DNA of 64,000 nucleotides from Geodermatophilus sp. DSM 44513 (GTDB taxonomy: Bacteria > Actinomycetota > Actinomycetes > Mycobacteriales > Geodermatophilaceae): assembly GCF_032460525.1 (NCBI RefSeq), contig NZ_CP135963.1, positions 1,426,001-1,490,000 on the forward strand, written 5' to 3'. This document shows, one piece after another, positions 1-64,000 of this stretch (positions are counted from its first letter, which is position 1; every line of letters begins with the position of its first letter). The notes under the pieces were generated by a model, which made no database searches, was not told the origin of the DNA, and was given only the letters and a program-made list of their open reading frames with translations. Made by a program: the position numbers and the translations under genes.

Positions 1-1
1 G

Positions 2-70
2 GTCAGCGTGCTGCTCGCGCTGACCTTCCCGCACGCCGCCGTGGTCTGGGCGCTGGACCGCCGGGGCTGA
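2..70 (+). CDS. C-terminal fragment of an unknown, probably membrane, protein
   Basis: The last 22 codons of a gene that enters the window from the left end at a TGA stop at 68-70. The visible residues are hydrophobic and end in a short charged tail (LDRRG), which fits the end of a membrane protein. It lies just upstream of a two-component pair on the same strand. Sensors of this type often sit beside ABC transporter permeases, but too little is visible to name it. Confidence 0.5.
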   Translation, partial: VSVLLALTFPHAAVVWALDRRG

Positions 71-148
71 CCCGGCCTGACGGATGTCAGTCGCGGGTGC
101 CGACGTCCGGTACTGCCAGGACGCCGCACCGGGCGCCACACTGCCCCG

Positions 149-1327
149 GTGGACCTGCCGACCGAGGGCGCTGGAGCGTGGGGGAGCGGTGGCGGGCGCG
201 GGCCGACGGCGCCCCGGTCCGGCTCCGTGGACCCCCGCACCCGCTGGGCGCGCGTGGGCTGGGCGCTGCCCTGGCTGCTGTTCCAGGCGTTCCCGCTGGC
301 CGACCTGGCCGCCACCCCGCGCCCGGCCGCCGTCCGGGTGGTCGCCCTCCTGGGCCTGGCCACCTTCACCGCCGTCTACCTGTCGGTGTTCGCGCGGATG
401 GCCGACCGCTGCCGCGAGGTGCCGTGGCGGGCGCTGCTGGTGGTGGCGGGGCTCGGCGGTGGACTGGCCGTGTGGCTGGGGCCGTCCTGGGCCGGTCTGA
501 TGATCTACGTGTCGGCGGCCGCGGCGGCCGGGCTGCCCGCACGGTGGGTGTGGCCGGCGGTCCTCGGGGCGGCGGGGGTCTCCGCCGCGGTGCTGGCCGG
601 CCACGACGAGCTCGGGGACCTCGTCGTCCTCCCGGTGATCTGCCTGCTCACCGCGTTCGCGCTGCGCGGGACCCGGCACCTGGTCTCGGTCAACGCCGAG
701 CTGGTCGAGGCCCGCGACGAGCTGGCCCGCTCCGCCGTCGCCGAGGAGCGGCTGCGCTTCGCCCGGGACCTGCACGACCTGCTGGGGCACAGCCTGTCGC
801 TCATCGCGCTGAAGTCCGAGCTCGCCGGGCGGCTGGCCGAGCGCGACCCGGCCCGCGCCCGCACCGAGATGGCCGACGTCGAGGCCGCCGCCCGCCGGGC
901 GCTGGCCGAGGTCCGCGAGGCGGTGAGCGGCTACCGGCAGATCGGGCTGGCCCTGGCGCTCGCGGAGGCCCGTGCCGCGCTGTCCGCGGCCGGCACCGCG
1001 CTGCGGGCGCCGTCACCCCTGCCGGAGCTGCCCGGCCCGGTCGACGCCGTCCTCGGCTGGGTGGTGCGCGAGGCGACGACCAACACGCTGCGGCACAGCG
1101 GCGCCCGCACGGTCACCGTCGACCTGTCCCGCACCGGGGAGGACGTCGTCCTGACCGTCACCGACGACGGCCGCGGGCCCGGCGACGGCGCCGCCGGGTC
1201 GGGGCTGTCCGGCCTCGCGGAGCGGGTGGCCGGCCTGGGCGGGCGGCTGGAGCACGGCCCGGGACCCGGCGGCGGCTTCCGGCTGTCCGCCCGCGTGCCG
1301 GTGGCCGACCGGGTGGGCGCCCGGTGA
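149..1327 (+). CDS. Sensor histidine kinase, DesK/NarL-partner (HisKA_3) family
   Basis: A membrane sensor kinase expected to autophosphorylate and pass phosphate to the regulator encoded next. The N-terminal half (to about residue 175) holds several hydrophobic segments. The dimerisation/phospho-acceptor segment reads [14 protein letters not shown] with His209 as the likely phosphosite. The ATPase part shows the N-box [11 protein letters not shown] (Asn312), the G-box TDDGRGPG and the GLSGLAERV loop. The GTG at 149 gives 392 residues; an in-frame GTG at 227 (start VDPRTRW) would remove a disordered Gly-rich leader and may be the true start. The stop overlaps the next start by four bases, so the pair is translationally coupled. 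The signal sensed is unknown. Confidence 0.9.
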
Positions 1328-1929
1328 TCCGGGTGCTGGTCGCCGAGGACCAGGCCATGGTCCGGGGCGCGCTGCGGGCGCTGCTGGACCTGGAGGAGGA
1401 CATCGACGTCGTCGCCGAGGTCGGCCGCGGGGACCTGGTGGTGGACGCCGCCCTCGCGCACTCCCCGGACGTGGCGCTGCTGGACATCGAGATGCCCGGC
1501 TGCGACGGGCTGGAGGCCGCCCGGGCGCTGGCCGCCGCGGTCCCCGGCTGCCGGGCCGTCGTCCTCACCACCTTCGGCCGCCCGGGCTTCCTGCGCCGTG
1601 CGATGGAGGTCGGCGCGGCCGGGTTCCTGGTCAAGGACGCGCCCGTGGCGGAGCTGGCGCGGGCCATCCGCGCCGTCGTCGCCGGGGAGCGGGTGATCGA
1701 CCGGGATCTCGCCGCCGCCGCGCTGGCGCTGGGGGCCACGCCGCTGTCCACCCGCGAGGCCGACGTGCTGCGCGCGGCCGCGGACGGCGCGACGGTCGCC
1801 GACATCGCCCGGCGGCTCTTCCTGTCCGAGGGGACGGTGCGCAACTACCTGTCCTCGGCGATCGGCAAGACCGGCGCGCGCACCCGGGTGGAGGCCGCTC
1901 GCGTGGCCGAGGAGAAGGGCTGGCTCTGA
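1324..1929 (+). CDS. LuxR/NarL-family response regulator (DesR-like)
   Basis: A 201-residue two-domain regulator: an N-terminal receiver domain and a C-terminal LuxR-type helix-turn-helix. The receiver has the acidic pair E8-D9, the phospho-acceptor D54 in ALLDIEMPG, the T82/T83 region (VLTTFG) and K104 (FLVKDAP). The DNA-binding part carries [15 protein letters not shown] and [19 protein letters not shown]. The GTG start overlaps the kinase stop (GTGA), so the two form one operon and presumably one phosphorelay. Size and architecture are typical of DesR-like regulators; the target promoters are not evident in the window. Confidence 0.92.
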
Positions 1930-1930
1930 A

Positions 1931-1987
1931 AGGACCCTCCTGCCCCCCACCGCTCGCGAGCTCGCGGCGGGCCCCTGCAGGAGGGCC
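1931..1987. terminator. Hairpin terminator between the response regulator and the convergent small gene
   Basis: CCCTCCTGC (1935-1943) pairs perfectly with GCAGGAGGG (1977-1985). Inside it lies a second pairing between the CCCCCCACCGC run and GCGGCGGGCC. It separates convergent genes, so it probably stops transcription from both sides. No U-tract follows, as is usual in this GC range. A second element of the same design is at 31905-31960. Confidence 0.7.
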
Positions 1988-1988
1988 G

Positions 1989-2306
1989 TCAGCCGCGGAT
2001 GGCGGGGACGATCGCGTCGAGGTCGAGCACCCGCACGTGGATGACGGTGCGCTGCTGCAGCGCGGCCCGCAGCGCCCGGTGCAGGCCGTCCTCCAGGTAC
2101 AGCTCGCCCCGCCACAGCACGGCGTGCGGGAACAGGTCGCCGTAGAAGGTGGAGTCCTCGGCCAGCAGGGTGTCCAGCGCCAGCTCGCGCTTGGTGGTGG
2201 TCAGGGTGTCCAGCCGGACCTGGCGTGGCGGGACCATCGCCCAGTCCCGCGCCGACAGGCCGTGGTCGGGGTAGGGCCGGCCGTTCCGGACCGCCTTGAA
2301 GATCAG
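1989..2306 (-). CDS. Conserved actinobacterial protein of unknown function, divergent from hrcA; apparent CTG start
   Basis: About 105 residues, reading [17 protein letters not shown] at the start and containing [19 protein letters not shown] and [18 protein letters not shown] recognise this as a small protein regularly found next to hrcA in actinobacteria; some databases label it VapB-like, but no toxin gene is beside it. Its function is unknown. A perfect GGAGG lies seven bases ahead of a CTG codon (2306-2304), and relatives begin M-IFK, so CTG looks like the start. The nearest in-frame alternative is GTG at 2327, which has no good ribosome site and would put the GGAGG inside the gene. The gene faces away from hrcA. 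Confidence 0.7.
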
Positions 2307-2436
2307 GGGGGAGCCTCCGCTCTGCACCGCCCGCGTGGGCGCCGGACCGCCGTCCACCCTATCGGCGGCGTCCCGGGCCCGTCCGGCCCCGGTCCCGGGA
2401 CTCGCCGCGAGCGGGAGGCGGACGGGGTCCGTCGCG

Positions 2437-2472
2437 TATGCTGGCCTGGCACTCTGTCCGCGCGAGTGCCAG
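2437..2472 (+). promoter_or_regulatory. hrcA promoter with CIRCE operator
   Basis: A perfect inverted repeat CTGGCACTC (2446-2454), nine-base spacer, GAGTGCCAG (2464-2472) matches the CIRCE design (TTAGCACTC-N9-GAGTGCTAA) bound by HrcA. A TATGCT -10 element lies at 2437-2442 directly in front, so the operator covers the expected transcription start. This indicates autoregulation of the hrcA-dnaJ unit by HrcA. No clear -35 is visible. Confidence 0.88.
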
Positions 2473-2558
2473 TGCCAGTGCCGGGCTCCGCGGCCCGGGT
2501 GGCGGGGCTCCGGCCGGAGGCCGCCCGACACGTCGACCGGTACGGGGGAGGTGTCACC

Positions 2559-3581
2559 GTGGCGCACGACGAGCGCCGCCTGCAGGTCCTGCGGGCCATC
2601 GTCCAGGACTACGTGTCGACCAACGACCCGGTGGGCAGCAAGGCCCTCGCCGACCGGCACGACCTCGGTGTCTCACCGGCCACCATCCGCAACGACATGG
2701 CGGTGCTGGAGGAGCAGGGCTACATCACCCAGCCGCACACCAGCGCCGGCCGGGTGCCCACCGACAAGGGCTACCGGCTCTTCGTCGACCGGCTCTCGGC
2801 GGTCAAGCCGCTGTCGGTGGCCGAGCGGCGGGCGATCGAGCGCTTCCTCGACGGCGCGCTGGACCTGCACGACATCCTCAGCCGCACGGTGCGGCTGCTG
2901 GCCCAGCTCACCCACCAGGTCGCCGTCGTGCAGTACCCGACGCTGTCGCGCAGCGCCGTCCGGCACCTGGAGGTGGTGCAGGTGGCCGCCGCCCGGCTGC
3001 TGCTGGTGCTCATCACCGACACCGGCCGGGTGGAGCAGCGGCTCGTCGACTGCCCGGTCGACTGCGACGGCGACGACGTCGCCGACCTGCGGGCGCTGCT
3101 CAACCAGACCTTCGTCGGCACCCGGCTCACCGACGCCGCCGGGCGGGTGCCCGACCTGCTGGACACCGCACCGCCGCACCTGCGCCGGCTGGTCGCCGCG
3201 GTCAGCGCCGCCCTGGTCGAGACGCTGGTGGAGCCGGGGGAGGACCGCCTGGTCGTCGGTGGGACGGCGAACCTGGCCCGGGTCGCCGTCGACTTCCCCG
3301 GCAGCCTGCGCCCGCTGCTGGAGGCGCTGGAGGAGCAGGTCGTCGTGCTGCGGCTGATCAGCGAGGTGGACGCCGGCGGCGCCGTCCTGGTGCGGATCGG
3401 CGAGGAGAACGCGCACGAGGCGCTCTCCGGTGCGTCGGTCGTCTCCGTGGGGTACGGGTCCGGTGACCACGCCCTCGGCGGGCTCGGCATCGTCGGCCCC
3501 ACCCGCATGGACTACCCGACCAACATGGCCGCGGTGCGCGCCGTGGCCCGCTACGTCGGCCAGATCCTGGCCGAGAGCTGA
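2559..3581 (+). CDS. hrcA: Heat-inducible transcription repressor HrcA
   Basis: Repressor of class I heat-shock genes that binds CIRCE operators and depends on GroEL for activity (family knowledge). The 340-residue product starts at GTG 2559, seven bases after a GGAGG. The N-terminal winged helix contains [29 protein letters not shown] and the conserved [13 protein letters not shown]. The C-terminal part has GGTANL and the [10 protein letters not shown] and [11 protein letters not shown] stretches typical of HrcA. A CIRCE element lies 87 bases upstream, and dnaJ follows after 17 bases, giving the standard actinobacterial hrcA-dnaJ pair. Confidence 0.96.
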
Positions 3582-3598
3582 GGACTGAGACTCTCCCG

Positions 3599-4729
3599 AT
3601 GGCAACCGACTACTTCGCCGTGCTGGGCCTGCCCCGCGGTGCCAGTGACACCGACGTCAAGAAGGCCTACCGGCGGCTGGCCCGGGACCTGCACCCCGAC
3701 GTCAACCCCGAGCCGGAGGCCAAGGAGCGCTTCCAGGAGGTCAGCCGCGCCTACCAGGCGCTGACCGACCCGGACAAGCGGCGCATCGTCGACCTCGGCG
3801 GTGACCCCTTCGACACCGGCCCGGGCGCGGGCGGCGCGGGGGCCGGCGGGTTCGGCGGGCCCGGGTTCGGCGGGCTCGGCGACATCATGGACGCCTTCTT
3901 CGGCGGCGGGGCCGCGCGCGGCCCGCGCAGCCGGGTGCAGGCCGGCGGCGACGCGCTGATCCGGTTGGACCTCGACCTCGACGAGACGGTGTTCGGCACC
4001 ACCCGGGACATCACCGTCGACACCGCCGTGCTGTGCGACGCGTGCACCGGTGCCGGCACCGCGCCGGGCACCCACGCCACCACCTGCGCCACCTGCTCCG
4101 GGCGCGGGGAGGTGCAGAGCGTGCAGCGCTCCTTCCTCGGCCAGGTCGTCGCCACCCGCCCGTGCCCGACCTGTGCCGGCACCGGTCAGGTCATCCCCGA
4201 GCCGTGCGCCAAGTGCGGCGGGGACGGACGGGTGCGCGCCCGCCGCACCATCCCGGTCAAGGTGCCCGCGGGCGTGGAGGACGGCATGCGGATCCGGCTC
4301 ACCGGCCACGGCGAGGTCGGCCCCGGCGGTGGCCCGGCCGGCGACCTGTACGTGGAGATCGCCGAGCGCCCGCACGAGGTGTTCACCCGGGACGGCGAGG
4401 ACCTGCACTGCCGGGTCACCCTGCCGATGACCGCCGCGGCGCTGGGCACGACGCTGACCCTGGAGACCCTCGACGGGCCGGAAGAGGTCGACATCCGCCC
4501 GGGCACCCAGTCCGGCAGCGTGCTCACCCTGCGCGCCAAGGGCGCCCCGCGGCTGCGCGCCACCGGCCGCGGCAACCTGCTGGTGCACGTCGAGGTCGAG
4601 ACGCCCACTCGGCTGGACGCCGAGCAGGAGAAGCTGCTGCGCGAGCTGGCCGCCCTGCGCGGTGAGGACCGTCCGGCGGCCGCCGGCTCGGAGAACCACG
4701 GCGGGCTGTTCTCCCGGCTGTTCAAGTGA
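3599..4729 (+). CDS. dnaJ: Chaperone DnaJ (type I, DnaJ2-like)
   Basis: Hsp40 co-chaperone that stimulates DnaK ATPase and holds unfolded clients. The 376 residues comprise a J domain with HPD at 32-34, a Gly-rich linker (about 75-115), a zinc-binding region with four CxxCxGxG motifs (CDACTGAG from C146, [24 protein letters not shown]), and a C-terminal substrate domain. This is a full-length type I DnaJ. It is the hrcA-linked paralogue that many actinobacteria carry besides the dnaK-operon copy, and it is expected to be under the CIRCE upstream of hrcA. Confidence 0.96.
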
Positions 4730-4742
4730 GGCCGGAGGCCGC

Positions 4743-5510
4743 ATGAGCACCGTGCCCACCGACGACCGGCTGCCCGAGCTGGACGGGGCGCCGCTGTTCC
4801 TGCTCGACGAGCTGCCCGACGCCGTCGAGGTGCTGGTCGGTGGGTCCGAGGGCCGGCACGCCGTCGACGTGCTGCGGTTGACCCCCGGCGAGCGGGTGCG
4901 CGTCGGCGACGGTCGCGGCACCGTCGCGGAGGGCGAGGTCGCCGCCGCCGGGCCGGAGGGGCTGCGGGTCGCGGTCTCCGCCCGCCACGAGGTGCCGCTG
5001 CGGGCGCTGGAGCTGGTGCTGGTGCAGGCGCTGCCCAAGGGCGACCGCGGCCCGCTGGCCGTGGAGCTGGCCACCGAGCTCGGCGTCGACCGGATCGTCC
5101 CGTGGGCGGCCGCCCGCTGCGTCACCCGCTGGCGGGAGGACCGTGCCGCGAAGGGCGTGGCGCGGTGGCGGGCCGCGGCCCGGGCGGCCAGCAAGCAGTC
5201 CCGCCGTCCCCGCGTGCCCGAGGTCACCGACGTCATGACCACCCGGCAGGTGTGCGGGGAGCTCGCCGACCTGGACGTGGCGCTGGTGCTGCACGAGCAG
5301 GCCCGCCACCCGCTGGCCCGCGTCGACCTGCCGTCGTCCGGCTCGGTCGCCGTCGTCGTGGGGCCCGAGGGCGGGCTCAGCGACGGCGAGGTGGTCGCGC
5401 TGAACGCCGCCGGGGCCCGCCCGGTGCGGCTGGGCCCGGAGGTGCTGCGCACCTCGACCGCCGGCGCCGCCGCGCTGGCCGCCCTGTCCGTCCGCACCCG
5501 CTGGGCCTGA
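4743..5510 (+). CDS. rsmE: 16S rRNA (uracil-1498-N3)-methyltransferase RsmE
   Basis: SPOUT-family methyltransferase that modifies U1498 of 16S rRNA with S-adenosylmethionine. The 255-residue product starts at ATG 4743 after GGAGG. Family motifs are RWRAAARAASKQSRRPRVPEV-like in the middle, VVVGPEGGLSDGEV (cofactor loop) and RLGPEVLRTSTAG (knotted C-terminus). It follows dnaJ by 13 bases, as in many actinobacteria. A strong hairpin at 5552-5585 ends the hrcA-dnaJ-rsmE unit. Confidence 0.95.
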   Translation: MSTVPTDDRLPELDGAPLFLLDELPDAVEVLVGGSEGRHAVDVLRLTPGERVRVGDGRGTVAEGEVAAAGPEGLRVAVSARHEVPLRALELVLVQALPKGDRGPLAVELATELGVDRIVPWAAARCVTRWREDRAAKGVARWRAAARAASKQSRRPRVPEVTDVMTTRQVCGELADLDVALVLHEQARHPLARVDLPSSGSVAVVVGPEGGLSDGEVVALNAAGARPVRLGPEVLRTSTAGAAALAALSVRTRWA

Positions 5511-5551
5511 CCCGCGGGCCGCGCCGATGATCAGCTGAGCTGGTCATCGCC

Positions 5552-5585
5552 GGTCCTGGCTCACTGCCGGTCGTGAGCCAGGACC
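5552..5585. terminator. Bidirectional hairpin terminator between rsmE and phnE
   Basis: GGTCCTGGCTCAC (5552-5564) pairs perfectly with GTGAGCCAGGACC (5573-5585) across an eight-base loop. It lies between convergent rsmE and the phosphonate-type transport operon and can serve both. Confidence 0.82.
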
Positions 5586-5628
5586 CGTCACGGTGAGCCC
5601 GGACGCGTCCAGCCGGCCGGGGGACGCA

Positions 5629-7257
5629 TCAGCGCAGGGCGGCCCGGGCGCGGTCGCTGACCACGTCGACCGCCCAGGTCAGGACGACGACCGCGGCGAG
5701 CACCGTGCTGACCGCGGCCCAGTCGAAGGTGGCCAGCTCCGCGGCCAGCAGTGCGCCGAGCCCGCCGGCCCCGAGCAGCCCGACCAGCACCGTGTCCCGG
5801 ACGGCGACCTCCCAGCGGTGCAGCGCGTGAGCCAGCACCGGCCCGGCCGCCCGCGGCGCGATGCCGTAGAGCCACGTCGCCACCGGCCGGGCACCGAGTG
5901 CGGTGAGCGCCGCCCGCGGCCGCGGGTCGAGCTCCTCGGTGGCCTCGGCCGCCAGCCGGCCCAGCACCCCCAGCGCGCCGGCGGCCAGCGCCAGCGCCCC
6001 GGGCAGCACCCCGGGACGCAGCACGAACAGCGCCACCAGCGCCCACACCGGCGGCGGCACGGTGCGCAGCAGGAGCAGCCCGGCCCGTACCAGCGCCCCG
6101 GTCACCCGCCGGGCCGGCGTCGGCCGCTCCGGGCGGGCAGCGGCGCCGGCCAGCAGCACCGCACCCAGCAGCGCGACGGCGACCGCGACCACCGACATCT
6201 GCACCGTGTCCACCGCCAGCCCGCCGATCGTGCGCAGCAGGCCGCCGTCGGTGGCCGGCGGCCAGGCCGCGCCGCCCACGTACGCCAGCTGCTCGACGGT
6301 GCCCGCCGACACCAGCGACGCCGGGGACAGCGCCAGGTACCAGGCCGACCACGCGACCAGCACCACGGTCCCCACGACGGCCGCGGTGAGCACCGGGTCC
6401 CGCCGTCCGGACGGCTGCGACGACAGGGCTGGCGGCGGCGCGGCCAGCCGCCGGCGCACCGCCCGCCCGCCGAGCTCGGCGAGCAGGCACAGCCCGGCGA
6501 GGGCGTAGACCGCCGTCCACACCTGCGCCCAGCGCAGCGAGGCGAAGGACAGCGCCAGCTGGTAGCCCAGCCCACCGGCACCCACCATGCCGAGGACGAC
6601 CGCCGACCGGACCGCGCACTCCAGCCGGTAGAACGCGTAGGACAGCAGCCCGCCCGCGGCCGGGGGCAGCAGCCCGTACAGGGCGGCGGCCGGGCGGCGG
6701 GCACCGGCGGCCAGCAGCGCCCGGTAGGCCCCCCGCGGCACCTCGTCGACCAGCGCGGCGAACACCTGGGCGGTGGCCGCACCGGCGGGCAGCCCGATCG
6801 CCAGCACCGCGACCCAGGGGTCCAGTCCCAGCACGTTGACCAGCAGCAGCCCCCACACCGCCTCGTGCAGTCCCCGCGGGACGGCCAGCAGCCCGCGGGC
6901 GGCCCACCGGCCGGCCCGGCGGCGTCCTCCGGTGCCCCGGGAGAGCAGCGCCGCACCGGCGACGCCGATCGTCAGCGCCAGGGCGGTGCCGGCCGCGGCG
7001 TGCCCGACGGTGACCAGCACCGACCGGCCGAGGACGCCGAGGAACTCCGCGTCGGTCGCGGGGGAGAGGGCCGCGGCGGCGAACCGGCCGACCTGCGCCG
7101 TCCCCCCCGGGTTGACCACCCCGCCGCCGAACAGCCCGGCGCCGGCCAGGGACCACACCAGCAGCCCCGCCGCGGCGAGCCCCCACGCCCAGCGGCGCCG
7201 GTCCCGCCGCAGCCGGGGAGCGGCCGGGGCCACCGGCCGGTCGAGCAGGGCCGTCAC
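5629..7257 (-). CDS. phnE: Phosphonate-type ABC transporter permease, two PhnE domains fused
   Basis: Inner-membrane permease of a PhnCDE-type importer. The 542-residue product contains two homologous permease halves in tandem. The first has the coupling loop LLAAGARRPAAALYGLLP and VVLGMVGAGGLGYQLALS; the second has ALTALGARPVATWLYGIAP and VLVGLLGAGGLGALLAAEL. Most PhnE proteins are one such domain (about 270 residues), so this is a PhnE1-PhnE2 fusion that can form the whole membrane channel. The GTG start overlaps the ATPase stop by the GTGA arrangement. The substrate (phosphonate, phosphite or another oxyanion) cannot be read from the sequence. Confidence 0.88.
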   Translation of the reverse strand: MTALLDRPVAPAAPRLRRDRRRWAWGLAAAGLLVWSLAGAGLFGGGVVNPGGTAQVGRFAAAALSPATDAEFLGVLGRSVLVTVGHAAAGTALALTIGVAGAALLSRGTGGRRRAGRWAARGLLAVPRGLHEAVWGLLLVNVLGLDPWVAVLAIGLPAGAATAQVFAALVDEVPRGAYRALLAAGARRPAAALYGLLPPAAGGLLSYAFYRLECAVRSAVVLGMVGAGGLGYQLALSFASLRWAQVWTAVYALAGLCLLAELGGRAVRRRLAAPPPALSSQPSGRRDPVLTAAVVGTVVLVAWSAWYLALSPASLVSAGTVEQLAYVGGAAWPPATDGGLLRTIGGLAVDTVQMSVVAVAVALLGAVLLAGAAARPERPTPARRVTGALVRAGLLLLRTVPPPVWALVALFVLRPGVLPGALALAAGALGVLGRLAAEATEELDPRPRAALTALGARPVATWLYGIAPRAAGPVLAHALHRWEVAVRDTVLVGLLGAGGLGALLAAELATFDWAAVSTVLAAVVVLTWAVDVVSDRARAALR

Positions 7258-7973
7258 GCCGGCGTCCCGTAGCACCCCGCCAGGTCGGCCGCCGACAGCG
7301 CGGCCACGGGGCGGTCCAGTACCACCCGGCCGCCGGCCAGGCCGACGACCCGGTCGCAGTGCCGCCGCACCAGCCCGGGGTCGTGCAGGGCGGTCACCAG
7401 CGCACCGCCCCGGGCCGCCGCCAGCCCGCCGAGCAGGGTCAGCGCCCGGTCGGCGAGCACCGGGTCCAGGGCGGACGCCGGCTCGTCGGCCAGCACCAGC
7501 TCCGGGCGCTGCACCAGCAGGCGGGCCAGGGCGACCCGCTGGCGCTGCCCGCCGGAGAGCCGGTCGGTGCGCGCGAAGACGCGGTCGGCCAGGCCCACCT
7601 GCTCCAGCGCTGCCCGCACCTCGGGCAGGCCCTGCGGGCGCACCAGCGACCAGGCCGCCCGCGCCGCCGACCAGTCGGCCAGCCGGCCGGCGTTGACCTC
7701 GTGCACCACGCGCAGCCGGCCGACCAGCTCCAGCGACTGGTGCACGGTGCCGATCCGGGCGCGCACCCGCCGGTCGGCGGGGGAGCCGCCGAGCACCCGC
7801 ACCGACCCGGCCGTGGGCAGGACCGACCCGTTGGCCACCGCGAGCAGCGTGGACTTGCCAGCCCCCGACGCGCCGACCAGCGCGACCCGCTCGCCGGGGC
7901 GCACGGTCAGGTCCACCCCGTCCAGCGCGGTCGTCCCGCCGTACCGCACCGCGACACCGGCCAGCCGCAGCAC
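7254..7973 (-). CDS. phnC: Phosphonate-type ABC transporter ATP-binding protein PhnC
   Basis: Cytoplasmic ATPase that powers the importer. The 239-residue product has Walker A GASGAGKST (about residues 35-43), the Q-loop GTVHQSLELVGRLRVVHEV, the signature LSGGQRQRVALARLL, Walker B LVLADEPASALDP and the switch His in TALHDPGLV. The layout matches PhnC. GTG start at 7973, five bases after the phnD stop. It lies between phnD and the fused phnE in the usual phnD-phnC-phnE order. Confidence 0.9.
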   Translation of the reverse strand: MLRLAGVAVRYGGTTALDGVDLTVRPGERVALVGASGAGKSTLLAVANGSVLPTAGSVRVLGGSPADRRVRARIGTVHQSLELVGRLRVVHEVNAGRLADWSAARAAWSLVRPQGLPEVRAALEQVGLADRVFARTDRLSGGQRQRVALARLLVQRPELVLADEPASALDPVLADRALTLLGGLAAARGGALVTALHDPGLVRRHCDRVVGLAGGRVVLDRPVAALSAADLAGCYGTPA

Positions 7974-7978
7974 GGCGG

Positions 7979-8950
7979 TCAGCGGAGCAGTCCCAGCTCG
8001 CGGCCGACCTGCTCGATGCGGTCGTGCTCGCCCGGCTGCACCGGGACGAACGCGCCGGCACCGAGGAGGTCCAGCACCGGGTCGCCGGGGGGCAGCCCGG
8101 TGAGGAAGGCGACCAGCCGGTCGTGCAGGTCGGGGACGCCGGTGCGCCCGGCCGCCGCCGGGTGCAGCAGCCAGTGGTAGTCGGCGTACGGGGGCGTCTC
8201 GGCGTAGCGGACGACGGCCGGGTCCACCGCGCCCTCCGCGGTCCGGGCCCGCCAGACCTGCGCGTTGAGCACCCCGGCCTCGTAGGTGCCGGAGGCCACC
8301 AGCGCCAGCGTGGCGTCGTGCGAGCCGGCGAACCCGGGCCCGCCGGGGAAGCCGTCGGGGTCGACGCCGGCCTCACGCAGGAACCAGGCGGGCATCAGCC
8401 GGCCCGACGTCGAGGTCGGGCTGCCGTAGGTGAACCGCAGCGGCGCGAGGGCGGCGAGGTCGCCCGACGGCGCCAGCCCGGTCGCGGCGTTGACGACGAA
8501 CACCGAGGTGAAGGCCCGGTCGATGTCGCGCTGGGCGACCGGCCGGGCGCCGGGGGTCTGCAGCCGGGCCTGGACGCCGGTGAGACCGCCGAACCAGACG
8601 AGGTCCAGGTCGCCGGTGCGGAACAGGGAGACGGCGGCGGCGTAGTCGGTGACCGGGGTGTACGTCACCTGCAGGTCGAGGGCGGTGGCCACCGCGTCGG
8701 CGACGGTGCCGAAGACGCGCTGCAGGACCTCGGGGTCCTGGTCGGGGATCGCGCCGACGCGCAGTGCGGCCGGTCCGGACGGTGCGGCGGCGGAGGCGCC
8801 GCAGCCGGTGAGCGCGACGGCGGCACCGGCGGCGAGCAGCGCGCGACGGGACAGCGTGCGACGGGACAGCGTGCGACGGGACAGGGCGGGGGACGGCGGG
8901 CGGGGCGGGGCTGCGGGGCCACCCGACCGGGCGGCACGTCGACTCCCCAC
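7979..8950 (-). CDS. phnD: Phosphonate-type substrate-binding lipoprotein PhnD
   Basis: Extracellular solute-binding lipoprotein (323 residues). The long N-terminus has SRRALLAAGAAVALTGC: a twin-arginine-like pair, a hydrophobic stretch and a lipobox with Cys50, so it is exported and lipid-anchored. The mature part has LRVGAIPDQDPEVLQRVF, YAAAVSLFRTGDLDLVWFGGLTG and FTYGSPTSTSGRLMP, the PhnD/phosphate-phosphonate binding pattern. GTG start at 8950 with GAGGA ahead. Three LSRRT/A units precede the hydrophobic core (see repeat). No C-P lyase or phosphonate hydrolase gene is in the window, so the ligand is open. Confidence 0.88.
   Translation of the reverse strand: MGSRRAARSGGPAAPPRPPSPALSRRTLSRRTLSRRALLAAGAAVALTGCGASAAAPSGPAALRVGAIPDQDPEVLQRVFGTVADAVATALDLQVTYTPVTDYAAAVSLFRTGDLDLVWFGGLTGVQARLQTPGARPVAQRDIDRAFTSVFVVNAATGLAPSGDLAALAPLRFTYGSPTSTSGRLMPAWFLREAGVDPDGFPGGPGFAGSHDATLALVASGTYEAGVLNAQVWRARTAEGAVDPAVVRYAETPPYADYHWLLHPAAAGRTGVPDLHDRLVAFLTGLPPGDPVLDLLGAGAFVPVQPGEHDRIEQVGRELGLLR
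8843..8884 (-). repeat. 15-bp tandem repeat inside the phnD signal region
   Basis: The unit gcgacgggacagcgt occurs at 8843-8857, 8858-8872 and 8873-8884 (third copy cut after 12 bases) without mismatches. On the coding strand it gives LSRRT-LSRRT-LSRRA at residues 23-37, multiplying the twin-arginine pair. Identical copies point to recent slippage. Confidence 0.9.
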
Positions 8951-9254
8951 TACGTCCTCGACGTCCTCGAGCAGGGACGGGGGACGGGCACGGGCACCTC
9001 CGGGGCCGGGGACGGGCCCCCATCCTGTACCGGCCCCGCCACCGGCGCCCCGCCCCGTGCCAGGTCACGTTCTGGGCACGGTGCCACCGCCCGGGTCGGG
9101 CTGCCGCGCCCGGGTGCTTAGTGTGTCGGCGGCCACGCGCCGGCCGGTACCGGCCGGCCGCACGACCTCCGCGGGGCACGGGGCCGTCCCCGGCCGCCGC
9201 CGGTGCCGCTCCGCCGGCCCGGTGCGGGCGTCGTGCACGAACCAGGGGAGAGAC
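8951..9254. promoter_or_regulatory. Divergent intergenic region between phnD and the liv-type operon
   Basis: About 300 bases without a gene, between divergent transport operons; it must hold both promoters. I see no confident -35/-10 pair and no clear operator. An imperfect inverted repeat (GTGCCA...TGGGCAC) lies near 9058-9081. The only firm signals are ribosome sites: GAGGA before phnD and AGGGGAGA before the ATG at 9255. Confidence 0.5.
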
Positions 9255-10433
9255 ATGCGCGTCCACCTGCACACCGCCGTCGTCGCCAGCGCGGCGGCCC
9301 TCGTCCTCACCGCCTGCGGCTCCGGCGACACGGGCGGGGGTGCCGCCACCGCCTCCGGGGAGCTCTCCGGTGAGGGCACCGGGGACTCCTGCACCATCGA
9401 GGGCGAGGTGCCCATCGGTGCGGTGCTCAGCCTCACCGGTGCCGCGGCCAGCTACGGGGAGTCCCAGCAGCGCGGGCTGGAGCTGGCCGCCGCGCAGCTG
9501 GCCGAGAAGGGCGGCGTCACCTACGCCCTGCAGGTCGAGGACGACCAGACCGACCCCCGGCAGGGCATCACCCTGTTCGACCAGTTCGTCACCGACGGCG
9601 TCAGCCTGATCATCGGCCCGACGCTGTCCAACACCGCGGTGCAGGCCGACCCGATCGCCCAGGAGGCGGGGGTCCCGGTGCTGGGCATCTCCAACACCGC
9701 GGCCGGCATCACCGACATCGGCGACTACGTCTTCCGCAACTCGCTCACCGAGCAGGCCGTCATCCCGCAGACCATCGCCAAGGCCACCGAGGAGTTCGGC
9801 CTGCAGGACGTGGTGGTCATGTACAGCAACGACGACGCGTTCACCGAGTCCGGATACGAGGCGTTCTCCGCCGCGCTGGAGGCCGAGGGCGTCACGGTGA
9901 GCGAGACGATCACGTTCGCCAAGGCCGACACCGACTTCCGGGCGCTGCTCACCCAGGCCCAGCAGAGCGACCCGGACGCCATCGTCGTGTCCGCGCTGAT
10001 CGAGGCGGCGATCCCGCTGGTCACCCAGGCCCGGGAACTCGGCATCGACGTGCCGATCATCGGCGGCAACGGGTTCAACAACCCGCGCCTGATGGCCGAC
10101 GCCGGGCAGGCGGCCGAGGGTGTGGTCGTGGGCGCGGCGTGGAACTCCGCGTCGGACAACCCGGAGAACACCGCGTTCCTGGCCGACTACGAGGCCGAGT
10201 ACGGCGCCCAGCCCGACCAGTTCGCCGCCCAGGCCTACGCCGGCCTGATGCTGGTCGACCAGGCCGTCCGCGCCAACTGCGCCGCCGACCGGGAGAGCAT
10301 CAAGGCCGCGCTCGGCGAGCTGCAGGACGTGCCGACCGTGCTCGGCCAGTTCTCCATCGACGAGAACCGGGACGCCGAGCACCCGGCGGTCGTGCAGGTC
10401 GTCCGCGACGGGGCCTTCGCCGTCCTGGAGTGA
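9255..10433 (+). CDS. Branched-chain amino-acid-type ABC transporter substrate-binding lipoprotein
   Basis: Exported ligand-binding protein of a Liv-type importer, 392 residues from ATG 9255 behind AGGGGAGA. The signal peptide ends in the lipobox LTAC with Cys21. The mature domain shows IGAVLSLTGAAASYGESQQRGLELAA, the DDQTDPRQG stretch, LIIGPTLSNTAVQADPIAQEAGVPVLG and the TDFRALLTQAQQSDPD motif of periplasmic binding protein type 1 (LivJ/LivK family). It heads a complete four-gene importer. The ligand could be an amino acid, an amide, urea or an aromatic acid; the family does not settle this. Confidence 0.92.
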   Translation: MRVHLHTAVVASAAALVLTACGSGDTGGGAATASGELSGEGTGDSCTIEGEVPIGAVLSLTGAAASYGESQQRGLELAAAQLAEKGGVTYALQVEDDQTDPRQGITLFDQFVTDGVSLIIGPTLSNTAVQADPIAQEAGVPVLGISNTAAGITDIGDYVFRNSLTEQAVIPQTIAKATEEFGLQDVVVMYSNDDAFTESGYEAFSAALEAEGVTVSETITFAKADTDFRALLTQAQQSDPDAIVVSALIEAAIPLVTQARELGIDVPIIGGNGFNNPRLMADAGQAAEGVVVGAAWNSASDNPENTAFLADYEAEYGAQPDQFAAQAYAGLMLVDQAVRANCAADRESIKAALGELQDVPTVLGQFSIDENRDAEHPAVVQVVRDGAFAVLE

Positions 10434-10441
10434 CCCCGCCG

Positions 10442-10470
10442 CCCCCTCCGGCCCGGGCGGCCGGAGGGGG
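10442..10470 (+). terminator. Intercistronic stem-loop after the binding-protein gene
   Basis: CCCCCTCCGGCC (10442-10453) pairs perfectly with GGCCGGAGGGGG (10459-10470) over a five-base loop, in the 75-base gap before livH. Such hairpins often protect the binding-protein message and reduce read-through into the membrane genes. Partial termination or 3'-end protection is the likely role. Confidence 0.7.
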
Positions 10471-10508
10471 CTCCCGGGCCCGGGACCCCCGACCAGACAG
10501 GGACGGCT

Positions 10509-11384
10509 GTGCAGCAGCTCCTCAACGGCATCTTCATCGGCTCGATCTACGCGCTGTTCGCCATCGGCTTCACCCTGGTCTTCGGCATCCTGGACCGGCT
10601 GAACCTGGCCCACCCCGCGGTCTTCGCCGCGTCGGCGTTCGTCGGCATCGAGCTGGTCGCGCGGGGCGGGCTGTCGCTGTGGGCGGCGCTGCCGGTGGTG
10701 TTCGTCTTCGGCGCGGTGCTCGGGCTGGTGATCGAGCGGCTGGCCTTCCGCCCGCTGAAGAACCGGGCCGACGCCCACTTCGCCGGGCTGATCTCCTCGA
10801 TCGCGCTGGCCGGCATGCTCATCGCCCTGCTGCAGTGGCGCTACGGCCCGGACACCCGCCGGTTCCCAGCCGGCGCCTTCCCGGAGGACCGCTACGAGGT
10901 CGCCGGCGCGCAGGTGACCCTGGCCCAGCTGGTCATCCTCGCCGTCTCCCTCACCCTCATGGTGGGGCTGACCTACATGGTCACCCGAACCCGGCTGGGC
11001 CGCGGCATGCGCGCGGTCGCGGAGAACCCCACCGCGGCCCGCGTGCTCGGCGTGGACGTCGACCGGATCACCGCGGTCACCTTCGCCATCTCCTCGGCGC
11101 TGGGCGCGGTCGCCGGCGTGCTGTTCGCCATCAACGTCAACACCGCCCAGCTGGGCATGGGCTACGCCATCGAGCTCAAGGGGCTGGCGGTCATCATCGT
11201 CGGCGGCATGGGCTCGCTGCCCGGCGCTCTCATCGGCGGCCTGGTGCTGGGGCTGGCCGAGGTGTTCGCCGTCCAGTACATCGGCTCGTCCTGGCGGGAC
11301 GTGATCGCCTTCGGCCTGCTGTTCCTCATCCTGCTGGTACGCCCGCAGGGCCTGCTCGGCGCCCGGAAGGTGCGGGAGGTCTGA
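10509..11384 (+). CDS. livH: Branched-chain amino-acid-type ABC transporter permease LivH
   Basis: Inner-membrane permease, 291 residues, starting at GTG 10509 after AGGGA. It begins QQLLNGIFIGSIYALFAIGFTLVFGILDRLNLAHP and has the cytoplasmic loop TRLGRGMRAVAENPTAARVLGVDVDR followed by KGLAVIIVGGMGSLPGALIGG, the LivH signature regions. Several long hydrophobic segments are evident. Its stop overlaps the next ATG by one base. It pairs with the LivM half of the following fusion protein. Confidence 0.93.
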   Translation: MQQLLNGIFIGSIYALFAIGFTLVFGILDRLNLAHPAVFAASAFVGIELVARGGLSLWAALPVVFVFGAVLGLVIERLAFRPLKNRADAHFAGLISSIALAGMLIALLQWRYGPDTRRFPAGAFPEDRYEVAGAQVTLAQLVILAVSLTLMVGLTYMVTRTRLGRGMRAVAENPTAARVLGVDVDRITAVTFAISSALGAVAGVLFAINVNTAQLGMGYAIELKGLAVIIVGGMGSLPGALIGGLVLGLAEVFAVQYIGSSWRDVIAFGLLFLILLVRPQGLLGARKVREV

Positions 11385-13213
11385 TGCTCGCCCAGTACGC
11401 GACCCCGCTGACCTTCATCGCCCTCGGCGCGGTCTTCGCCTACTCCTTCTACGCCGTCCTCATCGCCGGTCAGCTGAGCCTCGGCCAGGCCGGTTTCGCC
11501 TCGCTGGCCGCCTTCACCGCCGCCAGCCTGGCCCCCAGCGGCGACGACGTCGGCGACGTGCCCGCGCTGCTGACCGCCGTCGTGATCGGCATGGCGGTCG
11601 GCGCCCTGGCCGCGGTCGTGCTCGGCCTGCCGACGATGCACCTGCGCGGGGTCTTCCTCGCCATCGCGACCCTCGGGTTCGCCGAGGCGGTGCGCGTCGT
11701 GCTGCTCAACCTGGAGTGGACCGGCGGCGCGCAGGGGCTGGCCGTGCCGCGCGTCCTCACCGTCGGGATGGCCTGGACCGCGCTGGCCGTCGTCGCCTAC
11801 TGGTTCTGGCGGATGGGCCCCTCCCGGTACGGCCGGGCGCTGGAGGCCATCCGCGAGGACGAGCTCGCGGCCCGCTCGATGGGCATCGACGTGGGCCGCC
11901 ACCGGCTCGCCGCGTTCGTCACCTCCGGTGCGGTGGCCGGCCTGTACGGGGTGCTGTTCGCCTACTACGTACGACTCATCGCGCCCAGCGACTTCGACTT
12001 CGCCGCCGCCGTCGACGGCCTGGTCACCGCGGTGCTCGGCGGCTCCACGATGTTCCTCGGGCCGATCCTGGGCAGCGGCTTCCAGACGATGGTCCCGGAG
12101 GTCCAGCGGGCGATCGGCGTGGAGGCGGGCTGGATCCGGCCGTTCCTCGCCGGCCTGCTGCTGCTCGTGGTCATCCTCTTCCTGCCCGGCGGGCTGACCA
12201 GCCTGATCCCGCGGCGCACCCCCCGGGTACCGGCCGCCGGGGACGGCGACCTCTCACCGGGGCTGGCCGGCCGCCGGCACCCGGCGCCGGGGGAGACGGT
12301 GGTCGCCCTGGCCGGCCTGTCCAAGGAGTACGGCGGCGTGCACGCCGTCCGCGGCGTCGACCTGGAGGTCCGCAGCGGCGAGGTCGTGGGCCTGATCGGC
12401 CCCAACGGCGCCGGGAAGACCACCCTGGTCAACATGGTCAGCGGGCTGGTGCCGCCCAGCTCCGGCACCGCCACGGTGCTCGGCACGGTGGTCGGCCGGG
12501 CCCCCGTGCACCGGCTGGCCGCAGCCGGCGTGAGCCGCACCTTCCAGCACTCCAAGCTGTTCAACCGGCTGTCGGCGCTGGAGAACGTGCTGGTCGGTGC
12601 CCACCTGGTCAGCCGGCCCACCTTCCTGCGCCGCCTGCTGTGGCTGCCCTCGGCCCGGCGCGACGAGCGGGCGGCGCTGGAGCACGCCACCCGCTGCCTG
12701 CAGCGGGTCGGGCTCGGTCACCTGGCCGGCACCCGGGCCTCCGCGCTGTCCTACGGCGACCAGCGCCGGCTGGAGATCGCCCGCGCGCTGGCCGCCGAGC
12801 CCTCGCTGCTGGTCCTGGACGAGCCGGCCGCCGGCATGAACCACGTCGAGGCCGGGCAGCTGTCGGAGCTGATCCGGTCGCTGGCCCGCGACGGGCTGAC
12901 CATCCTGTTCATCGAGCACAACGTCGGGATGGTCCTGGAGACCTGCACGCGAGTCGTCGTCCTCGACTTCGGGCAGGTCATCGCCAGCGGGACGCCGGCG
13001 CAGATCGCCGCCGACCCCGCCGTCATCGAGGCCTACCTCGGCACGGCGGACGCCGACGACGGCGAGCCGGCCCGCGGGTCGGTCGCCGACGGCACCCTGG
13101 CCGACCCCACCGGCGGCGGCGACGGCGGCGCACCCGGCACCCTCACCGACGTCCGACCGAGCGTGGCCGGCACGCTCGACCCCCCGGACACCACCCCGAG
13201 GAACGCGACGTGA
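11384..13213 (+). CDS. LivM-LivG fusion: permease plus ATP-binding protein
   Basis: A 609-residue protein carrying two normally separate subunits. Residues 1 to about 290 are a LivM permease (AGQLSLGQAGFASLAAF, RALEAIREDELAARSMGIDVGRHR, VLGGSTMFLGPILGS). After a short linker, residues about 305-565 form the LivG ATPase: Walker A GPNGAGKTT, Q-loop SRTFQHSKLFNRLSALENVL, the variant signature ALSYGDQRRLEIARAL, Walker B LLVLDEPAAGMN and switch His in IEHNVGMV. An acidic, Gly-rich tail follows. The fusion fixes permease and ATPase one to one. It overlaps livF by GTGA. Confidence 0.92.
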   Translation: MLAQYATPLTFIALGAVFAYSFYAVLIAGQLSLGQAGFASLAAFTAASLAPSGDDVGDVPALLTAVVIGMAVGALAAVVLGLPTMHLRGVFLAIATLGFAEAVRVVLLNLEWTGGAQGLAVPRVLTVGMAWTALAVVAYWFWRMGPSRYGRALEAIREDELAARSMGIDVGRHRLAAFVTSGAVAGLYGVLFAYYVRLIAPSDFDFAAAVDGLVTAVLGGSTMFLGPILGSGFQTMVPEVQRAIGVEAGWIRPFLAGLLLLVVILFLPGGLTSLIPRRTPRVPAAGDGDLSPGLAGRRHPAPGETVVALAGLSKEYGGVHAVRGVDLEVRSGEVVGLIGPNGAGKTTLVNMVSGLVPPSSGTATVLGTVVGRAPVHRLAAAGVSRTFQHSKLFNRLSALENVLVGAHLVSRPTFLRRLLWLPSARRDERAALEHATRCLQRVGLGHLAGTRASALSYGDQRRLEIARALAAEPSLLVLDEPAAGMNHVEAGQLSELIRSLARDGLTILFIEHNVGMVLETCTRVVVLDFGQVIASGTPAQIAADPAVIEAYLGTADADDGEPARGSVADGTLADPTGGGDGGAPGTLTDVRPSVAGTLDPPDTTPRNAT

Positions 13214-13941
13214 GCACCCCGATCCTGAGCGTCGAGGACCTGCGGGTCACCTACGGGCGGGTCGAGGCCGTCCGCGGGGTGAGCTTCACCGCCGAGCAGG
13301 GCTCGCTGGTGACGCTGGTCGGGGCCAACGGCGCCGGCAAGTCCTCGGTCATCAACGCCGTGTCCGGGCTGCTGCGCCCGGCCGGAGGGCGGATCACCTT
13401 CGAGGGCCGCGACATCACCCGGACGCCGGCGCACAAGCTGGTCGGCCGCGGGCTGGTGCAAGTGCCCGAGGGCCGGCAGGTCCTGGCCACGCTCACCATC
13501 GAGGAGAACCTCCGGATGGGCGGCTGGCACACCGGGGCGGGCGCCCAGCGGTCGATCGACGCCGTCTACGACCGCTTCCCGGTGCTGGCCGAGCGCCGCG
13601 CCCTGCCCGCGGGGTCGCTGTCCGGCGGGGAGCAGCAGATGCTCGCCATCGCCCGGGCGCTGGTGGCCGCGCCGACGGTCATGCTGATGGACGAGCCGTC
13701 CATGGGTCTGGCCCCCAAGATCGTCGACGAGGTGTTCCGGGTGATCGCGGAGATCCGGGCGTCGGGGACCACCGTGGTGCTGGTCGAGCAGAACGCCCGC
13801 CGGGCGCTGCGCGCCGCCGACCACGGCTACGTGCTGGCCAGCGGGGAGATCGTGCACTCCGGCCCCGCGGCCGACCTGCTCGCCGACGAGCGCATCGTGC
13901 AGGCCTACCTCGGGGTGGAGACCACGCCCGGCCAGCGCTGA
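13210..13941 (+). CDS. livF: Branched-chain amino-acid-type ABC transporter ATP-binding protein LivF
   Basis: Second ATPase of the importer, 243 residues, GTG 13210 overlapping the preceding stop. Walker A GANGAGKSS, LVQVPEGRQVLATLTIEENL (LivF-type Q-loop with PEGR), signature LSGGEQQMLAIARAL, Walker B VMLMDEPSMGLAP and the switch LVEQNARRAL are all present. It completes the set binding protein-LivH-LivMG-LivF. A large hairpin follows the gene. Confidence 0.94.
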   Translation: MSTPILSVEDLRVTYGRVEAVRGVSFTAEQGSLVTLVGANGAGKSSVINAVSGLLRPAGGRITFEGRDITRTPAHKLVGRGLVQVPEGRQVLATLTIEENLRMGGWHTGAGAQRSIDAVYDRFPVLAERRALPAGSLSGGEQQMLAIARALVAAPTVMLMDEPSMGLAPKIVDEVFRVIAEIRASGTTVVLVEQNARRALRAADHGYVLASGEIVHSGPAADLLADERIVQAYLGVETTPGQR

Positions 13942-13950
13942 CACCGGGCA

Positions 13951-14019
13951 CTCTTGCGCTGTTCCCCTCGCTCTCGCGCTGCTGCACGACCGCGAGAGCA
14001 GGGGGAGCAGCGCAAGAGC
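13951..14019 (+). terminator. Long interrupted hairpin downstream of livF
   Basis: CTCTTGCGCTG (13951-13961) pairs with CAGCGCAAGAG (14009-14019), and inside it GCTCTCGCG (13970-13978) pairs with CGCGAGAGC (13991-13999), with further CCCC/GGGG pairing between. The whole is a stem of nearly 30 positions per arm with small bulges and a 12-base loop. It fits a terminator for the liv operon but is larger than needed and could be a mobile palindrome. Confidence 0.7.
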
Positions 14020-14060
14020 CGTGACTGACGGGCGGCTGTCCACCCGATTACGGTCGGCGG

Positions 14061-14420
14061 GTGACCGACTGCCTGTTCTGCCGGATGGTGGCCGGGGACA
14101 TCCCCGCCGACGTCGTGCACGAGACCGACCGGACGCTGGCCTTCCGGGACATCAACCCGCAGGCGCCCACGCACGTCCTGGTGATCCCGAAGGCCCACCA
14201 CCCCACGGTCGCCGCGCTGGCGCAGGCCGACCCCGACCTGCTCGGTGCCGTCGTCCGCGCCGTGTCCGCCGTCGCCGTCCAGGAGGGGCTGGCCACCGAG
14301 GACGGCGCCGAGCCCGGCTACCGGGTGGTGACCAACACCGGCCCGGCGGCCGGGCAGACCGTCCACCACGTGCACCTGCACGTGCTCGGTGGCCGCGACC
14401 TGCGCTGGCCGCCCGGCTGA
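14061..14420 (+). CDS. HIT-family protein (HINT-like nucleotide hydrolase)
   Basis: A 119-residue histidine-triad protein. CLFCRMVAGDIPADVV at the N-terminus and the triad HHVHLHVLGG near the C-terminus identify the HINT-like branch, which hydrolyses purine nucleoside phosphoramidates. It precedes phoH in many actinobacteria. The GTG at 14061 follows TACGGT (14049-14054) by six bases with no ribosome site, so the transcript is probably leaderless. Confidence 0.92.
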   Translation: MTDCLFCRMVAGDIPADVVHETDRTLAFRDINPQAPTHVLVIPKAHHPTVAALAQADPDLLGAVVRAVSAVAVQEGLATEDGAEPGYRVVTNTGPAAGQTVHHVHLHVLGGRDLRWPPG

Positions 14421-14530
14421 CCGGCCCCGGGCCAGGGGGACCGGCCGGCCGGGCGGCGCGCGTCAGCGCAGCCGGGTCCGGGCGACCAGCCGGACGCCGG
14501 CCACCCGAGCCCGTACCGGTCGGCCACCCG

Positions 14531-14890
14531 CTACTGCGCGAAGGTGGCGTCCGCCCCGGCCTGGAACACCGCGGCGATGGGGGTGACCACCTCGGGTGCA
14601 CCCGCCGGCGCCGTGACCCGCAGGACCGGGCGCCCCTGGACCTCCGTCACGGTCCAGGTGACGAAGGGGCAGCACGTCTGTTCGGCGGCAGCCAGGTCCG
14701 CGAGCTCCTGCCGGACACCTGGGCAGGGCTCGTAGCTCACCTCCACCTCTCCGTCGCTGAGGCGGACGACCGGGGCTGCGGTGTCACGGAGCCTCCTCCA
14801 CCGGACGAGTCGGGCTGGCCCGTCCTCGGGCCCGAGCGTGCAGGCCACCGGTAGCGGGGAGCGTCGGTCCGGACCGGTGGTGTCGTCCAC
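14531..14890 (-). CDS. Small conserved cysteine-containing protein, function unknown
   Basis: About 119 residues from GTG 14890 (an in-frame GTG at 14848, start VACTLGPED, is an equally possible start). It has an N-terminal ACTL, then ELADLAAAEQTCCPFVTWTV, a pattern I know from small proteins found near metal-resistance or MerR-type regulators in actinobacteria, with an adjacent Cys pair. The end, PIAAVFQAGADATFAQ, is hydrophobic. No regulator or metal gene is beside it here. Metal or thiol binding is a guess from the Cys residues. Confidence 0.6.
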   Translation of the reverse strand: MDDTTGPDRRSPLPVACTLGPEDGPARLVRWRRLRDTAAPVVRLSDGEVEVSYEPCPGVRQELADLAAAEQTCCPFVTWTVTEVQGRPVLRVTAPAGAPEVVTPIAAVFQAGADATFAQ

Positions 14891-15017
14891 ACGCCGAGTG
14901 CACTCCGTCGTGCGGTCCTGGTCAATCGCATGCCCCGCGAGGGTCCGGCCTGCAGGAGGACGACCACGTCCGGCACCCGCGCGGCGTGGGGTGGACCTGC
15001 CTGCCAGGCTGCCGGGC

Positions 15018-15836
15018 ATGACCGAGACCGCCCCCGTGCGCATCGAGCGGGACGGCGACGTCGCCGTCGTCGTCCTGGACAACCCGCCGCTGAACCTCTT
15101 CGACGCCGCCGTCTTCGACGCGCTCGACGCGGTCGTCGACGAACTCGTCGCGCTCACCGACCCCGCCGACCCGGCACGGACCCGGGCGGTGCTGGTCGAG
15201 GCGCGCGGGAAGGTCGTCTCCGGCGGCGTCGACGTGACCGTGTTCCGCGACATCGCCGAGGGCCCGGAGCCCGCCGGTCAGGGGGCGGACCTGTGGCGGC
15301 GGCTGCTGCGGGTGACCCAGACCGTCGAGGACCTCCCGGTGCCGACCGTGTTCGCCGCGCACGGGCTCACCCTCACCGCCGCCTTCGAGCTGGCGCTGGC
15401 CTGCGACGTGCTGCTGGCCGCCGAGCGGGCGTCGTTCGGGCTGGTGGAGATCGTCGTCGGGCTCACCCCGTCGATGGGCGGACCGCAGCGGCTGGCCGAA
15501 CGGGCCGGCTCCGCCCGCGCCAAGGAGTTCGTGTTCACCGGCGAGCGCTACCCCGCCGCCGTCCTCGAGCGGTGGGACGTGGTGAACCGGGTGCTGCCCG
15601 ACGAGGGCTTCGCCGAGGCCGCCCGCGGCTACGCCCACCGGGTCGCCGCCGGCCCGACCGTGGCCCACGCCGCGACGAAGCGGCTGGTCACGACCGCGGT
15701 GCGGCAGGGCGCGCGGGCCGCCGACGACCTGGTGCCCGACGTCTCCGGCGCGCTGTTCACGACCGAGGACCTGCGCGGCGCGGTGACCTCCTTCCTCGCC
15801 GAGGGACCCGGGAAGGCGACCTACTCGGGTCGGTGA
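15018..15836 (+). CDS. Enoyl-CoA hydratase/isomerase family protein
   Basis: Crotonase-fold protein of 272 residues, ATG 15018. The first part, VAVVVLDNPPLNLFDAAVFDAL, and the oxyanion region KVVSGGVDVTVF and AAHGLTLTAAFELALACDVLLAAERASFGLVEIVVGLTPSMGG are typical. The second catalytic Glu position aligns to VEIVVGLTP. The reaction is presumably hydration or isomerisation of an acyl-CoA, with the substrate unknown. It stands alone between an unrelated minus-strand gene and phoH. Confidence 0.85.
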   Translation: MTETAPVRIERDGDVAVVVLDNPPLNLFDAAVFDALDAVVDELVALTDPADPARTRAVLVEARGKVVSGGVDVTVFRDIAEGPEPAGQGADLWRRLLRVTQTVEDLPVPTVFAAHGLTLTAAFELALACDVLLAAERASFGLVEIVVGLTPSMGGPQRLAERAGSARAKEFVFTGERYPAAVLERWDVVNRVLPDEGFAEAARGYAHRVAAGPTVAHAATKRLVTTAVRQGARAADDLVPDVSGALFTTEDLRGAVTSFLAEGPGKATYSGR

Positions 15837-15916
15837 GCGCGGGTTCCGCGGCGGCGGGCGCGGGTAGAGTCGAACGGTCCGCACCTCCTCTCGCAGGAAG
15901 GCAGGGTCGAGGGTTC

Positions 15917-18130
15917 TTGCCCGACTCCTCCTCGAACGTCCCCGTGCCCGGAGCGCCCACCTCCCGTGAGGCCTCGGCACAGGCTGCAGCGGCCGACGGC
16001 CACCTCGGTGCGCCCGCCACGGGTCCGGGGGGCGCCCCCACCTCCGTCCGGGCCACCATCACCGTCCCCGACTCCGTGTCGATGGTCGCCCTCCTCGGCT
16101 CCGGCGACGAGCTGCTGCGCCTGGTCGAGCAGGCCGTCGACACAGACGTCCACGTGCGCGGCAACGAGATCTCGGTGACCGGCCGCCCGGCCGACAACGC
16201 CTTTGCCGTCGCGGTCTTCGACGAGCTGATCGCGCTGCTGGGCACCGGCCAGGCGCTGCGCCCCGACTCGGTGCGCCGGGTCATCGGGATGCTGCGCGCC
16301 GGCGGCTCGGAGCGGCCGGCCGACGTCCTCAGCCTGGACATCATCAGCCGCCGCGGGCGCACCATCCGGCCCAAGACGCTGAACCAGAAGCGCTACGTCG
16401 ACGCCATCGACACGCACACCGTCGTCTTCGGCATCGGCCCGGCCGGCACCGGCAAGACCTACCTGGCGATGGCCAAGGCCGTGCAGGCGCTGCAGACCAA
16501 GCAGGTCAACCGGATCATCCTCACCCGCCCGGCCGTCGAGGCCGGCGAGCGGCTCGGGTACCTGCCCGGCACGCTCAGCGAGAAGATCGACCCCTACCTG
16601 CGGCCGCTGTACGACGCGCTGCACGACATGGTCGACCCGGAGTCGATCCCGCGGCTGATGCAGTCGGGGACCATCGAGGTCGCCCCGCTGGCCTACATGC
16701 GTGGCCGGGCCCAGCCGTACAACTCCCAGGTGCTCACCCCGGACGGCTTCGTGCCGATGGGCACCCTGCAGGTCGGTGACCTGGTCATCGGCTCCGACGG
16801 GACGCCGACCCCGGTCCTGGGGGTGTACCCCCAGGGCGTCAAGCAGGTCTACCGGGTCGCCACCCAGGACGGCGCGTGGACGCTGGCCTGCGGCGAGCAC
16901 CTGTGGACCGTCGCGACGCCCGAGGACAAGCGCCGGGGGACGACCCGCACCCTCGAGACGCAGGAGATGGTCGGCCGGCTCCGGCGCGGCAACATCCGCC
17001 GCTACGAGCTCCCGGTGGTCCAGCCGGTCCACCTCGCGCCCCAGGACGTGCCACTGGACCCCTACGCCCTGGGCCTGCTGCTCGGCGACGGCTGCCTGAC
17101 GACGTCCACCACGCCGGCCTTCGCGACCGCTGACGCCGAGTTGGTCGTCGCGCTCGACGAGGCGCTCGACGGGATCGAGGTGGAGCACAAGTCCGGGTAC
17201 GACTACGTGCTGCGGCACCGGGACGGTGGGCGCGGGGGGCTGCGCGTCGCCAACCCGGTGACCGCGGTGCTGCGGCGTCTCGACCTCGCCGGGACGACGT
17301 CCGCCACGAAGTTCGTGCCCGAGGAGTACCTGCACAACTCGGCGGCCGTGCGCACCGCCGTGCTGCAGGGCCTCCTGGACTCCGACGGGGGGCCGGTCAC
17401 GCAGCGCGGACGCACGTGCCGCGTGCAGTACTCGACGACGTCACCGGGCCTCAAGGACGGCGTCACCTTCCTCGTGCGGTCCCTGGGCGGGGTCGTGTAC
17501 ACCCGGCCGCGGGAGTCGGCCGGCCGCCCGCCAGGCCTCGCCGGAGGCTGGCCGGTCGAGTACCGCGAGGACGCCTACGTCCTCGACATCCGTCTCCCCG
17601 AGGGCGTCGAGCCGTTCCGGCTGTCGCGCAAGAAGCGGGCGTACGAGCTCGCCGGAGGTGGCCGGCCGATGCGGTTCATCGACAGCATCGAGCCGGTGGG
17701 CGAGCAGGAGACCCTGTGCATCCAGGTCGCCGCGCAGGACTCGCTGTACGTGACCGACGACTTCCTGGTCACGCACAACACCCTGAACGACGCGTTCGTC
17801 ATCCTCGACGAGGCGCAGAACACCACCGCCGAGCAGATGAAGATGTTCCTCACCCGGCTCGGCTTCGGCTCGAAGATCGTGGTCACCGGTGACGTCACCC
17901 AGGTCGACCTGCCCGGTGGTGCGCAGAGCGGGCTGCGCATCGTGCGGGAGATCCTCGACGGCATCGAGGACGTGCACTTCTCCCACCTGACCAGCTCCGA
18001 CGTCGTCCGCCACCGGCTGGTCGGCGACATCGTCGACGCCTACGAGCGCTGGGACGCCGCGAACGACCAGCGCCCGGCCTCCGCCCAGCAGCCGGTGCGG
18101 CCCTCGCGGCCGCGCCGGCAGGGGAGCTGA
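15917..18130 (+). CDS. phoH: PhoH-family ATPase interrupted by an intein
   Basis: PhoH-like P-loop ATPase linked to RNA metabolism; with ybeY directly after it this is the usual phoH-ybeY-corC-era order. The precursor is 737 residues from a TTG start at 15917 (GAGGG just upstream; GTG 15944 is an alternative). The N-extein has a KH-like segment and Walker A GPAGTGKT (174-181). At MRGR|T the reading frame is broken by a 357-residue intein. The C-extein resumes [16 protein letters not shown] (Walker B) and ends [18 protein letters not shown]. Spliced PhoH would be about 380 residues. A TAGAGT -10-like element lies at 15865-15870. The insertion sits between Walker A and Walker B, so an unspliced precursor should be inactive. 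Confidence 0.95.
16709..17779 (+). other. Intein in PhoH with LAGLIDADG endonuclease; class 3 features
   Basis: In-frame insertion of 357 codons. It starts with Ala1 ([14 protein letters not shown], block A) and ends [10 protein letters not shown] with Thr as the +1 residue. Block B reads ACGEHLW, so the usual TxxH is CxxH, with Trp66. Two dodecapeptides, [10 protein letters not shown] and [10 protein letters not shown], mark a DOD homing endonuclease. Cys337 (TLCIQV) in block F together with Trp66 and Thr355 forms the W-C-T set known from class 3 inteins, which lack the N-terminal nucleophile and use an internal Cys. It should therefore splice, and the endonuclease motifs keep their acidic residues. 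Confidence 0.92.
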
Positions 18131-18135
18131 GCGCC

Positions 18136-18639
18136 GTGCCGGTCGAGGTGGCCAACGAGTCCGAGATCGCCGTCGACGAGTCCTCCCTCACCGCCATCTG
18201 CACCTACGTGCTGGCCGAGATGGGCGTCAACCCGATGGCCGAGCTGTCGGTGCTGTGCGTGGACGCGGACTACATGAGCACGCTGCACGAGCGCTGGATG
18301 GGGGAGAAGGGGCCCACCGACGTCCTGGCCTTCCCGATGGACGAGCTGGACACCGGCCGCCCCGACGAGCCCGACCCCGGCCCGGCACTGCTGGGGGACG
18401 TCGTGCTGTGCCCCTCGGTCGCCATCCGCCAGGCCCGCGCCGCCGGCCACACCATGGACGACGAGCTGATCCTGCTGGCCACCCACGGCGTGCTGCACCT
18501 CCTGGGCTACGACCACATGGAGCCCGCGGAGGAGAAGGAGATGTTCGGCCTGCAGTCCACCCTGCTCGACGGCTGGCGGGCCGCCCCGCGGGCCCCGATG
18601 ACCGGTGAGCCGGTCGAGCGGGGGCCGGTTCCCCGATGA
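18136..18639 (+). CDS. ybeY: Endoribonuclease YbeY (rRNA maturation factor)
   Basis: Single-strand-specific metallo-endoribonuclease for 16S rRNA 3'-end processing and ribosome quality control. The 167-residue protein carries the zinc motif [11 protein letters not shown] (His117, His121, His127) and the [21 protein letters not shown] segment. GTG start at 18136, five bases after phoH; the stop overlaps the next ATG (ATGA). The C-terminus extends a little beyond the minimal domain with a Pro-rich tail. Confidence 0.95.
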
Positions 18640-20087
18640 CCTCCGGCGAGATCACCCTGCTGGTGGTCGCCGTGCTGCTCGTCCCGCTCGCCGGGCTGTT
18701 CGGCGCCATGGACGCCGCCCTGCAGCGGGTGTCCAAGGCGCGGGTGGACGAGCTGCGGCGCGACGGCGTGAAGCGGGCCGGCGTGCTCTCCGACGTCGTC
18801 GCCGAGCGGGCCCGGCACGTGGCCCTGCTGCTCCTGCTGCGGATCGGCTGCGAGATGGTCGCCGCCACCCTGGTCGCGGTCATCCTCTATCGGATCTGGG
18901 GCGGAGGGTGGCAGCCGGTGCTCGCCGCCGCCGGGGTGATGACCGTCGTCACCTACGTGCTGATCGGCGTCGGCCCGCGCACGCTGGGCCGCCAGCACGC
19001 CTACGGCTTCGCGCTGCGCACCGCCGGGGTGGTCGCCGTGCTCGGCCGGGTGCTCGGCCCGGTGGCCACGCTGCTCATCCTGGTCGGCAACGCGATCACC
19101 CCCGGGCGCGGCTTCCGCGACGGGCCGTTCTCCTCCGAGGTCGAGCTGCGCGAGCTGGTCGACATGGCCGAGGAGCGCGGCGTGGTCGAGTCCGGCGAGC
19201 GCAACATGATCCACTCGGTGTTCGAGCTGGGCGACACCATCGCCCGCGAGGTCATGGTGCCGCGCACCGACGTGGTGTGGATCGAGCGGACCAAGACGCT
19301 GCGCCAGGCCCTCGCACTCGCCCTGCGCAGCGGGTTCAGCCGCATCCCGGTGATCGGTGAGAACGTCGACGACGTCGTCGGGGTCATCTACCTCAAGGAC
19401 CTCATCCGCCGGACCTCCGGCGGCCAGGACGTCCGGATCGACGTCCGGGTCGAGGAGCTGATGCGCCCGCCGACGTTCGTGCCGGAGTCCAAGCCGGTCG
19501 ACGAGCTGCTGCGGGACATGCAGGCCCAGCGCATCCACATCGCGATCGTCGTCGACGAGTACGGCGGCTTCGCCGGGCTGGTGACCATCGAGGACATCCT
19601 CGAGGAGATCGTCGGTGAGATCGCCGACGAGCACGACCGCTTCCAGCGGCCGCCGGTCGAGCAGCTGGAGAACGGCTCGGTGCGGATCACGGCCCGGCTG
19701 CCGGTCGAGGACCTCGCCACTCTCTTCGAGGTGGAGCTGCCCCGCGACGACGACGTGGAGACCGTCGGCGGGCTGCTCGCCCGCGAGCTGGGCGTGGTGC
19801 CGATCGAGGGCTCCCGGGCCGACGTCGCAGGGCTGCGGCTGGTCGCGGAGAGCACCGGCGGGCGCCGCAACCGCATCGACACCCTCCTGGTGTGCCGGGT
19901 GCCCGAGACCGACGGGGAGGACGACGGCGGGCAGTCGCCGGCCGAGCCGCCTCCCACGGAGGACGTCGCGGCCACGACGTCCAGGGCCACGACGTCCGGT
20001 GCCGCGACGTCCGGTGCCCCGGCGTCCGCGGCCACCGCGTCCGGCGCCACCCGCGTCGAGCAGCCCGCCGGCGCCCTGGAACGCTGA
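18636..20087 (+). CDS. CNNM/CorC-type transporter-associated membrane protein with CBS pair
   Basis: A 483-residue hemolysin C/CorC family protein. The N-terminal transmembrane DUF21 domain (to about residue 150) is followed by two CBS domains ([12 protein letters not shown]... and [18 protein letters not shown]...[28 protein letters not shown]) and a C-terminal CorC_HlyC domain ([16 protein letters not shown]). Members are associated with magnesium/cobalt efflux, and CBS domains usually bind adenine nucleotides. It overlaps ybeY and precedes era as expected. The tail is a Thr/Ala/Ser repeat (residues about 446-470) and looks disordered. Confidence 0.92.
19971..20045 (+). repeat. Five degenerate 15-bp repeats in the corC tail
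   Basis: Units of the type gccacgacgtccggt start at 19971, 19986, 20001, 20016 and 20031. They encode AT(T/A)S-G/R pentapeptides at the C-terminus of the CorC-like protein. The first three are nearly identical and the last two are more diverged, which is expected for slippage in a disordered tail. Confidence 0.85.
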
Positions 20088-20093
20088 CCGCCT

Positions 20094-20426
20094 GTGACCG
20101 ATCTCGACCCCGAGGACGCCAAGCTCGTCACCCTGGCCCGCTCCGCACGCGGGCGCACCGGCGCCGCGGAGGGTGCCGCGGTCCGCGACACCGACGGCCG
20201 CACCTACCTCGCCGCGACCGTCGCGCTGCCCTCGCTGCGGCTGACCGCGCTGCAGGCCGCCGTGGCCGCCGCCGTGTCCAGCGGCGTGACGGGGCTAGAG
20301 GCCGCGGCCGTCGTCTCGACCGCGGACGGCGTCGAGGACGCCGGGCTGGCCGCCGTCCGCGACCTCACCCCGTCGGCGCCGGTGCTCCTGGCCGGCCCGG
20401 ACGGCGCCGTCCGCACCACCGTCTGA
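20094..20426 (+). CDS. Cytidine-deaminase-like protein lacking catalytic motifs
   Basis: A 110-residue protein (GTG 20094, seven bases after the corC-like gene) related to the cytidine deaminase fold ([54 protein letters not shown]). The zinc-binding HAE and PCxxC motifs of true deaminases are absent and the protein is short. Similar proteins sit between corC and era in other actinobacteria and are often annotated as cytidine deaminase. Catalysis is unlikely; a structural or regulatory role is possible but unproven. Confidence 0.75.
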
Positions 20427-20450
20427 GACAGCCCGGCCGGCCGGACCCCA

Positions 20451-20524
20451 ACCGCTCCTGGAGCGGTCCTCGCGCTCCCGGGCCGCGGCCGGCCCCCGGG
20501 GGACGGACGCGACCCCGGGAGCGC
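20451..20524 (+). terminator. Two hairpins upstream of era
   Basis: ACCGCTC (20451-20457) pairs with GAGCGGT (20461-20467) over a three-base loop, and GCGCTCCCGGG (20472-20482) pairs with CCCGGGAGCGC (20514-20524) over a longer loop. They lie in the 134-base gap before era. Partial termination of the phoH-corC unit is the likely role. Confidence 0.6.
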
Positions 20525-20560
20525 TCGGAGGGTGTCGTCCGGGGGTGGGAGACTGGTCCG

Positions 20561-21478
20561 GTGAGCCCGCCGGAGCAGCCGCCCTACCGCAGCGGCTTCG
20601 CGTGCCTGGTGGGCCGCCCCAACGCGGGCAAGACCACGCTGACCAACGCCCTGGTCGGCGAGAAGGTCGGCATCGTCAGCAACCGCCCGCAGACCACCCG
20701 GCACGCCATCCGCGGCGTCGTCCACCGGCCCGGCGGCCAGCTGGTGCTCGTCGACACCCCGGGCCTGCACAAGCCGAAGAGCCTGCTGGGCCGCCGGCTC
20801 AACGACGTCGTCCGCGACACCCTGTCCGACGTCGACGTGGTCGTGTTCTGCGTGCCGGCCGACCAGCCCGTCGGCACCGGCGACCGGTACATCGCCCGCC
20901 AGCTCGCCGAGGTGCGGGCCCCGGTCGTCGTCGTGGTCACCAAGACCGACGCGGCGTCGAAGAAGCAGGTCGCCGAGCAGCTGCTGGCCGCCAGCGCGCT
21001 GGTCGAGGCCGCCGAGGTGGTGCCGGTGAGCGCGGTGCGCGGCGACCAGGTCGAGCTGCTGGAGGACCTGCTGGTCGGCCTCCTGCCCGAGGGCCCCCCG
21101 CTGTACCCCGACGAGCAGACCACCGACGAGGACGTCGAACGGCAGCTGGCCGAGCTGGTCCGCGAGGCGGCGCTGGAGAAGGTGTTCCAGGAGGTGCCGC
21201 ACTCCCTCGCGGTCACCATCGAGGAGCTGACCCGCCGGCCGGACCCCAAGCGGGACGGCGGCGAGCTGGTCGAGGTGCACGCGCTGCTGCACGTCGAGCG
21301 GCCCAGCCAGAAGCCGATGCTGCTGGGGAGGGGCGGGGTGACCGTCAAGGCGATCGGCACCGAGGCCCGCCAGGGGATGGAGACGCTGCTGGACGCCCGC
21401 GTGCACCTGGACCTGCACGTGACCGTGCTCGGCGAGTGGCAGGACGACCCGAAGAAGCTCAACCGGCTGGGCTACTGA
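20561..21478 (+). CDS. era: GTPase Era
   Basis: Essential GTPase in 30S ribosome assembly, binding the 3' end of 16S rRNA. The 305-residue product has G1 GRPNAGKT (18-25), G2 in NRPQTTR, G3 DTPG, G4 TKTD, and a C-terminal KH domain around [26 protein letters not shown] start at 20561. The stop overlaps the recO ATG (TGATG). Confidence 0.96.
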
Positions 21479-22272
21479 TGTCCACCGTCCACGGGTCGCT
21501 GTACCGCGACGAGGGGATCGTGCTGCGCACCCAGAAGCTGGGCGAGGCCGACCGGATCGTCACGGTGCTCACCCGCCGGCACGGCAAGGTCCGCGCGGTG
21601 GCCAAGGGCGTGCGCCGCACCAAGAGCAAGTTCGGCGCCCGGCTGGAGCCCTTCAGCCACGTCGACCTGCAGTTCTACACCGGCCGCACCCTCGACATCG
21701 TCAACCAGGCGGAGTCCATCCGCGCCTACGGCCAGCCGATCGCCGGCGACTACCCGGCCTACACCGCCGGCACCGCGGTGCTGGAGACCGCCGACCGGCT
21801 CATGGCCGAGGAGGAGAAGGAACCGAACCTGCGGCTGTTCCTGCTCGTCGTCGGCGCGCTGCGGGCGCTGTCCGAGCGCACCCACCCCGCGCCGCTGGTG
21901 CTCGACGCCTTCCTGCTGCGCGCCATGTCGGTGGCCGGGTGGGAGCCGGCGCTCGGCGGCTGCGCCCGGTGCGGCGAGGACGGCCCGCACCGGCACTTCT
22001 CGGTGCCCGCCGGGGGCATGGTCTGCCCGCCCTGCCGGCCCACCGGCTCGGCGATGCCCAACCCGGCCACCATCGCGCTGCTCGACGCGCTGCTGTCCGG
22101 GGACTGGACCACCGCCGAGGCCAGCGAGAGCCCCCAGCGCCGGGAGGGCAGCGGGCTGGTCGCCGCGCTGCTGCAGTGGCACCTGGAGCGCGGGCTGCGC
22201 TCGCTGCCGCTGGTCGACCGCACCGATCCGACGGCGCAGCGCCGGGAGGTGGCTCCGGCCCGTGAGGCGTGA
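21478..22272 (+). CDS. recO: DNA repair protein RecO
   Basis: Recombination mediator that loads RecA with RecR/RecF. The 264 residues contain an N-terminal OB-fold ([48 protein letters not shown] run), a helical middle and a four-cysteine zinc site (CARCGEDG ... [10 protein letters not shown]). It sits between era and uppS as in other actinobacteria and overlaps both neighbours. Confidence 0.94.
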
Positions 22273-23026
22273 GGTGAAGGCGCCCGACCCGCACCCGTCG
22301 GGCGCGCGGCCGCCGTCGATCCCGGCCGGCCGGGTGCCCGGCCACGTCGCGATCGTCATGGACGGCAACGGCCGCTGGGCCGCGGAGCGCGGCCTGCCCC
22401 GGACGGCGGGGCACCAGGCGGGGGAGTCCTCGCTGTTCGACTGCGTGGAGGGCGCCATCGAGCTGGGCGTGCGGGCGATCAGCGCCTACGCCTTCTCCAC
22501 GGAGAACTGGCGGCGCAGCCCCGAGGAGGTCCGCTTCCTCATGGGCTTCAACCGCGACGTCATCCGCCGCCGCCGCGACGAGATGCACGAGCTCGGCGTG
22601 CGGGTGCGCTGGGCCGGCCGGCGCCCGCGGCTGTGGCGCAGCGTCATCCGGGAGCTCGAGGTCGCCGAGGAGCTCACCCGCGACAACGACGTCCTCACCC
22701 TGACCATGTGCGTCAACTACGGCGGGCGGGCAGAGATCGCCGACGCCGCGGCGGCCATCGCCCACGAGGTGGCCGCGGGCCGGCTCGACCCGGGCAAGGT
22801 CGACGAGGGCACCGTCGCGCGGTTCCTGGACGAGCCGGACATGCCCGACGTCGACCTGTTCGTGCGCAGCTCCGGGGAGAACCGCACCAGCAACTTCCTG
22901 CTGTGGCAGTCGGCCTACGCCGAGTTCGTCTTCCTCGACACGCTGTGGCCGGACTTCGACCGGCGGCACCTGTGGGCGGCGTGCGAGGAGTACGCCTCCC
23001 GGCAGCGCCGCTTCGGCAGCGCCTGA
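22262..23026 (+). CDS. uppS: Isoprenyl (polyprenyl) diphosphate synthase, UppS family
   Basis: Cis-prenyltransferase making the lipid carrier for cell-wall synthesis. The 254-residue product has MDGNGRWA with the catalytic Asp34, then FSTENWRR, and the substrate-binding [28 protein letters not shown] region. One of two starts is likely: GTG 22262 (overlapping recO) or GTG 22274. Actinobacteria usually carry two such enzymes (Z-FPP and decaprenyl synthases), and I cannot tell which one this is by eye. Confidence 0.92.
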
Positions 23027-23301
23027 TGTTCGCCGTGACCCGGCTGCGGGTCCCCGAGGACGACGCCGCTGGCTTCGCCGCCGACGTCGACGCCCTGCTG
23101 GCCGCCCTCGCCGCCCGCCCCGGCCACCGTGACGGCGAGGTCGGCCGCTGCGCCGACGACCCGGGGCTGTGGGCGCTGGTCACCCGCTGGGACGGCGTCG
23201 GTGCCTACCGCAGGGCGCTGTCGGCCGCCGAGGTGAAGATCGCCGGCGCCCCGGTGTGGCTGTACGCCCTCGACGAACCCGGGGTCTACGTCCCCGACTG
23301 A
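23026..23301 (+). CDS. Small antibiotic-biosynthesis-monooxygenase-like (ABM fold) protein
   Basis: A 91-residue protein with the ferredoxin-like dimeric alpha/beta pattern of ABM proteins: an N-terminal strand FAVTRLRVPEDD, a helix of DVDALLAALAARPGH and GLWALVTRWDGVGAYRRALSA. The ATG at 23026 overlaps the uppS stop, so it is cotranscribed with uppS. Function in this location is unknown; members range from monooxygenases to stress proteins. Confidence 0.7.
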   Translation: MFAVTRLRVPEDDAAGFAADVDALLAALAARPGHRDGEVGRCADDPGLWALVTRWDGVGAYRRALSAAEVKIAGAPVWLYALDEPGVYVPD

Positions 23302-23423
23302 CCCGGCGTGACGGCCTCCACGGGAGGACGACGTGTGGCCGGCCGCCCGGCGGGGCATCCAGGGGCCACCTGGACCTCGTGCCGCAGCCGAGCGGCGCCG
23401 CCCGGACGACGTGTGGAGCACCC

Positions 23424-24065
23424 GTGAGCCAGCAGTCCACCGCCGGACCACGCCGTCCCGGCCCCCCGGAGCCGGCCGCCGAGCGCACCCGGCCGGTCAG
23501 CCTGCCGCCCGCGCCGCCGACGCGGATGGCCGACAACTTCGTGGTCCCCCCGACCGTGCCGGCCCAGGCCGCGCCGTCCGCCGACGCACCGCCCGCCGAC
23601 GCGCAACCTGCCGACGCACCGTCCGCCGGCGCACCGGCCGGCGACGCGCCGTCCGCGGCGGGGGCGGCGTCCCCGACCCGGCCGGCCGCCGACGTCGGTC
23701 CCCCCACGACCGAGATCCCCGTGGCGCCGCGCGGCGCCGACCGCGGTCCCACCGCGGCGCCGGCGGCACCCGGGTCGGACCCGGAGCCGCCGGCGCCCGT
23801 GGCGAGGGCGTCCGCGGCACCGTCGCCGGCCGACCCGCCGGCGGCCCGGATCGCCGACCAGCCCACGATCAACCTGCCCGGTGGCACCGGCCGTCCGCAG
23901 GACGCGGCCACGATCACCTGGCTGGCCGGCCCCGGACCGGGTCCGCGGCCGTACCCGCGGGTGGTCCCGAAGCGCCACCCGGTCCGGACGCTGCTGCTGT
24001 TCCTGCTCGTCCTCGCGCTGGCCGCCGGCGGGGCGTGGGCGGTCCTGATGGCCTCCGGCGGGTGA
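23424..24065 (+). CDS. Pro/Ala-rich protein with C-terminal membrane anchor
   Basis: A 213-residue protein of low complexity. Residues 1-180 are rich in Pro, Ala and Asp with repeated AP(P/S)ADA-type units and no recognisable domain. Residues about 185-208 ([20 protein letters not shown]) form a single transmembrane helix followed by a few residues, a tail-anchored layout with a cytoplasmic disordered arm. GTG start at 23424 is the best available. Function unknown; it precedes glyS. Confidence 0.6.
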
Positions 24066-24141
24066 CCGCCGGGCGGGCCCGGCGCGGCCACTACCGTGGA
24101 CGGGTCACCCCGCCGACCGCCAGCCGGATGGAGCCCCGCGC

Positions 24142-25545
<1,404 letters not shown>

Positions 25546-25549
25546 GGGT

Positions 25550-25596
25550 GTGCGCCGGCGCCCCGTTCCCCACCGCGGACCGGGGCGCCGGCGCAC
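25550..25596. terminator. Bidirectional terminator after glyS
   Basis: TGCGCCGGCGCCCCG (25551-25565) pairs with CGGGGCGCCGGCGCA (25581-25595), extended by one further G-C pair, over a 15-base loop. It separates glyS from the convergent DUF1028 gene. Confidence 0.85.
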
Positions 25597-25606
25597 CCGC
25601 TCGCGG

Positions 25607-26452
25607 TCAGCCGGTGGTGCGGCGCAGGTGCTCCAGCACCACCGGGTCGATCCGGTCGTCGTGCCAGCGCTCCTCGAAGTTCTCCCGGCCCATCCAGTCG
25701 TAGAGGTCACGGCCCAGGTCGCCGCTGGCGTACCCGGTCGCGGCCAGCCGGCGGACCAGCTCCCCGTCCAGCTCGGGGGTGTGCGCCAGCAGCTGCTCGG
25801 CCGGGGTGCTGCCGAAGTACAGGTCGTGCAGGTCCAGCATCCGCGTCAGCTCGCCGATGGGCTCGGGGTGGTCGTCGCTGCGCAGGTCGACGACGACGTC
25901 GCCGAGCCCGCCGTAGCCGCCGCCGGCTGAGACGACGAGCACCGCCGCCGCCTGCTTGCCGCGGGGGTCACCGCCGGCGTCCTGACCGGCGGCCAGCGCG
26001 GCGACCAGCCGCCGGGCGAGGTCCGGCTCGGCGGCGGAGGCCAGCCAGGCGTCGACCATCGCGTCGACCACGCCGGGGCCGGCGAGCAGGTTGCCCTGGG
26101 CGGCGAAGGACCCCTCCGGGCCCTCGCCGGTGCGCCCGCCGGCCCAGTGCTGGGCCCGCTCACCGGTGAAGGTGGCCGCCCGGCCGTCCCGGTCGACCAC
26201 CCCGGCCTGCCGCTCGGCGCGGTCGGGGTCGGCGTCGAAGAACCGCTGCAGCAACTCGCCGGCGGCCACGCCCTCGCGGAGCATGGCCAACCCGCGGGTC
26301 TTGAGCTCCAGGTTCACGTGGGCCTGGGTGGCCAGCGCCCCGGCGTCGGCCGCCGCGGCCGGTACGTAGGCGCCCGCGGCGAGGAACTTGCTGGCCACGG
26401 CCACGCCGAGGGCGGAGCCGTCCGGGCTGCGGCCGACGAGGGAGAAGGTCAC
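25607..26452 (-). CDS. DUF1028 family protein (Ntn-hydrolase-like fold)
   Basis: A 281-residue protein beginning TFSLVGRSPDGSALGVAVASKF, with GALATQAHVNLELKTRGL, GSFAAQGNLLAGPGVVDAM and GGDPRGKQAAAVLVVSAGGGYGG, the DUF1028 pattern. Family members resemble N-terminal nucleophile hydrolases, but no reaction is established. A C-terminal segment of about 60 residues (YFGSTPAEQLLAHTPELDGEL) resembles the putative peptidoglycan-binding extension seen in some members. GTG start at 26452, convergent with glyS and divergent from dusB. Confidence 0.82.
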   Translation of the reverse strand: MTFSLVGRSPDGSALGVAVASKFLAAGAYVPAAAADAGALATQAHVNLELKTRGLAMLREGVAAGELLQRFFDADPDRAERQAGVVDRDGRAATFTGERAQHWAGGRTGEGPEGSFAAQGNLLAGPGVVDAMVDAWLASAAEPDLARRLVAALAAGQDAGGDPRGKQAAAVLVVSAGGGYGGLGDVVVDLRSDDHPEPIGELTRMLDLHDLYFGSTPAEQLLAHTPELDGELVRRLAATGYASGDLGRDLYDWMGRENFEERWHDDRIDPVVLEHLRRTTG

Positions 26453-26535
26453 CCGCGGACCCTAGCCAGGCGCGGGAGGTGTCGCCGGGTCGGTGCGGGC
26501 CGGGCCGCCCCGTCCCGGCACCTACGCTGGGGGGT

Positions 26536-27693
26536 GTGACCAGCACGCTCGAGCCGACGACGGCACTGCCGCCGCTGCGGCTCGGGTCGCTGACCGTGGA
26601 CCCCGCCGTGGTGCTCGCCCCGATGGCCGGGATCACCAACCCGGCCTTCCGCACGCTGTGCCGCGAGTTCGGCGCCGGCCTCTACGTCTGCGAGATGATC
26701 ACCACGCGGGCGCTGGTCGAGCGCAACGAGAAGACGCTGCACATGGTCCGCGCCACCGCCGACGAGCGGGACGCCTTCTCCGTGCAGCTCTACGGGGTCG
26801 ACCCGGCCACCGTGGGCCGCGCGGTGGAGATGCTCGTCGACGAGCAGGTCGCCGGCACCCGCCCCGCACACGTCGACCTGAACTTCGGCTGCCCGGTGCC
26901 CAAGGTGACCCGCAAGGGCGGCGGCTCCGCGCTCCCGTGGCGCCGGGTGCTGTTCCGCGACATCGTGCGCGCCGCCGTCCGCGCCGCTGGTGACGTCCCG
27001 GTCACCGTGAAGACCCGCATCGGCATCGACGCCGACCACGTCACCTACCTCGAGGCCGGCCGGATCGCCCAGGACGAGGGCGCCGCCGCGGTCACCCTGC
27101 ACGGCCGCACCGCCGACCAGCTCTACAGCGGCACCGCCGACTGGGCGCCGATCGCCCGGCTGGTCGAGGCGCTCGACATCCCGGTGCTGGGCAACGGCGA
27201 CCTGTGGGAGGCCGACGACGCCCTGCGGATGGTCGCCGCGACCGGCTGCGCGGGCGTCGTCGTGGGTCGGGGCTGCCTGGGCCGGCCGTGGCTGTTCGGC
27301 GACCTGGCCGCCGCCTTCGCCGGCCGCTCGGAGCGCGCCCTCCCGACGCTGCGCGAGGTCGCGGCGGTCCTGCTGCGGCACGCCACGCTGCTGTCGGCCG
27401 ACCAGGGCGAGCTGCACGGCTGCACCGACGTCCGCAAGCACGTGGCCTGGTACCTCAAGGGCTTCTCCGTCGGCTCCGACGTCCGCCGGGCGCTGGCGAT
27501 GGTGAGCAGCCTCGACGAGCTGGCCGGGCTGCTGGCCCGCATCCCCGACCAGCCCTACCCGACGGCCGTGCTCGGTGCCCCGCGCGGGCGCACCAGCCCG
27601 CCGCGGCCGGTGGCGCTGCCGGAGGGCTGGCTGGCCGACCGCGACGACCCCCGGCCGCCGGCCGGGGCCGAACTGCTCGTGAGCGGCGGGTGA
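26536..27693 (+). CDS. dusB: tRNA-dihydrouridine synthase DusB
   Basis: FMN-dependent enzyme reducing specific uridines in tRNA. The 385-residue product has VVLAPMAGITNPAFR, DLNFGCPVPKVTRKGGG with the conserved Cys119, VTVKTRIGID, VTLHGRTADQLYSG and GVVVGRGCLGRPWLF. The GTG at 26536 follows TACGCT (26523-26528) by seven bases, suggesting a leaderless mRNA. The stop overlaps the next gene (GTGA). Confidence 0.94.
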   Translation: MTSTLEPTTALPPLRLGSLTVDPAVVLAPMAGITNPAFRTLCREFGAGLYVCEMITTRALVERNEKTLHMVRATADERDAFSVQLYGVDPATVGRAVEMLVDEQVAGTRPAHVDLNFGCPVPKVTRKGGGSALPWRRVLFRDIVRAAVRAAGDVPVTVKTRIGIDADHVTYLEAGRIAQDEGAAAVTLHGRTADQLYSGTADWAPIARLVEALDIPVLGNGDLWEADDALRMVAATGCAGVVVGRGCLGRPWLFGDLAAAFAGRSERALPTLREVAAVLLRHATLLSADQGELHGCTDVRKHVAWYLKGFSVGSDVRRALAMVSSLDELAGLLARIPDQPYPTAVLGAPRGRTSPPRPVALPEGWLADRDDPRPPAGAELLVSGG

Positions 27694-28145
27694 GCGCCAT
27701 GGTCCAGGGCCCCTACCTCTACGACGACGACCCGGCGCCGCTGCACACCGGCACCCCGCGGTCGGCCCGGGCGCTGATCCTGTCGGTCATCGGCGGGACC
27801 GTCGCCGTCGCCGTGGGCATGGCCGTCGGCCTGCCGCTGGTCAAGGGCAGCCCGGAGGAGCAGGCCCGCGAGGTCACCGGGGTCTTCCTCGCCGCACTCG
27901 CCGCGGACGACGTGGAGACCGCCCACGGCCTGCTCTGCGCGGCGGAGGCGATCCGCCTGACCCCGGAGGCGGTGCCGGCCGAGTACGCCCCCGGCGGCGC
28001 GGGGGAGGTCACCGGCACGACCGACGCCGAGGTGGACGGCACGCCGGTGCAGCGGGTCGAGGTGACCTGGGAGGACGGCGGCACCTCCACGCTCACCGTG
28101 GTCAGCGAGCAGGGCGCGCGCGTCTGCGGGACGTCGCCGGGCTGA
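27690..28145 (+). CDS. Single-span membrane protein with small extracytoplasmic domain
   Basis: About 151 residues. A short cytoplasmic N-terminus is followed by one transmembrane helix (ALILSVIGGTVAVAVGMAVG) and an exported domain beginning SPEEQAREVTGVFLAALAADDVETAHGLLC, which looks like an NTF2/DUF4878-type fold with a Cys pair far apart. The GTG at 27690 overlaps dusB; an ATG at 27699 is an alternative start. Cotranscription with dusB is likely. Function unknown. Confidence 0.65.
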   Translation: MSAMVQGPYLYDDDPAPLHTGTPRSARALILSVIGGTVAVAVGMAVGLPLVKGSPEEQAREVTGVFLAALAADDVETAHGLLCAAEAIRLTPEAVPAEYAPGGAGEVTGTTDAEVDGTPVQRVEVTWEDGGTSTLTVVSEQGARVCGTSPG

Positions 28146-28214
28146 TCGGCGGCCGCGGCACGGACCGGCCCACGGCGTCCACGGACCGACGGACCCGCGT
28201 GGTACCCATGACGG

Positions 28215-28844
28215 GTGGGCGTGCGTGTGGCAGACCTGGTGGGCCGCGCCGTCGGCGCCCTGCTGCTCGCCACCGTCCTGCTGGTCGTCTCCACCGCGAC
28301 GGCGATCTGGTGGACGGCGCGGCAGGACGCGCGGCCGGCGTCCGACGCGGTCGTGGTGCTCGGGTCGGCGCAGTACAACGGCGTGCCGTCGTCGATCTTC
28401 GAGGCGCGGCTGGAGCACGCGCTGGCGCTGTACGCCGACGGCGTCGCGCCGGTGGTCGTGACGGTCGGCGGGCGGGCGGACGGCGACCAGTTCAGCGAGG
28501 CGGAGTCCGGCCGCGCCTACCTGGCCGAGGCCGGCGTCCCGGAGGACGCGCTGCTGGCCGTCGAGGAGGGCGAGGACACGCTGGAGAGCATGCGGGCCGT
28601 CGGTGCCGCGTTCGACGAGCGCGGCTGGTCCTCCGCGGTGCTGGTCACCGACCCGTGGCACGCGCTGCGGGCCGAGCGGATGGCCGAGGACGCCGGCCTC
28701 ACCGCCGACAGCTCGCCGACCCGGCAGGGCCCGGCGGTGCAGACCCGCACCACCCAGTTCCGCTACATCCTCCGCGAGACGGCGGCCTACCTGCTCTACC
28801 GGGCGACCGGTGAGAGCGTCGCCGGCGCACCCGGGATCGGCTGA
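28215..28844 (+). CDS. YdcF/SanA-like DUF218 membrane protein
   Basis: A 209-residue protein with one N-terminal transmembrane helix (about 10-33) and an extracytoplasmic DUF218 domain: SDAVVVLGSAQYNGVPSSIFEARLEHALALY, SEAESGRAYL, EEGEDTLESM and SAVLVTDPWHALRAERMAEDAGL. Members are linked to cell-envelope processes, but the reaction is unresolved. GTG start at 28215; GTG 28227 is a possible alternative. Confidence 0.85.
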   Translation: MGVRVADLVGRAVGALLLATVLLVVSTATAIWWTARQDARPASDAVVVLGSAQYNGVPSSIFEARLEHALALYADGVAPVVVTVGGRADGDQFSEAESGRAYLAEAGVPEDALLAVEEGEDTLESMRAVGAAFDERGWSSAVLVTDPWHALRAERMAEDAGLTADSSPTRQGPAVQTRTTQFRYILRETAAYLLYRATGESVAGAPGIG

Positions 28845-28854
28845 GGGGGCGGCG

Positions 28855-29388
28855 GTGCTGGAACTGGGCGGGGCCGACGCCGACGGCGTGCTGCCGGTGC
28901 TGCGCGACGGCGTGCCGGTCGCGACCATGCGCGCGGGCGGTGAGGCGGCCACGGCCACCGCGGAGGTGGCCGGGAGCACCTGGGCCTACACCCAGCGCGG
29001 CGCGGAGCTGACCGGTCGCCGTACCACCGACCCGGAGGACGCCGTGCGGCTGCGGGCCCACCGGACGTCGACGTGGCGGGGCACCTGGTCGGTGGAGCTG
29101 GAGGGGGTGCGGGTCGACGTGGCGAACACCTCGGTGTGGCGCGGCACCCGCCGGTACTCCGCCGCCGGGCGCCGGCTGGCCGACAGCGGCAGCACCGGGG
29201 GGTGGACGCCGCGGCCCACCCTGGACCCGGACCCCGCCCTGCCGCTGGAGCACGCGGTGTTCCTGCTGTGGGTGGAACTGGTCGCCAGCCACCGGGTCGG
29301 CGACGGCGCCGGCGTGCTCGTCACCGGGGCGGACGGCGGCGCCGACGGGGGTGCCGACGGCGGCGGTGGCGGCGGGGGAGGCGACTGA
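28855..29388 (+). CDS. Hypothetical protein upstream of dnaG with Gly/Asp-rich tail
   Basis: A 177-residue protein from GTG 28855, ten bases after the DUF218 gene. The body ([24 protein letters not shown]... [23 protein letters not shown]) looks beta-rich and is not a family I can name. The last 20 residues are a Gly/Asp repeat (GADGG units). The stop overlaps the dnaG ATG, so the two are coupled. Function unknown. Confidence 0.6.
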
Positions 29389-31268
29389 TGGCCGGGCGGG
29401 GACGCATCCGGGCCGCGGACATCGCGCTGGTCCGCGAGCGGTCGCGGATCGACGAGGTCGTCGGCGAGCACCTGCAGCTCAAGCGCGCAGGCGGGGGCAG
29501 CCTCAAGGGCCTGTGCCCGTTCCACGACGAGAAGTCGCCGTCCTTCCACGTCACGCCCTCACGGAACCTCTATCACTGCTTCGGTTGCGGCGTGGGCGGC
29601 GACGTCATCTCCTTCATCCAGCAGATCGACCACCTGACCTTCACCGAGGCCGTCGAGCTGCTCGCCGGGCGCGCCAACGTCGAGCTGCACTACGAGGACG
29701 ACGGCGGCCGCCCCACGGGGGCCCCGGACCGCGCGCAGGCCGGCCAGCGGGCCCGGCTGGTCGCGGCCAACACCGCGGCGGCGGCCTTCTACGCCGCGCA
29801 GCTGGGCAGCCCGGAGGCCGCCCCGGCCCGGCAGTTCCTCGCCGACCGCGGCTTCGACCGCCAGGTGGCCCTGGACTTCGGCTGCGGCTTCGCGCCGGGC
29901 GGGTGGGACGGGCTGACCCGCCACCTGCGCGGCCAGGGGTACACGCAGCAGGAGCTGGTGACCGGTGGACTGGCCAAGGAGTCCAGCCGCGGCACGCTGA
30001 TCGACCGCTTCCACCGCCGGCTGGTCTGGCCGATCCGGGACATCACCGGCGACGTCATCGGCTTCGGCGCCCGCAAGCTGATGGACGACGACCCGGGCCC
30101 GAAGTACCTCAACACCCCCGAGACGCCGCTGTACAAGAAGAGCAGCGTCCTCTACGGCATCGAGCGGGCCAAGCGGGACATCGCCCGCCGCCACCAGGCC
30201 GTCGTCGTGGAGGGCTACACCGACGTCATGGCCTGCCACCTGGCCGGGGTCACCACCGCGGTCGCCTCCTGCGGCACCGCGTTCGGCGCGGAGCACATCG
30301 GCGTGCTGCGCCGGCTGCTCATGGACCAGGACGAGTTCCGCGGCGAGGTCATCTACACCTTCGACGGCGACGCCGCCGGGCAGGCCGCGGCCATGAAGAC
30401 CTTCGCCGAGGACCAGCGCTTCGTGGGGCAGACCTTCGTCGCCGTCGAGCCCGACGGCCGGGACCCGTGCGAGCTGCGGCAGGCGCACGGCGACGCCGCC
30501 GTCCGCGACCTGGTGGGCCGGCGGACGCCGCTGATCGCGTTCGTGCTCAAGACCACGCTGGCCGGCTACGACCTGGACACCGTCGAGGGTCGGGTGGCCG
30601 CGCTGGACAGGACCGCGCCGCTGGTCGCGCAGATCAAGGACCACGCGCTGCGGCCGGCCTACGCCCGCCAGCTGGCCGGGATGATCGGCAACACCGACGA
30701 GGCCGAGGTGCTCGAGCGCATCCGCCGGATCACCGGGGACGACGGCCGGCCCTCGCGCGGCCGGGTGCGCACCCCCCAGAAGAGCGCGGACGACGTCGCG
30801 GTGGAGGTGGAGCGGGAGGCGGTCAAGGCGGCGCTGCAGAGCCCCGAGCTCGCCGGGCCGTCCTTCGACGCCGTCCCCGGCGAGGCCTACACCGACCCCG
30901 ACCTGGCTGCGGTGGCGGCGGCGGTCGCGGCCGCCGGGGGAGCCGCGGCCACCCGGGTCTCCGGTGCGGAGTGGCTCGACGTCCTGGCCGCCCACTGCAC
31001 CCGGGACAGCGCGAGGGCACTACTGACCGCGCTGGCCGTCGAGCCGATGCGCGCGGCCGGTGAGGCCGACGCCGTCTACGTCGGTGCGGTGCTGGCCCGG
31101 CTGGAGGAGATGCACACCGTGCGGCAGGTGGCTGCGCTGAAGGGCCGGCTGCAGCGGATGAACCCGGTCGAGGCGGGCGAGGAGTACATGCGGGCGTTCG
31201 GTGAGCTCATGGCGCTGGAGCAGCAGGCGATCTCGCTGCGCAAGCGGGCGATGGGCGGGCTCGGGTGA
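29388..31268 (+). CDS. dnaG: DNA primase DnaG
   Basis: Synthesises RNA primers at the replication fork. The 626-residue product has the zinc-binding domain [14 protein letters not shown]...[11 protein letters not shown] (Cys43, His46, Cys64, Cys67), the TOPRIM core with [11 protein letters not shown] and [12 protein letters not shown], and a C-terminal helicase-binding region of low similarity. The ATG at 29388 overlaps the preceding gene. In this region it is the last large housekeeping gene before the tRNA. Confidence 0.96.
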
Positions 31269-31320
31269 GCGAGCTGGCCCGCGGGTGCAGCGGCTCGGTG
31301 CACGCCGGCGAGGAGGTGAC

Positions 31321-31902
31321 GTGAGCGTCCTCGACCGGGTGCGGCGGCGCTTCGCCCGGCCGCCGGAGCTCGTGCGCGCGGTGGTGCAGGCCTCGGCCGA
31401 CCCCGACGAGCGGGTGCTGGCCTGGGGTGCCCTGGTGCGCGACGGCGGGTGGCTGGTGGCGACCTCCCGCGGGCTGCGCGTCGTGCCGGCCGGCCTGTCG
31501 CTGCCCGACGCCGGGGAGGTCGGCGTCCTGCCGTGGCACCAGGTGGGCTCGGCGCGCTGGACCGCGACCGGTGACGGCGGCGGCCGCTTCGAGGTGACCC
31601 CGCTGACCGAGGTCGAACCCGGGGTGCAGGCACGGCTGCCGGTCGAGCGGCACGCGCTGTCCGACGCCGGGGGCCTGCCGCCGGTCGTCCGCCGGCGGGT
31701 GGACGAGACCGTGGTCGCCAGCCGGCGTGCCCCGCTGCCCGGCCGGGGAGGGGTGGTGCTGGTCGCCCGGCGGGTGCCCGGTCAGCCGGTGCGGGAGTGG
31801 ACCGTGGTCTTCGACGACGACGCCGACCGCAGCGACCCCGCCGCGCGGGAGGTCGCGCGGCAGAAGCTCGCCGAGGCGGTCGCGGCCGACCAGCCGGACT
31901 GA
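31321..31902 (+). CDS. Conserved actinobacterial hypothetical protein downstream of dnaG
   Basis: A 193-residue protein starting at GTG 31321 behind AGGAGG. It reads as a PH-like or beta-barrel protein (VLAWGALVRDGGWLVATSRGLRVVP, LPWHQVGSARWTATGDGGGRFEVTPL) ending in a charged helix (REVARQKLAEAVAADQPD). Such proteins are common downstream of dnaG in actinobacteria. No enzymatic motif is visible. Confidence 0.7.
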   Translation: MSVLDRVRRRFARPPELVRAVVQASADPDERVLAWGALVRDGGWLVATSRGLRVVPAGLSLPDAGEVGVLPWHQVGSARWTATGDGGGRFEVTPLTEVEPGVQARLPVERHALSDAGGLPPVVRRRVDETVVASRRAPLPGRGGVVLVARRVPGQPVREWTVVFDDDADRSDPAAREVARQKLAEAVAADQPD

Positions 31903-31904
31903 GG

Positions 31905-31960
31905 GAGGACCCCGTTCTCCCCGCCCTTCGCAGGCTCAGGGCGGGCCCCTGGACGGGGCC
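31905..31960. terminator. Hairpin terminator, second member of the local family
   Basis: CCCCGT (31910-31915) pairs with ACGGGG (31953-31958), and inside it CCCGCCC (31920-31926) pairs with GGGCGGG (31939-31945). The right arm, GGCGGGCCCCTGGACGGGG, is close to that of the element at 1931-1987 (GGCGGGCCCCTGCAGGAGGG). It separates convergent genes. Confidence 0.72.
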
Positions 31961-31995
31961 GACCCCATGCTGCGGGTGCCGTTGCGTGAGCGCTT

Positions 31996-32307
31996 CTACA
32001 CGCCGCCGGTGGTGTCCGGCGGCGGTACCGGCGCGCTCGACGGCCGGGTCGTGCCGGACGCCGCGCGGGCGCGGGGGACCGACCCCGCCGCGCCGGGCGT
32101 CGAGGTGCCGCCCAGGCCGATGCGCGCCTTGGCGGAGTTGACCACGCCGTCGGCGCGGGCCTGCGCCATGCCGGCCAGCCCCTGCAGCTGCGGGTTGTCC
32201 TTGGCCTGCTCCCAGGCGCGGCGGATCTGCTCGTACCGCTCCGTGCCTGCCTTCGCGCCGAGCACGTAGCCGGCGCCGAAGCCGACGAGGAAGGACAGCT
32301 TCGCCAT
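31996..32307 (-). CDS. YtxH-like small protein
   Basis: A 103-residue protein with an N-terminal hydrophobic glycine-rich segment (MAKLSFLVGFGAGYVLGAKAG) followed by ERYEQIRRAWEQAKDNPQLQGL, the pattern of YtxH-type stress-associated membrane proteins. The last 35 residues are Pro/Ser-rich and disordered. ATG at 32307 preceded by a G-rich ribosome site. Function unknown. Confidence 0.75.
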   Translation of the reverse strand: MAKLSFLVGFGAGYVLGAKAGTERYEQIRRAWEQAKDNPQLQGLAGMAQARADGVVNSAKARIGLGGTSTPGAAGSVPRARAASGTTRPSSAPVPPPDTTGGV

Positions 32308-32446
32308 GGAGAACCCCCAGGTGGGACGCGGGACGGTGGACGATCAACCTAGCCGCGCCGGGGGTCGGGCGCGACGCGGAGGGGCCACCGCGGTCGGGCG
32401 GCCGGGGTGCGGTAGCCTCGTCGCTGCGCGCGGGTGACCCCGCCGT

Positions 32447-32519
32447 TCCCCCGTAGCTCAATTGGCAGAGCATGCGACTGTTAATCGCAGGGTTACTGGT
32501 TCAAGTCCAGTCGGGGGAG
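32447..32519 (+). tRNA. tRNA-Asn (anticodon GTT)
   Basis: A 73-base cloverleaf. The acceptor arm TCCCCCG (32447-32453) pairs with CGGGGGA (32512-32518), followed by discriminator G32519. The D arm starts TAGCTCAATTGGCAGAGCA, the anticodon loop reads ACTGTTAATC with GTT at 32480-32482, and the T arm is CTGGTTCAAGTCCAG. The CCA end is not encoded. Confidence 0.97.
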
Positions 32520-33601
32520 CAGAGCTCCTGGTCAGCGAGTTGTATGCCTCTCGGTCGACTCGCCGCGCCCCACTGAAGCCCCATTCTTGCCGGCCGATGC
32601 CACCGGCTTGGGACTCTTGACCGGGGTCACGGGGGGTCGGAGGTTGGATCCTCTCAGCCCGACAGTGAAATCGCAGGTCAGGGACGGGTCGGCCATCAAG
32701 GTCGGCCCGCCTTTCAGATGAGTACAGCAACGGCGACAGCAGCGCGTCGGCGCTACAGCAACGGCCCTGCGCGGGCCCATGGCGGATGCGGTGCGTCCCT
32801 CGACGAAGGGGAGCAGTCTCCCGTCCTCCTCCGGTTCCTCTCCAGTCAGCAGGGCCCGGTGGCCACCGGCAGGGGACCACCGGCGCCCGGAGCCTCCTGC
32901 GGTCCCCGGAGGAGAACTGGAGGATGGCGTGGTATCGCGGGTCCGCGCTGCTGCCCCAGGTGGCTGACCACCGGAGGTCGGCAGGAGGAGAACCGGGACA
33001 CGCCGCTGCTCGGCGCGTGCGGGCTGCAGCCATACCGGATGTCCTGCGGACTGCAGCCCGACCGCTGTCATCGTGGTGGCACACCGGTGTCAGCGAGGTC
33101 GACGTCGGAGGTCCCCGGTGGAACGGTTCACGGCGGCGGCGCGGAGACCGACGGGGTGGCAGCGGTGGTAGGCGGCCAGGACGGCGTTGAAGGCGATCGA
33201 CAGGCCGGCGAGGTCGCGGTCGTAGACCCGGCCGTCATCAAGTTGGGCGGCCAGCTCGGCTAGAGCCCGAGGCCAGTCGCGTCGGGTGAGCGGCTGTGGT
33301 GCGGGACCTGCACGCGCCGTTCGACGATCTGCACCGCCGCCCGACCGGAGGCCGCGGCGCGGGTCTGCTCCCTGGCGCGGTGCCGGCAGGTGGCCGAGCA
33401 CCACGTGGGGATCGGTCCCCGGGCTCGCGGCGTGATCTGTCGACCTCGTCCGTCATCCACAAGTCCAGGGCCCTGTGCTCAAGGTCACGACACAGACACG
33501 CTCAGGCGTGGCACGCCATGTTGCGCGAGTGGCGCACGGGACTCTTGGTGCCTCGGCCCACCACGCACGGAGTAGGGCCAGGCTCGAGAGTCGAGGGCGC
33601 G
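32520..33601. other. Gene-poor stretch after tRNA-Asn
   Basis: About 1.1 kb without a convincing gene. It holds inverted repeats (GGGGACC 32872-32878 with GGTCCCC 32901-32907; CGGGCTGCAG 33020-33029 with CTGCAGCCCG 33051-33060). On the minus strand at about 33090-33460 two adjacent frames each look protein-like for a stretch (EQTRAAASGRAAVQIVERR, then RDWPRALAELAAQLDDGRV), which may be a frameshifted relic of an unknown gene. Codon pattern elsewhere is poor. Confidence 0.6.
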
Positions 33602-34456
33602 ATGTTCGAACCATGGCTATGCCCCGGTGCCAAGCACCTGGCCCCGGCGACCGGCGGGTCCTGCCCTTGCGGCATGGTGACGCGGGTTCCCCCCCCTGAG
33701 CGGCCCGCTGCCGAACCGCCGCTTGAAGTCCTGGGCATGCGGGCCCAACACCTGGACGAGTGGTCCGAGTCCCTCGAGGCGGCGGCCTCCCGGGTGCTCC
33801 ACGAGCTCGATGCGGCGGCCTCCCGGGTCCTCCGCGAACTCGAGGAGGCGGCGTCCCGGCTGCTCCGCGAGCTGGAGGCGGCGGCCTCCCGACGGTTTCG
33901 CGAGCAGGCCGATCGGCTGATGGCCGCGCTCTCTACGACCGGGCTGGTGCTCAGTGCGGGGGACGCGAACCGGCTGGTGGTCCCGTTGATCAAGGCCGCG
34001 CAGCCCGCGGCCCTGGCGTACGGCGCCCCGCGGGCCGGCGCCGCTCACGAGGTCGTGATGCCGGCGTTGGGAAGCGCCCGGGCGACCCTGTCCGCCGCGG
34101 TCGACAGGACATCCAGAGAGCTCGACGCCCGCCGAGCGGAGGTGGCGGCCTCCGCCACGACGTCCAGCCACAACGCCGGCAAGGCAGATGCGCTCGAGTC
34201 GCGAGCGAGCGGCGACGCTTCGGTTCCCCCCCGGCCTCTTCGAGGAGACGGTCGCGACCGCCCGGACCGTCAAGGGGAGAAGAGGACGCGCAAGAAGGCC
34301 GGCCCGAAGCACCGCCTGCAGCCCAGTCGCGCCAAGCGCCCTCTCAGCGCCGACGAGGTGATCCGTCCAGCTGCCTCGAGGCCGGGTGACCGCCCGGCGG
34401 ACTCACCCGGCATCCTCGGGGAGCACGGCCCGGAAGCGCTGTGCGAAGCGGCCTGA
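33602..34456 (+). CDS. Hypothetical protein with four 11-residue coiled-coil repeats
   Basis: A 284-residue frame from ATG 33602. It opens with a Cys-containing head (Cys7, His12, Cys21, Cys23 in CPGAKHLAPATGGSCPCG), possibly a metal knuckle. Residues 58-101 are four 11-residue repeats of the form LEAAASRVLRE, giving an amphipathic helix. A middle helical part follows, and the C-terminus is strongly basic (GEKRTRKKAGPKHRLQPSRAKR). It is not a family I can name. The basic tail suggests nucleic-acid binding, which is inference. It lies in a decayed region, so it may be a pseudogene. Confidence 0.5.
   Translation: MFEPWLCPGAKHLAPATGGSCPCGMVTRVPPPERPAAEPPLEVLGMRAQHLDEWSESLEAAASRVLHELDAAASRVLRELEEAASRLLRELEAAASRRFREQADRLMAALSTTGLVLSAGDANRLVVPLIKAAQPAALAYGAPRAGAAHEVVMPALGSARATLSAAVDRTSRELDARRAEVAASATTSSHNAGKADALESRASGDASVPPRPLRGDGRDRPDRQGEKRTRKKAGPKHRLQPSRAKRPLSADEVIRPAASRPGDRPADSPGILGEHGPEALCEAA
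33773..33904 (+). repeat. Four 33-bp tandem repeats
   Basis: Units at 33773-33805, 33806-33838, 33839-33871 and 33872-33904 share the core ggcggcctcccgg. Each encodes an 11-residue unit L-(E/D)-(A/E)-AASR-x-(L/F)-(H/R)-E of the protein above. The differences fall mostly at positions that keep the heptad-like character, so the repeat has been under coding selection. Confidence 0.88.
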
Positions 34457-34526
34457 CGGCAGGCGGCGAGCGAGCGTGGGTCTCGAGCCATCGAGCGGCG
34501 AGTTGTGGGGTCAGGCCGAGGACTGG

Positions 34527-34690
34527 TCACCTGCAGGGGCTCTTGCAGGTCACGACGATGTGCGGGCCGGCGACGCGGACGACGGTGCCGAGGGCGTGGC
34601 GGGGCCGGGCGCAGTCAGCGGCAGACTCGATGGTGACCGTGTCGCCGGGTTCGAGCAGGGCGATCTGTCCGGCGGTGAGCCGGTGTCTGC
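34527..34690 (-). pseudogene. C-terminal fragment of an unknown protein
   Basis: The minus strand reads RLTAGQIALLEPGDTVTIES, then AADCARPRHALGTVVRVAG and PHIVVTCKSPCR before a stop at 34527-34529. It has the look of a small beta-barrel domain with good codon pattern, but no start codon precedes it: an in-frame TGA lies a few codons upstream. I take it as the tail of a deleted gene. Confidence 0.4.
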
Positions 34691-34703
34691 ACCGAGAGCC
34701 CCA

Positions 34704-35270
34704 TCAGACCCCGTCTTCCCTTCGCGGCTTCTCGCTCCGGTGCCTGACGCTGGCCTCGGGCCCGATCACCACCCGCCCGACGACGGTGGCGTCAGGGGGC
34801 ACCCACGCGGTGGGGTGCACGTCCGGCGCGAGGCCGGTGCTCGCGCCCCACAGGCCGATCGCCCTGGCCCTGGCGGCGCGCTCACGGAAGACCTGGGTGA
34901 TGATTGACAGCGTCGTCGGGAAGACCGCCGCGGCGCCGATCCCGGTGAACGCCCGGGCGGCGATCAGCTCGCTGGGGGTGTCGGCGAAGGCGGCGAGGGT
35001 GTTGCCGAGGCCGAAGACGGCCAGCCCGGTGATCAGCACCGCGCGGCGACCGAGCCGGTCCGACAGGCTCCCGCCGGCCAGCACCAGAGCGGCGAAGACC
35101 AGCAGGTAGCTGTCGACGATCCACTGCAGGTCCCGGGTGGTGGCTCCGAGCTCGGCGACCAGCGTCGGCAGCGTGACGTTCACGATCGTGGTGTCGACGT
35201 TGATGGTGAACACCGCCAGGCACATGACGGCCAGAACGGCGCCCGGGCGGGTGCGGGTGGTGGAGGACAT
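34704..35270 (-). pseudogene. Truncated DHA2-type MFS exporter joined in frame to a gamma-carbonic-anhydrase fragment
   Basis: From ATG 35270 the frame reads a normal EmrB/QacA-type transporter start: VLAVMCLAVFTINVDTTIVNVTLP, WIVDSYLLVFAALVLAGGSLSDRLGRR and AARAFTGIGAAAVFPTTLSII. It stops being MFS after GLWGAST (about 34825). It then continues PDVHPTAWVPPDATVVGRVVIGPEASV, the N-terminal hexapeptide-repeat region of a gamma-class carbonic anhydrase, and ends soon after at 34704. Only about a third of the transporter remains, so it cannot work. A deletion that joined two genes is the simplest origin. The divergent TetR regulator is intact. Confidence 0.75.
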
Positions 35271-35283
35271 GTCTGCTCCTGAT

Positions 35284-35318
35284 GTGGACACTGTCCACCA
35301 ATGTGGACGCTGTACACA
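35284..35318. promoter_or_regulatory. Tandem TetR-type operators between the MFS relic and its regulator
   Basis: GTGGACACTGTCCAC (35284-35298) is a perfect odd palindrome. TGTGGACGCTGTACACA (35302-35318) is a close second palindrome with the same GTGGAC half. They lie in the 75-base divergent gap, where the regulator would repress both genes. Confidence 0.75.
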
Positions 35319-35345
35319 GTCGTGGATGTCGGGAACACTGTCAAC

Positions 35346-36023
35346 ATGTCGCACCCCACCCGGACGGCCTACCGCCACGGCGACCTGCCCGCCGCGCTGG
35401 TCGCCGCCGGCACCGAACTGGCCCGGCTCGGCGGCCCCCAGGCAGTCGTGCTGCGGGAGGCCACCCGCCGCGTCGGGGTGTCGCCCAACGCCGCCTACCG
35501 GCACTTCGCCGACCACCGCGCGCTGCTGCGGGCGGTGTGCGCAGTGGCGATGGCCCAGCTCGCCTGCTCGATGGAGGCCGAGCAGGCGGCGGTCCCGCCG
35601 GCCGATCCACAGGAGATGGCCCGGCTGCGGCTGCGGGCCGTGGGTGCTGGCTACCTGCGTTACGCCCGTGAGCAGCCCGGGCTCTTCCGGACCGCCTTCG
35701 CCGCAGCGGACGAGCTGACCGACGAGCACGACGCCCGTGGCGCGTCTGGGCTCACCCCCTTCCAGCTGCTGAACGCCGCTCTCGACGAGCTCGTGGAGGC
35801 GGGCCTGCTGGCAGCCGAGCGCCGCCCGGACGCCGAGATGACGGCGTGGTCGGCGGTGCACGGCCTGTCGATGCTGCTCCTGGAGGGACCGCTGCGAGGC
35901 CTCGACGAGGAACACGCCGACCGGGTGGGGAGGCAACTGCTCGACCACGTCGAAGCAGGGCTGCTGGCACCGCTGCCGGCCGATGGCCGGAGCGGAACAC
36001 GTGTGGCGGGCGACCCGCGGTGA
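35346..36023 (+). CDS. TetR/AcrR-family transcriptional regulator (WHG-type C-terminal domain)
   Basis: A 225-residue repressor from ATG 35346. The N-terminal helix-turn-helix reads RHGDLPAALVAAGTELARLGG and LREATRRVGVSPNAAYRHFADHRALLRAV. The C-terminal ligand domain has RLRAVGAGYLRYAREQPGLFRTAFA, the WHG/TetR_C_33 pattern. It faces a truncated MFS exporter across tandem palindromes, so its original target was probably that exporter and it is now an orphan regulator apart from autoregulation. Confidence 0.88.
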   Translation: MSHPTRTAYRHGDLPAALVAAGTELARLGGPQAVVLREATRRVGVSPNAAYRHFADHRALLRAVCAVAMAQLACSMEAEQAAVPPADPQEMARLRLRAVGAGYLRYAREQPGLFRTAFAAADELTDEHDARGASGLTPFQLLNAALDELVEAGLLAAERRPDAEMTAWSAVHGLSMLLLEGPLRGLDEEHADRVGRQLLDHVEAGLLAPLPADGRSGTRVAGDPR

Positions 36024-36374
36024 CGCCGGCTCCGCCGCCACGATGAGGCCCGTCCGAGGCCCGGCCCGAACGACGGCTCGGGGTGATCGCCGGGACTACG
36101 GCGACGCCCTCGATCCCACGAGCCAGTCGCTGGCTCACGTGCGATCTAGTGCCCACGCCCGAGGAACTCGGGATGCTCGGCGCAACAGCAGAGACGGCCA
36201 CTGCCACGCCGTGTCGCAGTGCCCGGTCCCGACGTCACCAACGGGCGAGGACCGGTGCTCCCGCTGGCCGGACCCTCGCGAGCACCTCGAGCGCGCTGCC
36301 CCGTCGGTTCAGCCGAGTTCGGCTTCCTCGACGACCGGTCGGGGTGGTGGTGTCCGGTCACCGGCACGGCCGCG
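36024..36374. other. Intergenic stretch without a recognisable gene
   Basis: About 350 bases between the TetR-type gene and the DUF4188 relic. I see no start with a ribosome site, no stable hairpin and no continuous protein-like frame. Confidence 0.5.
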
Positions 36375-36800
36375 CGCGCTGGACTGCTGACCGACCGCCG
36401 GCCGCCCGGGCGCGAAGGCCGCCAGGCCCGGGGCTGCCGGACGTCGTCGTGGACGGCCTCCATGCCGCCGTGTACCGGGTGGGTCTCGTGCCAGGAGCCG
36501 GTCCCGCCGCTGTCGCGGAGGAGGTCCCACCACCAGGTGCGGTGGGGGTCGGAGCGGGTCCAGGCCTCCAGGGAGTCCAGGTCGCGCCAGTACTGGCGCA
36601 TGCCGACGTGCAGGGGGAACGCGGAGTACCGCAGCATCTCGTGGGGAGCAGACCGTCCGGCCGCTCGGCGGCCGAGCGGCCGATCTGGGGCCCCGGTTCC
36701 CGGTGCCGGCGCCATCCACGCAACCGGTCCACCCGCAGACCCGGGTAGATGACGACCAGGTCCGGATGGCCGGCCAGGTCGACGGTCCTGCGCTGGACGC
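36375..36800 (-). pseudogene. DUF4188-family gene with two frameshifts
   Basis: Three minus-strand frames together reproduce a DUF4188 (monooxygenase-like) protein. The first gives TVDLAGHPDLVVIYPGLRVDRL through GPQIGRSAAERPDGLL. The second gives HEMLRYSAFPLHVGMRQYWRDLDSLEAW to WHETHPVHGGMEAVHDDVRQ. The third continues PGLAAFAPGRPAVGQ. The first shift lies at the G4/C4 run at 36643-36646, where one extra base would restore the frame. The second is near 36430. It abuts the HxlR gene on the same strand, and the pair was probably an operon. Confidence 0.7.
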
Positions 36801-36803
36801 GCG

Positions 36804-37283
36804 TCAGACACCGGTCCGGTGCAGGTCCCGGCCGCCCAGCCCCGGGCCGGGCACGGCGTCGACGTCGGCGCCGTCCACCCGCTCGGCGCACACGGTGCAG
36901 GTCAGCTGCTGGCGCACCGCCCCGCCGCACCCGCGGTGCAGCATCAGCCGCGGCGGCCCGTCGGACGCCGGGTAGTAGGCGTCACCCCAGTGCATCAGCG
37001 CGGTGAGCACCCCGCCCAGGGCCCGGCCCTTGGGTGTGGCGGTGTAGGCGAAGCGCTCGGGCCGCTGCTGGTACGGCCGGCGCTCCAGCACCCCCTCCTC
37101 GACGAGGTGGTCCAGTCGGCGGGCCAGCACCGTGCGGGTGATGCCCAGGCTCTCGACCAGGTCGTCGAACCGGGTGGTGCCCAGCAGGACGTCACGCAGG
37201 ATCAGCAGGGTCCACCGCTCGCCGACCGCCTCCAGGGAGCGGGCGATCGAGCAGGTCTGCTCGGGGTAGTCGCTGTGCAGCAC
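36804..37283 (-). CDS. HxlR-family transcriptional regulator
   Basis: A 159-residue winged-helix regulator, GTG 37283. CSIARSLEAVGERWTLLILRDVLLGTTRFDDLVESLGITRTVLARRL-type sequence and the GVLERRPYQQRPERFAYTATPKGRAL wing are diagnostic. The C-terminus extends past the usual length with two Cys pairs (HRGCGGAV... LTCTVCAERV), possibly metal-binding. It is divergent from an MFS exporter, with a perfect palindrome between them, and probably controls it. Confidence 0.9.
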   Translation of the reverse strand: MLHSDYPEQTCSIARSLEAVGERWTLLILRDVLLGTTRFDDLVESLGITRTVLARRLDHLVEEGVLERRPYQQRPERFAYTATPKGRALGGVLTALMHWGDAYYPASDGPPRLMLHRGCGGAVRQQLTCTVCAERVDGADVDAVPGPGLGGRDLHRTGV

Positions 37284-37304
37284 GGGGCCAGGCTAGCGAA
37301 GTGG

Positions 37305-37319
37305 GTAGCGTCACGCTAC
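37305..37319. promoter_or_regulatory. Palindromic operator between HxlR gene and MFS exporter
   Basis: GTAGCGTCACGCTAC is a perfect 15-base palindrome around a central C in the 60-base divergent gap. Its position makes it the likely HxlR binding site controlling both genes. Confidence 0.7.
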
Positions 37320-37342
37320 TGACCTCTGTCACAGTACGTCGC

Positions 37343-38869
37343 ATGACACGACCCACCGGTCGACGGGCGCCCGCACCGTCGTCCCCGCCCGTCCCCACCG
37401 GGGCCGCACCCGACCCCGGCCACCGAGGTCCCGAGGCCGGGACCGCCCCGCCCGTGCCCGCGCGGGCGTGGCGGGTGCTGGCGGTGACCGCCGTGGCGGT
37501 GTTCATGGGGTTCCTGGACGTCACGATCGTCAACATCGCCTTCCCCGACCTGCGCGCGAGCTTCCCGACGACGGACCTGGCCACGCTGTCCTGGGTCCTC
37601 AACGGCTACGGCATCGTGTTCGCCGCTGCCCTCGTCCCGATGGGCCGCTTCGCCGACCGTCTGGGCCGCCGCCGCGTCTTCCTCTCCGGGCTGGTCGTGT
37701 TCACCGTGGCCTCGGCCGCCTGCGGCCTGGCCTGGGACCCCGCCGTGCTGATCGCCGCGCGGGTGGTGCAGGCGCTGGGCGCGGCGGCCCTGGTGCCCGC
37801 CTCCCTGGCCCTGCTGCTGCCGGAGTTCCCGCTGCACCGCCGAGCCACGGCCACCGCCGTCTGGGGCGCCAGCGGGGCGGTGGCCGCCGCGACCGGGCCG
37901 GCCCTGGGCGGGCTGCTCGTGGCCTGGGGCGACTGGCGGTGGGTCTTCTTCGTCACCGTGCCGATCGGGCTGGCCGCGCTCGTGCCGGCGCGGCGGCTGC
38001 TGCACGAGACCCGCGGCGACACCCCGGACGGCGGCGGCCGTCCCGACCTGCTCGGAGCCGCACTGCTGGCCACGGCCATGGGCTCGCTGTCCCTGGCCAT
38101 CGTGCAGGGCCCCTCCTGGGGCTGGACCAGCGGCGGGGTGCTCACCGCCCTCGGCGCCGCCGCGGTGCTGACGGTGGCCTTCGTCGTCCGCTCGGCGCGG
38201 CACCGCGCCCCGGTCGTCGACCTCCGGCTGTTCCGGGTGCGCTCCTTCGCGGTCGCCAACGCCGGCATCCTCGTGTTCTCCCTGGGCTTCTACGCCCTGC
38301 TGCTGTGCAACGTCCTGTACCTCACCGACGTGTGGGGGTACGGCATCCTGCGCGCCGGGGTGGCCCTCACCCCCGGCCCGCTCACCGCGGCCGTCACCGC
38401 CGTGGTGGCCGGCCGGCTGGCCGACCGCTTCGGCCAGCGGGTGGTCGCCGTCCCCGGCGGGATCCTGTTCGCCGTGGGGGCGGCGCTGCTGGCCGCGTCG
38501 GCCTCCCGCACGCCGGACTACGCGCTCGGCTTCCTGCCGGCCACGGTGCTCACCGGCGCCGGCGTGGGCCTGACGCTGTCCTCCTTCGGCTCCGCCGCGG
38601 TCGCCGAACTGCCGCGCACCCAGTTCGCCACCGGCAGTGCGGTGACCGCCTGCGTCCGACAGATCGGTGCCGTGCTCGGCGTGGCGGGTCTGCTCGCCCT
38701 GGTCGGGGACACCACCGCGGACCTCGGCCGCTTCCAGGACGCCTGGTGGGCGATGGCGGCCACCGCGACCGCGGCGGCACTGCTGGCCGCCGCACTGGGC
38801 CGGGTGCGCGCCCGGGACGTCGGGACACCGGCGTCCGCGGCGGCCACCGCCGGCGCGGTGCAGCGATGA
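37343..38869 (+). CDS. DHA2-type (14-TMS) MFS drug exporter
   Basis: A 508-residue proton-driven exporter of the EmrB/QacA group. After a Pro-rich N-terminus (about 40 residues) come motif D1-like FMGFLDVTIVNIAFPDLRASF, motif A GRFADRLGRRRVFLSG, motif B region LIAARVVQALGAAALVPASLALLLPEF, and motif C GASGAVAAATGPALGGLL. The ATG at 37343 is well placed after the divergent gap. The stop overlaps the next ATG. The substrate is unknown. Confidence 0.9.
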   Translation: MTRPTGRRAPAPSSPPVPTGAAPDPGHRGPEAGTAPPVPARAWRVLAVTAVAVFMGFLDVTIVNIAFPDLRASFPTTDLATLSWVLNGYGIVFAAALVPMGRFADRLGRRRVFLSGLVVFTVASAACGLAWDPAVLIAARVVQALGAAALVPASLALLLPEFPLHRRATATAVWGASGAVAAATGPALGGLLVAWGDWRWVFFVTVPIGLAALVPARRLLHETRGDTPDGGGRPDLLGAALLATAMGSLSLAIVQGPSWGWTSGGVLTALGAAAVLTVAFVVRSARHRAPVVDLRLFRVRSFAVANAGILVFSLGFYALLLCNVLYLTDVWGYGILRAGVALTPGPLTAAVTAVVAGRLADRFGQRVVAVPGGILFAVGAALLAASASRTPDYALGFLPATVLTGAGVGLTLSSFGSAAVAELPRTQFATGSAVTACVRQIGAVLGVAGLLALVGDTTADLGRFQDAWWAMAATATAAALLAAALGRVRARDVGTPASAAATAGAVQR

Positions 38870-39669
38870 GCGCCGCCCGCACCGCCGCGCGGCTGCGCGA
38901 CCGCTACGGCCCCTGGACCGTGGTGACCGGCGCCTCCTCCGGCATCGGGCAGGCGTGCGCCGCGCACCTGGCCGCCGCTGGGCTGGACGTGGTGCTCGTC
39001 GCCCGCCGCGCCGACCTGCTCACCGGGCTCGCCGAACGGTTGCACGCCGAGCACGGCGGGCAGACCCGGGTCCTGCCCGTCGACCTCGCCGCGCCCACCG
39101 GCGCACGGCGGGTCGCCGAGCAGACCGCGGACCTCGACGTGGGCCTGCTGGTGCAGGCGGCCGGATTCGGCACCGCAGGGCGCTTCCTGGACGCCGACCT
39201 GGCCGAGCAGCTGGAGATGCTGGCGGTCAACTGCCAGGCCGTGCTGGACCTGGCGCACCGGTTCGCACCCCGGCTCGCCGCCCGCCCGACCGGTGGGGGG
39301 ATGGTGTTGTTCGGCTCCCTGGTGGGCCGGCAGGGCGCGCCGGGCGCGGCCCACTACGGCGCCACCAAGGCCTGGGTGCAGGCCCTCGGCGAGGCGCTGC
39401 ACGTCGAGCTCGCACCGCGCGGCGTCGACGTCCTGACTGCCACCCCGGGACCGGTGCGCAGCGGGTTCGCCGACCGCGCCGGCATGCGGCTGGACACGGC
39501 CGTGTCGGCCGAGCGGGTCGCCGCCGGCGCCCTCGAGGGGCTGGTGCGCGGTCGGATGACCGCATCACCCGGTGCCCTGAGCAAGCTGCTCGGCGGCTCG
39601 CTGGGCCCCCTGCCGCGACCACTGCGGACCCGCGTCATGAGCCGGGTCGTGCGCTCGCTGACCGCATGA
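38866..39669 (+). CDS. Short-chain dehydrogenase/reductase
   Basis: A 267-residue SDR. TGASSGIGQA (about residues 22-31) is the cofactor motif, an Arg after the second strand (VLVARRADLL) suggests NADP(H), and the catalytic set is Ser in VLFGSLVG with YGATK. The usual NAG motif is QAAG here. It overlaps the MFS gene (ATGA), so it is expressed with the exporter. It may act on the exported compound. Confidence 0.88.
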   Translation: MSAARTAARLRDRYGPWTVVTGASSGIGQACAAHLAAAGLDVVLVARRADLLTGLAERLHAEHGGQTRVLPVDLAAPTGARRVAEQTADLDVGLLVQAAGFGTAGRFLDADLAEQLEMLAVNCQAVLDLAHRFAPRLAARPTGGGMVLFGSLVGRQGAPGAAHYGATKAWVQALGEALHVELAPRGVDVLTATPGPVRSGFADRAGMRLDTAVSAERVAAGALEGLVRGRMTASPGALSKLLGGSLGPLPRPLRTRVMSRVVRSLTA

Positions 39670-40243
39670 CCCGGCCGGCCGGGTGTGGCACGGCGGCGCT
39701 CCGGCGCACTCACCGGGCGGACGAGCCGCCGCAACAGGTCACCGTCCGGATGCAGGACCGATCGGCTGTCGACACGCGGAGGTCGAGCAGTCGGCCAGGT
39801 CCCTCGATCTCGGCGTCGCCGGTCGAGGGCGGCGGGGCCGGGTGGAGGTGACGTCCGCGCCGGCCCGCCATCCGTGGGGCCGTGTCCGCCTCTTCGCTGA
39901 TGTGGACGGTCGCCTAGGTGACTGCCGTGAGCGTGCGCTCGTGCCCCTCCAGCGGGGGGTCCGGTACCGAGCTTGCCGGCGCCTCGGCTGGTGGAGACGT
40001 CCCCGGCACGTTCCGCAGGACGATCCCCGTCCGAGTCGGGCTGGAGGCACGGTGGGGGCGACGCCCGCACGGTCGCGCCGTGCTGCGGAGTTGGTGGCAG
40101 CCATCACCGCGCCCGACGGCGAGCTGCCCTACGAGCAGACCGACGTCTTCACCGAGTAGCAGGCTGCCGGCCTCTGACCTGTCCTCCGCGTTCCCGTCTG
40201 GCGCCATCGCCGACCCTGCGGAGTAGGCGCTGCTGGCCGGCGG
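39670..40243. other. Intergenic stretch with a possible relic
   Basis: No complete gene. The plus strand ends one frame with RRAAELVAAITAPDGELPYEQTDVFTE and a stop at 40157-40159, which has gene-like codon use but no start or recognisable family. It may be the tail of a lost gene. I see no other signal. Confidence 0.45.
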
Positions 40244-40468
40244 TCACGCCGCCCTGATCGCCGAACCGGACCCGCGGCCAGGGACCAGCGCAGTCGTAGT
40301 GCGTGCCTGGGCCAGCGCGTCGGCCACGTCCGCTACGCGTTGCCAGTCCGCCACGGACAGCCGTACCAGCGCCGCGGCGGGGGCCACGCCGAGCAGGTCG
40401 AGGACTTCCCGCTGAGCGTGGGTGGGGCGGCGGGCCTCGGACACATCGGTGTGCGGATCGTGGAACAT
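40244..40468 (-). CDS. Hypothetical 74-residue protein
   Basis: ATG at 40468 has a strong ribosome site (GAGGAGG, five bases upstream). The product reads PTHAQREVLDLLGVAPAAALVRLSVADWQRVADVADALAQARTT, two amphipathic helices, and ends in a short Gly/Ser tail. No family is recognised. The clear ribosome site and codon pattern support a real gene despite the decayed surroundings. Confidence 0.6.
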   Translation of the reverse strand: MFHDPHTDVSEARRPTHAQREVLDLLGVAPAAALVRLSVADWQRVADVADALAQARTTTALVPGRGSGSAIRAA

Positions 40469-40729
40469 GTCGCCCTCCTCGGCGCGGTGGGTGCAGGAGA
40501 GAACCGATCGCGGCACGGCATCAGCCACGTGGTGCTGCGGGGCGCTGAAGCCGCCGGACGTCGTGCCACGCGTGTCCGCATTCCGGCCCAGGTGACCGGC
40601 GTTCGTCGGGCCGCGTGGAGAGCACTCAACCTGCCACTACGCTGTGCGGGCAGTCAAGCACTCCACGTGAGCGGGTCCGGTCGACACGCTGTCCGGCCCG
40701 TGCCGTACCGCCGGCGGCCCGGCTCGGCG

Positions 40730-40870
40730 TCAGGGGACCACGTCGCCGAGGCGCCGAACTCCTGCGGTGAGTCGTTCCTCGATGGCGCCGGCGTAGCTGA
40801 GGCGGAGGTGGGGTGCGGGCGGCTCGGCGACGAAGGAGGGCCGTCCGGCTCCGATGAGCAGGTCGCGGTC
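40730..40870 (-). pseudogene. C-terminal remnant of a MocR-type aminotransferase-like regulator
   Basis: The minus strand reads DLLIGAGRPSFVAEPPAPHLRLSYAGAIEERLTAGVRRLGDVV to a stop at 40730. This matches the end of the aminotransferase-like domain of MocR/GntR-PLP proteins (GRPFF...PAPHLRLSFA...GVRRLA pattern). Nothing of the HTH or the rest of the PLP domain is found upstream, so it is a relic. Confidence 0.6.
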
Positions 40871-41175
40871 GCGTGCGTGGGCGGTGCGTTCGACGTGGCG
40901 GCGTCGGGCGGCGGCGCTCATGGGTGCAGGCCGCCCCGCGGTGGCGCGGCCGGTGCCACTCACGGCAGACGGCGGCGCAGCTCGGCGGCCAGGTGGTCGC
41001 GGCGTCGCCGGAGCGCGGTGGTCAGCCGGTGCCTCCGTCCGGCCTCCGGTGGGCCTGGAGTCCGTCCCGGTCGACCGGTTCTCCCCTGCCGGTGAGGACC
41101 ACTGCGGGCCCGCTGCTCGAGACCACGGACGGCGGCTCCGCCCCTGGTCGCTCGTGCGACGGGCGGGACAAGGTC

Positions 41176-41212
41176 TTGACTGTCTTCATGACGCCCGTCA
41201 CATTTCCGTGAC
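41176..41212 (+). promoter_or_regulatory. Candidate promoter and inverted repeat upstream of the AraC-type gene
   Basis: TTGACT (41176-41181), 17 bases, CACATT (41199-41204) is a reasonable -35/-10 pair. The inverted repeat GTCAC (41197-41201), six bases, GTGAC (41208-41212) covers the -10 and would suit a dimeric regulator. The start codon is about 85 bases downstream. Confidence 0.5.
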
Positions 41213-41295
41213 ATGGTCCATCGGGTGCGTCGGGCCGGATGTCCACGACGCCGTCCCGCGGGGTCCGCCACGCGGCAGGTGACGAGAGGGTGCGG

Positions 41296-42282
41296 ATGAC
41301 CGAGGTGCTGGGTCGCTACCGTCTCGTCGGCTCGTCCGACCTGGACGAGGCCCGCGAGCGGGTCGGCGAGGTCTTCTGCCCCCACGGACTCGAGCCCGTG
41401 GGGACCCGAGCGGGTGGCCGCCCGCAGGCGGTGCGCTTCAACTCCGTGACCTTCGGGGCGGTGGGGCTGTCGTACCTGTCCTACGGCAGGACGGTGCGGA
41501 TCCGCCCGCAGCCACTGCAGTCCTTCGTCCTGGTCCAGGTGCCGCTGAGGGGCCGGGCGGTCGTGCGCACCGGCGGGCGCGAGGTCGTGTCGGACCGTCG
41601 CGTCGCCTCCGTCCCCGACCCCGAGGCGGACCTGGACATGACCTGGGAGGACGGCAACGCCCAGCTCATCGTCCGGGTCGACCGGCAGGCCCTGGAAGCC
41701 CAGCTGTACCGCCTGCTGGGTCGGCCGCCGGCCAAGCCGCTGCGCCTGGCGACGAGCCTGGACACCACGACCCGGGCGGCACGCTCCTGGCTGTCGACGG
41801 TCGAGCTGCTGCGCGCGGACCTCGACGGGCCGGGCGGACTCCGGCACCCGGTGCTCCAGACCCAGGCCGAGCGGCTGGTGATGAGCCAGCTGCTCGCCGC
41901 CATCCCGCACTCCTCCTCGGCGGAGCTCGCGGCGATCGGCGGGGACGGCACGCCGCCGGTGCCCCGGGTGATCCGCCGTGCCGATCAGCTGATCACCGGT
42001 CACTGTCGCGAGCCGCTCACCGTGGAGGACGTCGCCGAGGCGGTGGGCCTGTCCGTGCGCAGCCTGCAGGAGGGGTTCCGCCGGCACCTGGACACCACGC
42101 CCACGGCCCGGCTCAGGGAGGCCCGGCTGGCCGGCGTCCGGGCGGAGCTCGCCGCCTGTGACCCGGCCCGGACGACGGTCTCCCGGGTGGCGGCCGACTG
42201 GGGTCTCCACCACCTCGGGCGGTTCGCCCTCGCCTACCGGGAGCGGTTCGGTGAGTCCCCGTCGGACACCCTGCGGAACTGA
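41296..42282 (+). CDS. AraC-family transcriptional regulator
   Basis: A 328-residue activator. The N-terminal part resembles the AraC_binding_2 domain (VTFGAVGLSYLSYGRTVRIRPQPLQSFVLVQVPLRG), and the C-terminal 100 residues carry the two helix-turn-helix motifs (VEDVAEAVGLSVRSLQEGFRRHLDTTP and TVSRVAADWGLHHLGRFALAYRERFGESPSDTLR). ATG 41296 follows GAGAGGG. It stands just upstream of, and in line with, the five-gene oxidative run 42404-48567 and probably activates it. Confidence 0.92.
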   Translation: MTEVLGRYRLVGSSDLDEARERVGEVFCPHGLEPVGTRAGGRPQAVRFNSVTFGAVGLSYLSYGRTVRIRPQPLQSFVLVQVPLRGRAVVRTGGREVVSDRRVASVPDPEADLDMTWEDGNAQLIVRVDRQALEAQLYRLLGRPPAKPLRLATSLDTTTRAARSWLSTVELLRADLDGPGGLRHPVLQTQAERLVMSQLLAAIPHSSSAELAAIGGDGTPPVPRVIRRADQLITGHCREPLTVEDVAEAVGLSVRSLQEGFRRHLDTTPTARLREARLAGVRAELAACDPARTTVSRVAADWGLHHLGRFALAYRERFGESPSDTLRN

Positions 42283-42300
42283 GCGGCGCGCACGCCGCTC
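42281..42300 (+). terminator. Short hairpin at the end of the AraC-type gene
   Basis: GAGCGGCG (42281-42288) pairs with CGCCGCTC (42293-42300) over a four-base loop, overlapping the end of the stop codon. It could end the regulator transcript and isolate it from the following operon. Confidence 0.6.
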
Positions 42301-42403
42301 CCGGCCACGGGGAACGGACACCGACCGCGTCGATCGGATGGCCGTGGGTGTCCCCGTGACGGACCCTTCGACACAGCCCCGACCCGCCCTGGAGGTAGCA
42401 GCA

Positions 42404-43177
42404 GTGTCCGTGCTCGCCACGCTGATCGGTGCCACCCGGTCCGGTTCCGTCACGGTCGTCGACCTGACGACCCCGCTGCAGGAGTCGACGCCGATCCTCG
42501 AGCTGCCGCCGCCGTTCGCCAACACCAGCCGCTTCCGCCTGGAGGAGCTGTCGCGGTACGACGACCGTGGCCCGGCCTGGTACTGGAACGACATCCACAC
42601 CGGCGAGCACACCGGCACCCACCTGGACGCCCCGAACCACTGGGTCACCGGTCGGGACGGCCTGGACGTGTCGCAGGCGCCGCTGTCCACCCTCGTCGCG
42701 CCGGCGGTCGTCATCGACCGGAGCGCCGAGGCCGCCGACGACGCCGACTTCCTGCTGCAGGTCGAGCACGTCCGGGACTGGGAGGCCGAGCACGGCCCAC
42801 TGCCCGACGGCGGCTGGCTGCTCTACCGCACCGGGTGGGCCGCCCGCGGGAACGACGCCGCGGCGTTCGCGAACGCCGACGAGCGCGGCCCGCACACCCC
42901 GGGGGTCGCCCCGGAGTGTGCGCGCTGGCTGGCCCGGGAGACCCCGATCTGCGGGCTCGGCGTGGAGACCGTGGGCACCGACGCGGGACAGGCGTCGGGC
43001 TTCGAGCCGGCGTTCCCCTGCCACTCGGAGCTCATGGGCGCGGGCAAGTTCGGCCTGACCAGCCTGCGCGACCTCGACCGGCTCCCGCCGACGGGTGCGG
43101 TGCTGGTGGTGTGCCCGCTGCCCATCGTCGGTGGGTCGGGCAGCCCGGCCCGCGTGCTCGCCCTGGTCGAGGGCTGA
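42404..43177 (+). CDS. Cyclase-family metal-dependent hydrolase (kynurenine formamidase / isatin hydrolase-like)
   Basis: A 257-residue member of the cyclase family, GTG 42404 seven bases after GGAGG. The hallmark metal site HTGEHTGTHLDAPNHW is present, with GVAPECARWLARETPICGLGVETVGTDAG later on. Characterised relatives open amide bonds: KynB cleaves N-formylkynurenine and isatin hydrolase opens isatin to isatinate. Both fit the neighbouring aminobenzoate-type genes. Which substrate is used is inference. It is the first gene of the run behind the AraC-type regulator, one base ahead of the next. Confidence 0.85.
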   Translation: MSVLATLIGATRSGSVTVVDLTTPLQESTPILELPPPFANTSRFRLEELSRYDDRGPAWYWNDIHTGEHTGTHLDAPNHWVTGRDGLDVSQAPLSTLVAPAVVIDRSAEAADDADFLLQVEHVRDWEAEHGPLPDGGWLLYRTGWAARGNDAAAFANADERGPHTPGVAPECARWLARETPICGLGVETVGTDAGQASGFEPAFPCHSELMGAGKFGLTSLRDLDRLPPTGAVLVVCPLPIVGGSGSPARVLALVEG

Positions 43178-43178
43178 C

Positions 43179-44810
43179 GTGCCGGTGCACCCCAGCGCCG
43201 CGGACGCGGTGGTCGTCGGTGGTGGCATCAACGGCCTCGTCGCCTCCGCACGCCTGGCCGCGGCCGGGTGGTCGGTGGCCCTGGTCGACGACCACGACCG
43301 GATCGGTGGGTTCATCGACGCCGAGGAACGGACCCTGCCGGGCTACGTCCACGACACCTGGTCGAGCTGGCACCCGCTGTTCGTGACCGGCCCGGCGTAT
43401 GCCGCGTTCGGCGCCGACCTGCACCGCCACGGCCTCGAGTACGTCAACTCCGACGGTCCGGTGACGGCCACCGTGGCCGACGACGGCTCGGTCGCGATGG
43501 CACACCGAGACGTCGACCGGACGGTGGACGGCTTCACCGAACCGGCCGACCGTGACGCCTACCGGGCGATGGTCACCAGGTTCGGTGCCCACGCCGCCGG
43601 GATCGGCGGGCTGCTCGGGGCCGAACTGCACGCACCGTCACTGCTCGGGCCCCTCGCCACCCTGACGCGAGCGGCCGGCCGCGCCGGCCTCGAGGAGTAC
43701 GCGCGGGACGCGCTGACGTCGGGTCGGTCCTGGACGCGGGCCCGGTTCACCGGTCCCGAGACGGACCGGTTGTGGGCTCCCTGGCTGCTGCACGCGGGGC
43801 TGGCGCCGGACTCCGCCTCCGGCGGTCTCATGGTGCCGGTCTTCGCCGCGACCCTGCACGGGGCCGGGCTCCCGGTCGTCGTCGGCGGGGCCGGCAACTT
43901 CCTGACCGCCTGGGAGCGGTTGCTGGCCGAACTCGGCGTCGCCGTGCACACCGGACGCAGGGTGGAGCGGATCCTGCTCCGCGACGGGACGGCGACCGGC
44001 GTGGCGGGCGACGGGTTCGAGATCACCGCCCACCGCGCCGTGCTCGCCTCGGTCACCCCCGGAGCGCTGTACGGCTCGCTGTTGCCGTCCGGCGCGGTGC
44101 CCACCGTGGTGTCCGAGGCCGCCGCCCGGTACCGCCCGGGCCGGGCCGCGATGCAGGTCCACGTCGCACTGTCCGGTCCGGTCCCGTGGGCCGACCCGCG
44201 GCTCACCGACGTGCCGCTCGTGCACCTCTCGGACGGCTCGTCGTCGACGGGGATCGCCTGTGCGGAGGCGGAGGCCGGCCTGCTGCCCCGGCGTCCCACC
44301 GTCGTCGTCGGCCAGCAGCACGTGCTCGACCCCTCGCGCGTCCCGGCCGGTGCTGCGGCGCTGTGGCTGCAGCTGCAGGAGCTGCCGTCCGTCCCGGTCG
44401 GTGACGCGGCGGGGGAGCTCGACACGGGCGGTGGCTGGGACGCCGGCCTCGCCGAGGGCTATGCCCACCGGGTGCTCGACCGTGTCGCGGCGCACGCTCC
44501 GGGCCTGCACGAGCTGGTGCGGGGGATCGACGTCATCACGCCGGACGCCGTCGAGGCGCACAACCCGAACGCGGTGGGCGGTGACCCCTACGCGGGCTCG
44601 GCGGAGCTGGACCAGAACTTCTGGTGGCGCCCGCTGCCGACCCCGGGCGGGCACGCCACACCGGTGGGTCGGCTCTGGCAGATCGGTGCCGCGACGCACC
44701 CCGGTCCGGGGCTGGGTGGTGCGTCGGGCTTCCTGGTCGCCGACCGGCTCGCCGCCCCGAGCCGTGCCGCCCGCCTCGCCGGGCGGCTGCAGCACGCCCG
44801 ACGACGGTAG
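43179..44810 (+). CDS. Phytoene-desaturase-like FAD-dependent oxidoreductase
   Basis: A 543-residue flavoprotein with an N-terminal dinucleotide fold (AVVVGGGINGLVASARLAAAGWSVALVDD), the RIGGF second motif and a C-terminal FAD-contacting region (RLWQIGAATHPGPGLGGASGFLVADRLA). This is the NAD(P)/FAD family that includes phytoene dehydrogenases and many catabolic amine or alcohol oxidases. No carotenoid genes are nearby, so a role on the catabolic substrate is more likely. GTG 43179 gives translation directly after the cyclase gene. Confidence 0.85.
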   Translation: MPVHPSAADAVVVGGGINGLVASARLAAAGWSVALVDDHDRIGGFIDAEERTLPGYVHDTWSSWHPLFVTGPAYAAFGADLHRHGLEYVNSDGPVTATVADDGSVAMAHRDVDRTVDGFTEPADRDAYRAMVTRFGAHAAGIGGLLGAELHAPSLLGPLATLTRAAGRAGLEEYARDALTSGRSWTRARFTGPETDRLWAPWLLHAGLAPDSASGGLMVPVFAATLHGAGLPVVVGGAGNFLTAWERLLAELGVAVHTGRRVERILLRDGTATGVAGDGFEITAHRAVLASVTPGALYGSLLPSGAVPTVVSEAAARYRPGRAAMQVHVALSGPVPWADPRLTDVPLVHLSDGSSSTGIACAEAEAGLLPRRPTVVVGQQHVLDPSRVPAGAAALWLQLQELPSVPVGDAAGELDTGGGWDAGLAEGYAHRVLDRVAAHAPGLHELVRGIDVITPDAVEAHNPNAVGGDPYAGSAELDQNFWWRPLPTPGGHATPVGRLWQIGAATHPGPGLGGASGFLVADRLAAPSRAARLAGRLQHARRR

Positions 44811-44823
44811 GACGGGGCGGACC

Positions 44824-44848
44824 CCCGCGGTCCTCCGCGCACCGCGGG
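44824..44848 (+). terminator. Intercistronic hairpin
   Basis: CCCGCGGT (44824-44831) pairs with ACCGCGGG (44841-44848) over a nine-base loop in the 150-base gap before the LLM monooxygenase gene. It could reduce read-through. Confidence 0.55.
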
Positions 44849-44961
44849 AGTCAGGCCGCCCCGGCGAGGACAGGTGCCGGCCCACCGGCACGCCTCGAGG
44901 CGACAGCCGAGTGCCACTGACCGTCCGGCACACCCCCCCCGACGAGGACAGGAGACCTCCA

Positions 44962-46062
44962 GTGACGCGCCCGCTCACCTCGGCCCAGCACTTCACGCTC
45001 GGCCTGTTCAGCCCCAACTGCTCCTCCGGCCTGGCCGTCACGAAGGTCCCCGAACGCTGGTCGGGCAGCTGGGCGGACAACCTCCGGCTGGCGCGGCTGT
45101 CCGACGACGTCGGCATCGACTTCCTCCTGCCGATCGCCCGCTGGATCGGCTACGGCGGGGAGACGAACTTCCACGAGAGCGTCCTCGAACCGGTGGCCTG
45201 GGCGGCCGGGCTGCTCGCCGCGACCTCCCGGGTCACGGTCTTCGCCACCGTGCACACCGCGTTCAACCACCCCGTGGTGACCGCCAAGCAGCTCGCCACG
45301 GTCGACCAGATCGGCGGGGGGCGCGCGGGGATCAACATCGTCGCCGGGTGGAACAAGCCCGAGTACGACACCTTCGGCGTCGACCTCCCGACCGACCACG
45401 ACGACCGGTACGCGCTGGCCCAGGAGTGGTGGGACGTGGTGCGCCGCATCTGGACCTCGGCGGAACCGTTCGACCACGACGGTCGCTTCTTTCACCTGCG
45501 ACACGTCGAGGGCGCCCCGAAGCCGGTCGCCGGCCCCCTGCCGGTGCTCAACGCCGGGTCGTCCGAGCAGGGGCGGCAGTTCGCCGCACGCAACGCGGAC
45601 TTCGCCTTCACGATCGTGGGCGGGCCGCAGGACGGCCGGGGTGTCGTCGAGTCGGTCACGGCGCAGGCCCGCGAGGACCACGGCCGGTCGGCCGGCGTCC
45701 TCACCCTGGGCCACGTCGTCTGCCGGCCGACGCGAGCGGAGGCGGAGGAGTACCTGCACCACTACGCCGAGGAGAACGCGGACTGGTCGGCTGTGGACAA
45801 CCTCATGGCGTTGCAGGGCCTGCACGCGCAGTCCTTCACCCCGGACATGCTGGCCACCTTCCGGTCGCGGTTCGCCGCGGGGCACGGCAGCTGCCCGCTG
45901 GTCGGCAGCCCCGACGACGTGGCCGAGCAGATCGCGCAGTTCGCCCAGGCCGGGTTCGCCGGCATGACGCTGGCGTTCGTCGACTACGTCGGGGAACTCG
46001 AGTACTTCGCGCAGGAGGTCATGCCCCGCCTGGAGGCCAGGGGCGTGCGCACGCCGCGGTGA
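44962..46062 (+). CDS. LLM-class flavin-dependent monooxygenase (RutA/SfnG-like)
   Basis: A 366-residue luciferase-like TIM-barrel enzyme. The N-terminus LGLFSPNCSSGLAVTKVPERW, the stretch LARLSDDVGIDFLLPIARWIGYGG, and RAGINIVAGWNKPEYDTFGVDL place it with RutA/SfnG-type two-component monooxygenases, which use reduced FMN from a separate reductase to attack ring amides or sulfones. No flavin reductase gene is visible in the window. GTG 44962. In this cluster it may open or hydroxylate a heterocyclic ring. Confidence 0.88.
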   Translation: MTRPLTSAQHFTLGLFSPNCSSGLAVTKVPERWSGSWADNLRLARLSDDVGIDFLLPIARWIGYGGETNFHESVLEPVAWAAGLLAATSRVTVFATVHTAFNHPVVTAKQLATVDQIGGGRAGINIVAGWNKPEYDTFGVDLPTDHDDRYALAQEWWDVVRRIWTSAEPFDHDGRFFHLRHVEGAPKPVAGPLPVLNAGSSEQGRQFAARNADFAFTIVGGPQDGRGVVESVTAQAREDHGRSAGVLTLGHVVCRPTRAEAEEYLHHYAEENADWSAVDNLMALQGLHAQSFTPDMLATFRSRFAAGHGSCPLVGSPDDVAEQIAQFAQAGFAGMTLAFVDYVGELEYFAQEVMPRLEARGVRTPR

Positions 46063-46070
46063 GCACCCCG

Positions 46071-46103
46071 CCCCGTCGGGCGCGGACCGGCCGCTCGACG
46101 GGG
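46071..46103 (+). terminator. Intercistronic hairpin after the LLM gene
   Basis: CCCCGTCG (46071-46078) pairs with CGACGGGG (46096-46103) over a 17-base loop, nine bases after the stop codon. The longer loop makes it a weaker candidate than others in the window. Confidence 0.5.
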
Positions 46104-46244
46104 TCCCGCGTGCGCAGGACGGACTGACCCCGCGCATCGCGGATGTCAGCCCGGTACCGGCTCCTCCTACCGTCGGACCAGCCCCCACCGGGGACGAGTC
46201 GTCGGCCGGAGGGCCGGACGACGGTGGCCGATCGAGGAGGACGC

Positions 46245-47030
46245 GTGGACCTGCACGGACGGACCGCGATCGTCACCGGGGGCGCCACGCTGATCGGCCA
46301 CGGGGTCGTGCGCGCGCTGCACGAGGCCGGGGCGTGGGTCGTCGTGGCCGACGTCGACACCGACGGCGGGCGGGCCATCGCGACGGAGCTCGGGGACCGC
46401 GTCACCTCCCGCGCCACGGACATCACCGCGGACGCCGAGCTGACCGCGCTCGTCGACGAGGTCGTCGGCCAGCGGGGCGGCGTGGACGTGCTCGTCAACC
46501 TGGCCTGCACCTACCTGGACGACGGGCCGGACACCTCCCGCGCCGACTGGCTCACGGCGCTCGACGTCAACCTGGTGAGCGCGGTCATGGCCGCCCGTGC
46601 GGTGCGCCCGTGGCTGGCGCGCAGTGAGCACGCCGCGATCGTCAACCTCACGTCGATCTCCGCGCACGTCGCCCAGACCGGTCGGTGGGTCTACCCGGCG
46701 TGCAAGGCGGCGATGGTGCAGCTGACCCGTTCCATGGCGATGGACCTCGCCGGCGACGGCATCCGGGTCAACTCGGTGAGCCCGGGGTGGACCTGGTCCA
46801 AGATCATGGACCAGCTGTCCGGTGGGGACCGGGCGAGGACGGACACCGTCGCGGCACCGTTCCACCTGACGCACCGGGTCGGTGACCCCCTCGAGGTCGG
46901 GCGGGTCGTGGCCTTCCTCGCCTCCGACGCCGCCTCGGTGGTGACCGGCGCCGACTGGGCCGCCGACGGCGGCTACTCGGCCATGGGACCCGAGCGCGAC
47001 GTCCCCGCCATCCCCCAGCTCAGCGTCTGA
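46245..47030 (+). CDS. Short-chain dehydrogenase/reductase
   Basis: A 261-residue SDR, GTG 46245 behind GAGGAGG. Motifs: TGGATLIGHG (cofactor), an Asp at the end of the second strand (VVVADVDTDGG, suggesting NAD(H)), NLACTYLDDGP in place of NNAG, catalytic Ser in NLTSISAHV and YPACK, and SPGWTWSKIM. It lies within the oxidative run and would oxidise or reduce a hydroxy/keto intermediate. Confidence 0.9.
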   Translation: MDLHGRTAIVTGGATLIGHGVVRALHEAGAWVVVADVDTDGGRAIATELGDRVTSRATDITADAELTALVDEVVGQRGGVDVLVNLACTYLDDGPDTSRADWLTALDVNLVSAVMAARAVRPWLARSEHAAIVNLTSISAHVAQTGRWVYPACKAAMVQLTRSMAMDLAGDGIRVNSVSPGWTWSKIMDQLSGGDRARTDTVAAPFHLTHRVGDPLEVGRVVAFLASDAASVVTGADWAADGGYSAMGPERDVPAIPQLSV

Positions 47031-47058
47031 GTCCCCACGAGTCCCCAGGTAGGCAGCC

Positions 47059-48567
47059 GTGCAGATCGCGATCATCGGTGCCGGGTTTGCCGGGCTGAGC
47101 TCGGCCAAGGTGCTGTCCCAGGTCGGGTTCGAGGTCACCGTCTACGAGAAGGCCCCGGACGTCGGAGGCGTGTGGAGCGCCACCCGCCGCTACCCCGGGG
47201 TGCGCACGCAGAACGACAAGGGCACCTACGCGCTCTCGGACTTCCCGATGCCGCCGGACTACCCCGAGTGGCCCAGCGGCGAGCAGGTGCAGCGCTACCT
47301 GGCGGACTACGTGCGGCACGTCGGGCTCGAGCCGAGCCTGCGGCTCGGTACCGAGGTCGTGAGCGTCCGACCCGCTGCCGACGGGGAGAGCTGGTCGGTG
47401 ACGACACGCGACGTGACGACGGGGGAGTCCGACACCCGCACGTTCGACCGGGTCGTCGTGGCCAACGGCATCTTCTCCGAACCCCTCGTCCCGGCCTTCC
47501 CCGGACTCGAGGAGTTCACCGCGTGCGGCGGGAGGGTCTGCGCGTCGAGCGACTTCCACGACGTGGCCGAGGCCGCCGGGCGCGACGTCGTCGTCGTGGG
47601 TTACGGGAAGTCCTCCTGCGACGTCTCCATCCCGATCAGCGACGTCGCGGCCAGCACACACCTGGTCGCCCGCGAGCTGCTGTGGAAGATGCCGCGCAGG
47701 CTCGGCGGGGTGCTCAACTACAAGTTCCTGATGCTGACGCGGATGGGCGAGGGCCTGTTCCGGTACATCCGTCCGCGGGGCTTCGAGCGGTTCCTGCACG
47801 GCCCGGGGGACGCCGTCCGGCGGCGCCTGCTGAGCGGCGTCCAGGCCGTGGCGACCCGGCAGCTGAGGCTGCGGGACCTCGACCTGGTCCCGAGGGGGAC
47901 GTTCGAGGACATCGCCCGCAGCACCGTCAGCCTGGCCACGCACGGCTTCTACGAGCGCGTGGCGGACGGCGTGATCACCGTCCACCGGGACCGGGTCGTC
48001 GCGCGGCTGCTGGAGGACGACGGACGGCCGCACGTCGAACTGTCCGACGGGACGCTCCTGCCCGCCGACCTCGTCGTGTGCGGGACCGGCTTCCGCCAGG
48101 TCGTCCCCTTCCTCGACGAGGACCTGCAGCGACGGATCACCGACGAGCGCGGGAACTTCGTCCTGTACCGGCAGATCAAGCCCATCGACGTCCCCGGCAT
48201 GTACTTCGCCGGGTACAACTCGTCGTTCTTCAGCCCGCTCAGTGCCGAGATGGCGGCTGTCTGGATCGCCCACGACCTCCTGGGGGACCTGTTGCTCCCG
48301 TCCCCCGACGACCAGCGCCGCCACGTCGACGAGCGGCTGCGCTGGATGGAGGAGCGGACGCGGGGACAGCACGCGCGGGGCACGAACGTCATCCCCTTCT
48401 CCATGCACAACATCGACGAGGTGCTCTCCGACGTCGGCGTCGACGTGGGTCCCGTGACCCGCGCACTGCAGTGGCTCCTGCCGATCGACCCCGGGTCCTA
48501 CCGGCACGTGACCGCGCACCTGCTGGCCACCTCGGACGCCGCCCGGGCGACCGCAGCCCGGACCTGA
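47059..48567 (+). CDS. FAD-dependent class B monooxygenase (FMO/BVMO-like)
   Basis: A 502-residue flavoprotein with an N-terminal FAD motif (IAIIGAGFAGLSSAKVLSQVGFEVTVYE), GGVWSATRRYPGVRTQNDKGTYALSD (FMO pattern), a second NADPH motif VVVVGYGKSSCDVSI, and the C-terminal VCGTGFRQVVPFLDEDL. The strict BVMO fingerprint FxGxxxHxxxW is not kept (SSDFHDVAEA), so N- or C-hydroxylation is as likely as Baeyer-Villiger oxidation. GTG 47059, last gene of the run behind the AraC-type regulator. Confidence 0.88.
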   Translation: MQIAIIGAGFAGLSSAKVLSQVGFEVTVYEKAPDVGGVWSATRRYPGVRTQNDKGTYALSDFPMPPDYPEWPSGEQVQRYLADYVRHVGLEPSLRLGTEVVSVRPAADGESWSVTTRDVTTGESDTRTFDRVVVANGIFSEPLVPAFPGLEEFTACGGRVCASSDFHDVAEAAGRDVVVVGYGKSSCDVSIPISDVAASTHLVARELLWKMPRRLGGVLNYKFLMLTRMGEGLFRYIRPRGFERFLHGPGDAVRRRLLSGVQAVATRQLRLRDLDLVPRGTFEDIARSTVSLATHGFYERVADGVITVHRDRVVARLLEDDGRPHVELSDGTLLPADLVVCGTGFRQVVPFLDEDLQRRITDERGNFVLYRQIKPIDVPGMYFAGYNSSFFSPLSAEMAAVWIAHDLLGDLLLPSPDDQRRHVDERLRWMEERTRGQHARGTNVIPFSMHNIDEVLSDVGVDVGPVTRALQWLLPIDPGSYRHVTAHLLATSDAARATAART

Positions 48568-48716
48568 GCCCGGCCGCCCCGGGGCTGCCGCGGGATGACG
48601 GCGGCCAGGGGGCGACCCCTGCGGCCCACCTCCGAGCGGCTGCACACCGTGGACGGCCCGGACCGGTCGGGGAGGAGGAGTGACGCCGGCCGCGCGAGAG
48701 TCCGCCGTGCCGCCCG

Positions 48717-49745
48717 TCAGTCGCGCAGACGGGAGGCGATGTGCGCGAGGACGGCCCGTGAGACGGTGCTCGTCGCACGGCCCAGCTGCAGCGCCACCTC
48801 GAAGTGGTTCGTGTCTCTGGCGACCAGGTACGTGTTGTCCTTCTCGCGCAGGGCGGCGCTGAACGACCGGGACTGGCGGATGAACTCGGGACTCTCCTGG
48901 TCTCCGTGGACGACCAGGACAGGACAGTCGATCGCACCCAGGTGCAGAGCGGGAGACAGTGCATCCCGCTCCTGGTCGGTGAGCAGCACGTAGCTCGACC
49001 GTGCGCTCAGCAGCACCGGGTAGAGGTCGAACATCCCGCTCAGGCACGTCCCGGTCGTGATGACGCCGTCGGGCACCTCGTACGCCGACCAGTCGGTGGT
49101 GAGCAGCACCGCCGCGAGGTGGGCACCGGAGCTGTGGCCCACGACGTGGATGCTGTCCGGATCGCCCCCGAAGGTCTCGGCGTGGGCGTGGACCCACGCG
49201 ACCGCGCGCCGCACCTGATCGGCCATCTCGGGCAGACGCACCTCGGGTATCAGGGAGAACTCCAGAGCGATGAAGCACATCCCGCGGTCCACGAAGGTCG
49301 GGGCCGGGAAGGCGCTGTCCTCCCGGGAGAGTCCCCGCCAGGCGCCGCCGTGCACGAAGACGACGATGGGAGCTCGCGCCGCCGTCGTGGGGTAGACGTC
49401 GAGGTCCTCGTCCTCGCCCGGGCCGTACCGGAAGTTCTGCGGCTCGTACCGTCCCCTGACCGCTTGACTGAGGCTGGCGTACTCGGCGATGACCTCCTCC
49501 CTGTTCGGTGCCCACTCCGCCTGGTCGTAGGCGGCGTCGAGCTGCTCCTGGGTGTAGTCGAGGAACACGCTGGGTGCCTCGTCCGGGGTCGGTGGCCACG
49601 TCGGCGAGGTGCCGGCCCGTCCCGGGGGCGGAGGAGTCGCCGAGGCCCTGTCGTGCGCCACCAGGGTCGTGGCAGCGAAGGCGGCTCCGGCGAGGAACGA
49701 CCTGCGACTGGCCCCGGTGGCATGAGCGCGGAGGATGTCGTCCAT
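48717..49745 (-). CDS. Tat-exported alpha/beta hydrolase, arylformamidase/esterase-like
   Basis: A 342-residue alpha/beta hydrolase. The first 35 residues form a twin-arginine signal (ASRRSFLAGAAFAATTLVA) ending ASA, so it is folded before export. The enzyme has FVHGGAWRGLS (oxyanion motif as in arylformamidases), the nucleophile in GHSSGAHLAAVL, CLSGMFDLYPV, and a C-terminal His in TNHFEV. It resembles BD-FAE/kynurenine-formamidase-like esterases. It is downstream of ridA on the same strand and would remove an acyl or formyl group from the substrate outside the cell. Confidence 0.85.
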   Translation of the reverse strand: MDDILRAHATGASRRSFLAGAAFAATTLVAHDRASATPPPPGRAGTSPTWPPTPDEAPSVFLDYTQEQLDAAYDQAEWAPNREEVIAEYASLSQAVRGRYEPQNFRYGPGEDEDLDVYPTTAARAPIVVFVHGGAWRGLSREDSAFPAPTFVDRGMCFIALEFSLIPEVRLPEMADQVRRAVAWVHAHAETFGGDPDSIHVVGHSSGAHLAAVLLTTDWSAYEVPDGVITTGTCLSGMFDLYPVLLSARSSYVLLTDQERDALSPALHLGAIDCPVLVVHGDQESPEFIRQSRSFSAALREKDNTYLVARDTNHFEVALQLGRATSTVSRAVLAHIASRLRD

Positions 49746-49881
49746 CGGTGGTCCACCCGTTCTGGGACGTCGACGTGGGAGTTCAGGCGAGCGTGAGGGT
49801 CGGGAGGCCCGCACGAGCGGCGCCGACGGCGCGCCCGGGGGGAGCGTGGGCGGCGCGGTCGATGGCCACCCCGGCAGCGGG

Positions 49882-50298
49882 TCAGCCGGGCGGGCGCAGG
49901 CGGTGCCGCGGGATGACGGCGACCCCGAGGATCTCGATCATCGCCTCGGGCTGCCACAGCGCGGTGCACCCGATCCCGGCCATCGCGGGGTAGACCGGAC
50001 CGGCCAGCTCGCGCCAGACCTCGCCGATCTCCCTGCCGTGGGCCTGGTAGTCCGGGATGTCGGTGAGGTAGATCGTCACGCTGACCAGGTCCTCGGGCTC
50101 GCCGCCGGCCTCGCGGAGGGTGGCGAGCACGTTGCCGAAGGCCTGCCGGAACTGCTCGACGATGCCTCCCGGCACGATCCTCATGTCCGCGTCGAGGGCC
50201 GTCTGGCCGCCGAGGTAGAGCGTGTCGTCCGCGAGCGTCCCGTGCGAGTACCCACGTGGGGCGGGGAGGGCGGCGGGGTTCACGGGGACGGGCGGCAT
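49882..50298 (-). CDS. RidA (YjgF/YER057c/UK114) family protein
   Basis: A 138-residue RidA protein (imine/enamine deaminase family). It has YSHGTLADDTLYLGGQTALDADM, the FGNVLATLREAGGEPEDLVSVTIYLTDI core, and YPAMAGIGCTALWQPEAMIEILGVA, where the usual Arg of RidA proper is replaced (GCTAL), so it belongs to a divergent subfamily. Relatives include the 2-aminomuconate deaminases of aminophenol catabolism. ATG 50298. Between the paaX-like gene and the exported hydrolase, it probably hydrolyses an imine in the pathway. Confidence 0.88.
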   Translation of the reverse strand: MPPVPVNPAALPAPRGYSHGTLADDTLYLGGQTALDADMRIVPGGIVEQFRQAFGNVLATLREAGGEPEDLVSVTIYLTDIPDYQAHGREIGEVWRELAGPVYPAMAGIGCTALWQPEAMIEILGVAVIPRHRLRPPG

Positions 50299-50346
50299 GG
50301 CGGCTCCACTCCTGACGGTCGGCGGCTCTCCGCCGTTCGCGTATGG

Positions 50347-50381
50347 AGCCTAGCCAACGGTCGCCACCAGAACGACATGCG
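50347..50381 (-). promoter_or_regulatory. ridA promoter region with shared motif
   Basis: On the minus strand TAGGCT (50352-50347) is a plausible -10, about 50 bases ahead of the ridA ATG. Upstream of it, near the expected -35 area, the plus strand reads GAACGACATGCG (50370-50381), nearly identical to GAACGACATACG in front of iorA. A repressor bound here would block the promoter. Confidence 0.5.
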
Positions 50382-50400
50382 CGACGACGCCGCGACGTCC

Positions 50401-51249
50401 TCAGCCGTGGATGACCGAGAGCGCGTGCTTCTGGGCCAGCGGCCTGAGGGCGTCGTTCAGCGTGTCGAACAGGTGACCCGCCTCGACCCCGTTCCAGCCG
50501 TCGGGCAGCAGTGCGAGGGGCAGGCCGGGGTCCCGGTAGGGCAGCCGCCGCCACTGGGTCAGCATCGGCACGTAGACCCGGAAGGCGTCGATGGGCGCCG
50601 GGCCGCCGGCGGACGCGAGGTCCAGCGCGGGACGCCACCGGGTCAGGAAGTCCTCCTGCAGCGCGCTCAGCTCCTCGAGGTCCCACCACGTGCGGACCTT
50701 CGACCCCAGGTCGCCGAAGCCGAAGTGCTCGCCGGTGAACAGGTCGACGTACTCCGAGAGCCGGCGCCGGTCGAGCAGCTGGCGGGTCGCCGCCGCCTGG
50801 TGCGCCGGGGCCACCCACACCCCCGAGGTGACCGTGCCGAAGCCCAGCCGCGTGAGGCTCGTCCGCAGCTCGTAGCGCTTCTCGCGCTCGGACTCGGGGA
50901 CGGAGAACACGACCACGACCCAGCCGTCGTCGACGGAGGCCCGGACGCGCTGGAAGATCCGGACGTCGCCCTCGGACAACACCTCGAGCGTCTGGTCGGC
51001 GAGGGTGTAGCCGGCGGCGTTGCCCCGGCGTTCGCTGACCAGGACCCCGCGCCGCTTGAGCCGGTAGATGGACGACCTGACGCCCTGTCCCTCGACGCCG
51101 AGGTCGGCCATGAGGGCGACGGTCGAGGCGATGGACAGCCAGTTGCCCTCGTTGCGGGCGTACAGGGCGAACAACGTGGTGATGAGCTTGCCCGGCCGCG
51201 TCTCCTGGATCCCGGGTGCGTCCGGCGCGGGGCTCCCTGACGCCGCCAT
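50401..51249 (-). CDS. PaaX-family transcriptional repressor
   Basis: A 282-residue PaaX-like repressor, ATG 51249. The N-terminal winged helix (PGKLITTLFALYARNEGNWLSIASTVALMADLGVEGQGVRSSIYRLKRRGVL-type) and the PaaX C-terminal domain (WVVVVFSVPESEREKRYELRTSLTRLGFGTVTSGVWVAP) are clear. Known PaaX proteins respond to aryl-CoA thioesters such as phenylacetyl-CoA. A cluster that makes aryl-CoA from indolepyruvate or aminobenzoate fits that logic. It is divergent from iorA. Confidence 0.92.
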   Translation of the reverse strand: MAASGSPAPDAPGIQETRPGKLITTLFALYARNEGNWLSIASTVALMADLGVEGQGVRSSIYRLKRRGVLVSERRGNAAGYTLADQTLEVLSEGDVRIFQRVRASVDDGWVVVVFSVPESEREKRYELRTSLTRLGFGTVTSGVWVAPAHQAAATRQLLDRRRLSEYVDLFTGEHFGFGDLGSKVRTWWDLEELSALQEDFLTRWRPALDLASAGGPAPIDAFRVYVPMLTQWRRLPYRDPGLPLALLPDGWNGVEAGHLFDTLNDALRPLAQKHALSVIHG

Positions 51250-51268
51250 TCCTGCACGATACGACAGC
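51250..51268 (-). promoter_or_regulatory. paaX-like gene promoter, leaderless candidate
   Basis: On the minus strand TATCGT (51261-51256) is followed by six bases and the ATG at 51249, so transcription would begin at or next to the start codon. The same stretch reads TGTCGTATCGTG, similar to the reverse complement of the iorA upstream motif (TGTCGTTCGTG), suggesting autoregulation. Confidence 0.45.
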
Positions 51269-51390
51269 GCCGGTGGGCATCCGGCGACTCTCCGGATGGC
51301 GCTCCTTCCTGCGGGTGACCACCGCCGGTGCGAGCGACCCGCCGCGACGGTCAGCGGCGCCGGGTCGGCGAGATGTCCGCGGCCGACTGC

Positions 51391-51454
51391 TAGGCAAGCG
51401 GCCGGCGGGCTCATATGCTGGCCCCCTGGCGAGCGTCACACGAACGACATACGA
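51391..51454 (+). promoter_or_regulatory. iorAB promoter with candidate operator
   Basis: TAGGCA (51391-51396), 17 bases, TATGCT (51414-51419) is a good promoter for this GC range. Immediately downstream of the expected start site lies a candidate operator at 51430-51454, with CGAGCGTCAC followed by ACGAACGACATACGA. Parts of it recur in front of ridA, the paaX-like gene and the FAH gene. Confidence 0.6.
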
Positions 51455-51537
51455 AGCCGAGCCGGTGGCCGTCTGCAGGCTGCCGCGTCGAGCACCGCTC
51501 CGAGTCCGTCGCGAGACCCACCCGAGGGGAGACCAGG

Positions 51538-53766
51538 ATGGCCGAGAGGTCCTTCGCCGCCGAGGTCGGCAAGCTCCGGCTGCAGGCCGGTGAGACGTTC
51601 CGCGGAGAGGGCATCCTCGCGGTGACCAAGGCGCTCCTGCAGTCCGGCGTCGCCTACGTGGGCGGCTACCAGGGGGCGCCCATCTCCCACCTCATGGACG
51701 TCTTCGCCGACGCCCACGAGGTCCTCGACGAGCTGGGTGTCTACTTCGAGAACAGCGCCTCGGAGGCGACCGCGGCCGCGATGCTGGCCGCCTCGGTCCA
51801 CCAGCCGCTGCGCGGCGCCATCACGTTCAAGTCGACGGTCGGGACGAACGTCGCGTCCGACCCGCTCGCGAACCTGGCCAGCGGCGGGGTGACCGGTGGG
51901 GCGCTCATCATCCTCGGCGAGGACTACGGCGAGGGCTCGAGCATCATGCAGGAGCGCTCGCACGCCTTCGCCATGAAGTCCCAGATGTGGCTGCTGGACC
52001 CGCGCCCCGACGTCGGGGCCATCGTCGACGCGGTCGAGGCCGGCTTCGGGTTGTCGGAGGCCAGCAACACCCCGGTCATGCTCGAGCTGCGGCTGCGGTC
52101 GTGCCACCTGCACGGCAGCTTCGTGGCCAAGGACAACCAGCGGCCGCGGATGACCGTCAAGGACGCCGTGGAGAACCCGGTGCGCGACGTCAGCCGCATC
52201 GTGCTCCCGCCGGCCTCCTTCCTGCACGAGAAGGAGAAGCGTGACCACCGGTGGCCGGCCGCGGTCCGGTACATCCGGGAGCACCAGCTCAACGAGGTCT
52301 TCGGCGAGGGGCTGGCCGACGTCGGCATCATCACGCAGGGCGGTCTCTACAACACCCTGAACCGCTCGCTGGAGCTGCTCGGCGCCTCCGACCCGTACGG
52401 CCGCACCCAGGTGCCCCTGTACGTCATGAACGTGACCTACCCGGTCGTCGACGAGGAGATCGTCGCGTTCTGCGCGGACAAGCGGGCGGTGCTGCTGCTC
52501 GAGGAGGGACAGCCGGACTACATCGAGCAGAACCTGCACGCCGTCCTGCGGCGCGCCGGCAGCGACACCGTGCTGCACGGCAAGGACCTGCTGCCCCTCG
52601 TCGGCGAGTACACGTCGACGGTCGTCACGCGCGGGGTCGACGCCTTCCTGCGTCGGTACCTGCCGGACGTCGTCGCGGGCACGCCGGCACTGCTCCGGGA
52701 GCCCTCGGACCCGGACAGTCCGTTCGCCCCGCGGGTCGCGGCCGAGGCCGTGCAGTCCCGGCCCCCGGGCCTGTGCACCGGCTGCCCCGAGCGCCCGATC
52801 TTCAGCGCGCTGAAGCTCGCCGAGCGCGAGGTGGGCAAGGAGCACCACGTCAGCGCGGACATCGGGTGCCACCTGTTCGCCATCAACGAGCCGTTCAACC
52901 TGGGCGCGACCACCATGGGCTACGGGCTGGGCTCGGCCGGGGCGGCGGCGCTGAACTCCAAGGACGCCGACCGCAGCACCGTCGCGATCATGGGCGACGG
53001 CGGCTTCTGGCACAACGGGCTGACCAGCGGCGTCGGCAACGCGGTGTTCAACGAGAACGACCAGCTGCTCCTGATCGTCGACAACGAGTACAGCGCGGCG
53101 ACCGGCGGGCAGGACGTCCTCTCCTCGAGGGCGGACAACCCGCTGCGGTCGACCAGGCACCCCATCGAGGCGGCCGTCCGCGGCATCGGCGTCCGGTGGG
53201 CGAAGACCATCTCGAACACCTACGACGTCGCCCGGCTGAAGGACGTCTTCGTGCAGGCCCTCACCACGAAGGAACCGGGGCCCAAGGTGGTGGTGGCCCA
53301 GAGCGAGTGCCAGCTCAACCGCCAGCGCCGGGAGAAGCCGAAGCGGGCGAAGGCCATCGCCGCCGGGGAGCGGGTCGTCCGGGAGCGCTTCGGCGTGGAC
53401 GCCGAGACCTGCACCGGCGACCACGCCTGCATCCGGATCTCCGGCTGCCCGTCCCTGACCATCACCGACAGTCCGGACCCGCTGCGCAGCGACCCGATCG
53501 CCACCGTGATCGACAGCTGCGTGGGCTGTGGCGTCTGCGGCGCGAACGCGCACGCCGCCGTGCTGTGCCCCTCCTTCTACCGCACCGACGTCGTGCACAA
53601 CCCGACCGCCCGGGACCGGGCGCTGCGCTGGGTCCGCAGCCGGTGGATGACCGCGGCGTCCCGGGGCCTGGAGCGGCGGGTGGACCGCTACGAGGTGGAC
53701 ACCTCCGAACTGGTGGCGGCCGGCCCGGCCGGCACCGAGGTGGGCGGCTCGGAGGTGGTCTCGTGA
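51538..53766 (+). CDS. Indolepyruvate:ferredoxin oxidoreductase-type enzyme, alpha subunit (IorA-like)
   Basis: A 742-residue thiamine-diphosphate enzyme that decarboxylates aryl-2-oxoacids to aryl-acyl-CoA with ferredoxin as acceptor. The N-terminal pyrimidine-binding part begins FRGEGILAVTKALLQSGVAYVGGYQGAPISHLMD. The C-terminal part has RPPGLCTGCPERPIFSAL and the TPP motif MGDGGFWHNGLTSGVGNAVFNEND. Two Fe-S sites near the end read CTGDHACIRISGC and CVGCGVCGANAHAAVLC. ATG 51538; it overlaps the next gene. It would give indole-3-acetyl-CoA from indolepyruvate. Confidence 0.9.
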   Translation: MAERSFAAEVGKLRLQAGETFRGEGILAVTKALLQSGVAYVGGYQGAPISHLMDVFADAHEVLDELGVYFENSASEATAAAMLAASVHQPLRGAITFKSTVGTNVASDPLANLASGGVTGGALIILGEDYGEGSSIMQERSHAFAMKSQMWLLDPRPDVGAIVDAVEAGFGLSEASNTPVMLELRLRSCHLHGSFVAKDNQRPRMTVKDAVENPVRDVSRIVLPPASFLHEKEKRDHRWPAAVRYIREHQLNEVFGEGLADVGIITQGGLYNTLNRSLELLGASDPYGRTQVPLYVMNVTYPVVDEEIVAFCADKRAVLLLEEGQPDYIEQNLHAVLRRAGSDTVLHGKDLLPLVGEYTSTVVTRGVDAFLRRYLPDVVAGTPALLREPSDPDSPFAPRVAAEAVQSRPPGLCTGCPERPIFSALKLAEREVGKEHHVSADIGCHLFAINEPFNLGATTMGYGLGSAGAAALNSKDADRSTVAIMGDGGFWHNGLTSGVGNAVFNENDQLLLIVDNEYSAATGGQDVLSSRADNPLRSTRHPIEAAVRGIGVRWAKTISNTYDVARLKDVFVQALTTKEPGPKVVVAQSECQLNRQRREKPKRAKAIAAGERVVRERFGVDAETCTGDHACIRISGCPSLTITDSPDPLRSDPIATVIDSCVGCGVCGANAHAAVLCPSFYRTDVVHNPTARDRALRWVRSRWMTAASRGLERRVDRYEVDTSELVAAGPAGTEVGGSEVVS

Positions 53767-55418
53767 CCTCCTGGCGCGACGGGAACCGGCCGTTCACCCT
53801 CGCCGTCCTCGCCATGGGTGGTGAGGGTGGCGGCGTCCTCGCCGACTGGGTCGTCGCCGCCGGTGAGGAGGCGGGCTGGACCGCGCAGAACACCTCCGTG
53901 GCCGGCGTGGCGCAGCGCACCGGGGCCACGGTCTACTACGTCGAGATGCTGCCGCCCCCCCAGGAGGGGATCCCGGCCGGTGGCCGGGCGGCGCCCGTGC
54001 TGAGCTTGTTCCCGACGCCCGGCGAGGTCGACGTCGTCATCGCCTCCGAGCTGATGGAGTGCGGACGCGCCATCCAGCGGGGCTTCACCACCCCGGACCG
54101 GACGACGCTGATCACCTCGACCAACCGCGTGTACTCGATCGACGAGAGGATCCACCTCGGGGACGGCCGCGTCGACGCCGACGAGCTGCTCGCGGCCGCC
54201 GGTCGCAGCAGCCGGGTGCTCGTCGCCGCCGACTTCGCGGCCGTGGCCCAGAGTGCCGGCAGCGTGGTCAGTGCGTCGCTGTTCGGCGCGCTGGCCGGTA
54301 CGGGCGTCCTGCCCTTCACCCGGGAGCAGTTCGAGGTCCCCATCCGGGCGTTCGCCAAGGCCGCCGACGCCTCGCTGCGTGCCTTCGCCGCCGGGTACGC
54401 CGTGGCCCAGGAGCAGGTCGCCGCAGCGGCGGGGGCACAGCGACCCGCGCGCCGTCCCGGCACCACCGGACCCGTGGCGCTCACCATCGGCCGGCGCCCG
54501 CAGACGGCCGCCGAGCGCAAGGCGGCCGAGGACCGGCGGCGCAACGCCGTGGCGGCGACGACGCCGGAGGCACTCGTCGGCCCGGCGCTGCGCGGGCAGG
54601 CCCGGGCCGTCCGCGAGCTGCCCGCCGCGGCCCGCTCGACCGTCCTGCACGGACTGGTCCGCACGTCGGTGTACCAGGACGTGGCCTACGCCGAGCTGTA
54701 CCTGGAGCGGGTCCGGTCCCTCGCCGCGCTGGACCCGGACGCGGCCGGTGCCGCTGAGCTCACCACCGCGGCAGCCCGCAACCTCGCCCTGTGGATGTGC
54801 TACCAGGACACCATCCAGGTCGCCGCGCAGAAGACGCGGCGCAGCCGTCTGCAACGGGTGCGGGAGGAGGCGAAGGCGGAGGAGGGGCAGCTCGTCGAGG
54901 TCCGTGAGTACCTGCACCCCCGCGTCGAGGAGATCGCGGACACCCTGCCCACCCGGCTCGGGCGGTACCTGCTGCGATCCCGACCACTGACCCGCGTCAT
55001 CGAGCGGGTCACCCGGGAGGGCATCGTCCTGAACACGACGTCGGTCCTGGGGTACACCCAGCTCGCCGTCCTGGCCCGCCTGCGGCCGGTCCGACCACGC
55101 TCCCTGCGCTTCGCGCGGGAGCAGGAGGGCATCGAGGAGTGGCTGCGTCTGGCCAGGGAGCTGGCCATGGACCAGCCGGCGCTGGCCCGCGAGGTGCTCG
55201 ACTGCCAGCAGGTGCTCAAGGGCTACGGGGCCACCCACGCGCACGGCAGCGAGAGCCTGGCCCTGCTCCTGGACGCCGCCGGTCGACTCGCGGGCAGCGC
55301 GGACGCCGCCCCCCGCCTGGCGAGGCTGCGCACCGCCGCACTGGCCGACGAGGAGGGCGCCCGGCTCCGTGCCGAGGTGGGGCGGCTGGCCCCCTCCGCA
55401 CCCGCGTCCCTCGCCTGA
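53763..55418 (+). CDS. Indolepyruvate oxidoreductase-type beta/gamma subunit fused to DUF6537 (IorB-like)
   Basis: A 551-residue protein; GTG 53763 overlaps iorA. Residues 1 to about 210 are the gamma (catalytic-support) domain: LAVLAMGGEGGGVLADWVVAAGEEAGWTAQNTSVAGVAQRTGATVYYVEM. After a linker, residues about 270-551 form a helical DUF6537-type domain (YQDVAYAELYLERVRSLAALDPD ... QEGIEEWLRLARELA) that is found attached to this enzyme family. Canonical archaeal IorB is only the first domain. No ferredoxin gene is adjacent. A 22-base-pair hairpin ends the unit. Confidence 0.88.
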   Translation: MTSWRDGNRPFTLAVLAMGGEGGGVLADWVVAAGEEAGWTAQNTSVAGVAQRTGATVYYVEMLPPPQEGIPAGGRAAPVLSLFPTPGEVDVVIASELMECGRAIQRGFTTPDRTTLITSTNRVYSIDERIHLGDGRVDADELLAAAGRSSRVLVAADFAAVAQSAGSVVSASLFGALAGTGVLPFTREQFEVPIRAFAKAADASLRAFAAGYAVAQEQVAAAAGAQRPARRPGTTGPVALTIGRRPQTAAERKAAEDRRRNAVAATTPEALVGPALRGQARAVRELPAAARSTVLHGLVRTSVYQDVAYAELYLERVRSLAALDPDAAGAAELTTAAARNLALWMCYQDTIQVAAQKTRRSRLQRVREEAKAEEGQLVEVREYLHPRVEEIADTLPTRLGRYLLRSRPLTRVIERVTREGIVLNTTSVLGYTQLAVLARLRPVRPRSLRFAREQEGIEEWLRLARELAMDQPALAREVLDCQQVLKGYGATHAHGSESLALLLDAAGRLAGSADAAPRLARLRTAALADEEGARLRAEVGRLAPSAPASLA

Positions 55419-55484
55419 CCCGTCCGTCCCGGGACACCCCTCCGGCCACGCACCGGGGACGCCGGGCTGGACCGCCCGGCGCCC

Positions 55485-55541
55485 CGACGCCGAACGGCGC
55501 TGCCCGACCCACCAGGGGCCGGGCAGCGCCGTTCGGCGTCG
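55485..55541. terminator. 22-bp perfect hairpin, bidirectional terminator
   Basis: The 22 bases at 55485-55506 are the exact reverse complement of 55520-55541, with a 13-base loop. The stem begins CGACGCCGAACGG. It lies between iorB-like and the convergent transporter gene, six bases from the latter's stop. It is the longest uninterrupted stem I found in the window. Confidence 0.92.
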
Positions 55542-55547
55542 CGTCGG

Positions 55548-56915
55548 TCAGCCCACGTCGGTGGCGACGGGCCGCGCGCCGGCCCCGGCCGGCTGCACCC
55601 GTGCCGGCGACGGCACCCTCGGGATCAGTGCCACGGCCGCCGCGGCGATCGCGCCGATGACGGCGAAGACCACGAAGTTCCACTGGAAGGCGAGGTCCTG
55701 CGACCCGATCCACCCGCCGACGAGCGGACCGCAGATGGCGCCGATGCGGGCGAACGACAGGGCCCAGCCCGTCGCGGTCGCCCGGGAGTGCGCGGGGTAG
55801 TACTCGGCGACCCACCCGGTGAGCACGAGGGACGTCGAGATGGACCCGATCCCGGCCAGGGAGACGAACACGTAGTTGACCCAGATGTTGTTCGGGAACA
55901 TCAGGAGCAGGATGCCCGCCGCGCCCAGCAGGTAGAAGACCACGAGGATCTTCTTCTTGCCCCGGGCGTCGGCGGTGCGACCGATCGCGATGCCGCCGAT
56001 GGCCGAGGCGAGACTGAACACGACCAGGAAGGTCAGCGAGGACCCCAGGTCGTAGCCGGCGGAGCGCATGATCGACGGCAGCCAGGTGTTCAGGCCGTAG
56101 ACCAGGAGCAGGCCGGAGAACAGCGCGATCCAGAAGAAGACCGTGGCCCTCAGGTACCGCCGCTCGAAGACGGCCGCCAACGACATCCGCCAGGTCGTGG
56201 GCGCGTGGGTGACGTCCACCGGGCGTGCCGACCAGTCCTGCTCGACGAACGGGTCGACGTGCAGGCGCCGCGCGAGGTCCGTGGCCTGCGCCCGCCGGCC
56301 CTTGCTGACCAGGTACTCCAGGGACTCCGGCAGGACCCGCCAGAGCACCGGGATCATCAGGACCGGGAGAGCACCCACCCCGACCACCCCGCGCCAGCCG
56401 ATCGTGGGCAGGAAGGCCAGCGCGACCAGGGCGGAGGTCAGGATGCCGAGGGAGTACCCCGAGTACATCAGGCCGTAGTTGAACGACCGGCGCTGCGGAG
56501 GCGAGTACTCGATGGTCAGCGCGGCTGCCACCGGGATGATGCCGCCCATGCCGATGCCACCGAGCAGTCGGCACAGCCCGAACCAGCCGGGGGTCGGGGC
56601 GAGAGCCGCGCCCAGCTGCATGCTGGCGAAGATGAACAGGGAGACGATCAGCATGTTCTTGCGACCGACCCGGTCGGACAGCGAGCCGATCGTCATGGCG
56701 CCGATGAGCATGCCCACGAGCGCGTAGGAACCGAGGGCACCCAGCTCCAGGGGGCTGAGGGACCAGGCCGGGTCGTCGGCGAGCGCGGGGAGGACGGCGC
56801 CGAGCACGCCGACGTCGTACCCCTCGGCGAGGATCGCCGCCCAGCAGGCGACCAGGACCCGGTTCGTCGTCCGGACCGGGACCGGCCACGGCCGTTGCGT
56901 GTCGGTGGATGTCAT
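55548..56915 (-). CDS. MFS aromatic-acid transporter (AAHS family, PcaK-like)
   Basis: A 455-residue 12-helix symporter from ATG 56915 behind AGGAAGG. VACWAAILAEGYDVGVLGAVLPAL, GSLSDRVGRKNML (motif A), LGGIGMGGIIPVAAALTIEYSPPQRR and GRTADARGKKKIL match the aromatic acid:H+ symporters that import 4-hydroxybenzoate, protocatechuate and similar acids. Facing the aminobenzoate-type operon across a divergent promoter region, it probably brings in the growth substrate. Confidence 0.9.
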   Translation of the reverse strand: MTSTDTQRPWPVPVRTTNRVLVACWAAILAEGYDVGVLGAVLPALADDPAWSLSPLELGALGSYALVGMLIGAMTIGSLSDRVGRKNMLIVSLFIFASMQLGAALAPTPGWFGLCRLLGGIGMGGIIPVAAALTIEYSPPQRRSFNYGLMYSGYSLGILTSALVALAFLPTIGWRGVVGVGALPVLMIPVLWRVLPESLEYLVSKGRRAQATDLARRLHVDPFVEQDWSARPVDVTHAPTTWRMSLAAVFERRYLRATVFFWIALFSGLLLVYGLNTWLPSIMRSAGYDLGSSLTFLVVFSLASAIGGIAIGRTADARGKKKILVVFYLLGAAGILLLMFPNNIWVNYVFVSLAGIGSISTSLVLTGWVAEYYPAHSRATATGWALSFARIGAICGPLVGGWIGSQDLAFQWNFVVFAVIGAIAAAAVALIPRVPSPARVQPAGAGARPVATDVG

Positions 56916-57094
56916 CAGCTGCCTTCCTGCCTGGCCGTCGCTCGACGGCGTGTCCGTGCAGTCATCGGAGGAGGTCGTGACGTCTGTGCTGCAGGTCGGG
57001 CACGGGCCGGCAGGTCCGGCGGGCCGTCTGCACGTGGTCCTCGAGAGGTGGTGACCACCCGCGACGGATGGACGGGCGCCGCTGCGGCGAGGAC

Positions 57095-57122
57095 CATATA
57101 AGCGTCGATCTACGGTCGTCAA
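57095..57122 (-). promoter_or_regulatory. Promoter of the MFS aromatic-acid transporter
   Basis: On the minus strand TTGACG (57122-57117), 16 bases, TATATG (57100-57095) is one of the best -35/-10 pairs in the window. The start site near 57088 would leave a 5' leader of about 170 bases before ATG 56915, in a stretch with no gene. Confidence 0.7.
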
Positions 57123-57204
57123 CAGACCGCCATAGAGGATCGTGGCCCCGGTCACACGCGCGCTCGGGTGGCATCGGGGCGCGGCCAGGACGAGCCCGGC
57201 CGGG

Positions 57205-57236
57205 TATTGACATCGAGTGACGCTCGTGAAAAATAG
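57205..57236 (+). promoter_or_regulatory. Promoter and operator in front of the FAH operon
   Basis: TTGACA (57207-57212) is a consensus -35; an A/T-rich AAAATAG lies 17-18 bases downstream as a weak -10. The reverse complement of this site reads CGAGCGTCACTCGATGTCAATAC, which matches the iorA upstream motif (CGAGCGTCACACGA...) in its first ten bases and again after one mismatch. The motif covers the -35, so repression by the same regulator is likely. Confidence 0.6.
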
Positions 57237-57277
57237 AACATGTCAGCTCCCCGGGGCGAGGTCGCAGGAGGCGCTCG

Positions 57278-58099
57278 ATGCAGTTCGCGACGGTCCGATG
57301 CGCCGACGGTCGCCCCACCGCGGCGGTCAGCTGGGGCGCCGGCTGGCACCGTCTCCCGGCCCCCGACCTGTCGGCCTACCTGCGGACCTGCCTCGACCGG
57401 CCGGTCGACGAGCTCGCGGGCGAGGAGCTGGACGGTGCGGAGCTGGTGCTCCCGCTGCCCACGCCGGCCAAGGTCGTGTGCTGCGGGCTGAACTACGGCG
57501 ACCACATCCGCGAGGTGGGACGTCCGGTGCCCGCGCACCCGACGCTGTTCGCCAAGTACGCCGACACGCTGACCGGGCCCTCCGACGTGGTGTCCCTGCC
57601 GCGTGGGGTCGACGTCGACTGGGAGGCCGAGCTGGCCGTCGTCGTCGGACGGGACCTGCGGGGCGCCGGCAAGGACGAGGCGGCGGCCGGCATCTGGGGC
57701 TACACCGTGGCCAACGACGTGTCTGTCCGCGACTGGCAGAACCGGACCCTGCAGTGGTTCCAGGGCAAGGCGTGGGACCGGACGACCCCGGTGGGGCCGG
57801 TCGTGGTGTCGGCCGACGAGATCGACCCCTGCGCCGGTGTCGAGGTCCTCACCCGGGTCGACGGCGTGGAACGCCAGCGCGGCAACACCGAGACGCTGGT
57901 CTTCGACGTCGCGGACCTCGTCGCCTACACCTCCACCTTCACCCGCCTCCGGCCCGGCGACCTCGTGCTGACCGGGACCCCGGGCGGCGTCGGGATGGGC
58001 ATGACGCCACCGCTGTTCCTGCGCGACGGCCAGCTCCTGGAGACCGAGATCCCCGGCATCGGCGTCCTGCGCAACCCGATCGCCCTGACGACGACCTGA
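57278..58099 (+). CDS. Fumarylacetoacetate hydrolase (FAH) family protein
   Basis: A 273-residue FAH-fold hydrolase/decarboxylase, ATG 57278 after AGGAGG. It has VCCGLNYGDHIRE, the metal site DWEAELAVVVGRDL with YTVANDVSVRDWQ, and GDLVLTGTPGGVGMGM. The family includes fumarylpyruvate hydrolase (gentisate route), acylpyruvases and oxoacid decarboxylases (catechol meta route). It heads the operon that includes the aryl-CoA ligase and monooxygenase, so it should act on the ring-cleavage product. Confidence 0.9.
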   Translation: MQFATVRCADGRPTAAVSWGAGWHRLPAPDLSAYLRTCLDRPVDELAGEELDGAELVLPLPTPAKVVCCGLNYGDHIREVGRPVPAHPTLFAKYADTLTGPSDVVSLPRGVDVDWEAELAVVVGRDLRGAGKDEAAAGIWGYTVANDVSVRDWQNRTLQWFQGKAWDRTTPVGPVVVSADEIDPCAGVEVLTRVDGVERQRGNTETLVFDVADLVAYTSTFTRLRPGDLVLTGTPGGVGMGMTPPLFLRDGQLLETEIPGIGVLRNPIALTTT

Positions 58100-58108
58100 G
58101 GAGCCGAC

Positions 58109-58603
58109 GTGCAGCCCTCCGAGAAGGACCTCCACAGCCCGCCGCTGCAGGGGGGCGACGCCAGGTACGCCGACGGGAACGGTCTGGTCGTCCCCGTGGT
58201 CACCCGTGGTGGTCTCGAGTCCCTGGACACCGGCCAGTCCTCGGGCGCCTCCCGCATCGCGGGGGTGAGCCCGCAGCACACCCCCGCGACCCGCATCTGG
58301 TTCGGCAAGGTCAGCAACGACCCCGGCTACCGGTCCGTGCCGCACCACCACGGCGAGGCCGAGACCGGCGGGTACGTCCTGTCGGGGCGCGCGCGGATCT
58401 ACTTCGGCGAGGGGTACCGGGACTACCTGGACATGGAGGAGGGCGACTGGGTGTTCGTGCCGCCCCACATGCCGCACGTCGAGTGCAACCTCGACCGCAA
58501 CCGGCCACTCACCTGGATGACCACGCGGACCCCGGACAACATCGTGGTCAACCTCGCCGACGTGGCCGACGCGGCCCTGAGGCACTGGGTCGACCGGCCG
58601 TGA
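58109..58603 (+). CDS. Small cupin-domain protein
   Basis: A 164-residue single-domain cupin starting at GTG 58109. Cupin motif 1 reads VPHHHGEAETGGYVLSGRARIYFG and motif 2 reads DWVFVPPHMPHVECNL, giving three or four metal-binding His/Glu. It is too short for gentisate 1,2-dioxygenase (two cupin domains, about 350 residues). A role as a small dioxygenase or isomerase on an aromatic or ring-opened intermediate is plausible but unproven. It lies nine bases after the FAH gene and overlaps the next one. Confidence 0.85.
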   Translation: MQPSEKDLHSPPLQGGDARYADGNGLVVPVVTRGGLESLDTGQSSGASRIAGVSPQHTPATRIWFGKVSNDPGYRSVPHHHGEAETGGYVLSGRARIYFGEGYRDYLDMEEGDWVFVPPHMPHVECNLDRNRPLTWMTTRTPDNIVVNLADVADAALRHWVDRP

Positions 58604-59529
58604 CCGGGTCACCGGGCGACGCGCCGACCTCCGCCGCGTTCACCGCCGCCATCACGCTCGACGAGCGACCGGCCCGGCACCACGACGTCGCCTACGCCGC
58701 CACGACCCAGCCCTGCCCGTGGCCCAAGGCCTACGGCGGGGACCTGGTCGCGGCCGCGGCGGCCGCCGCGATGCGGACGGTGCCCGAGGCGGGGGAGGGC
58801 GGGAAGTCGCTGCACTCCATGCACTCCTACTTCATGCGACCTGCCGACATCGGCGCGGAGGTCCTCTACGAGGTGGAGCTCCTGCGCGACGGTCGCGCCT
58901 ACAGCACCCGCCACGTCCGCGGGTACCAGAACGGCAAGCCCGTCTACGTCGCGCTCGCCTCCTTCGCCACCGGGGAGCCGGGCGACTCCTACTCCCCGCA
59001 GCCACCGGCCGTGCCGGCGCCCGAGACGCTGCCCACCTCGGCGAAGTACCTCGCCGACCGCTCCGGCGGCACCATGACCGCGGAGTCCAAGGCCTACTGG
59101 AGCGGTGGCCGCAGCTTCGACATGCGCCACGTGCCCGGGCCGGTGTACCTGACCGTCGAGGGGGACCGGGCGCCGCACCAGGCCGTGTGGTTCCGTCCCC
59201 ACGACCGGCTGCGCGAGGTCCCCGGGCTCTCGCGGGCGCAACGGGACACGGCCGCGCTGGCCTACGTCTGCGACTACACCATCCTCGAACCGGTGCTGCG
59301 CGTGCTGGGCCTGGCGTGGGCGCGTCCGGGGCTGGTCACCGCGAGCCTGGACCACGCGATGTGGTTCCACCGGGTCCCCGGGGACGGCGTCCTCGACGAC
59401 TGGCTGCTCTACGCGCAGGAGGCCGGCCACGCCGGGTCCGGGCGCGGCGTCGGCACCGGGCGCATCTCCACCCGCGACGGGCAGCTGCTGGCCACCGTCG
59501 TCCAGGAGGGCATGACCCGGGTGTCCTGA
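58600..59529 (+). CDS. Acyl-CoA thioesterase II (TesB-like)
   Basis: A 309-residue double-hotdog thioesterase, GTG 58600 overlapping the cupin stop (GTGA). The first hotdog has AYGGDLVAAAAAAAMRTVPEAG, HSMHSYFMRPADIGAEVLYEVELLRDGRAYSTRHV; the second has TASLDHAMWFHR and LLYAQEAGHAGSGRGVGTGRI, the TesB catalytic region. It hydrolyses acyl-CoA, and in this operon it may release CoA from an aryl- or ring-cleavage intermediate or protect against CoA trapping. Confidence 0.9.
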   Translation: MTGSPGDAPTSAAFTAAITLDERPARHHDVAYAATTQPCPWPKAYGGDLVAAAAAAAMRTVPEAGEGGKSLHSMHSYFMRPADIGAEVLYEVELLRDGRAYSTRHVRGYQNGKPVYVALASFATGEPGDSYSPQPPAVPAPETLPTSAKYLADRSGGTMTAESKAYWSGGRSFDMRHVPGPVYLTVEGDRAPHQAVWFRPHDRLREVPGLSRAQRDTAALAYVCDYTILEPVLRVLGLAWARPGLVTASLDHAMWFHRVPGDGVLDDWLLYAQEAGHAGSGRGVGTGRISTRDGQLLATVVQEGMTRVS

Positions 59530-59593
59530 CTCCGCGTCCGGACCGCACCGCTCGTGAGCAGGACACACCCCTCCGGCTCCGGAAGGACCTCCG

Positions 59594-61252
59594 ATGCAGC
59601 TGTCTCCCAGCGCCCACACGGACACCTTCGCCCGTGACCACCTGCCGCCGTTCGAGCAGTGGCCGCGGCTGGAGTTCACGACCCCGGAGCTGCAGTACCC
59701 CGAGCGGCTGAACGCGGCCGTCGAGCTCATCGACGTCGCGGTCGCCACCCACGGCCCCGACCGCCCGGCGCTCATGACCGACACCGGGGAGGTGTGGTCC
59801 TACGGCGAGCTCCAGCGCCGGACCAACCAGGTCGCGCAGGTGCTGGTCGAGGACCTCGGACTCGTGCCGGGGAACCGGGTGCTGCTGCGCTCCCCGAACA
59901 CGCCGTGGACCGTCGCGGCCTGGCTGGGCGTGCTCAAGGCGGGCGGCATCGCCGTCGTCACCATGTGCGCCCTGCGCGCCCGGGACCTGGCCCCCGTCGT
60001 GCGGAAGTCCCGGCCGGCGATCGCGCTGGTCGACCACCGCCACGTGGCCGACGTCGAGGAGGTGCGCGACGCGGAGGCGCCACAGCTGCAGCTGGTGCCC
60101 GTGGGTGGCGGTGGCGCCGGTGACCTCGTGACCCGGTGCGCCGCCAAGTCCGGTCGCTTCACCGCGGTCGAGACGGCAGCCGACGACGTGGCGCTGTTCG
60201 GGCCGACGTCCGGCAGCACCGGGGTCCCCAAGCTGACCACGCACTTCCACCGGGACGTCCTGTCCGTCGACAACACCTTCGGCCGGCGGGTCCTCGGCCT
60301 GCGCCCCTCGGACCTCGTGGCCTGCACCGCGCCCCTCGCCTTCACCTTCGGGCTCGGCATGCTCGTCGTGTTCCCGCTGCGGGCCGGCGCCTGCTCGTTC
60401 CTGGTCGAGGCGGCGACGCCTGCCCGGCTGGCCGAGCTGGTGGAGCAGCACCGGGTCACGGTGCTGGCCACCGCACCCACCGCGTACAAGCAGGTCCTCA
60501 GGGCGGGGGAGGCCGGGCGGTTGCGCTCCCTCCGGGCGGCCGTCAGTGCCGGTGAGCACCTGCCGCCGCAGGTGTGGGAACGGTTCCGGGCCGAGCTGGG
60601 GCTGCGGATCATCGACGGGATCGGCGCCACCGAGCTGCTGCACATCTTCATCTCCGCCGCCGGCGACGACATCCGTCCCGGGGCGACCGGCAGGCCGGTC
60701 CCCGGGTACCGGGCCACCGTCCTCGGCCCGGACGGCGAGGAGCTGCCGCCCGGGGTCGAGGGGCGCCTGGCCGTGGTGGGTCCGATCGGCTGCCGCTACC
60801 TGGACGACGAGCGTCAGCGCGGCTACGTCGTCAACGGCTGGAACGTCACCGGGGACACCTTCTCCCGCGACGAGGACGGCTACTTCTACTTCCGGTCCCG
60901 CACCGACAACATGATCGTCTCCTCCGGCTACAACATCGGCGGCCCCGAGGTCGAGCTGGCCATCGACAGCCACCCGGACGTCGTCGAGTGCGCGGTCGTG
61001 GGCAAGCCGGACGTCGACCGGGGCTCCATCGTCTGTGCCTTCGTCGTGCTGCGCGAGGGCGTGGTCGGGGACGAGGCCAAGGCCGAGGAGATCCAGGACC
61101 ACGTCAAGCAGCAGCTGGCGCCCTACAAGTACCCCCGCGAGGTGCACTTCCTCGCCTCCCTGCCGCGCAACTCCAGCGGCAAGCTCCAGCACTACGTCCT
61201 GCGCAACAGCATCCGTGACGAGCAGGCGGGCGCCCTCGCCCGCTCGCAGTGA
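59594..61252 (+). CDS. 2-Aminobenzoate-CoA ligase-like AMP-dependent synthetase
   Basis: A 552-residue ANL-superfamily enzyme that activates an aromatic acid to its CoA thioester. The N-terminus AHTDTFARDHLPPFEQWP and YPERLNAAVELID is what I know from 2-aminobenzoate-CoA ligases. The P-loop is TSGSTGVPK, followed by DGIGATELLHIF, the hinge RSRTDNMIVSSGYNI and the catalytic Lys in RNSSGKLQH. Salicylate or another ortho-substituted benzoate is a possible alternative. It directly precedes the matching bifunctional monooxygenase. Confidence 0.85.
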   Translation: MQLSPSAHTDTFARDHLPPFEQWPRLEFTTPELQYPERLNAAVELIDVAVATHGPDRPALMTDTGEVWSYGELQRRTNQVAQVLVEDLGLVPGNRVLLRSPNTPWTVAAWLGVLKAGGIAVVTMCALRARDLAPVVRKSRPAIALVDHRHVADVEEVRDAEAPQLQLVPVGGGGAGDLVTRCAAKSGRFTAVETAADDVALFGPTSGSTGVPKLTTHFHRDVLSVDNTFGRRVLGLRPSDLVACTAPLAFTFGLGMLVVFPLRAGACSFLVEAATPARLAELVEQHRVTVLATAPTAYKQVLRAGEAGRLRSLRAAVSAGEHLPPQVWERFRAELGLRIIDGIGATELLHIFISAAGDDIRPGATGRPVPGYRATVLGPDGEELPPGVEGRLAVVGPIGCRYLDDERQRGYVVNGWNVTGDTFSRDEDGYFYFRSRTDNMIVSSGYNIGGPEVELAIDSHPDVVECAVVGKPDVDRGSIVCAFVVLREGVVGDEAKAEEIQDHVKQQLAPYKYPREVHFLASLPRNSSGKLQHYVLRNSIRDEQAGALARSQ

Positions 61253-61262
61253 GAGGAACCTC

Positions 61263-63644
61263 GTGAAGATCGCAATCGCCGGCGGTGGTCCGGGTGGGCT
61301 CTACCTCGCCGCCCTGCTCAAGCAGCTCGACGTCGCCCACGAGGTCACCGTGTGGGAGCGCAACGCCCCCGACGACACCTTCGGGTTCGGTGTGGTCTTC
61401 TCCGACGAGACCCTGGGCGCCATCGAGGGCGCCGACACGGTCATCCACGAGCAGATGGCCAGCCGCTTCGCCCGGTGGACCGACATCGACATCGAGGTCG
61501 ACGGCCACCCGTTCACCGTCGGCGGCCAGGGCTTCGCGGCCATGGGGCGCAAGGACCTGCTGCGTCTGCTGCAGGACCGAGCGGCGGAGCTGGACGTGAC
61601 GGTCCACTACCGGACGGAGGCGCCGGACGTCGACGAGCTCCGTGCCACCCACGACCTGGTCGTCGCCGCGGACGGCCTCAACTCGCCCATCCGCACGAAG
61701 CACGCCGACGTCTTCCGCCCCACCCTGGACTACCGCCGGAACAAGTACATCTGGCTCGGCACGGACCTCGTGTTCGAGGCGTTCCAGTTCTTCGTCAAGC
61801 AGACGGAGTGGGGGACCATGCAGATCCACGGGTACCCCTACTCCGACAGCGCGTCGACGTTCATCGTCGAGATGCACGAGGACGTCTGGCGCCGGGCGGG
61901 CTTCGACGCCACCGAGCACGAGACCTTCCCCCCGGGCGTCTCCGACGAGTACGCGGTCGAGCGGATCCGGCAGGTCTTCGCCGACGAGCTCGCCGGGCAC
62001 CGGGTGCTGACCAACAACTCCAAGTGGCTGAGCTTCGCCACCGTCCGCAACGACTGCTGGCACCACGGCAACGTGGTCCTCCTGGGGGACGCGGCGCACA
62101 CCGCGCACTTCTCCATCGGGTCGGGCACCAAGCTGGCGATGGAGGACGCCCTGGCGCTGGCGGCCTGCCTGCACGAGAACCCGACCGTGGAGGAGGCCCT
62201 GGAGGCCTACCAGGTGGAACGCAAGCCGGTCGTCGAGTCGACCCAGCGGGCGGCGCAGGCCTCCCTGGAGTGGTTCGAGAACATCGGCATGTACGCCGGC
62301 CAGGAGCCGGCCCAGTTCTGCTTCAACCTGCTGACCCGCTCGCGCCGGATCACCTTCGAGAACCTGCAGGAGCGGGACCGGGAGTTCGCCTACCGCGTCG
62401 AGTCCGCGTTCGCGGAGGAGAACGGGGCGGCGGAGGTGGCGCCGGCGATGTTCCAGCCCGTCGACATCGGCCCGCTGCGACTGCACAACCGCGTCGTCCT
62501 CTCGCCGATGGACATGTACAGCGCCCAGGACGGCGTGCCCAACGACTTCCACCTGGTGCACCTGGGCTCCAAGGCCCTCGGCGGTGCTGGGCTGGTCATG
62601 ACCGAGATGGTCTGCACCTCACCCGAGGCGCGGATCACGCCCGGCTGCACCGGGTTGTGGAACGACGAGCAGTGCGAGGCCTACCGCCGGATCACGGACT
62701 TCGTGCACCAGCGCACCCCGGCCAAGATCGGTCTGCAGCTGGGGCACTCGGGCCGCAAGGGGTCGACCCGGCTGATGTGGGAGGGCATCGACGAACCGCT
62801 GCTGGAGAACAACTGGGAGGTCATCAGCCCCTCCCCGTTGCCCTACGGCGAGGGGTCGCACCCCCCGCGCGAGGCCTCCGCGGCCGACCTGGAGGGGGTG
62901 GTCGCCGACTTCGTCGCGGCGGCCGAGCGGGGTGTCCGGGCGGGCTTCGACCTCATCGAGCTGCACGCGGCGCACGGCTACCTGCTCTCCTCGTTCCTCT
63001 CGCCCATCTCCAACCAGCGGACCGACGAGTACGGCGGCTCGCTGGGCAACCGGTTGCGCTTCCCGCTCGCCGTCTTCGACGCCGTGCGTGCCGTCGTCCC
63101 CGAGACCATCCCCGTGACCGTCCGCATCTCGGCGCACGACTGGATGCCGGACGGCAACACCGAACACGACGCCGTGGAGATCGCCCGCGCGTTCGTCGAG
63201 CACGGCGCGGCGGCCATCGACGTGTCGTCGGGGCAGGTGGCGAAGGACGAGCAGCCGGTGTTCGGGCGGTCCTACCAGACCCCCTTCGCCGACCGGATCC
63301 GCCAGACCGTCGCCGTGCCCGCCGGGGCGAAGGTCATCGCCGTCGGCGCCATCTCGTCCTACGACGACGTCAACTCGATCCTGCTCGCCGGCCGCGCCGA
63401 CCTCTGCGCGCTGGGGCGCACGCACCTCTACGACCCGCAGTGGACCCTGCACGCCGCGGCCGAGCAGGAGTACCAGGGCCCGGGCGCGCCGTGGCCGGAC
63501 CAGTTCCGCGCCGGCCGACGCAAGCCCCCGACCTCGCGCACGGACAAGGTGCCCCCGCGGCTGGCCCTGCTCCGAGCGGGGAACGCCGACCCGGTCCACC
63601 TGCGGTGGACGCCGCACCGTGACGACGCCGCCCGGCCCGCCTGA
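61263..63644 (+). CDS. Bifunctional FAD monooxygenase-OYE fusion: 2-aminobenzoyl-CoA monooxygenase/reductase or salicylyl-CoA 5-hydroxylase type
   Basis: A 793-residue two-domain flavoenzyme, GTG 61263 behind GAGAGGAAC. Residues 1 to about 395 are an aromatic hydroxylase (IAIAGGGPGGLYLAALLKQLD, DLVVAADGLNSPIR, VVLLGDAAHTAHFSIGSGTKLAMEDA). Residues about 405-793 are an old-yellow-enzyme/NADH:flavin oxidoreductase domain (LRLHNRVVLSPMDMYSAQDG, HAAHGYLLSSFLSPISNQRTDEYGGSLGNR). This fusion is known from 2-aminobenzoyl-CoA monooxygenase/reductase (hydroxylates and then reduces the ring) and salicylyl-CoA 5-hydroxylase. With the ligase upstream the aminobenzoyl-CoA route is preferred. Confidence 0.9.
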   Translation: MKIAIAGGGPGGLYLAALLKQLDVAHEVTVWERNAPDDTFGFGVVFSDETLGAIEGADTVIHEQMASRFARWTDIDIEVDGHPFTVGGQGFAAMGRKDLLRLLQDRAAELDVTVHYRTEAPDVDELRATHDLVVAADGLNSPIRTKHADVFRPTLDYRRNKYIWLGTDLVFEAFQFFVKQTEWGTMQIHGYPYSDSASTFIVEMHEDVWRRAGFDATEHETFPPGVSDEYAVERIRQVFADELAGHRVLTNNSKWLSFATVRNDCWHHGNVVLLGDAAHTAHFSIGSGTKLAMEDALALAACLHENPTVEEALEAYQVERKPVVESTQRAAQASLEWFENIGMYAGQEPAQFCFNLLTRSRRITFENLQERDREFAYRVESAFAEENGAAEVAPAMFQPVDIGPLRLHNRVVLSPMDMYSAQDGVPNDFHLVHLGSKALGGAGLVMTEMVCTSPEARITPGCTGLWNDEQCEAYRRITDFVHQRTPAKIGLQLGHSGRKGSTRLMWEGIDEPLLENNWEVISPSPLPYGEGSHPPREASAADLEGVVADFVAAAERGVRAGFDLIELHAAHGYLLSSFLSPISNQRTDEYGGSLGNRLRFPLAVFDAVRAVVPETIPVTVRISAHDWMPDGNTEHDAVEIARAFVEHGAAAIDVSSGQVAKDEQPVFGRSYQTPFADRIRQTVAVPAGAKVIAVGAISSYDDVNSILLAGRADLCALGRTHLYDPQWTLHAAAEQEYQGPGAPWPDQFRAGRRKPPTSRTDKVPPRLALLRAGNADPVHLRWTPHRDDAARPA

Positions 63645-64000
63645 GGACGGGGCGGTCCGGGGGGTCCACCGCGGTCGAGTGGAGTGGATCGACACCGACG
63701 CCGCGGGGATCCACCACAACACGGCGATCACCCGCTACACCGAGAGCGCCGAGGCGGCGTTGATGCGCTCGCGGGGCCTGCAGCAGGCGTACTTCCCGCG
63801 GGCCCCGCGGGTGCGCTACGAGGTCGACGTCGAGGCACCCCTGCGGGTCGGGCAGGAGCTGACCGCCGTGGTGGACCTGGTACGGATCGGCACGTCGTCG
63901 ATGACGTTCGCCTTCGAGGTCTGGGGCGAGGCGTTCGCCGGCCACCCCCGGCGGCGTGCGGCGGCCGGTCGGTTCGTCACCGTGCACCTCACGGGGGAGC
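63619..64000 (+). CDS. 4-Hydroxybenzoyl-CoA thioesterase-like hotdog protein (incomplete)
   Basis: A frame open to the right edge, so the gene is cut by the window. Translation from GTG 63619 (overlapping the previous gene by 26 bases; GTG 63679 is an alternative start) gives VEWIDTDAAGIHHNTAITRYTESAEAALMRSRGL, the active-site helix region of 4HBT-type thioesterases, then RVRYEVDVEAPLRVGQELTAVVDLVRIGTSSMTFAFEVW. At least 127 residues are present. It continues the catabolic operon. Confidence 0.82.
   Translation, partial: MTTPPGPPEDGAVRGVHRGRVEWIDTDAAGIHHNTAITRYTESAEAALMRSRGLQQAYFPRAPRVRYEVDVEAPLRVGQELTAVVDLVRIGTSSMTFAFEVWGEAFAGHPRRRAAAGRFVTVHLTGE

Follow-up and report, generated by a model that had tools for sequence, protein, structure and literature searches.

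An 18-gene cluster in Geodermatophilus sp. DSM 44513 (GCF_032460525.1, contig NZ_CP135963.1) probably serves the catabolism of an indolic compound by way of isatin, with an indolepyruvate oxidoreductase-like pair, IorA and IorB, making anthraniloyl-CoA from isatinate; we put the probability of this reading at about 0.63. The window analyzed comprises 64,000 nt (positions 1,426,001 to 1,490,000 of the forward strand), and the cluster occupies position 41239 to the window end. Gene calls and Pfam/NCBIfam profile scans, on which the gene classes at 41 to 64 kb are based, recovered every class named in an earlier, sequence-only reading of this DNA. That reading had proposed a single supercluster feeding anthraniloyl-CoA, which is supported by relatives in which the upper and lower halves are joined.

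In the proposed pathway, isatin would be made by one or more flavin monooxygenases, a flavoprotein oxidase and a short-chain dehydrogenase (SDR), our preferred guess for the starting substrate being indole, via indoxyl. Isatin hydrolase would convert isatin to isatinate (2-aminophenylglyoxylate), which is a 2-oxo acid. IorAB (51538-55418) would then yield anthraniloyl-CoA and CO2 by a TPP- and CoA-dependent oxidative decarboxylation that passes electrons to ferredoxin, a step assigned to isatinate because of the chemistry of the enzyme family and the genome context. A ligase may activate any free anthranilate, and anthraniloyl-CoA monooxygenase/reductase (ACMR) would carry out the ring hydroxylation and partial reduction known for its family, with RidA predicted to deaminate the resulting enamine or imine. 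An FAH-family hydrolase, a cupin and TesB are candidates for finishing ring opening, and two regulators (PaaX and AraC) and an MFS symporter would round off the cluster.

The gene at 42404..43177 (+; CYC) is an isatin hydrolase, its activity being predicted by strong homology. Its product is 49 to 50% identical to three characterized isatin hydrolases (LaIHA, LaIHB and RsIHA; PDB 5nnb, 4j0n and 5nmp) and keeps the Mn-site and catalytic residues (H69, H73, D75, H79, D193 and H207), as well as the aromatic pocket residues, defined for these enzymes (PMC6117287). It differs from them in being set within a CoA pathway and in having Thr at position 219, which is Gln, a Mn ligand, in LaIHA and RsIHA and Ala in LaIHB; the Thr weighs against the proposal. 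The sequence-only reading had placed this cyclase-family protein in a group of kynurenine formamidases and isatin hydrolases; the isatin hydrolase side holds (280 bits) and the kynurenine formamidase side does not (22 bits). These scores, identities and conserved residues give strong support to isatin as the intermediate whose ring is opened. The candidate identity KynB was rejected for this hydrolase (TIGR03035, 25.8 against a cut-off of 223).

Downstream on the same strand lie CrtFAD, an FAD enzyme assigned by profile scans to the CrtI/amine-oxidase superfamily (43179..44810) and a probable upstream oxidase; a RutA/SfnG-like LLM flavin-dependent monooxygenase (44962..46062, by profile match), which is probably an alternative upstream oxygenase; the SDR dehydrogenase (46245..47030; NF006121, over cut-off); and an FMO-type flavin monooxygenase (47059..48567; PF00743), the last two counted in the upper module. 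CrtFAD lies about 220 bp or closer to CYC in 10 actinobacterial and proteobacterial loci (L004, L006, L009, L012, L013, L025, L064, L072, L145 and L150). The FMO accompanies SDR and CrtFAD across the loci of relatives, SDR homologues (70-73%) adjoin FMO or CrtFAD in G050, L004, L145, L155 and L157, and a flavin reductase gene adjoins the LLM homologue in L003. The next gene (48717..49745, -) encodes an apparently exported alpha/beta hydrolase that had been described as arylformamidase-like and counted in the pathway. Its fold instead resembles that of hormone-sensitive-lipase (HSL)/BD-FAE esterases, and none of the other loci compared contains a match; it probably lies outside the pathway.

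The lower half (57.3-63.6 kb) matches the anthranilate-CoA operon of plasmid pAL1 from Arthrobacter sp. Rue61a (PMC3534580; L156), gene order included, with enzymes 55 to 72% identical. All on the forward strand, it contains the FAH-family C-C hydrolase (57278..58099; PF01557, 57% identical to the pAL1 homologue in the matching position), a single-domain cupin (58109..58603; PF07883, 64%), a TesB-type acyl-CoA thioesterase (58600..59529; profile scans, 55%), a benzoate-CoA-ligase-like protein predicted to be an anthranilate-CoA ligase (59594..61252; 61.3%), and ACMR, a fusion of FMO and OYE domains (61263..63644; 70%; NF006101, 1191.5 bits, cut-off 1078). A 4HBT-type thioesterase gene follows (63619..64000 in the window, gene end 64086, +; PF03061). 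The gene set of the anthraniloyl-CoA pathway is complete for ligase and two-domain ACMR, and activity has been measured for the pAL1 ligase, which is matched to the window ligase by its place in the operon (PMC3534580). If IorAB itself yields the CoA ester, the ligase becomes partly redundant, a point that counts against the proposal. RidA (49882..50298, -; PF01042) is grouped with the lower module on its position next to FAH or cupin in relatives (81-90% identity in G050, G001 and G075). It is present in pAL1 also, whose operon is flanked by PaaX genes; identity to pAL1 is 48% for the PaaX-family regulator assigned to the lower module (50401..51249, -; PF07848/PF20803/PF08223). The anthranilate of pAL1 comes from quinaldine (PMC3534580), and the compared pAL1 stretch contains neither IorAB nor isatin hydrolase.

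The genes for type I IorA (51538..53766, +; TPP and Fe-S subunit, PF02775) and IorB (53763..55418, +; POR and DUF6537 subunit, NF006179, 656 bits, passing the cut-off of 348) overlap by 4 bases. The pair has the features of an IOR-type 2-oxoacid:ferredoxin oxidoreductase, namely a TPP-binding GDG...N motif, an Fe-S cysteine domain and a POR subunit, and the motif and seven C-terminal cysteines of IorA are conserved without exception in all 82 aligned sequences. IorA falls under the cut-off of the curated indolepyruvate:ferredoxin oxidoreductase equivalog (TIGR03336, 258.7 versus 650.9 bits). The family name points to indolepyruvate, which counts against the isatinate proposal.

Among 150 genomes of the Variovorax family, isatin hydrolase occurs in 15 of the 19 with type I IorA and in none of the 131 others (P = 2.4e-17), comprising 29 with type II IorA only and 102 with no IorA. 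Four of the 19 have no isatin hydrolase and three have no ACMR, which is widespread in this family regardless (68 of the 131 genomes without type I IorA); the family backgrounds are 84/150 for ACMR and 15/150 for isatin hydrolase. In 24 IorA genomes, chosen by hand and not at random among the 80 loci closest to the query, ACMR was present in all 24 (no more than 30 kb from IorA in 15) and isatin hydrolase in 22 (no more than 30 kb from IorA in 22). The phylum-sample background, which pertains to the 8 actinobacteria among these genomes, is 28/296 for ACMR and 27/296 for isatin hydrolase. In the window, IorA is 8.4 kb from isatin hydrolase and not adjacent to it, which counts against the proposal. 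The earlier assignment of indolepyruvate to the Ior pair is not supported, its partner in genome after genome being isatin hydrolase. The open-licence literature covered yielded no enzyme assay of type I IorAB, a further point against the proposal.

Within 1 kb of 24 of the 29 isatin hydrolase loci in the phylum sample is a gene resembling TPP-dependent 2-oxoacid decarboxylases (18 single-chain and 6 split), counted as homologues 53 to 100% identical to the profiled TPP enzymes. Neither type occurs in any of the 80 IorA loci. Locus L145 combines TesB, ligase, ACMR, 4HBT, AraC, hydrolase, CrtFAD, FMO and SDR with such a TPP enzyme and is without IorAB, and its genome (G353) gives no IorA match. 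These two enzyme types may replace IorAB beside isatin hydrolase in other actinobacteria. With this replacement as one part, we somewhat favor the broader view that type I IorAB is an unrecognized aerobic isatinate:ferredoxin oxidoreductase (anthraniloyl-CoA forming) linking isatin opening to CoA-dependent dearomatization, and that IadAB of the iad auxin locus has the same function, so that iad auxin degradation could run via anthraniloyl-CoA.

IadA, IadB and IadI of the iad locus of Variovorax paradoxus CL14 and Bradyrhizobium (PMC9613470, PMC12633357) correspond to IorA, IorB and isatin hydrolase, by family and by gene order in Variovorax locus L028 rather than by alignment to CL14. IadA and IadB are markers of the iad locus (PMC9613470), and both have homologues in the window cluster. 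Unlike iad, the window cluster has no Rieske oxygenase, thiolase or MarR gene and possesses FMO, SDR, CrtFAD, LLM and a joined ACMR module; the Rieske oxygenase IadDE, which attacks indole-3-acetate (IAA), has no counterpart among the genes called at 41 to 64 kb. The published end product of iad is anthranilate, whereas the window cluster is predicted to form anthraniloyl-CoA through IorAB. Strong build-up of C8H7NO3 and C7H7NO, which we read as isatinate and 2-aminobenzaldehyde, is seen in Variovorax only on over-expression of iadC-K2 (PMC12633357). This segment carries IadI and not IadAB, and the host is an iad-deletion strain (PMC12633357) in which the deletion spans gene 72, iadA (PMC9613470); isatinate-type build-up without IadAB is the result expected on loss of an isatinate-consuming IadAB. 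The build-up could also be a mere effect of over-expression. Because iadC-K2 without iadAB restored anthranilate fully (PMC12633357), IadAB is not needed there to form anthranilate and another route exists, which speaks against the proposal. The portions of the iad literature examined (PMC9613470, PMC12633357) assign no catalytic step to iadA or iadB.

That the two halves are unrelated neighbors inside a catabolic island is hardly credible. The cluster is adjoined by a benzoate/catechol (ben-cat) island, which carries the aromatic region beyond the window (64.3-74.2 kb), and the compared stretches of G001 and G075 hold the lower module with no upper partner. The genes nevertheless recur jointly and in shuffled order: 16 of the 18 in G050, from a different genus in the same family, 15 on a Tsukamurella plasmid, 10 to 12 in the compared stretches of Nocardioides, Pimelobacter, Nocardia and Pseudonocardia, and 9 to 12 in L003-L006, L009/L155, L154 and L145. 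Co-occurrence of the halves, the check set by the sequence-only reading, was thus seen in G050, the Nocardioides, Pimelobacter and Nocardia loci and the Tsukamurella plasmid. It is very improbable that the lower module serves salicylate (salicylyl-CoA to gentisyl-CoA) independently of the isatin genes, even with an ACMR profile named 'salicylyl-CoA 5-hydroxylase' in NCBIfam and a gentisate-dioxygenase-like bicupin adjoining ACMR in Pseudomonas gessardii. The host of pAL1, with matching genes and order, grows on anthranilate and not on salicylate or gentisate, as given in the part of PMC3534580 covered here, and its ligase was assayed with anthranilate. RidA implies an amine, and ACMR and isatin hydrolase co-occur in 12 genomes of the phylum sample against 2.6 expected (P = 3e-7).

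The family names TIGR03336, at its sub-threshold score, and NF006179 would fit an arylpyruvate (indolepyruvate) oxidoreductase taking tryptophan to indoleacetyl-CoA, its proximity to isatin hydrolase being organizational only. This is unlikely: the 18 genes include no obvious next step for indoleacetyl-CoA, isatin hydrolase accompanies type I IorA and not type II, which could be the arylpyruvate enzymes, and other TPP enzymes fill the hydrolase-adjacent place where IorAB is absent. The TPP step might instead give 2-aminobenzaldehyde or free anthranilate, with IorAB mainly a decarboxylase or dispensable and the ligase the sole source of anthraniloyl-CoA. The ligase gene here and in relatives, the decarboxylase-like stand-ins and the formation of anthranilate without iadAB in Variovorax (PMC12633357) favor this rather unlikely alternative. 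The invariant Fe-S cysteines of IorA, however, indicate a redox, ferredoxin-coupled reaction, and profile scans found no aldehyde dehydrogenase among the 18 genes. Indole-3-acetate, as in iad, is a doubtful but conceivable upstream substrate in place of indole; the correspondence of IorAB and the hydrolase to IadA, IadB and IadI suggests it, against which the window cluster has none of the iad-order genes for Rieske IadDE, reductase, thiolase and ChsH2-SDR, and L072 carries two hydrolase copies, the one linked to SDR and CrtFAD being separate from the one ending the iad-like run.

The sequence-only reading knew of no described actinobacterial system with this combination, which holds in part. 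The lower half of the cluster belongs to the pAL1 operon type already described, and IorAB with hydrolase is common to Variovorax iad, but their combination with FMO, SDR, flavoprotein and LLM was not found described in the open-licence literature. The iif and ipo-dho systems likewise take an indole-type compound to anthranilate with flavoproteins and an SDR (PMC12538310, PMC6221969); iif has no isatin gene, as far as the part of the review covered here goes, whereas isatin hydrolase is central in the window cluster. A 2018 review raised two questions in the part covered: whether aerobic indole breakdown truly passes through isatin, and which cluster handles anthranilate (PMC6221969). This cluster and its relatives offer a concrete, testable answer: isatin hydrolase together with a TPP enzyme that consumes isatinate, the two being coupled to anthraniloyl-CoA. 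The genome comparison predicts a role for a ferredoxin enzyme pair also carried by bacterial auxin-degradation clusters; iad, of which iadA and iadB are hallmark genes, is relevant to auxin removal by root bacteria. If the prediction is true, an aerobic aromatic pathway gains a ferredoxin-reducing, ATP-saving step, and gene names could be corrected in many genomes.

The AraC-family regulator (41239..42282, +; AraC_binding_2 and HTH_18) probably controls the upper module; it is AndR-like at 190 bits, under the cut-off of 350, and a 74% relative adjoins isatin hydrolase in Pseudonocardia L155. The symporter (55548..56915, -) best matches the aromatic acid:H+ symporter profile TIGR00895, at 296.8 bits under its cut-off of 418.55. 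A 59% relative adjoins ACMR in L157, and a 57% relative lies between IorA and IorB in L025.

The source genome is a single high-GC contig of 4.63 Mb. Calling genes in the window by codon statistics, followed by NCBIfam and Pfam scans, recovered every gene class listed by the sequence-only reading, which had placed the cyclase-family gene (42404 to 43177, plus strand) in the kynurenine-formamidase/isatin-hydrolase group. The isatin hydrolase part of this placement stands: the gene product scores 280, 268, 267, and 250 bits against the four PDB chain sequences of isatin hydrolases but only 22 bits against a kynurenine formamidase, and a KynB identity was dropped on these scores. The predicted protein shares 49 to 50% identity with RsIHA, LaIHA, and LaIHB; among those three, identities are 50 to 59%. 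Manganese ligands H69, H73, and D75 and catalytic residues H79, D193, and H207 (roles as described in PMC6117287) are kept in all 52 aligned genomic sequences, including that of the window, and the LaIHB pocket positions F63, W65, W84, and F209 are W, W, W, and F in the window hydrolase. The same genome contains a second isatin hydrolase, 70% identical, which adjoins a single-chain TPP decarboxylase-like gene (G000:C1:2480858-2483310, equivalent to L126:8359-10811).

The IorA and IorB genes lie at 51538 to 55418 (plus strand). IorA occurs in 2 of 76 Geodermatophilaceae genomes and in 1 of the 296 genomes sampled across the phylum, too rarely for a phylum-wide contingency analysis, and a sequence search of IorA against the PDB returned no match. 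Among the best 80 of 597 IorA-anchored loci, the hydrolase lies inside the stretch read in 43 and is not seen in the other 37, many of whose stretches are short, as are several overall. In 24 genomes picked from the IorA loci (8 actinobacterial and 16 proteobacterial), the full-length anthraniloyl-CoA monooxygenase/reductase (ACMR) is present in every case, within 30 kb of IorA in 15, and the hydrolase is present in 22, always within 30 kb. For the actinobacteria among them, the background frequencies in the phylum sample are 28/296 for ACMR and 27/296 for the hydrolase. Comparing ACMR in the 10 IorA-bearing actinobacteria (the 8 picked genomes, the source genome, and G050, from another genus of its family) with 27 of 295 gives a P value of 2e-10, the ten not having been drawn at random.

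As a proteobacterial control, 150 genomes were drawn automatically from the family of a Variovorax genome. Their IorA matches form two identity groups, 60 to 72% (type I, 19 genomes) and 53 to 58% (type II only, 29 genomes); the boundary at 60% is our choice, and one genome, G410, lies at 60% on a partial match. The tie between hydrolase and IorA in this family is near exact, with the hydrolase in 15 of 19 type I genomes and in none of the 102 genomes lacking IorA (P = 2.4e-17, with 0/29 for type II only). The second IorA group, at 53 to 58% identity to the window protein, occurs in 29 genomes that have neither type I nor an isatin hydrolase. ACMR, being common throughout this family, shows only a weak tie to IorA (16/19 with type I, 16/29 with type II only, and 52/102 without IorA; type I versus the rest, P = 0.012). 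Since at most three candidates per genome were scored in the phylum IorA and ACMR surveys, and at most seven and six in the Variovorax-family surveys, absences in these counts are not absolute.

The phylum sample contains 29 hydrolase genes in 27 genomes, and the neighborhoods of all 29 were read. Within 1 kb of the hydrolase lies a single-chain TPP enzyme in 18 loci and a split TPP_N/TPP_C pair in 6; one locus is the window, with IorAB, and 4 (L144, L149, L150, and L153) have no TPP enzyme in view, with contig ends near L149 and L150. The closest profile to the single-chain enzyme of locus L110, to which the 18 are 53 to 66% identical, is 5-guanidino-2-oxopentanoate decarboxylase (218 bits, under the cutoff of 500), and the closest profiles to the split pair of locus L131 are sulfopyruvate decarboxylase alpha and beta, also under cutoff. 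In all six family loci that carry ACMR and hydrolase without IorAB, the single-chain enzyme is 6 to 129 bp away. The clearest case of a TPP enzyme standing in for IorAB is L145, from a genome of the same order with no IorA match (G353), which combines TesB, ligase, ACMR, 4HBT, AraC, TPP enzyme, hydrolase, CrtFAD, FMO, and SDR. Both TPP enzyme types are absent from all of the best 80 of 597 IorA loci. Comparison of these loci shows that different 2-oxo-acid TPP enzymes alternate beside the same hydrolase, as expected if the hydrolase product is a 2-oxo acid, which isatinate is. Against this reading stand the four loci with no TPP enzyme in view and the family genome G075, where the stretch examined shows a TPP decarboxylase-like gene but no hydrolase. 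The sulfopyruvate-decarboxylase-like pair adjoins the hydrolase at L131:8850-9946 and at L128, L132, L134, L135, and L136, and a PaaK-like ligase lies within about 5 kb at L131, L134, L135, and L136.

We infer that IorAB, homologous to IadAB, would oxidize isatinate, and auxin degradation in Variovorax bears on this role in both directions. The gene order of the V. boronicumulans locus L028 (MarR, IorA, IorB, reductase, Rieske alpha and beta, AMP ligase, thiolase, ChsH2-SDR, cyclase, SDR) fits the published iad description; iadC-H are absent from the genes called in the window, and a direct indoleacetate pathway there was dropped for this reason. According to PMC12633357, C8H7NO3 and C7H7NO strongly accumulate only when iadC-K2 is overexpressed in the deletion background. 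Because the deletion covers gene 72 (iadA), these overexpressers have IadI but not IadAB, and in our reading the buildup of a compound with the isatinate formula would be expected if an IadAB that consumes isatinate were lost; only this buildup, and not that of C7H7NO, is cited here as support. The same experiment also counts against an isatinate role for IadAB: anthranilate was fully regained in the overexpresser without iadAB, so another route from isatinate exists in Variovorax. A word search of the main text of that paper returned no instance of IadA, IadB, decarboxyl-, or aminobenzaldehyde. In the open-licence literature searched, no description was found of an isatinate-oxidizing oxidoreductase or of this gene combination.

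That the two halves of the cluster belong together, as first proposed, is borne out by their co-occurrence in G050, a Tsukamurella plasmid, and several actinobacterial loci. G050 has 16 of the 18 genes within about 21 kb in a different order, missing the exported hydrolase and the MFS symporter. The T. tyrosinosolvens plasmid NZ_LR134455 has 15 (PaaX, RidA, FAH, cupin, TesB, ligase, ACMR, MFS, hydrolase, IorA, IorB, CrtFAD, FMO, SDR, and AraC) plus a nitrilase. The stretches read contain 10 and 12 of the genes in Nocardioides (L003 and L005), 11 each in Pimelobacter (L004) and Nocardia (L006), 12 in Pseudonocardia (L009 plus L155), and 9 in Leucobacter (L154). Against this, the hydrolase is absent from 5 of 12 family regions read (G075, G001, G002, G046, and G074), and the stretches of G001 and G075 hold lower-module genes only (7 and 6). 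Nitrilase-family carbon-nitrogen hydrolases lie inside IorAB/hydrolase clusters of Tsukamurella (L157:11891-12982) and Pseudomonas gessardii (L025:20160-20990), which may mean that nitriles or amides enter the pathway there.

Between the halves is an apparently exported alpha/beta hydrolase (48717 to 49745), whose N-terminal RR-SFL stretch we take to resemble a Tat signal. Its proposed membership in the pathway as an arylformamidase-like enzyme was rejected on the family scans and on the absence of any relative among the compared loci; given this absence, it is perhaps a recent insertion separating the two halves.

FMO, SDR, and CrtFAD travel together (G050, L004, L145, L155, and the plasmid locus L157), and L003, L005, and L154 have LLM with these three missing in the stretch read, a flavin reductase adjoining LLM in L003. 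PDB searches with CrtFAD, LLM, and FMO gave family-level matches only. Judged from family chemistry, FMO would convert indole, the putative starting substrate, to indoxyl, CrtFAD would oxidize its keto form to a cyclic imine, and hydration followed by SDR dehydrogenation would yield isatin, with LLM as a possible alternative oxygenase to this route.

The lower module (57.3 to 63.6 kb) carries FAH, cupin, TesB, ligase, and ACMR in the order seen on pAL1, a plasmid of Arthrobacter sp. Rue61a whose operon is likewise accompanied by RidA and PaaX; identities are 70% for ACMR, 72% for RidA, 64% for cupin, 61% for ligase, 57% for FAH, 55% for TesB, and 48% for PaaX. According to PMC3534580, anthranilate-CoA ligase activity was measured for the pAL1 system, and its host apparently grows on anthranilate only via CoA thioesters. 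The ligase is equated with the assayed ARUE_113p00220 by operon position, since the pAL1 record shows only new locus tags. Salicylate as the principal substrate of the lower module was dropped on this likeness in genes and order and on the anthranilate data. That paper also reports CoA esters of C7H7NO3 and C7H8O4, and the latter, in our reading, would support deamination of the ACMR product by RidA. Full-length ACMR occurs in 18 of 76 family genomes, with 3 more in which it is cut at contig ends. The cupin gave weak oxalate decarboxylase matches only in a PDB sequence search, and its AlphaFold model (mean pLDDT, 35) was left out of the analysis. The P. gessardii locus has genes for a gentisate-dioxygenase-like bicupin and an FAH hydrolase after ACMR (L025:17978-19108), which suggests that gentisate-like ring cleavage may come next in that organism.

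The cluster borders a benzoate/catechol island, as catC, catA, catB, benA, benB, and a benC-benD fusion (Pfam) continue past the window end, where inspection by eye also points to an MFS symporter and LysR regulator. The fusion follows benA and benB at L002:12400-15159 (71400 to 74159 in window numbering, outside the window) and is an unusual three-part protein of 919 residues, joining a benzoate dioxygenase reductase (Fer2/FAD/NAD domains), an FCD regulator-type domain, and a BenD-like SDR.
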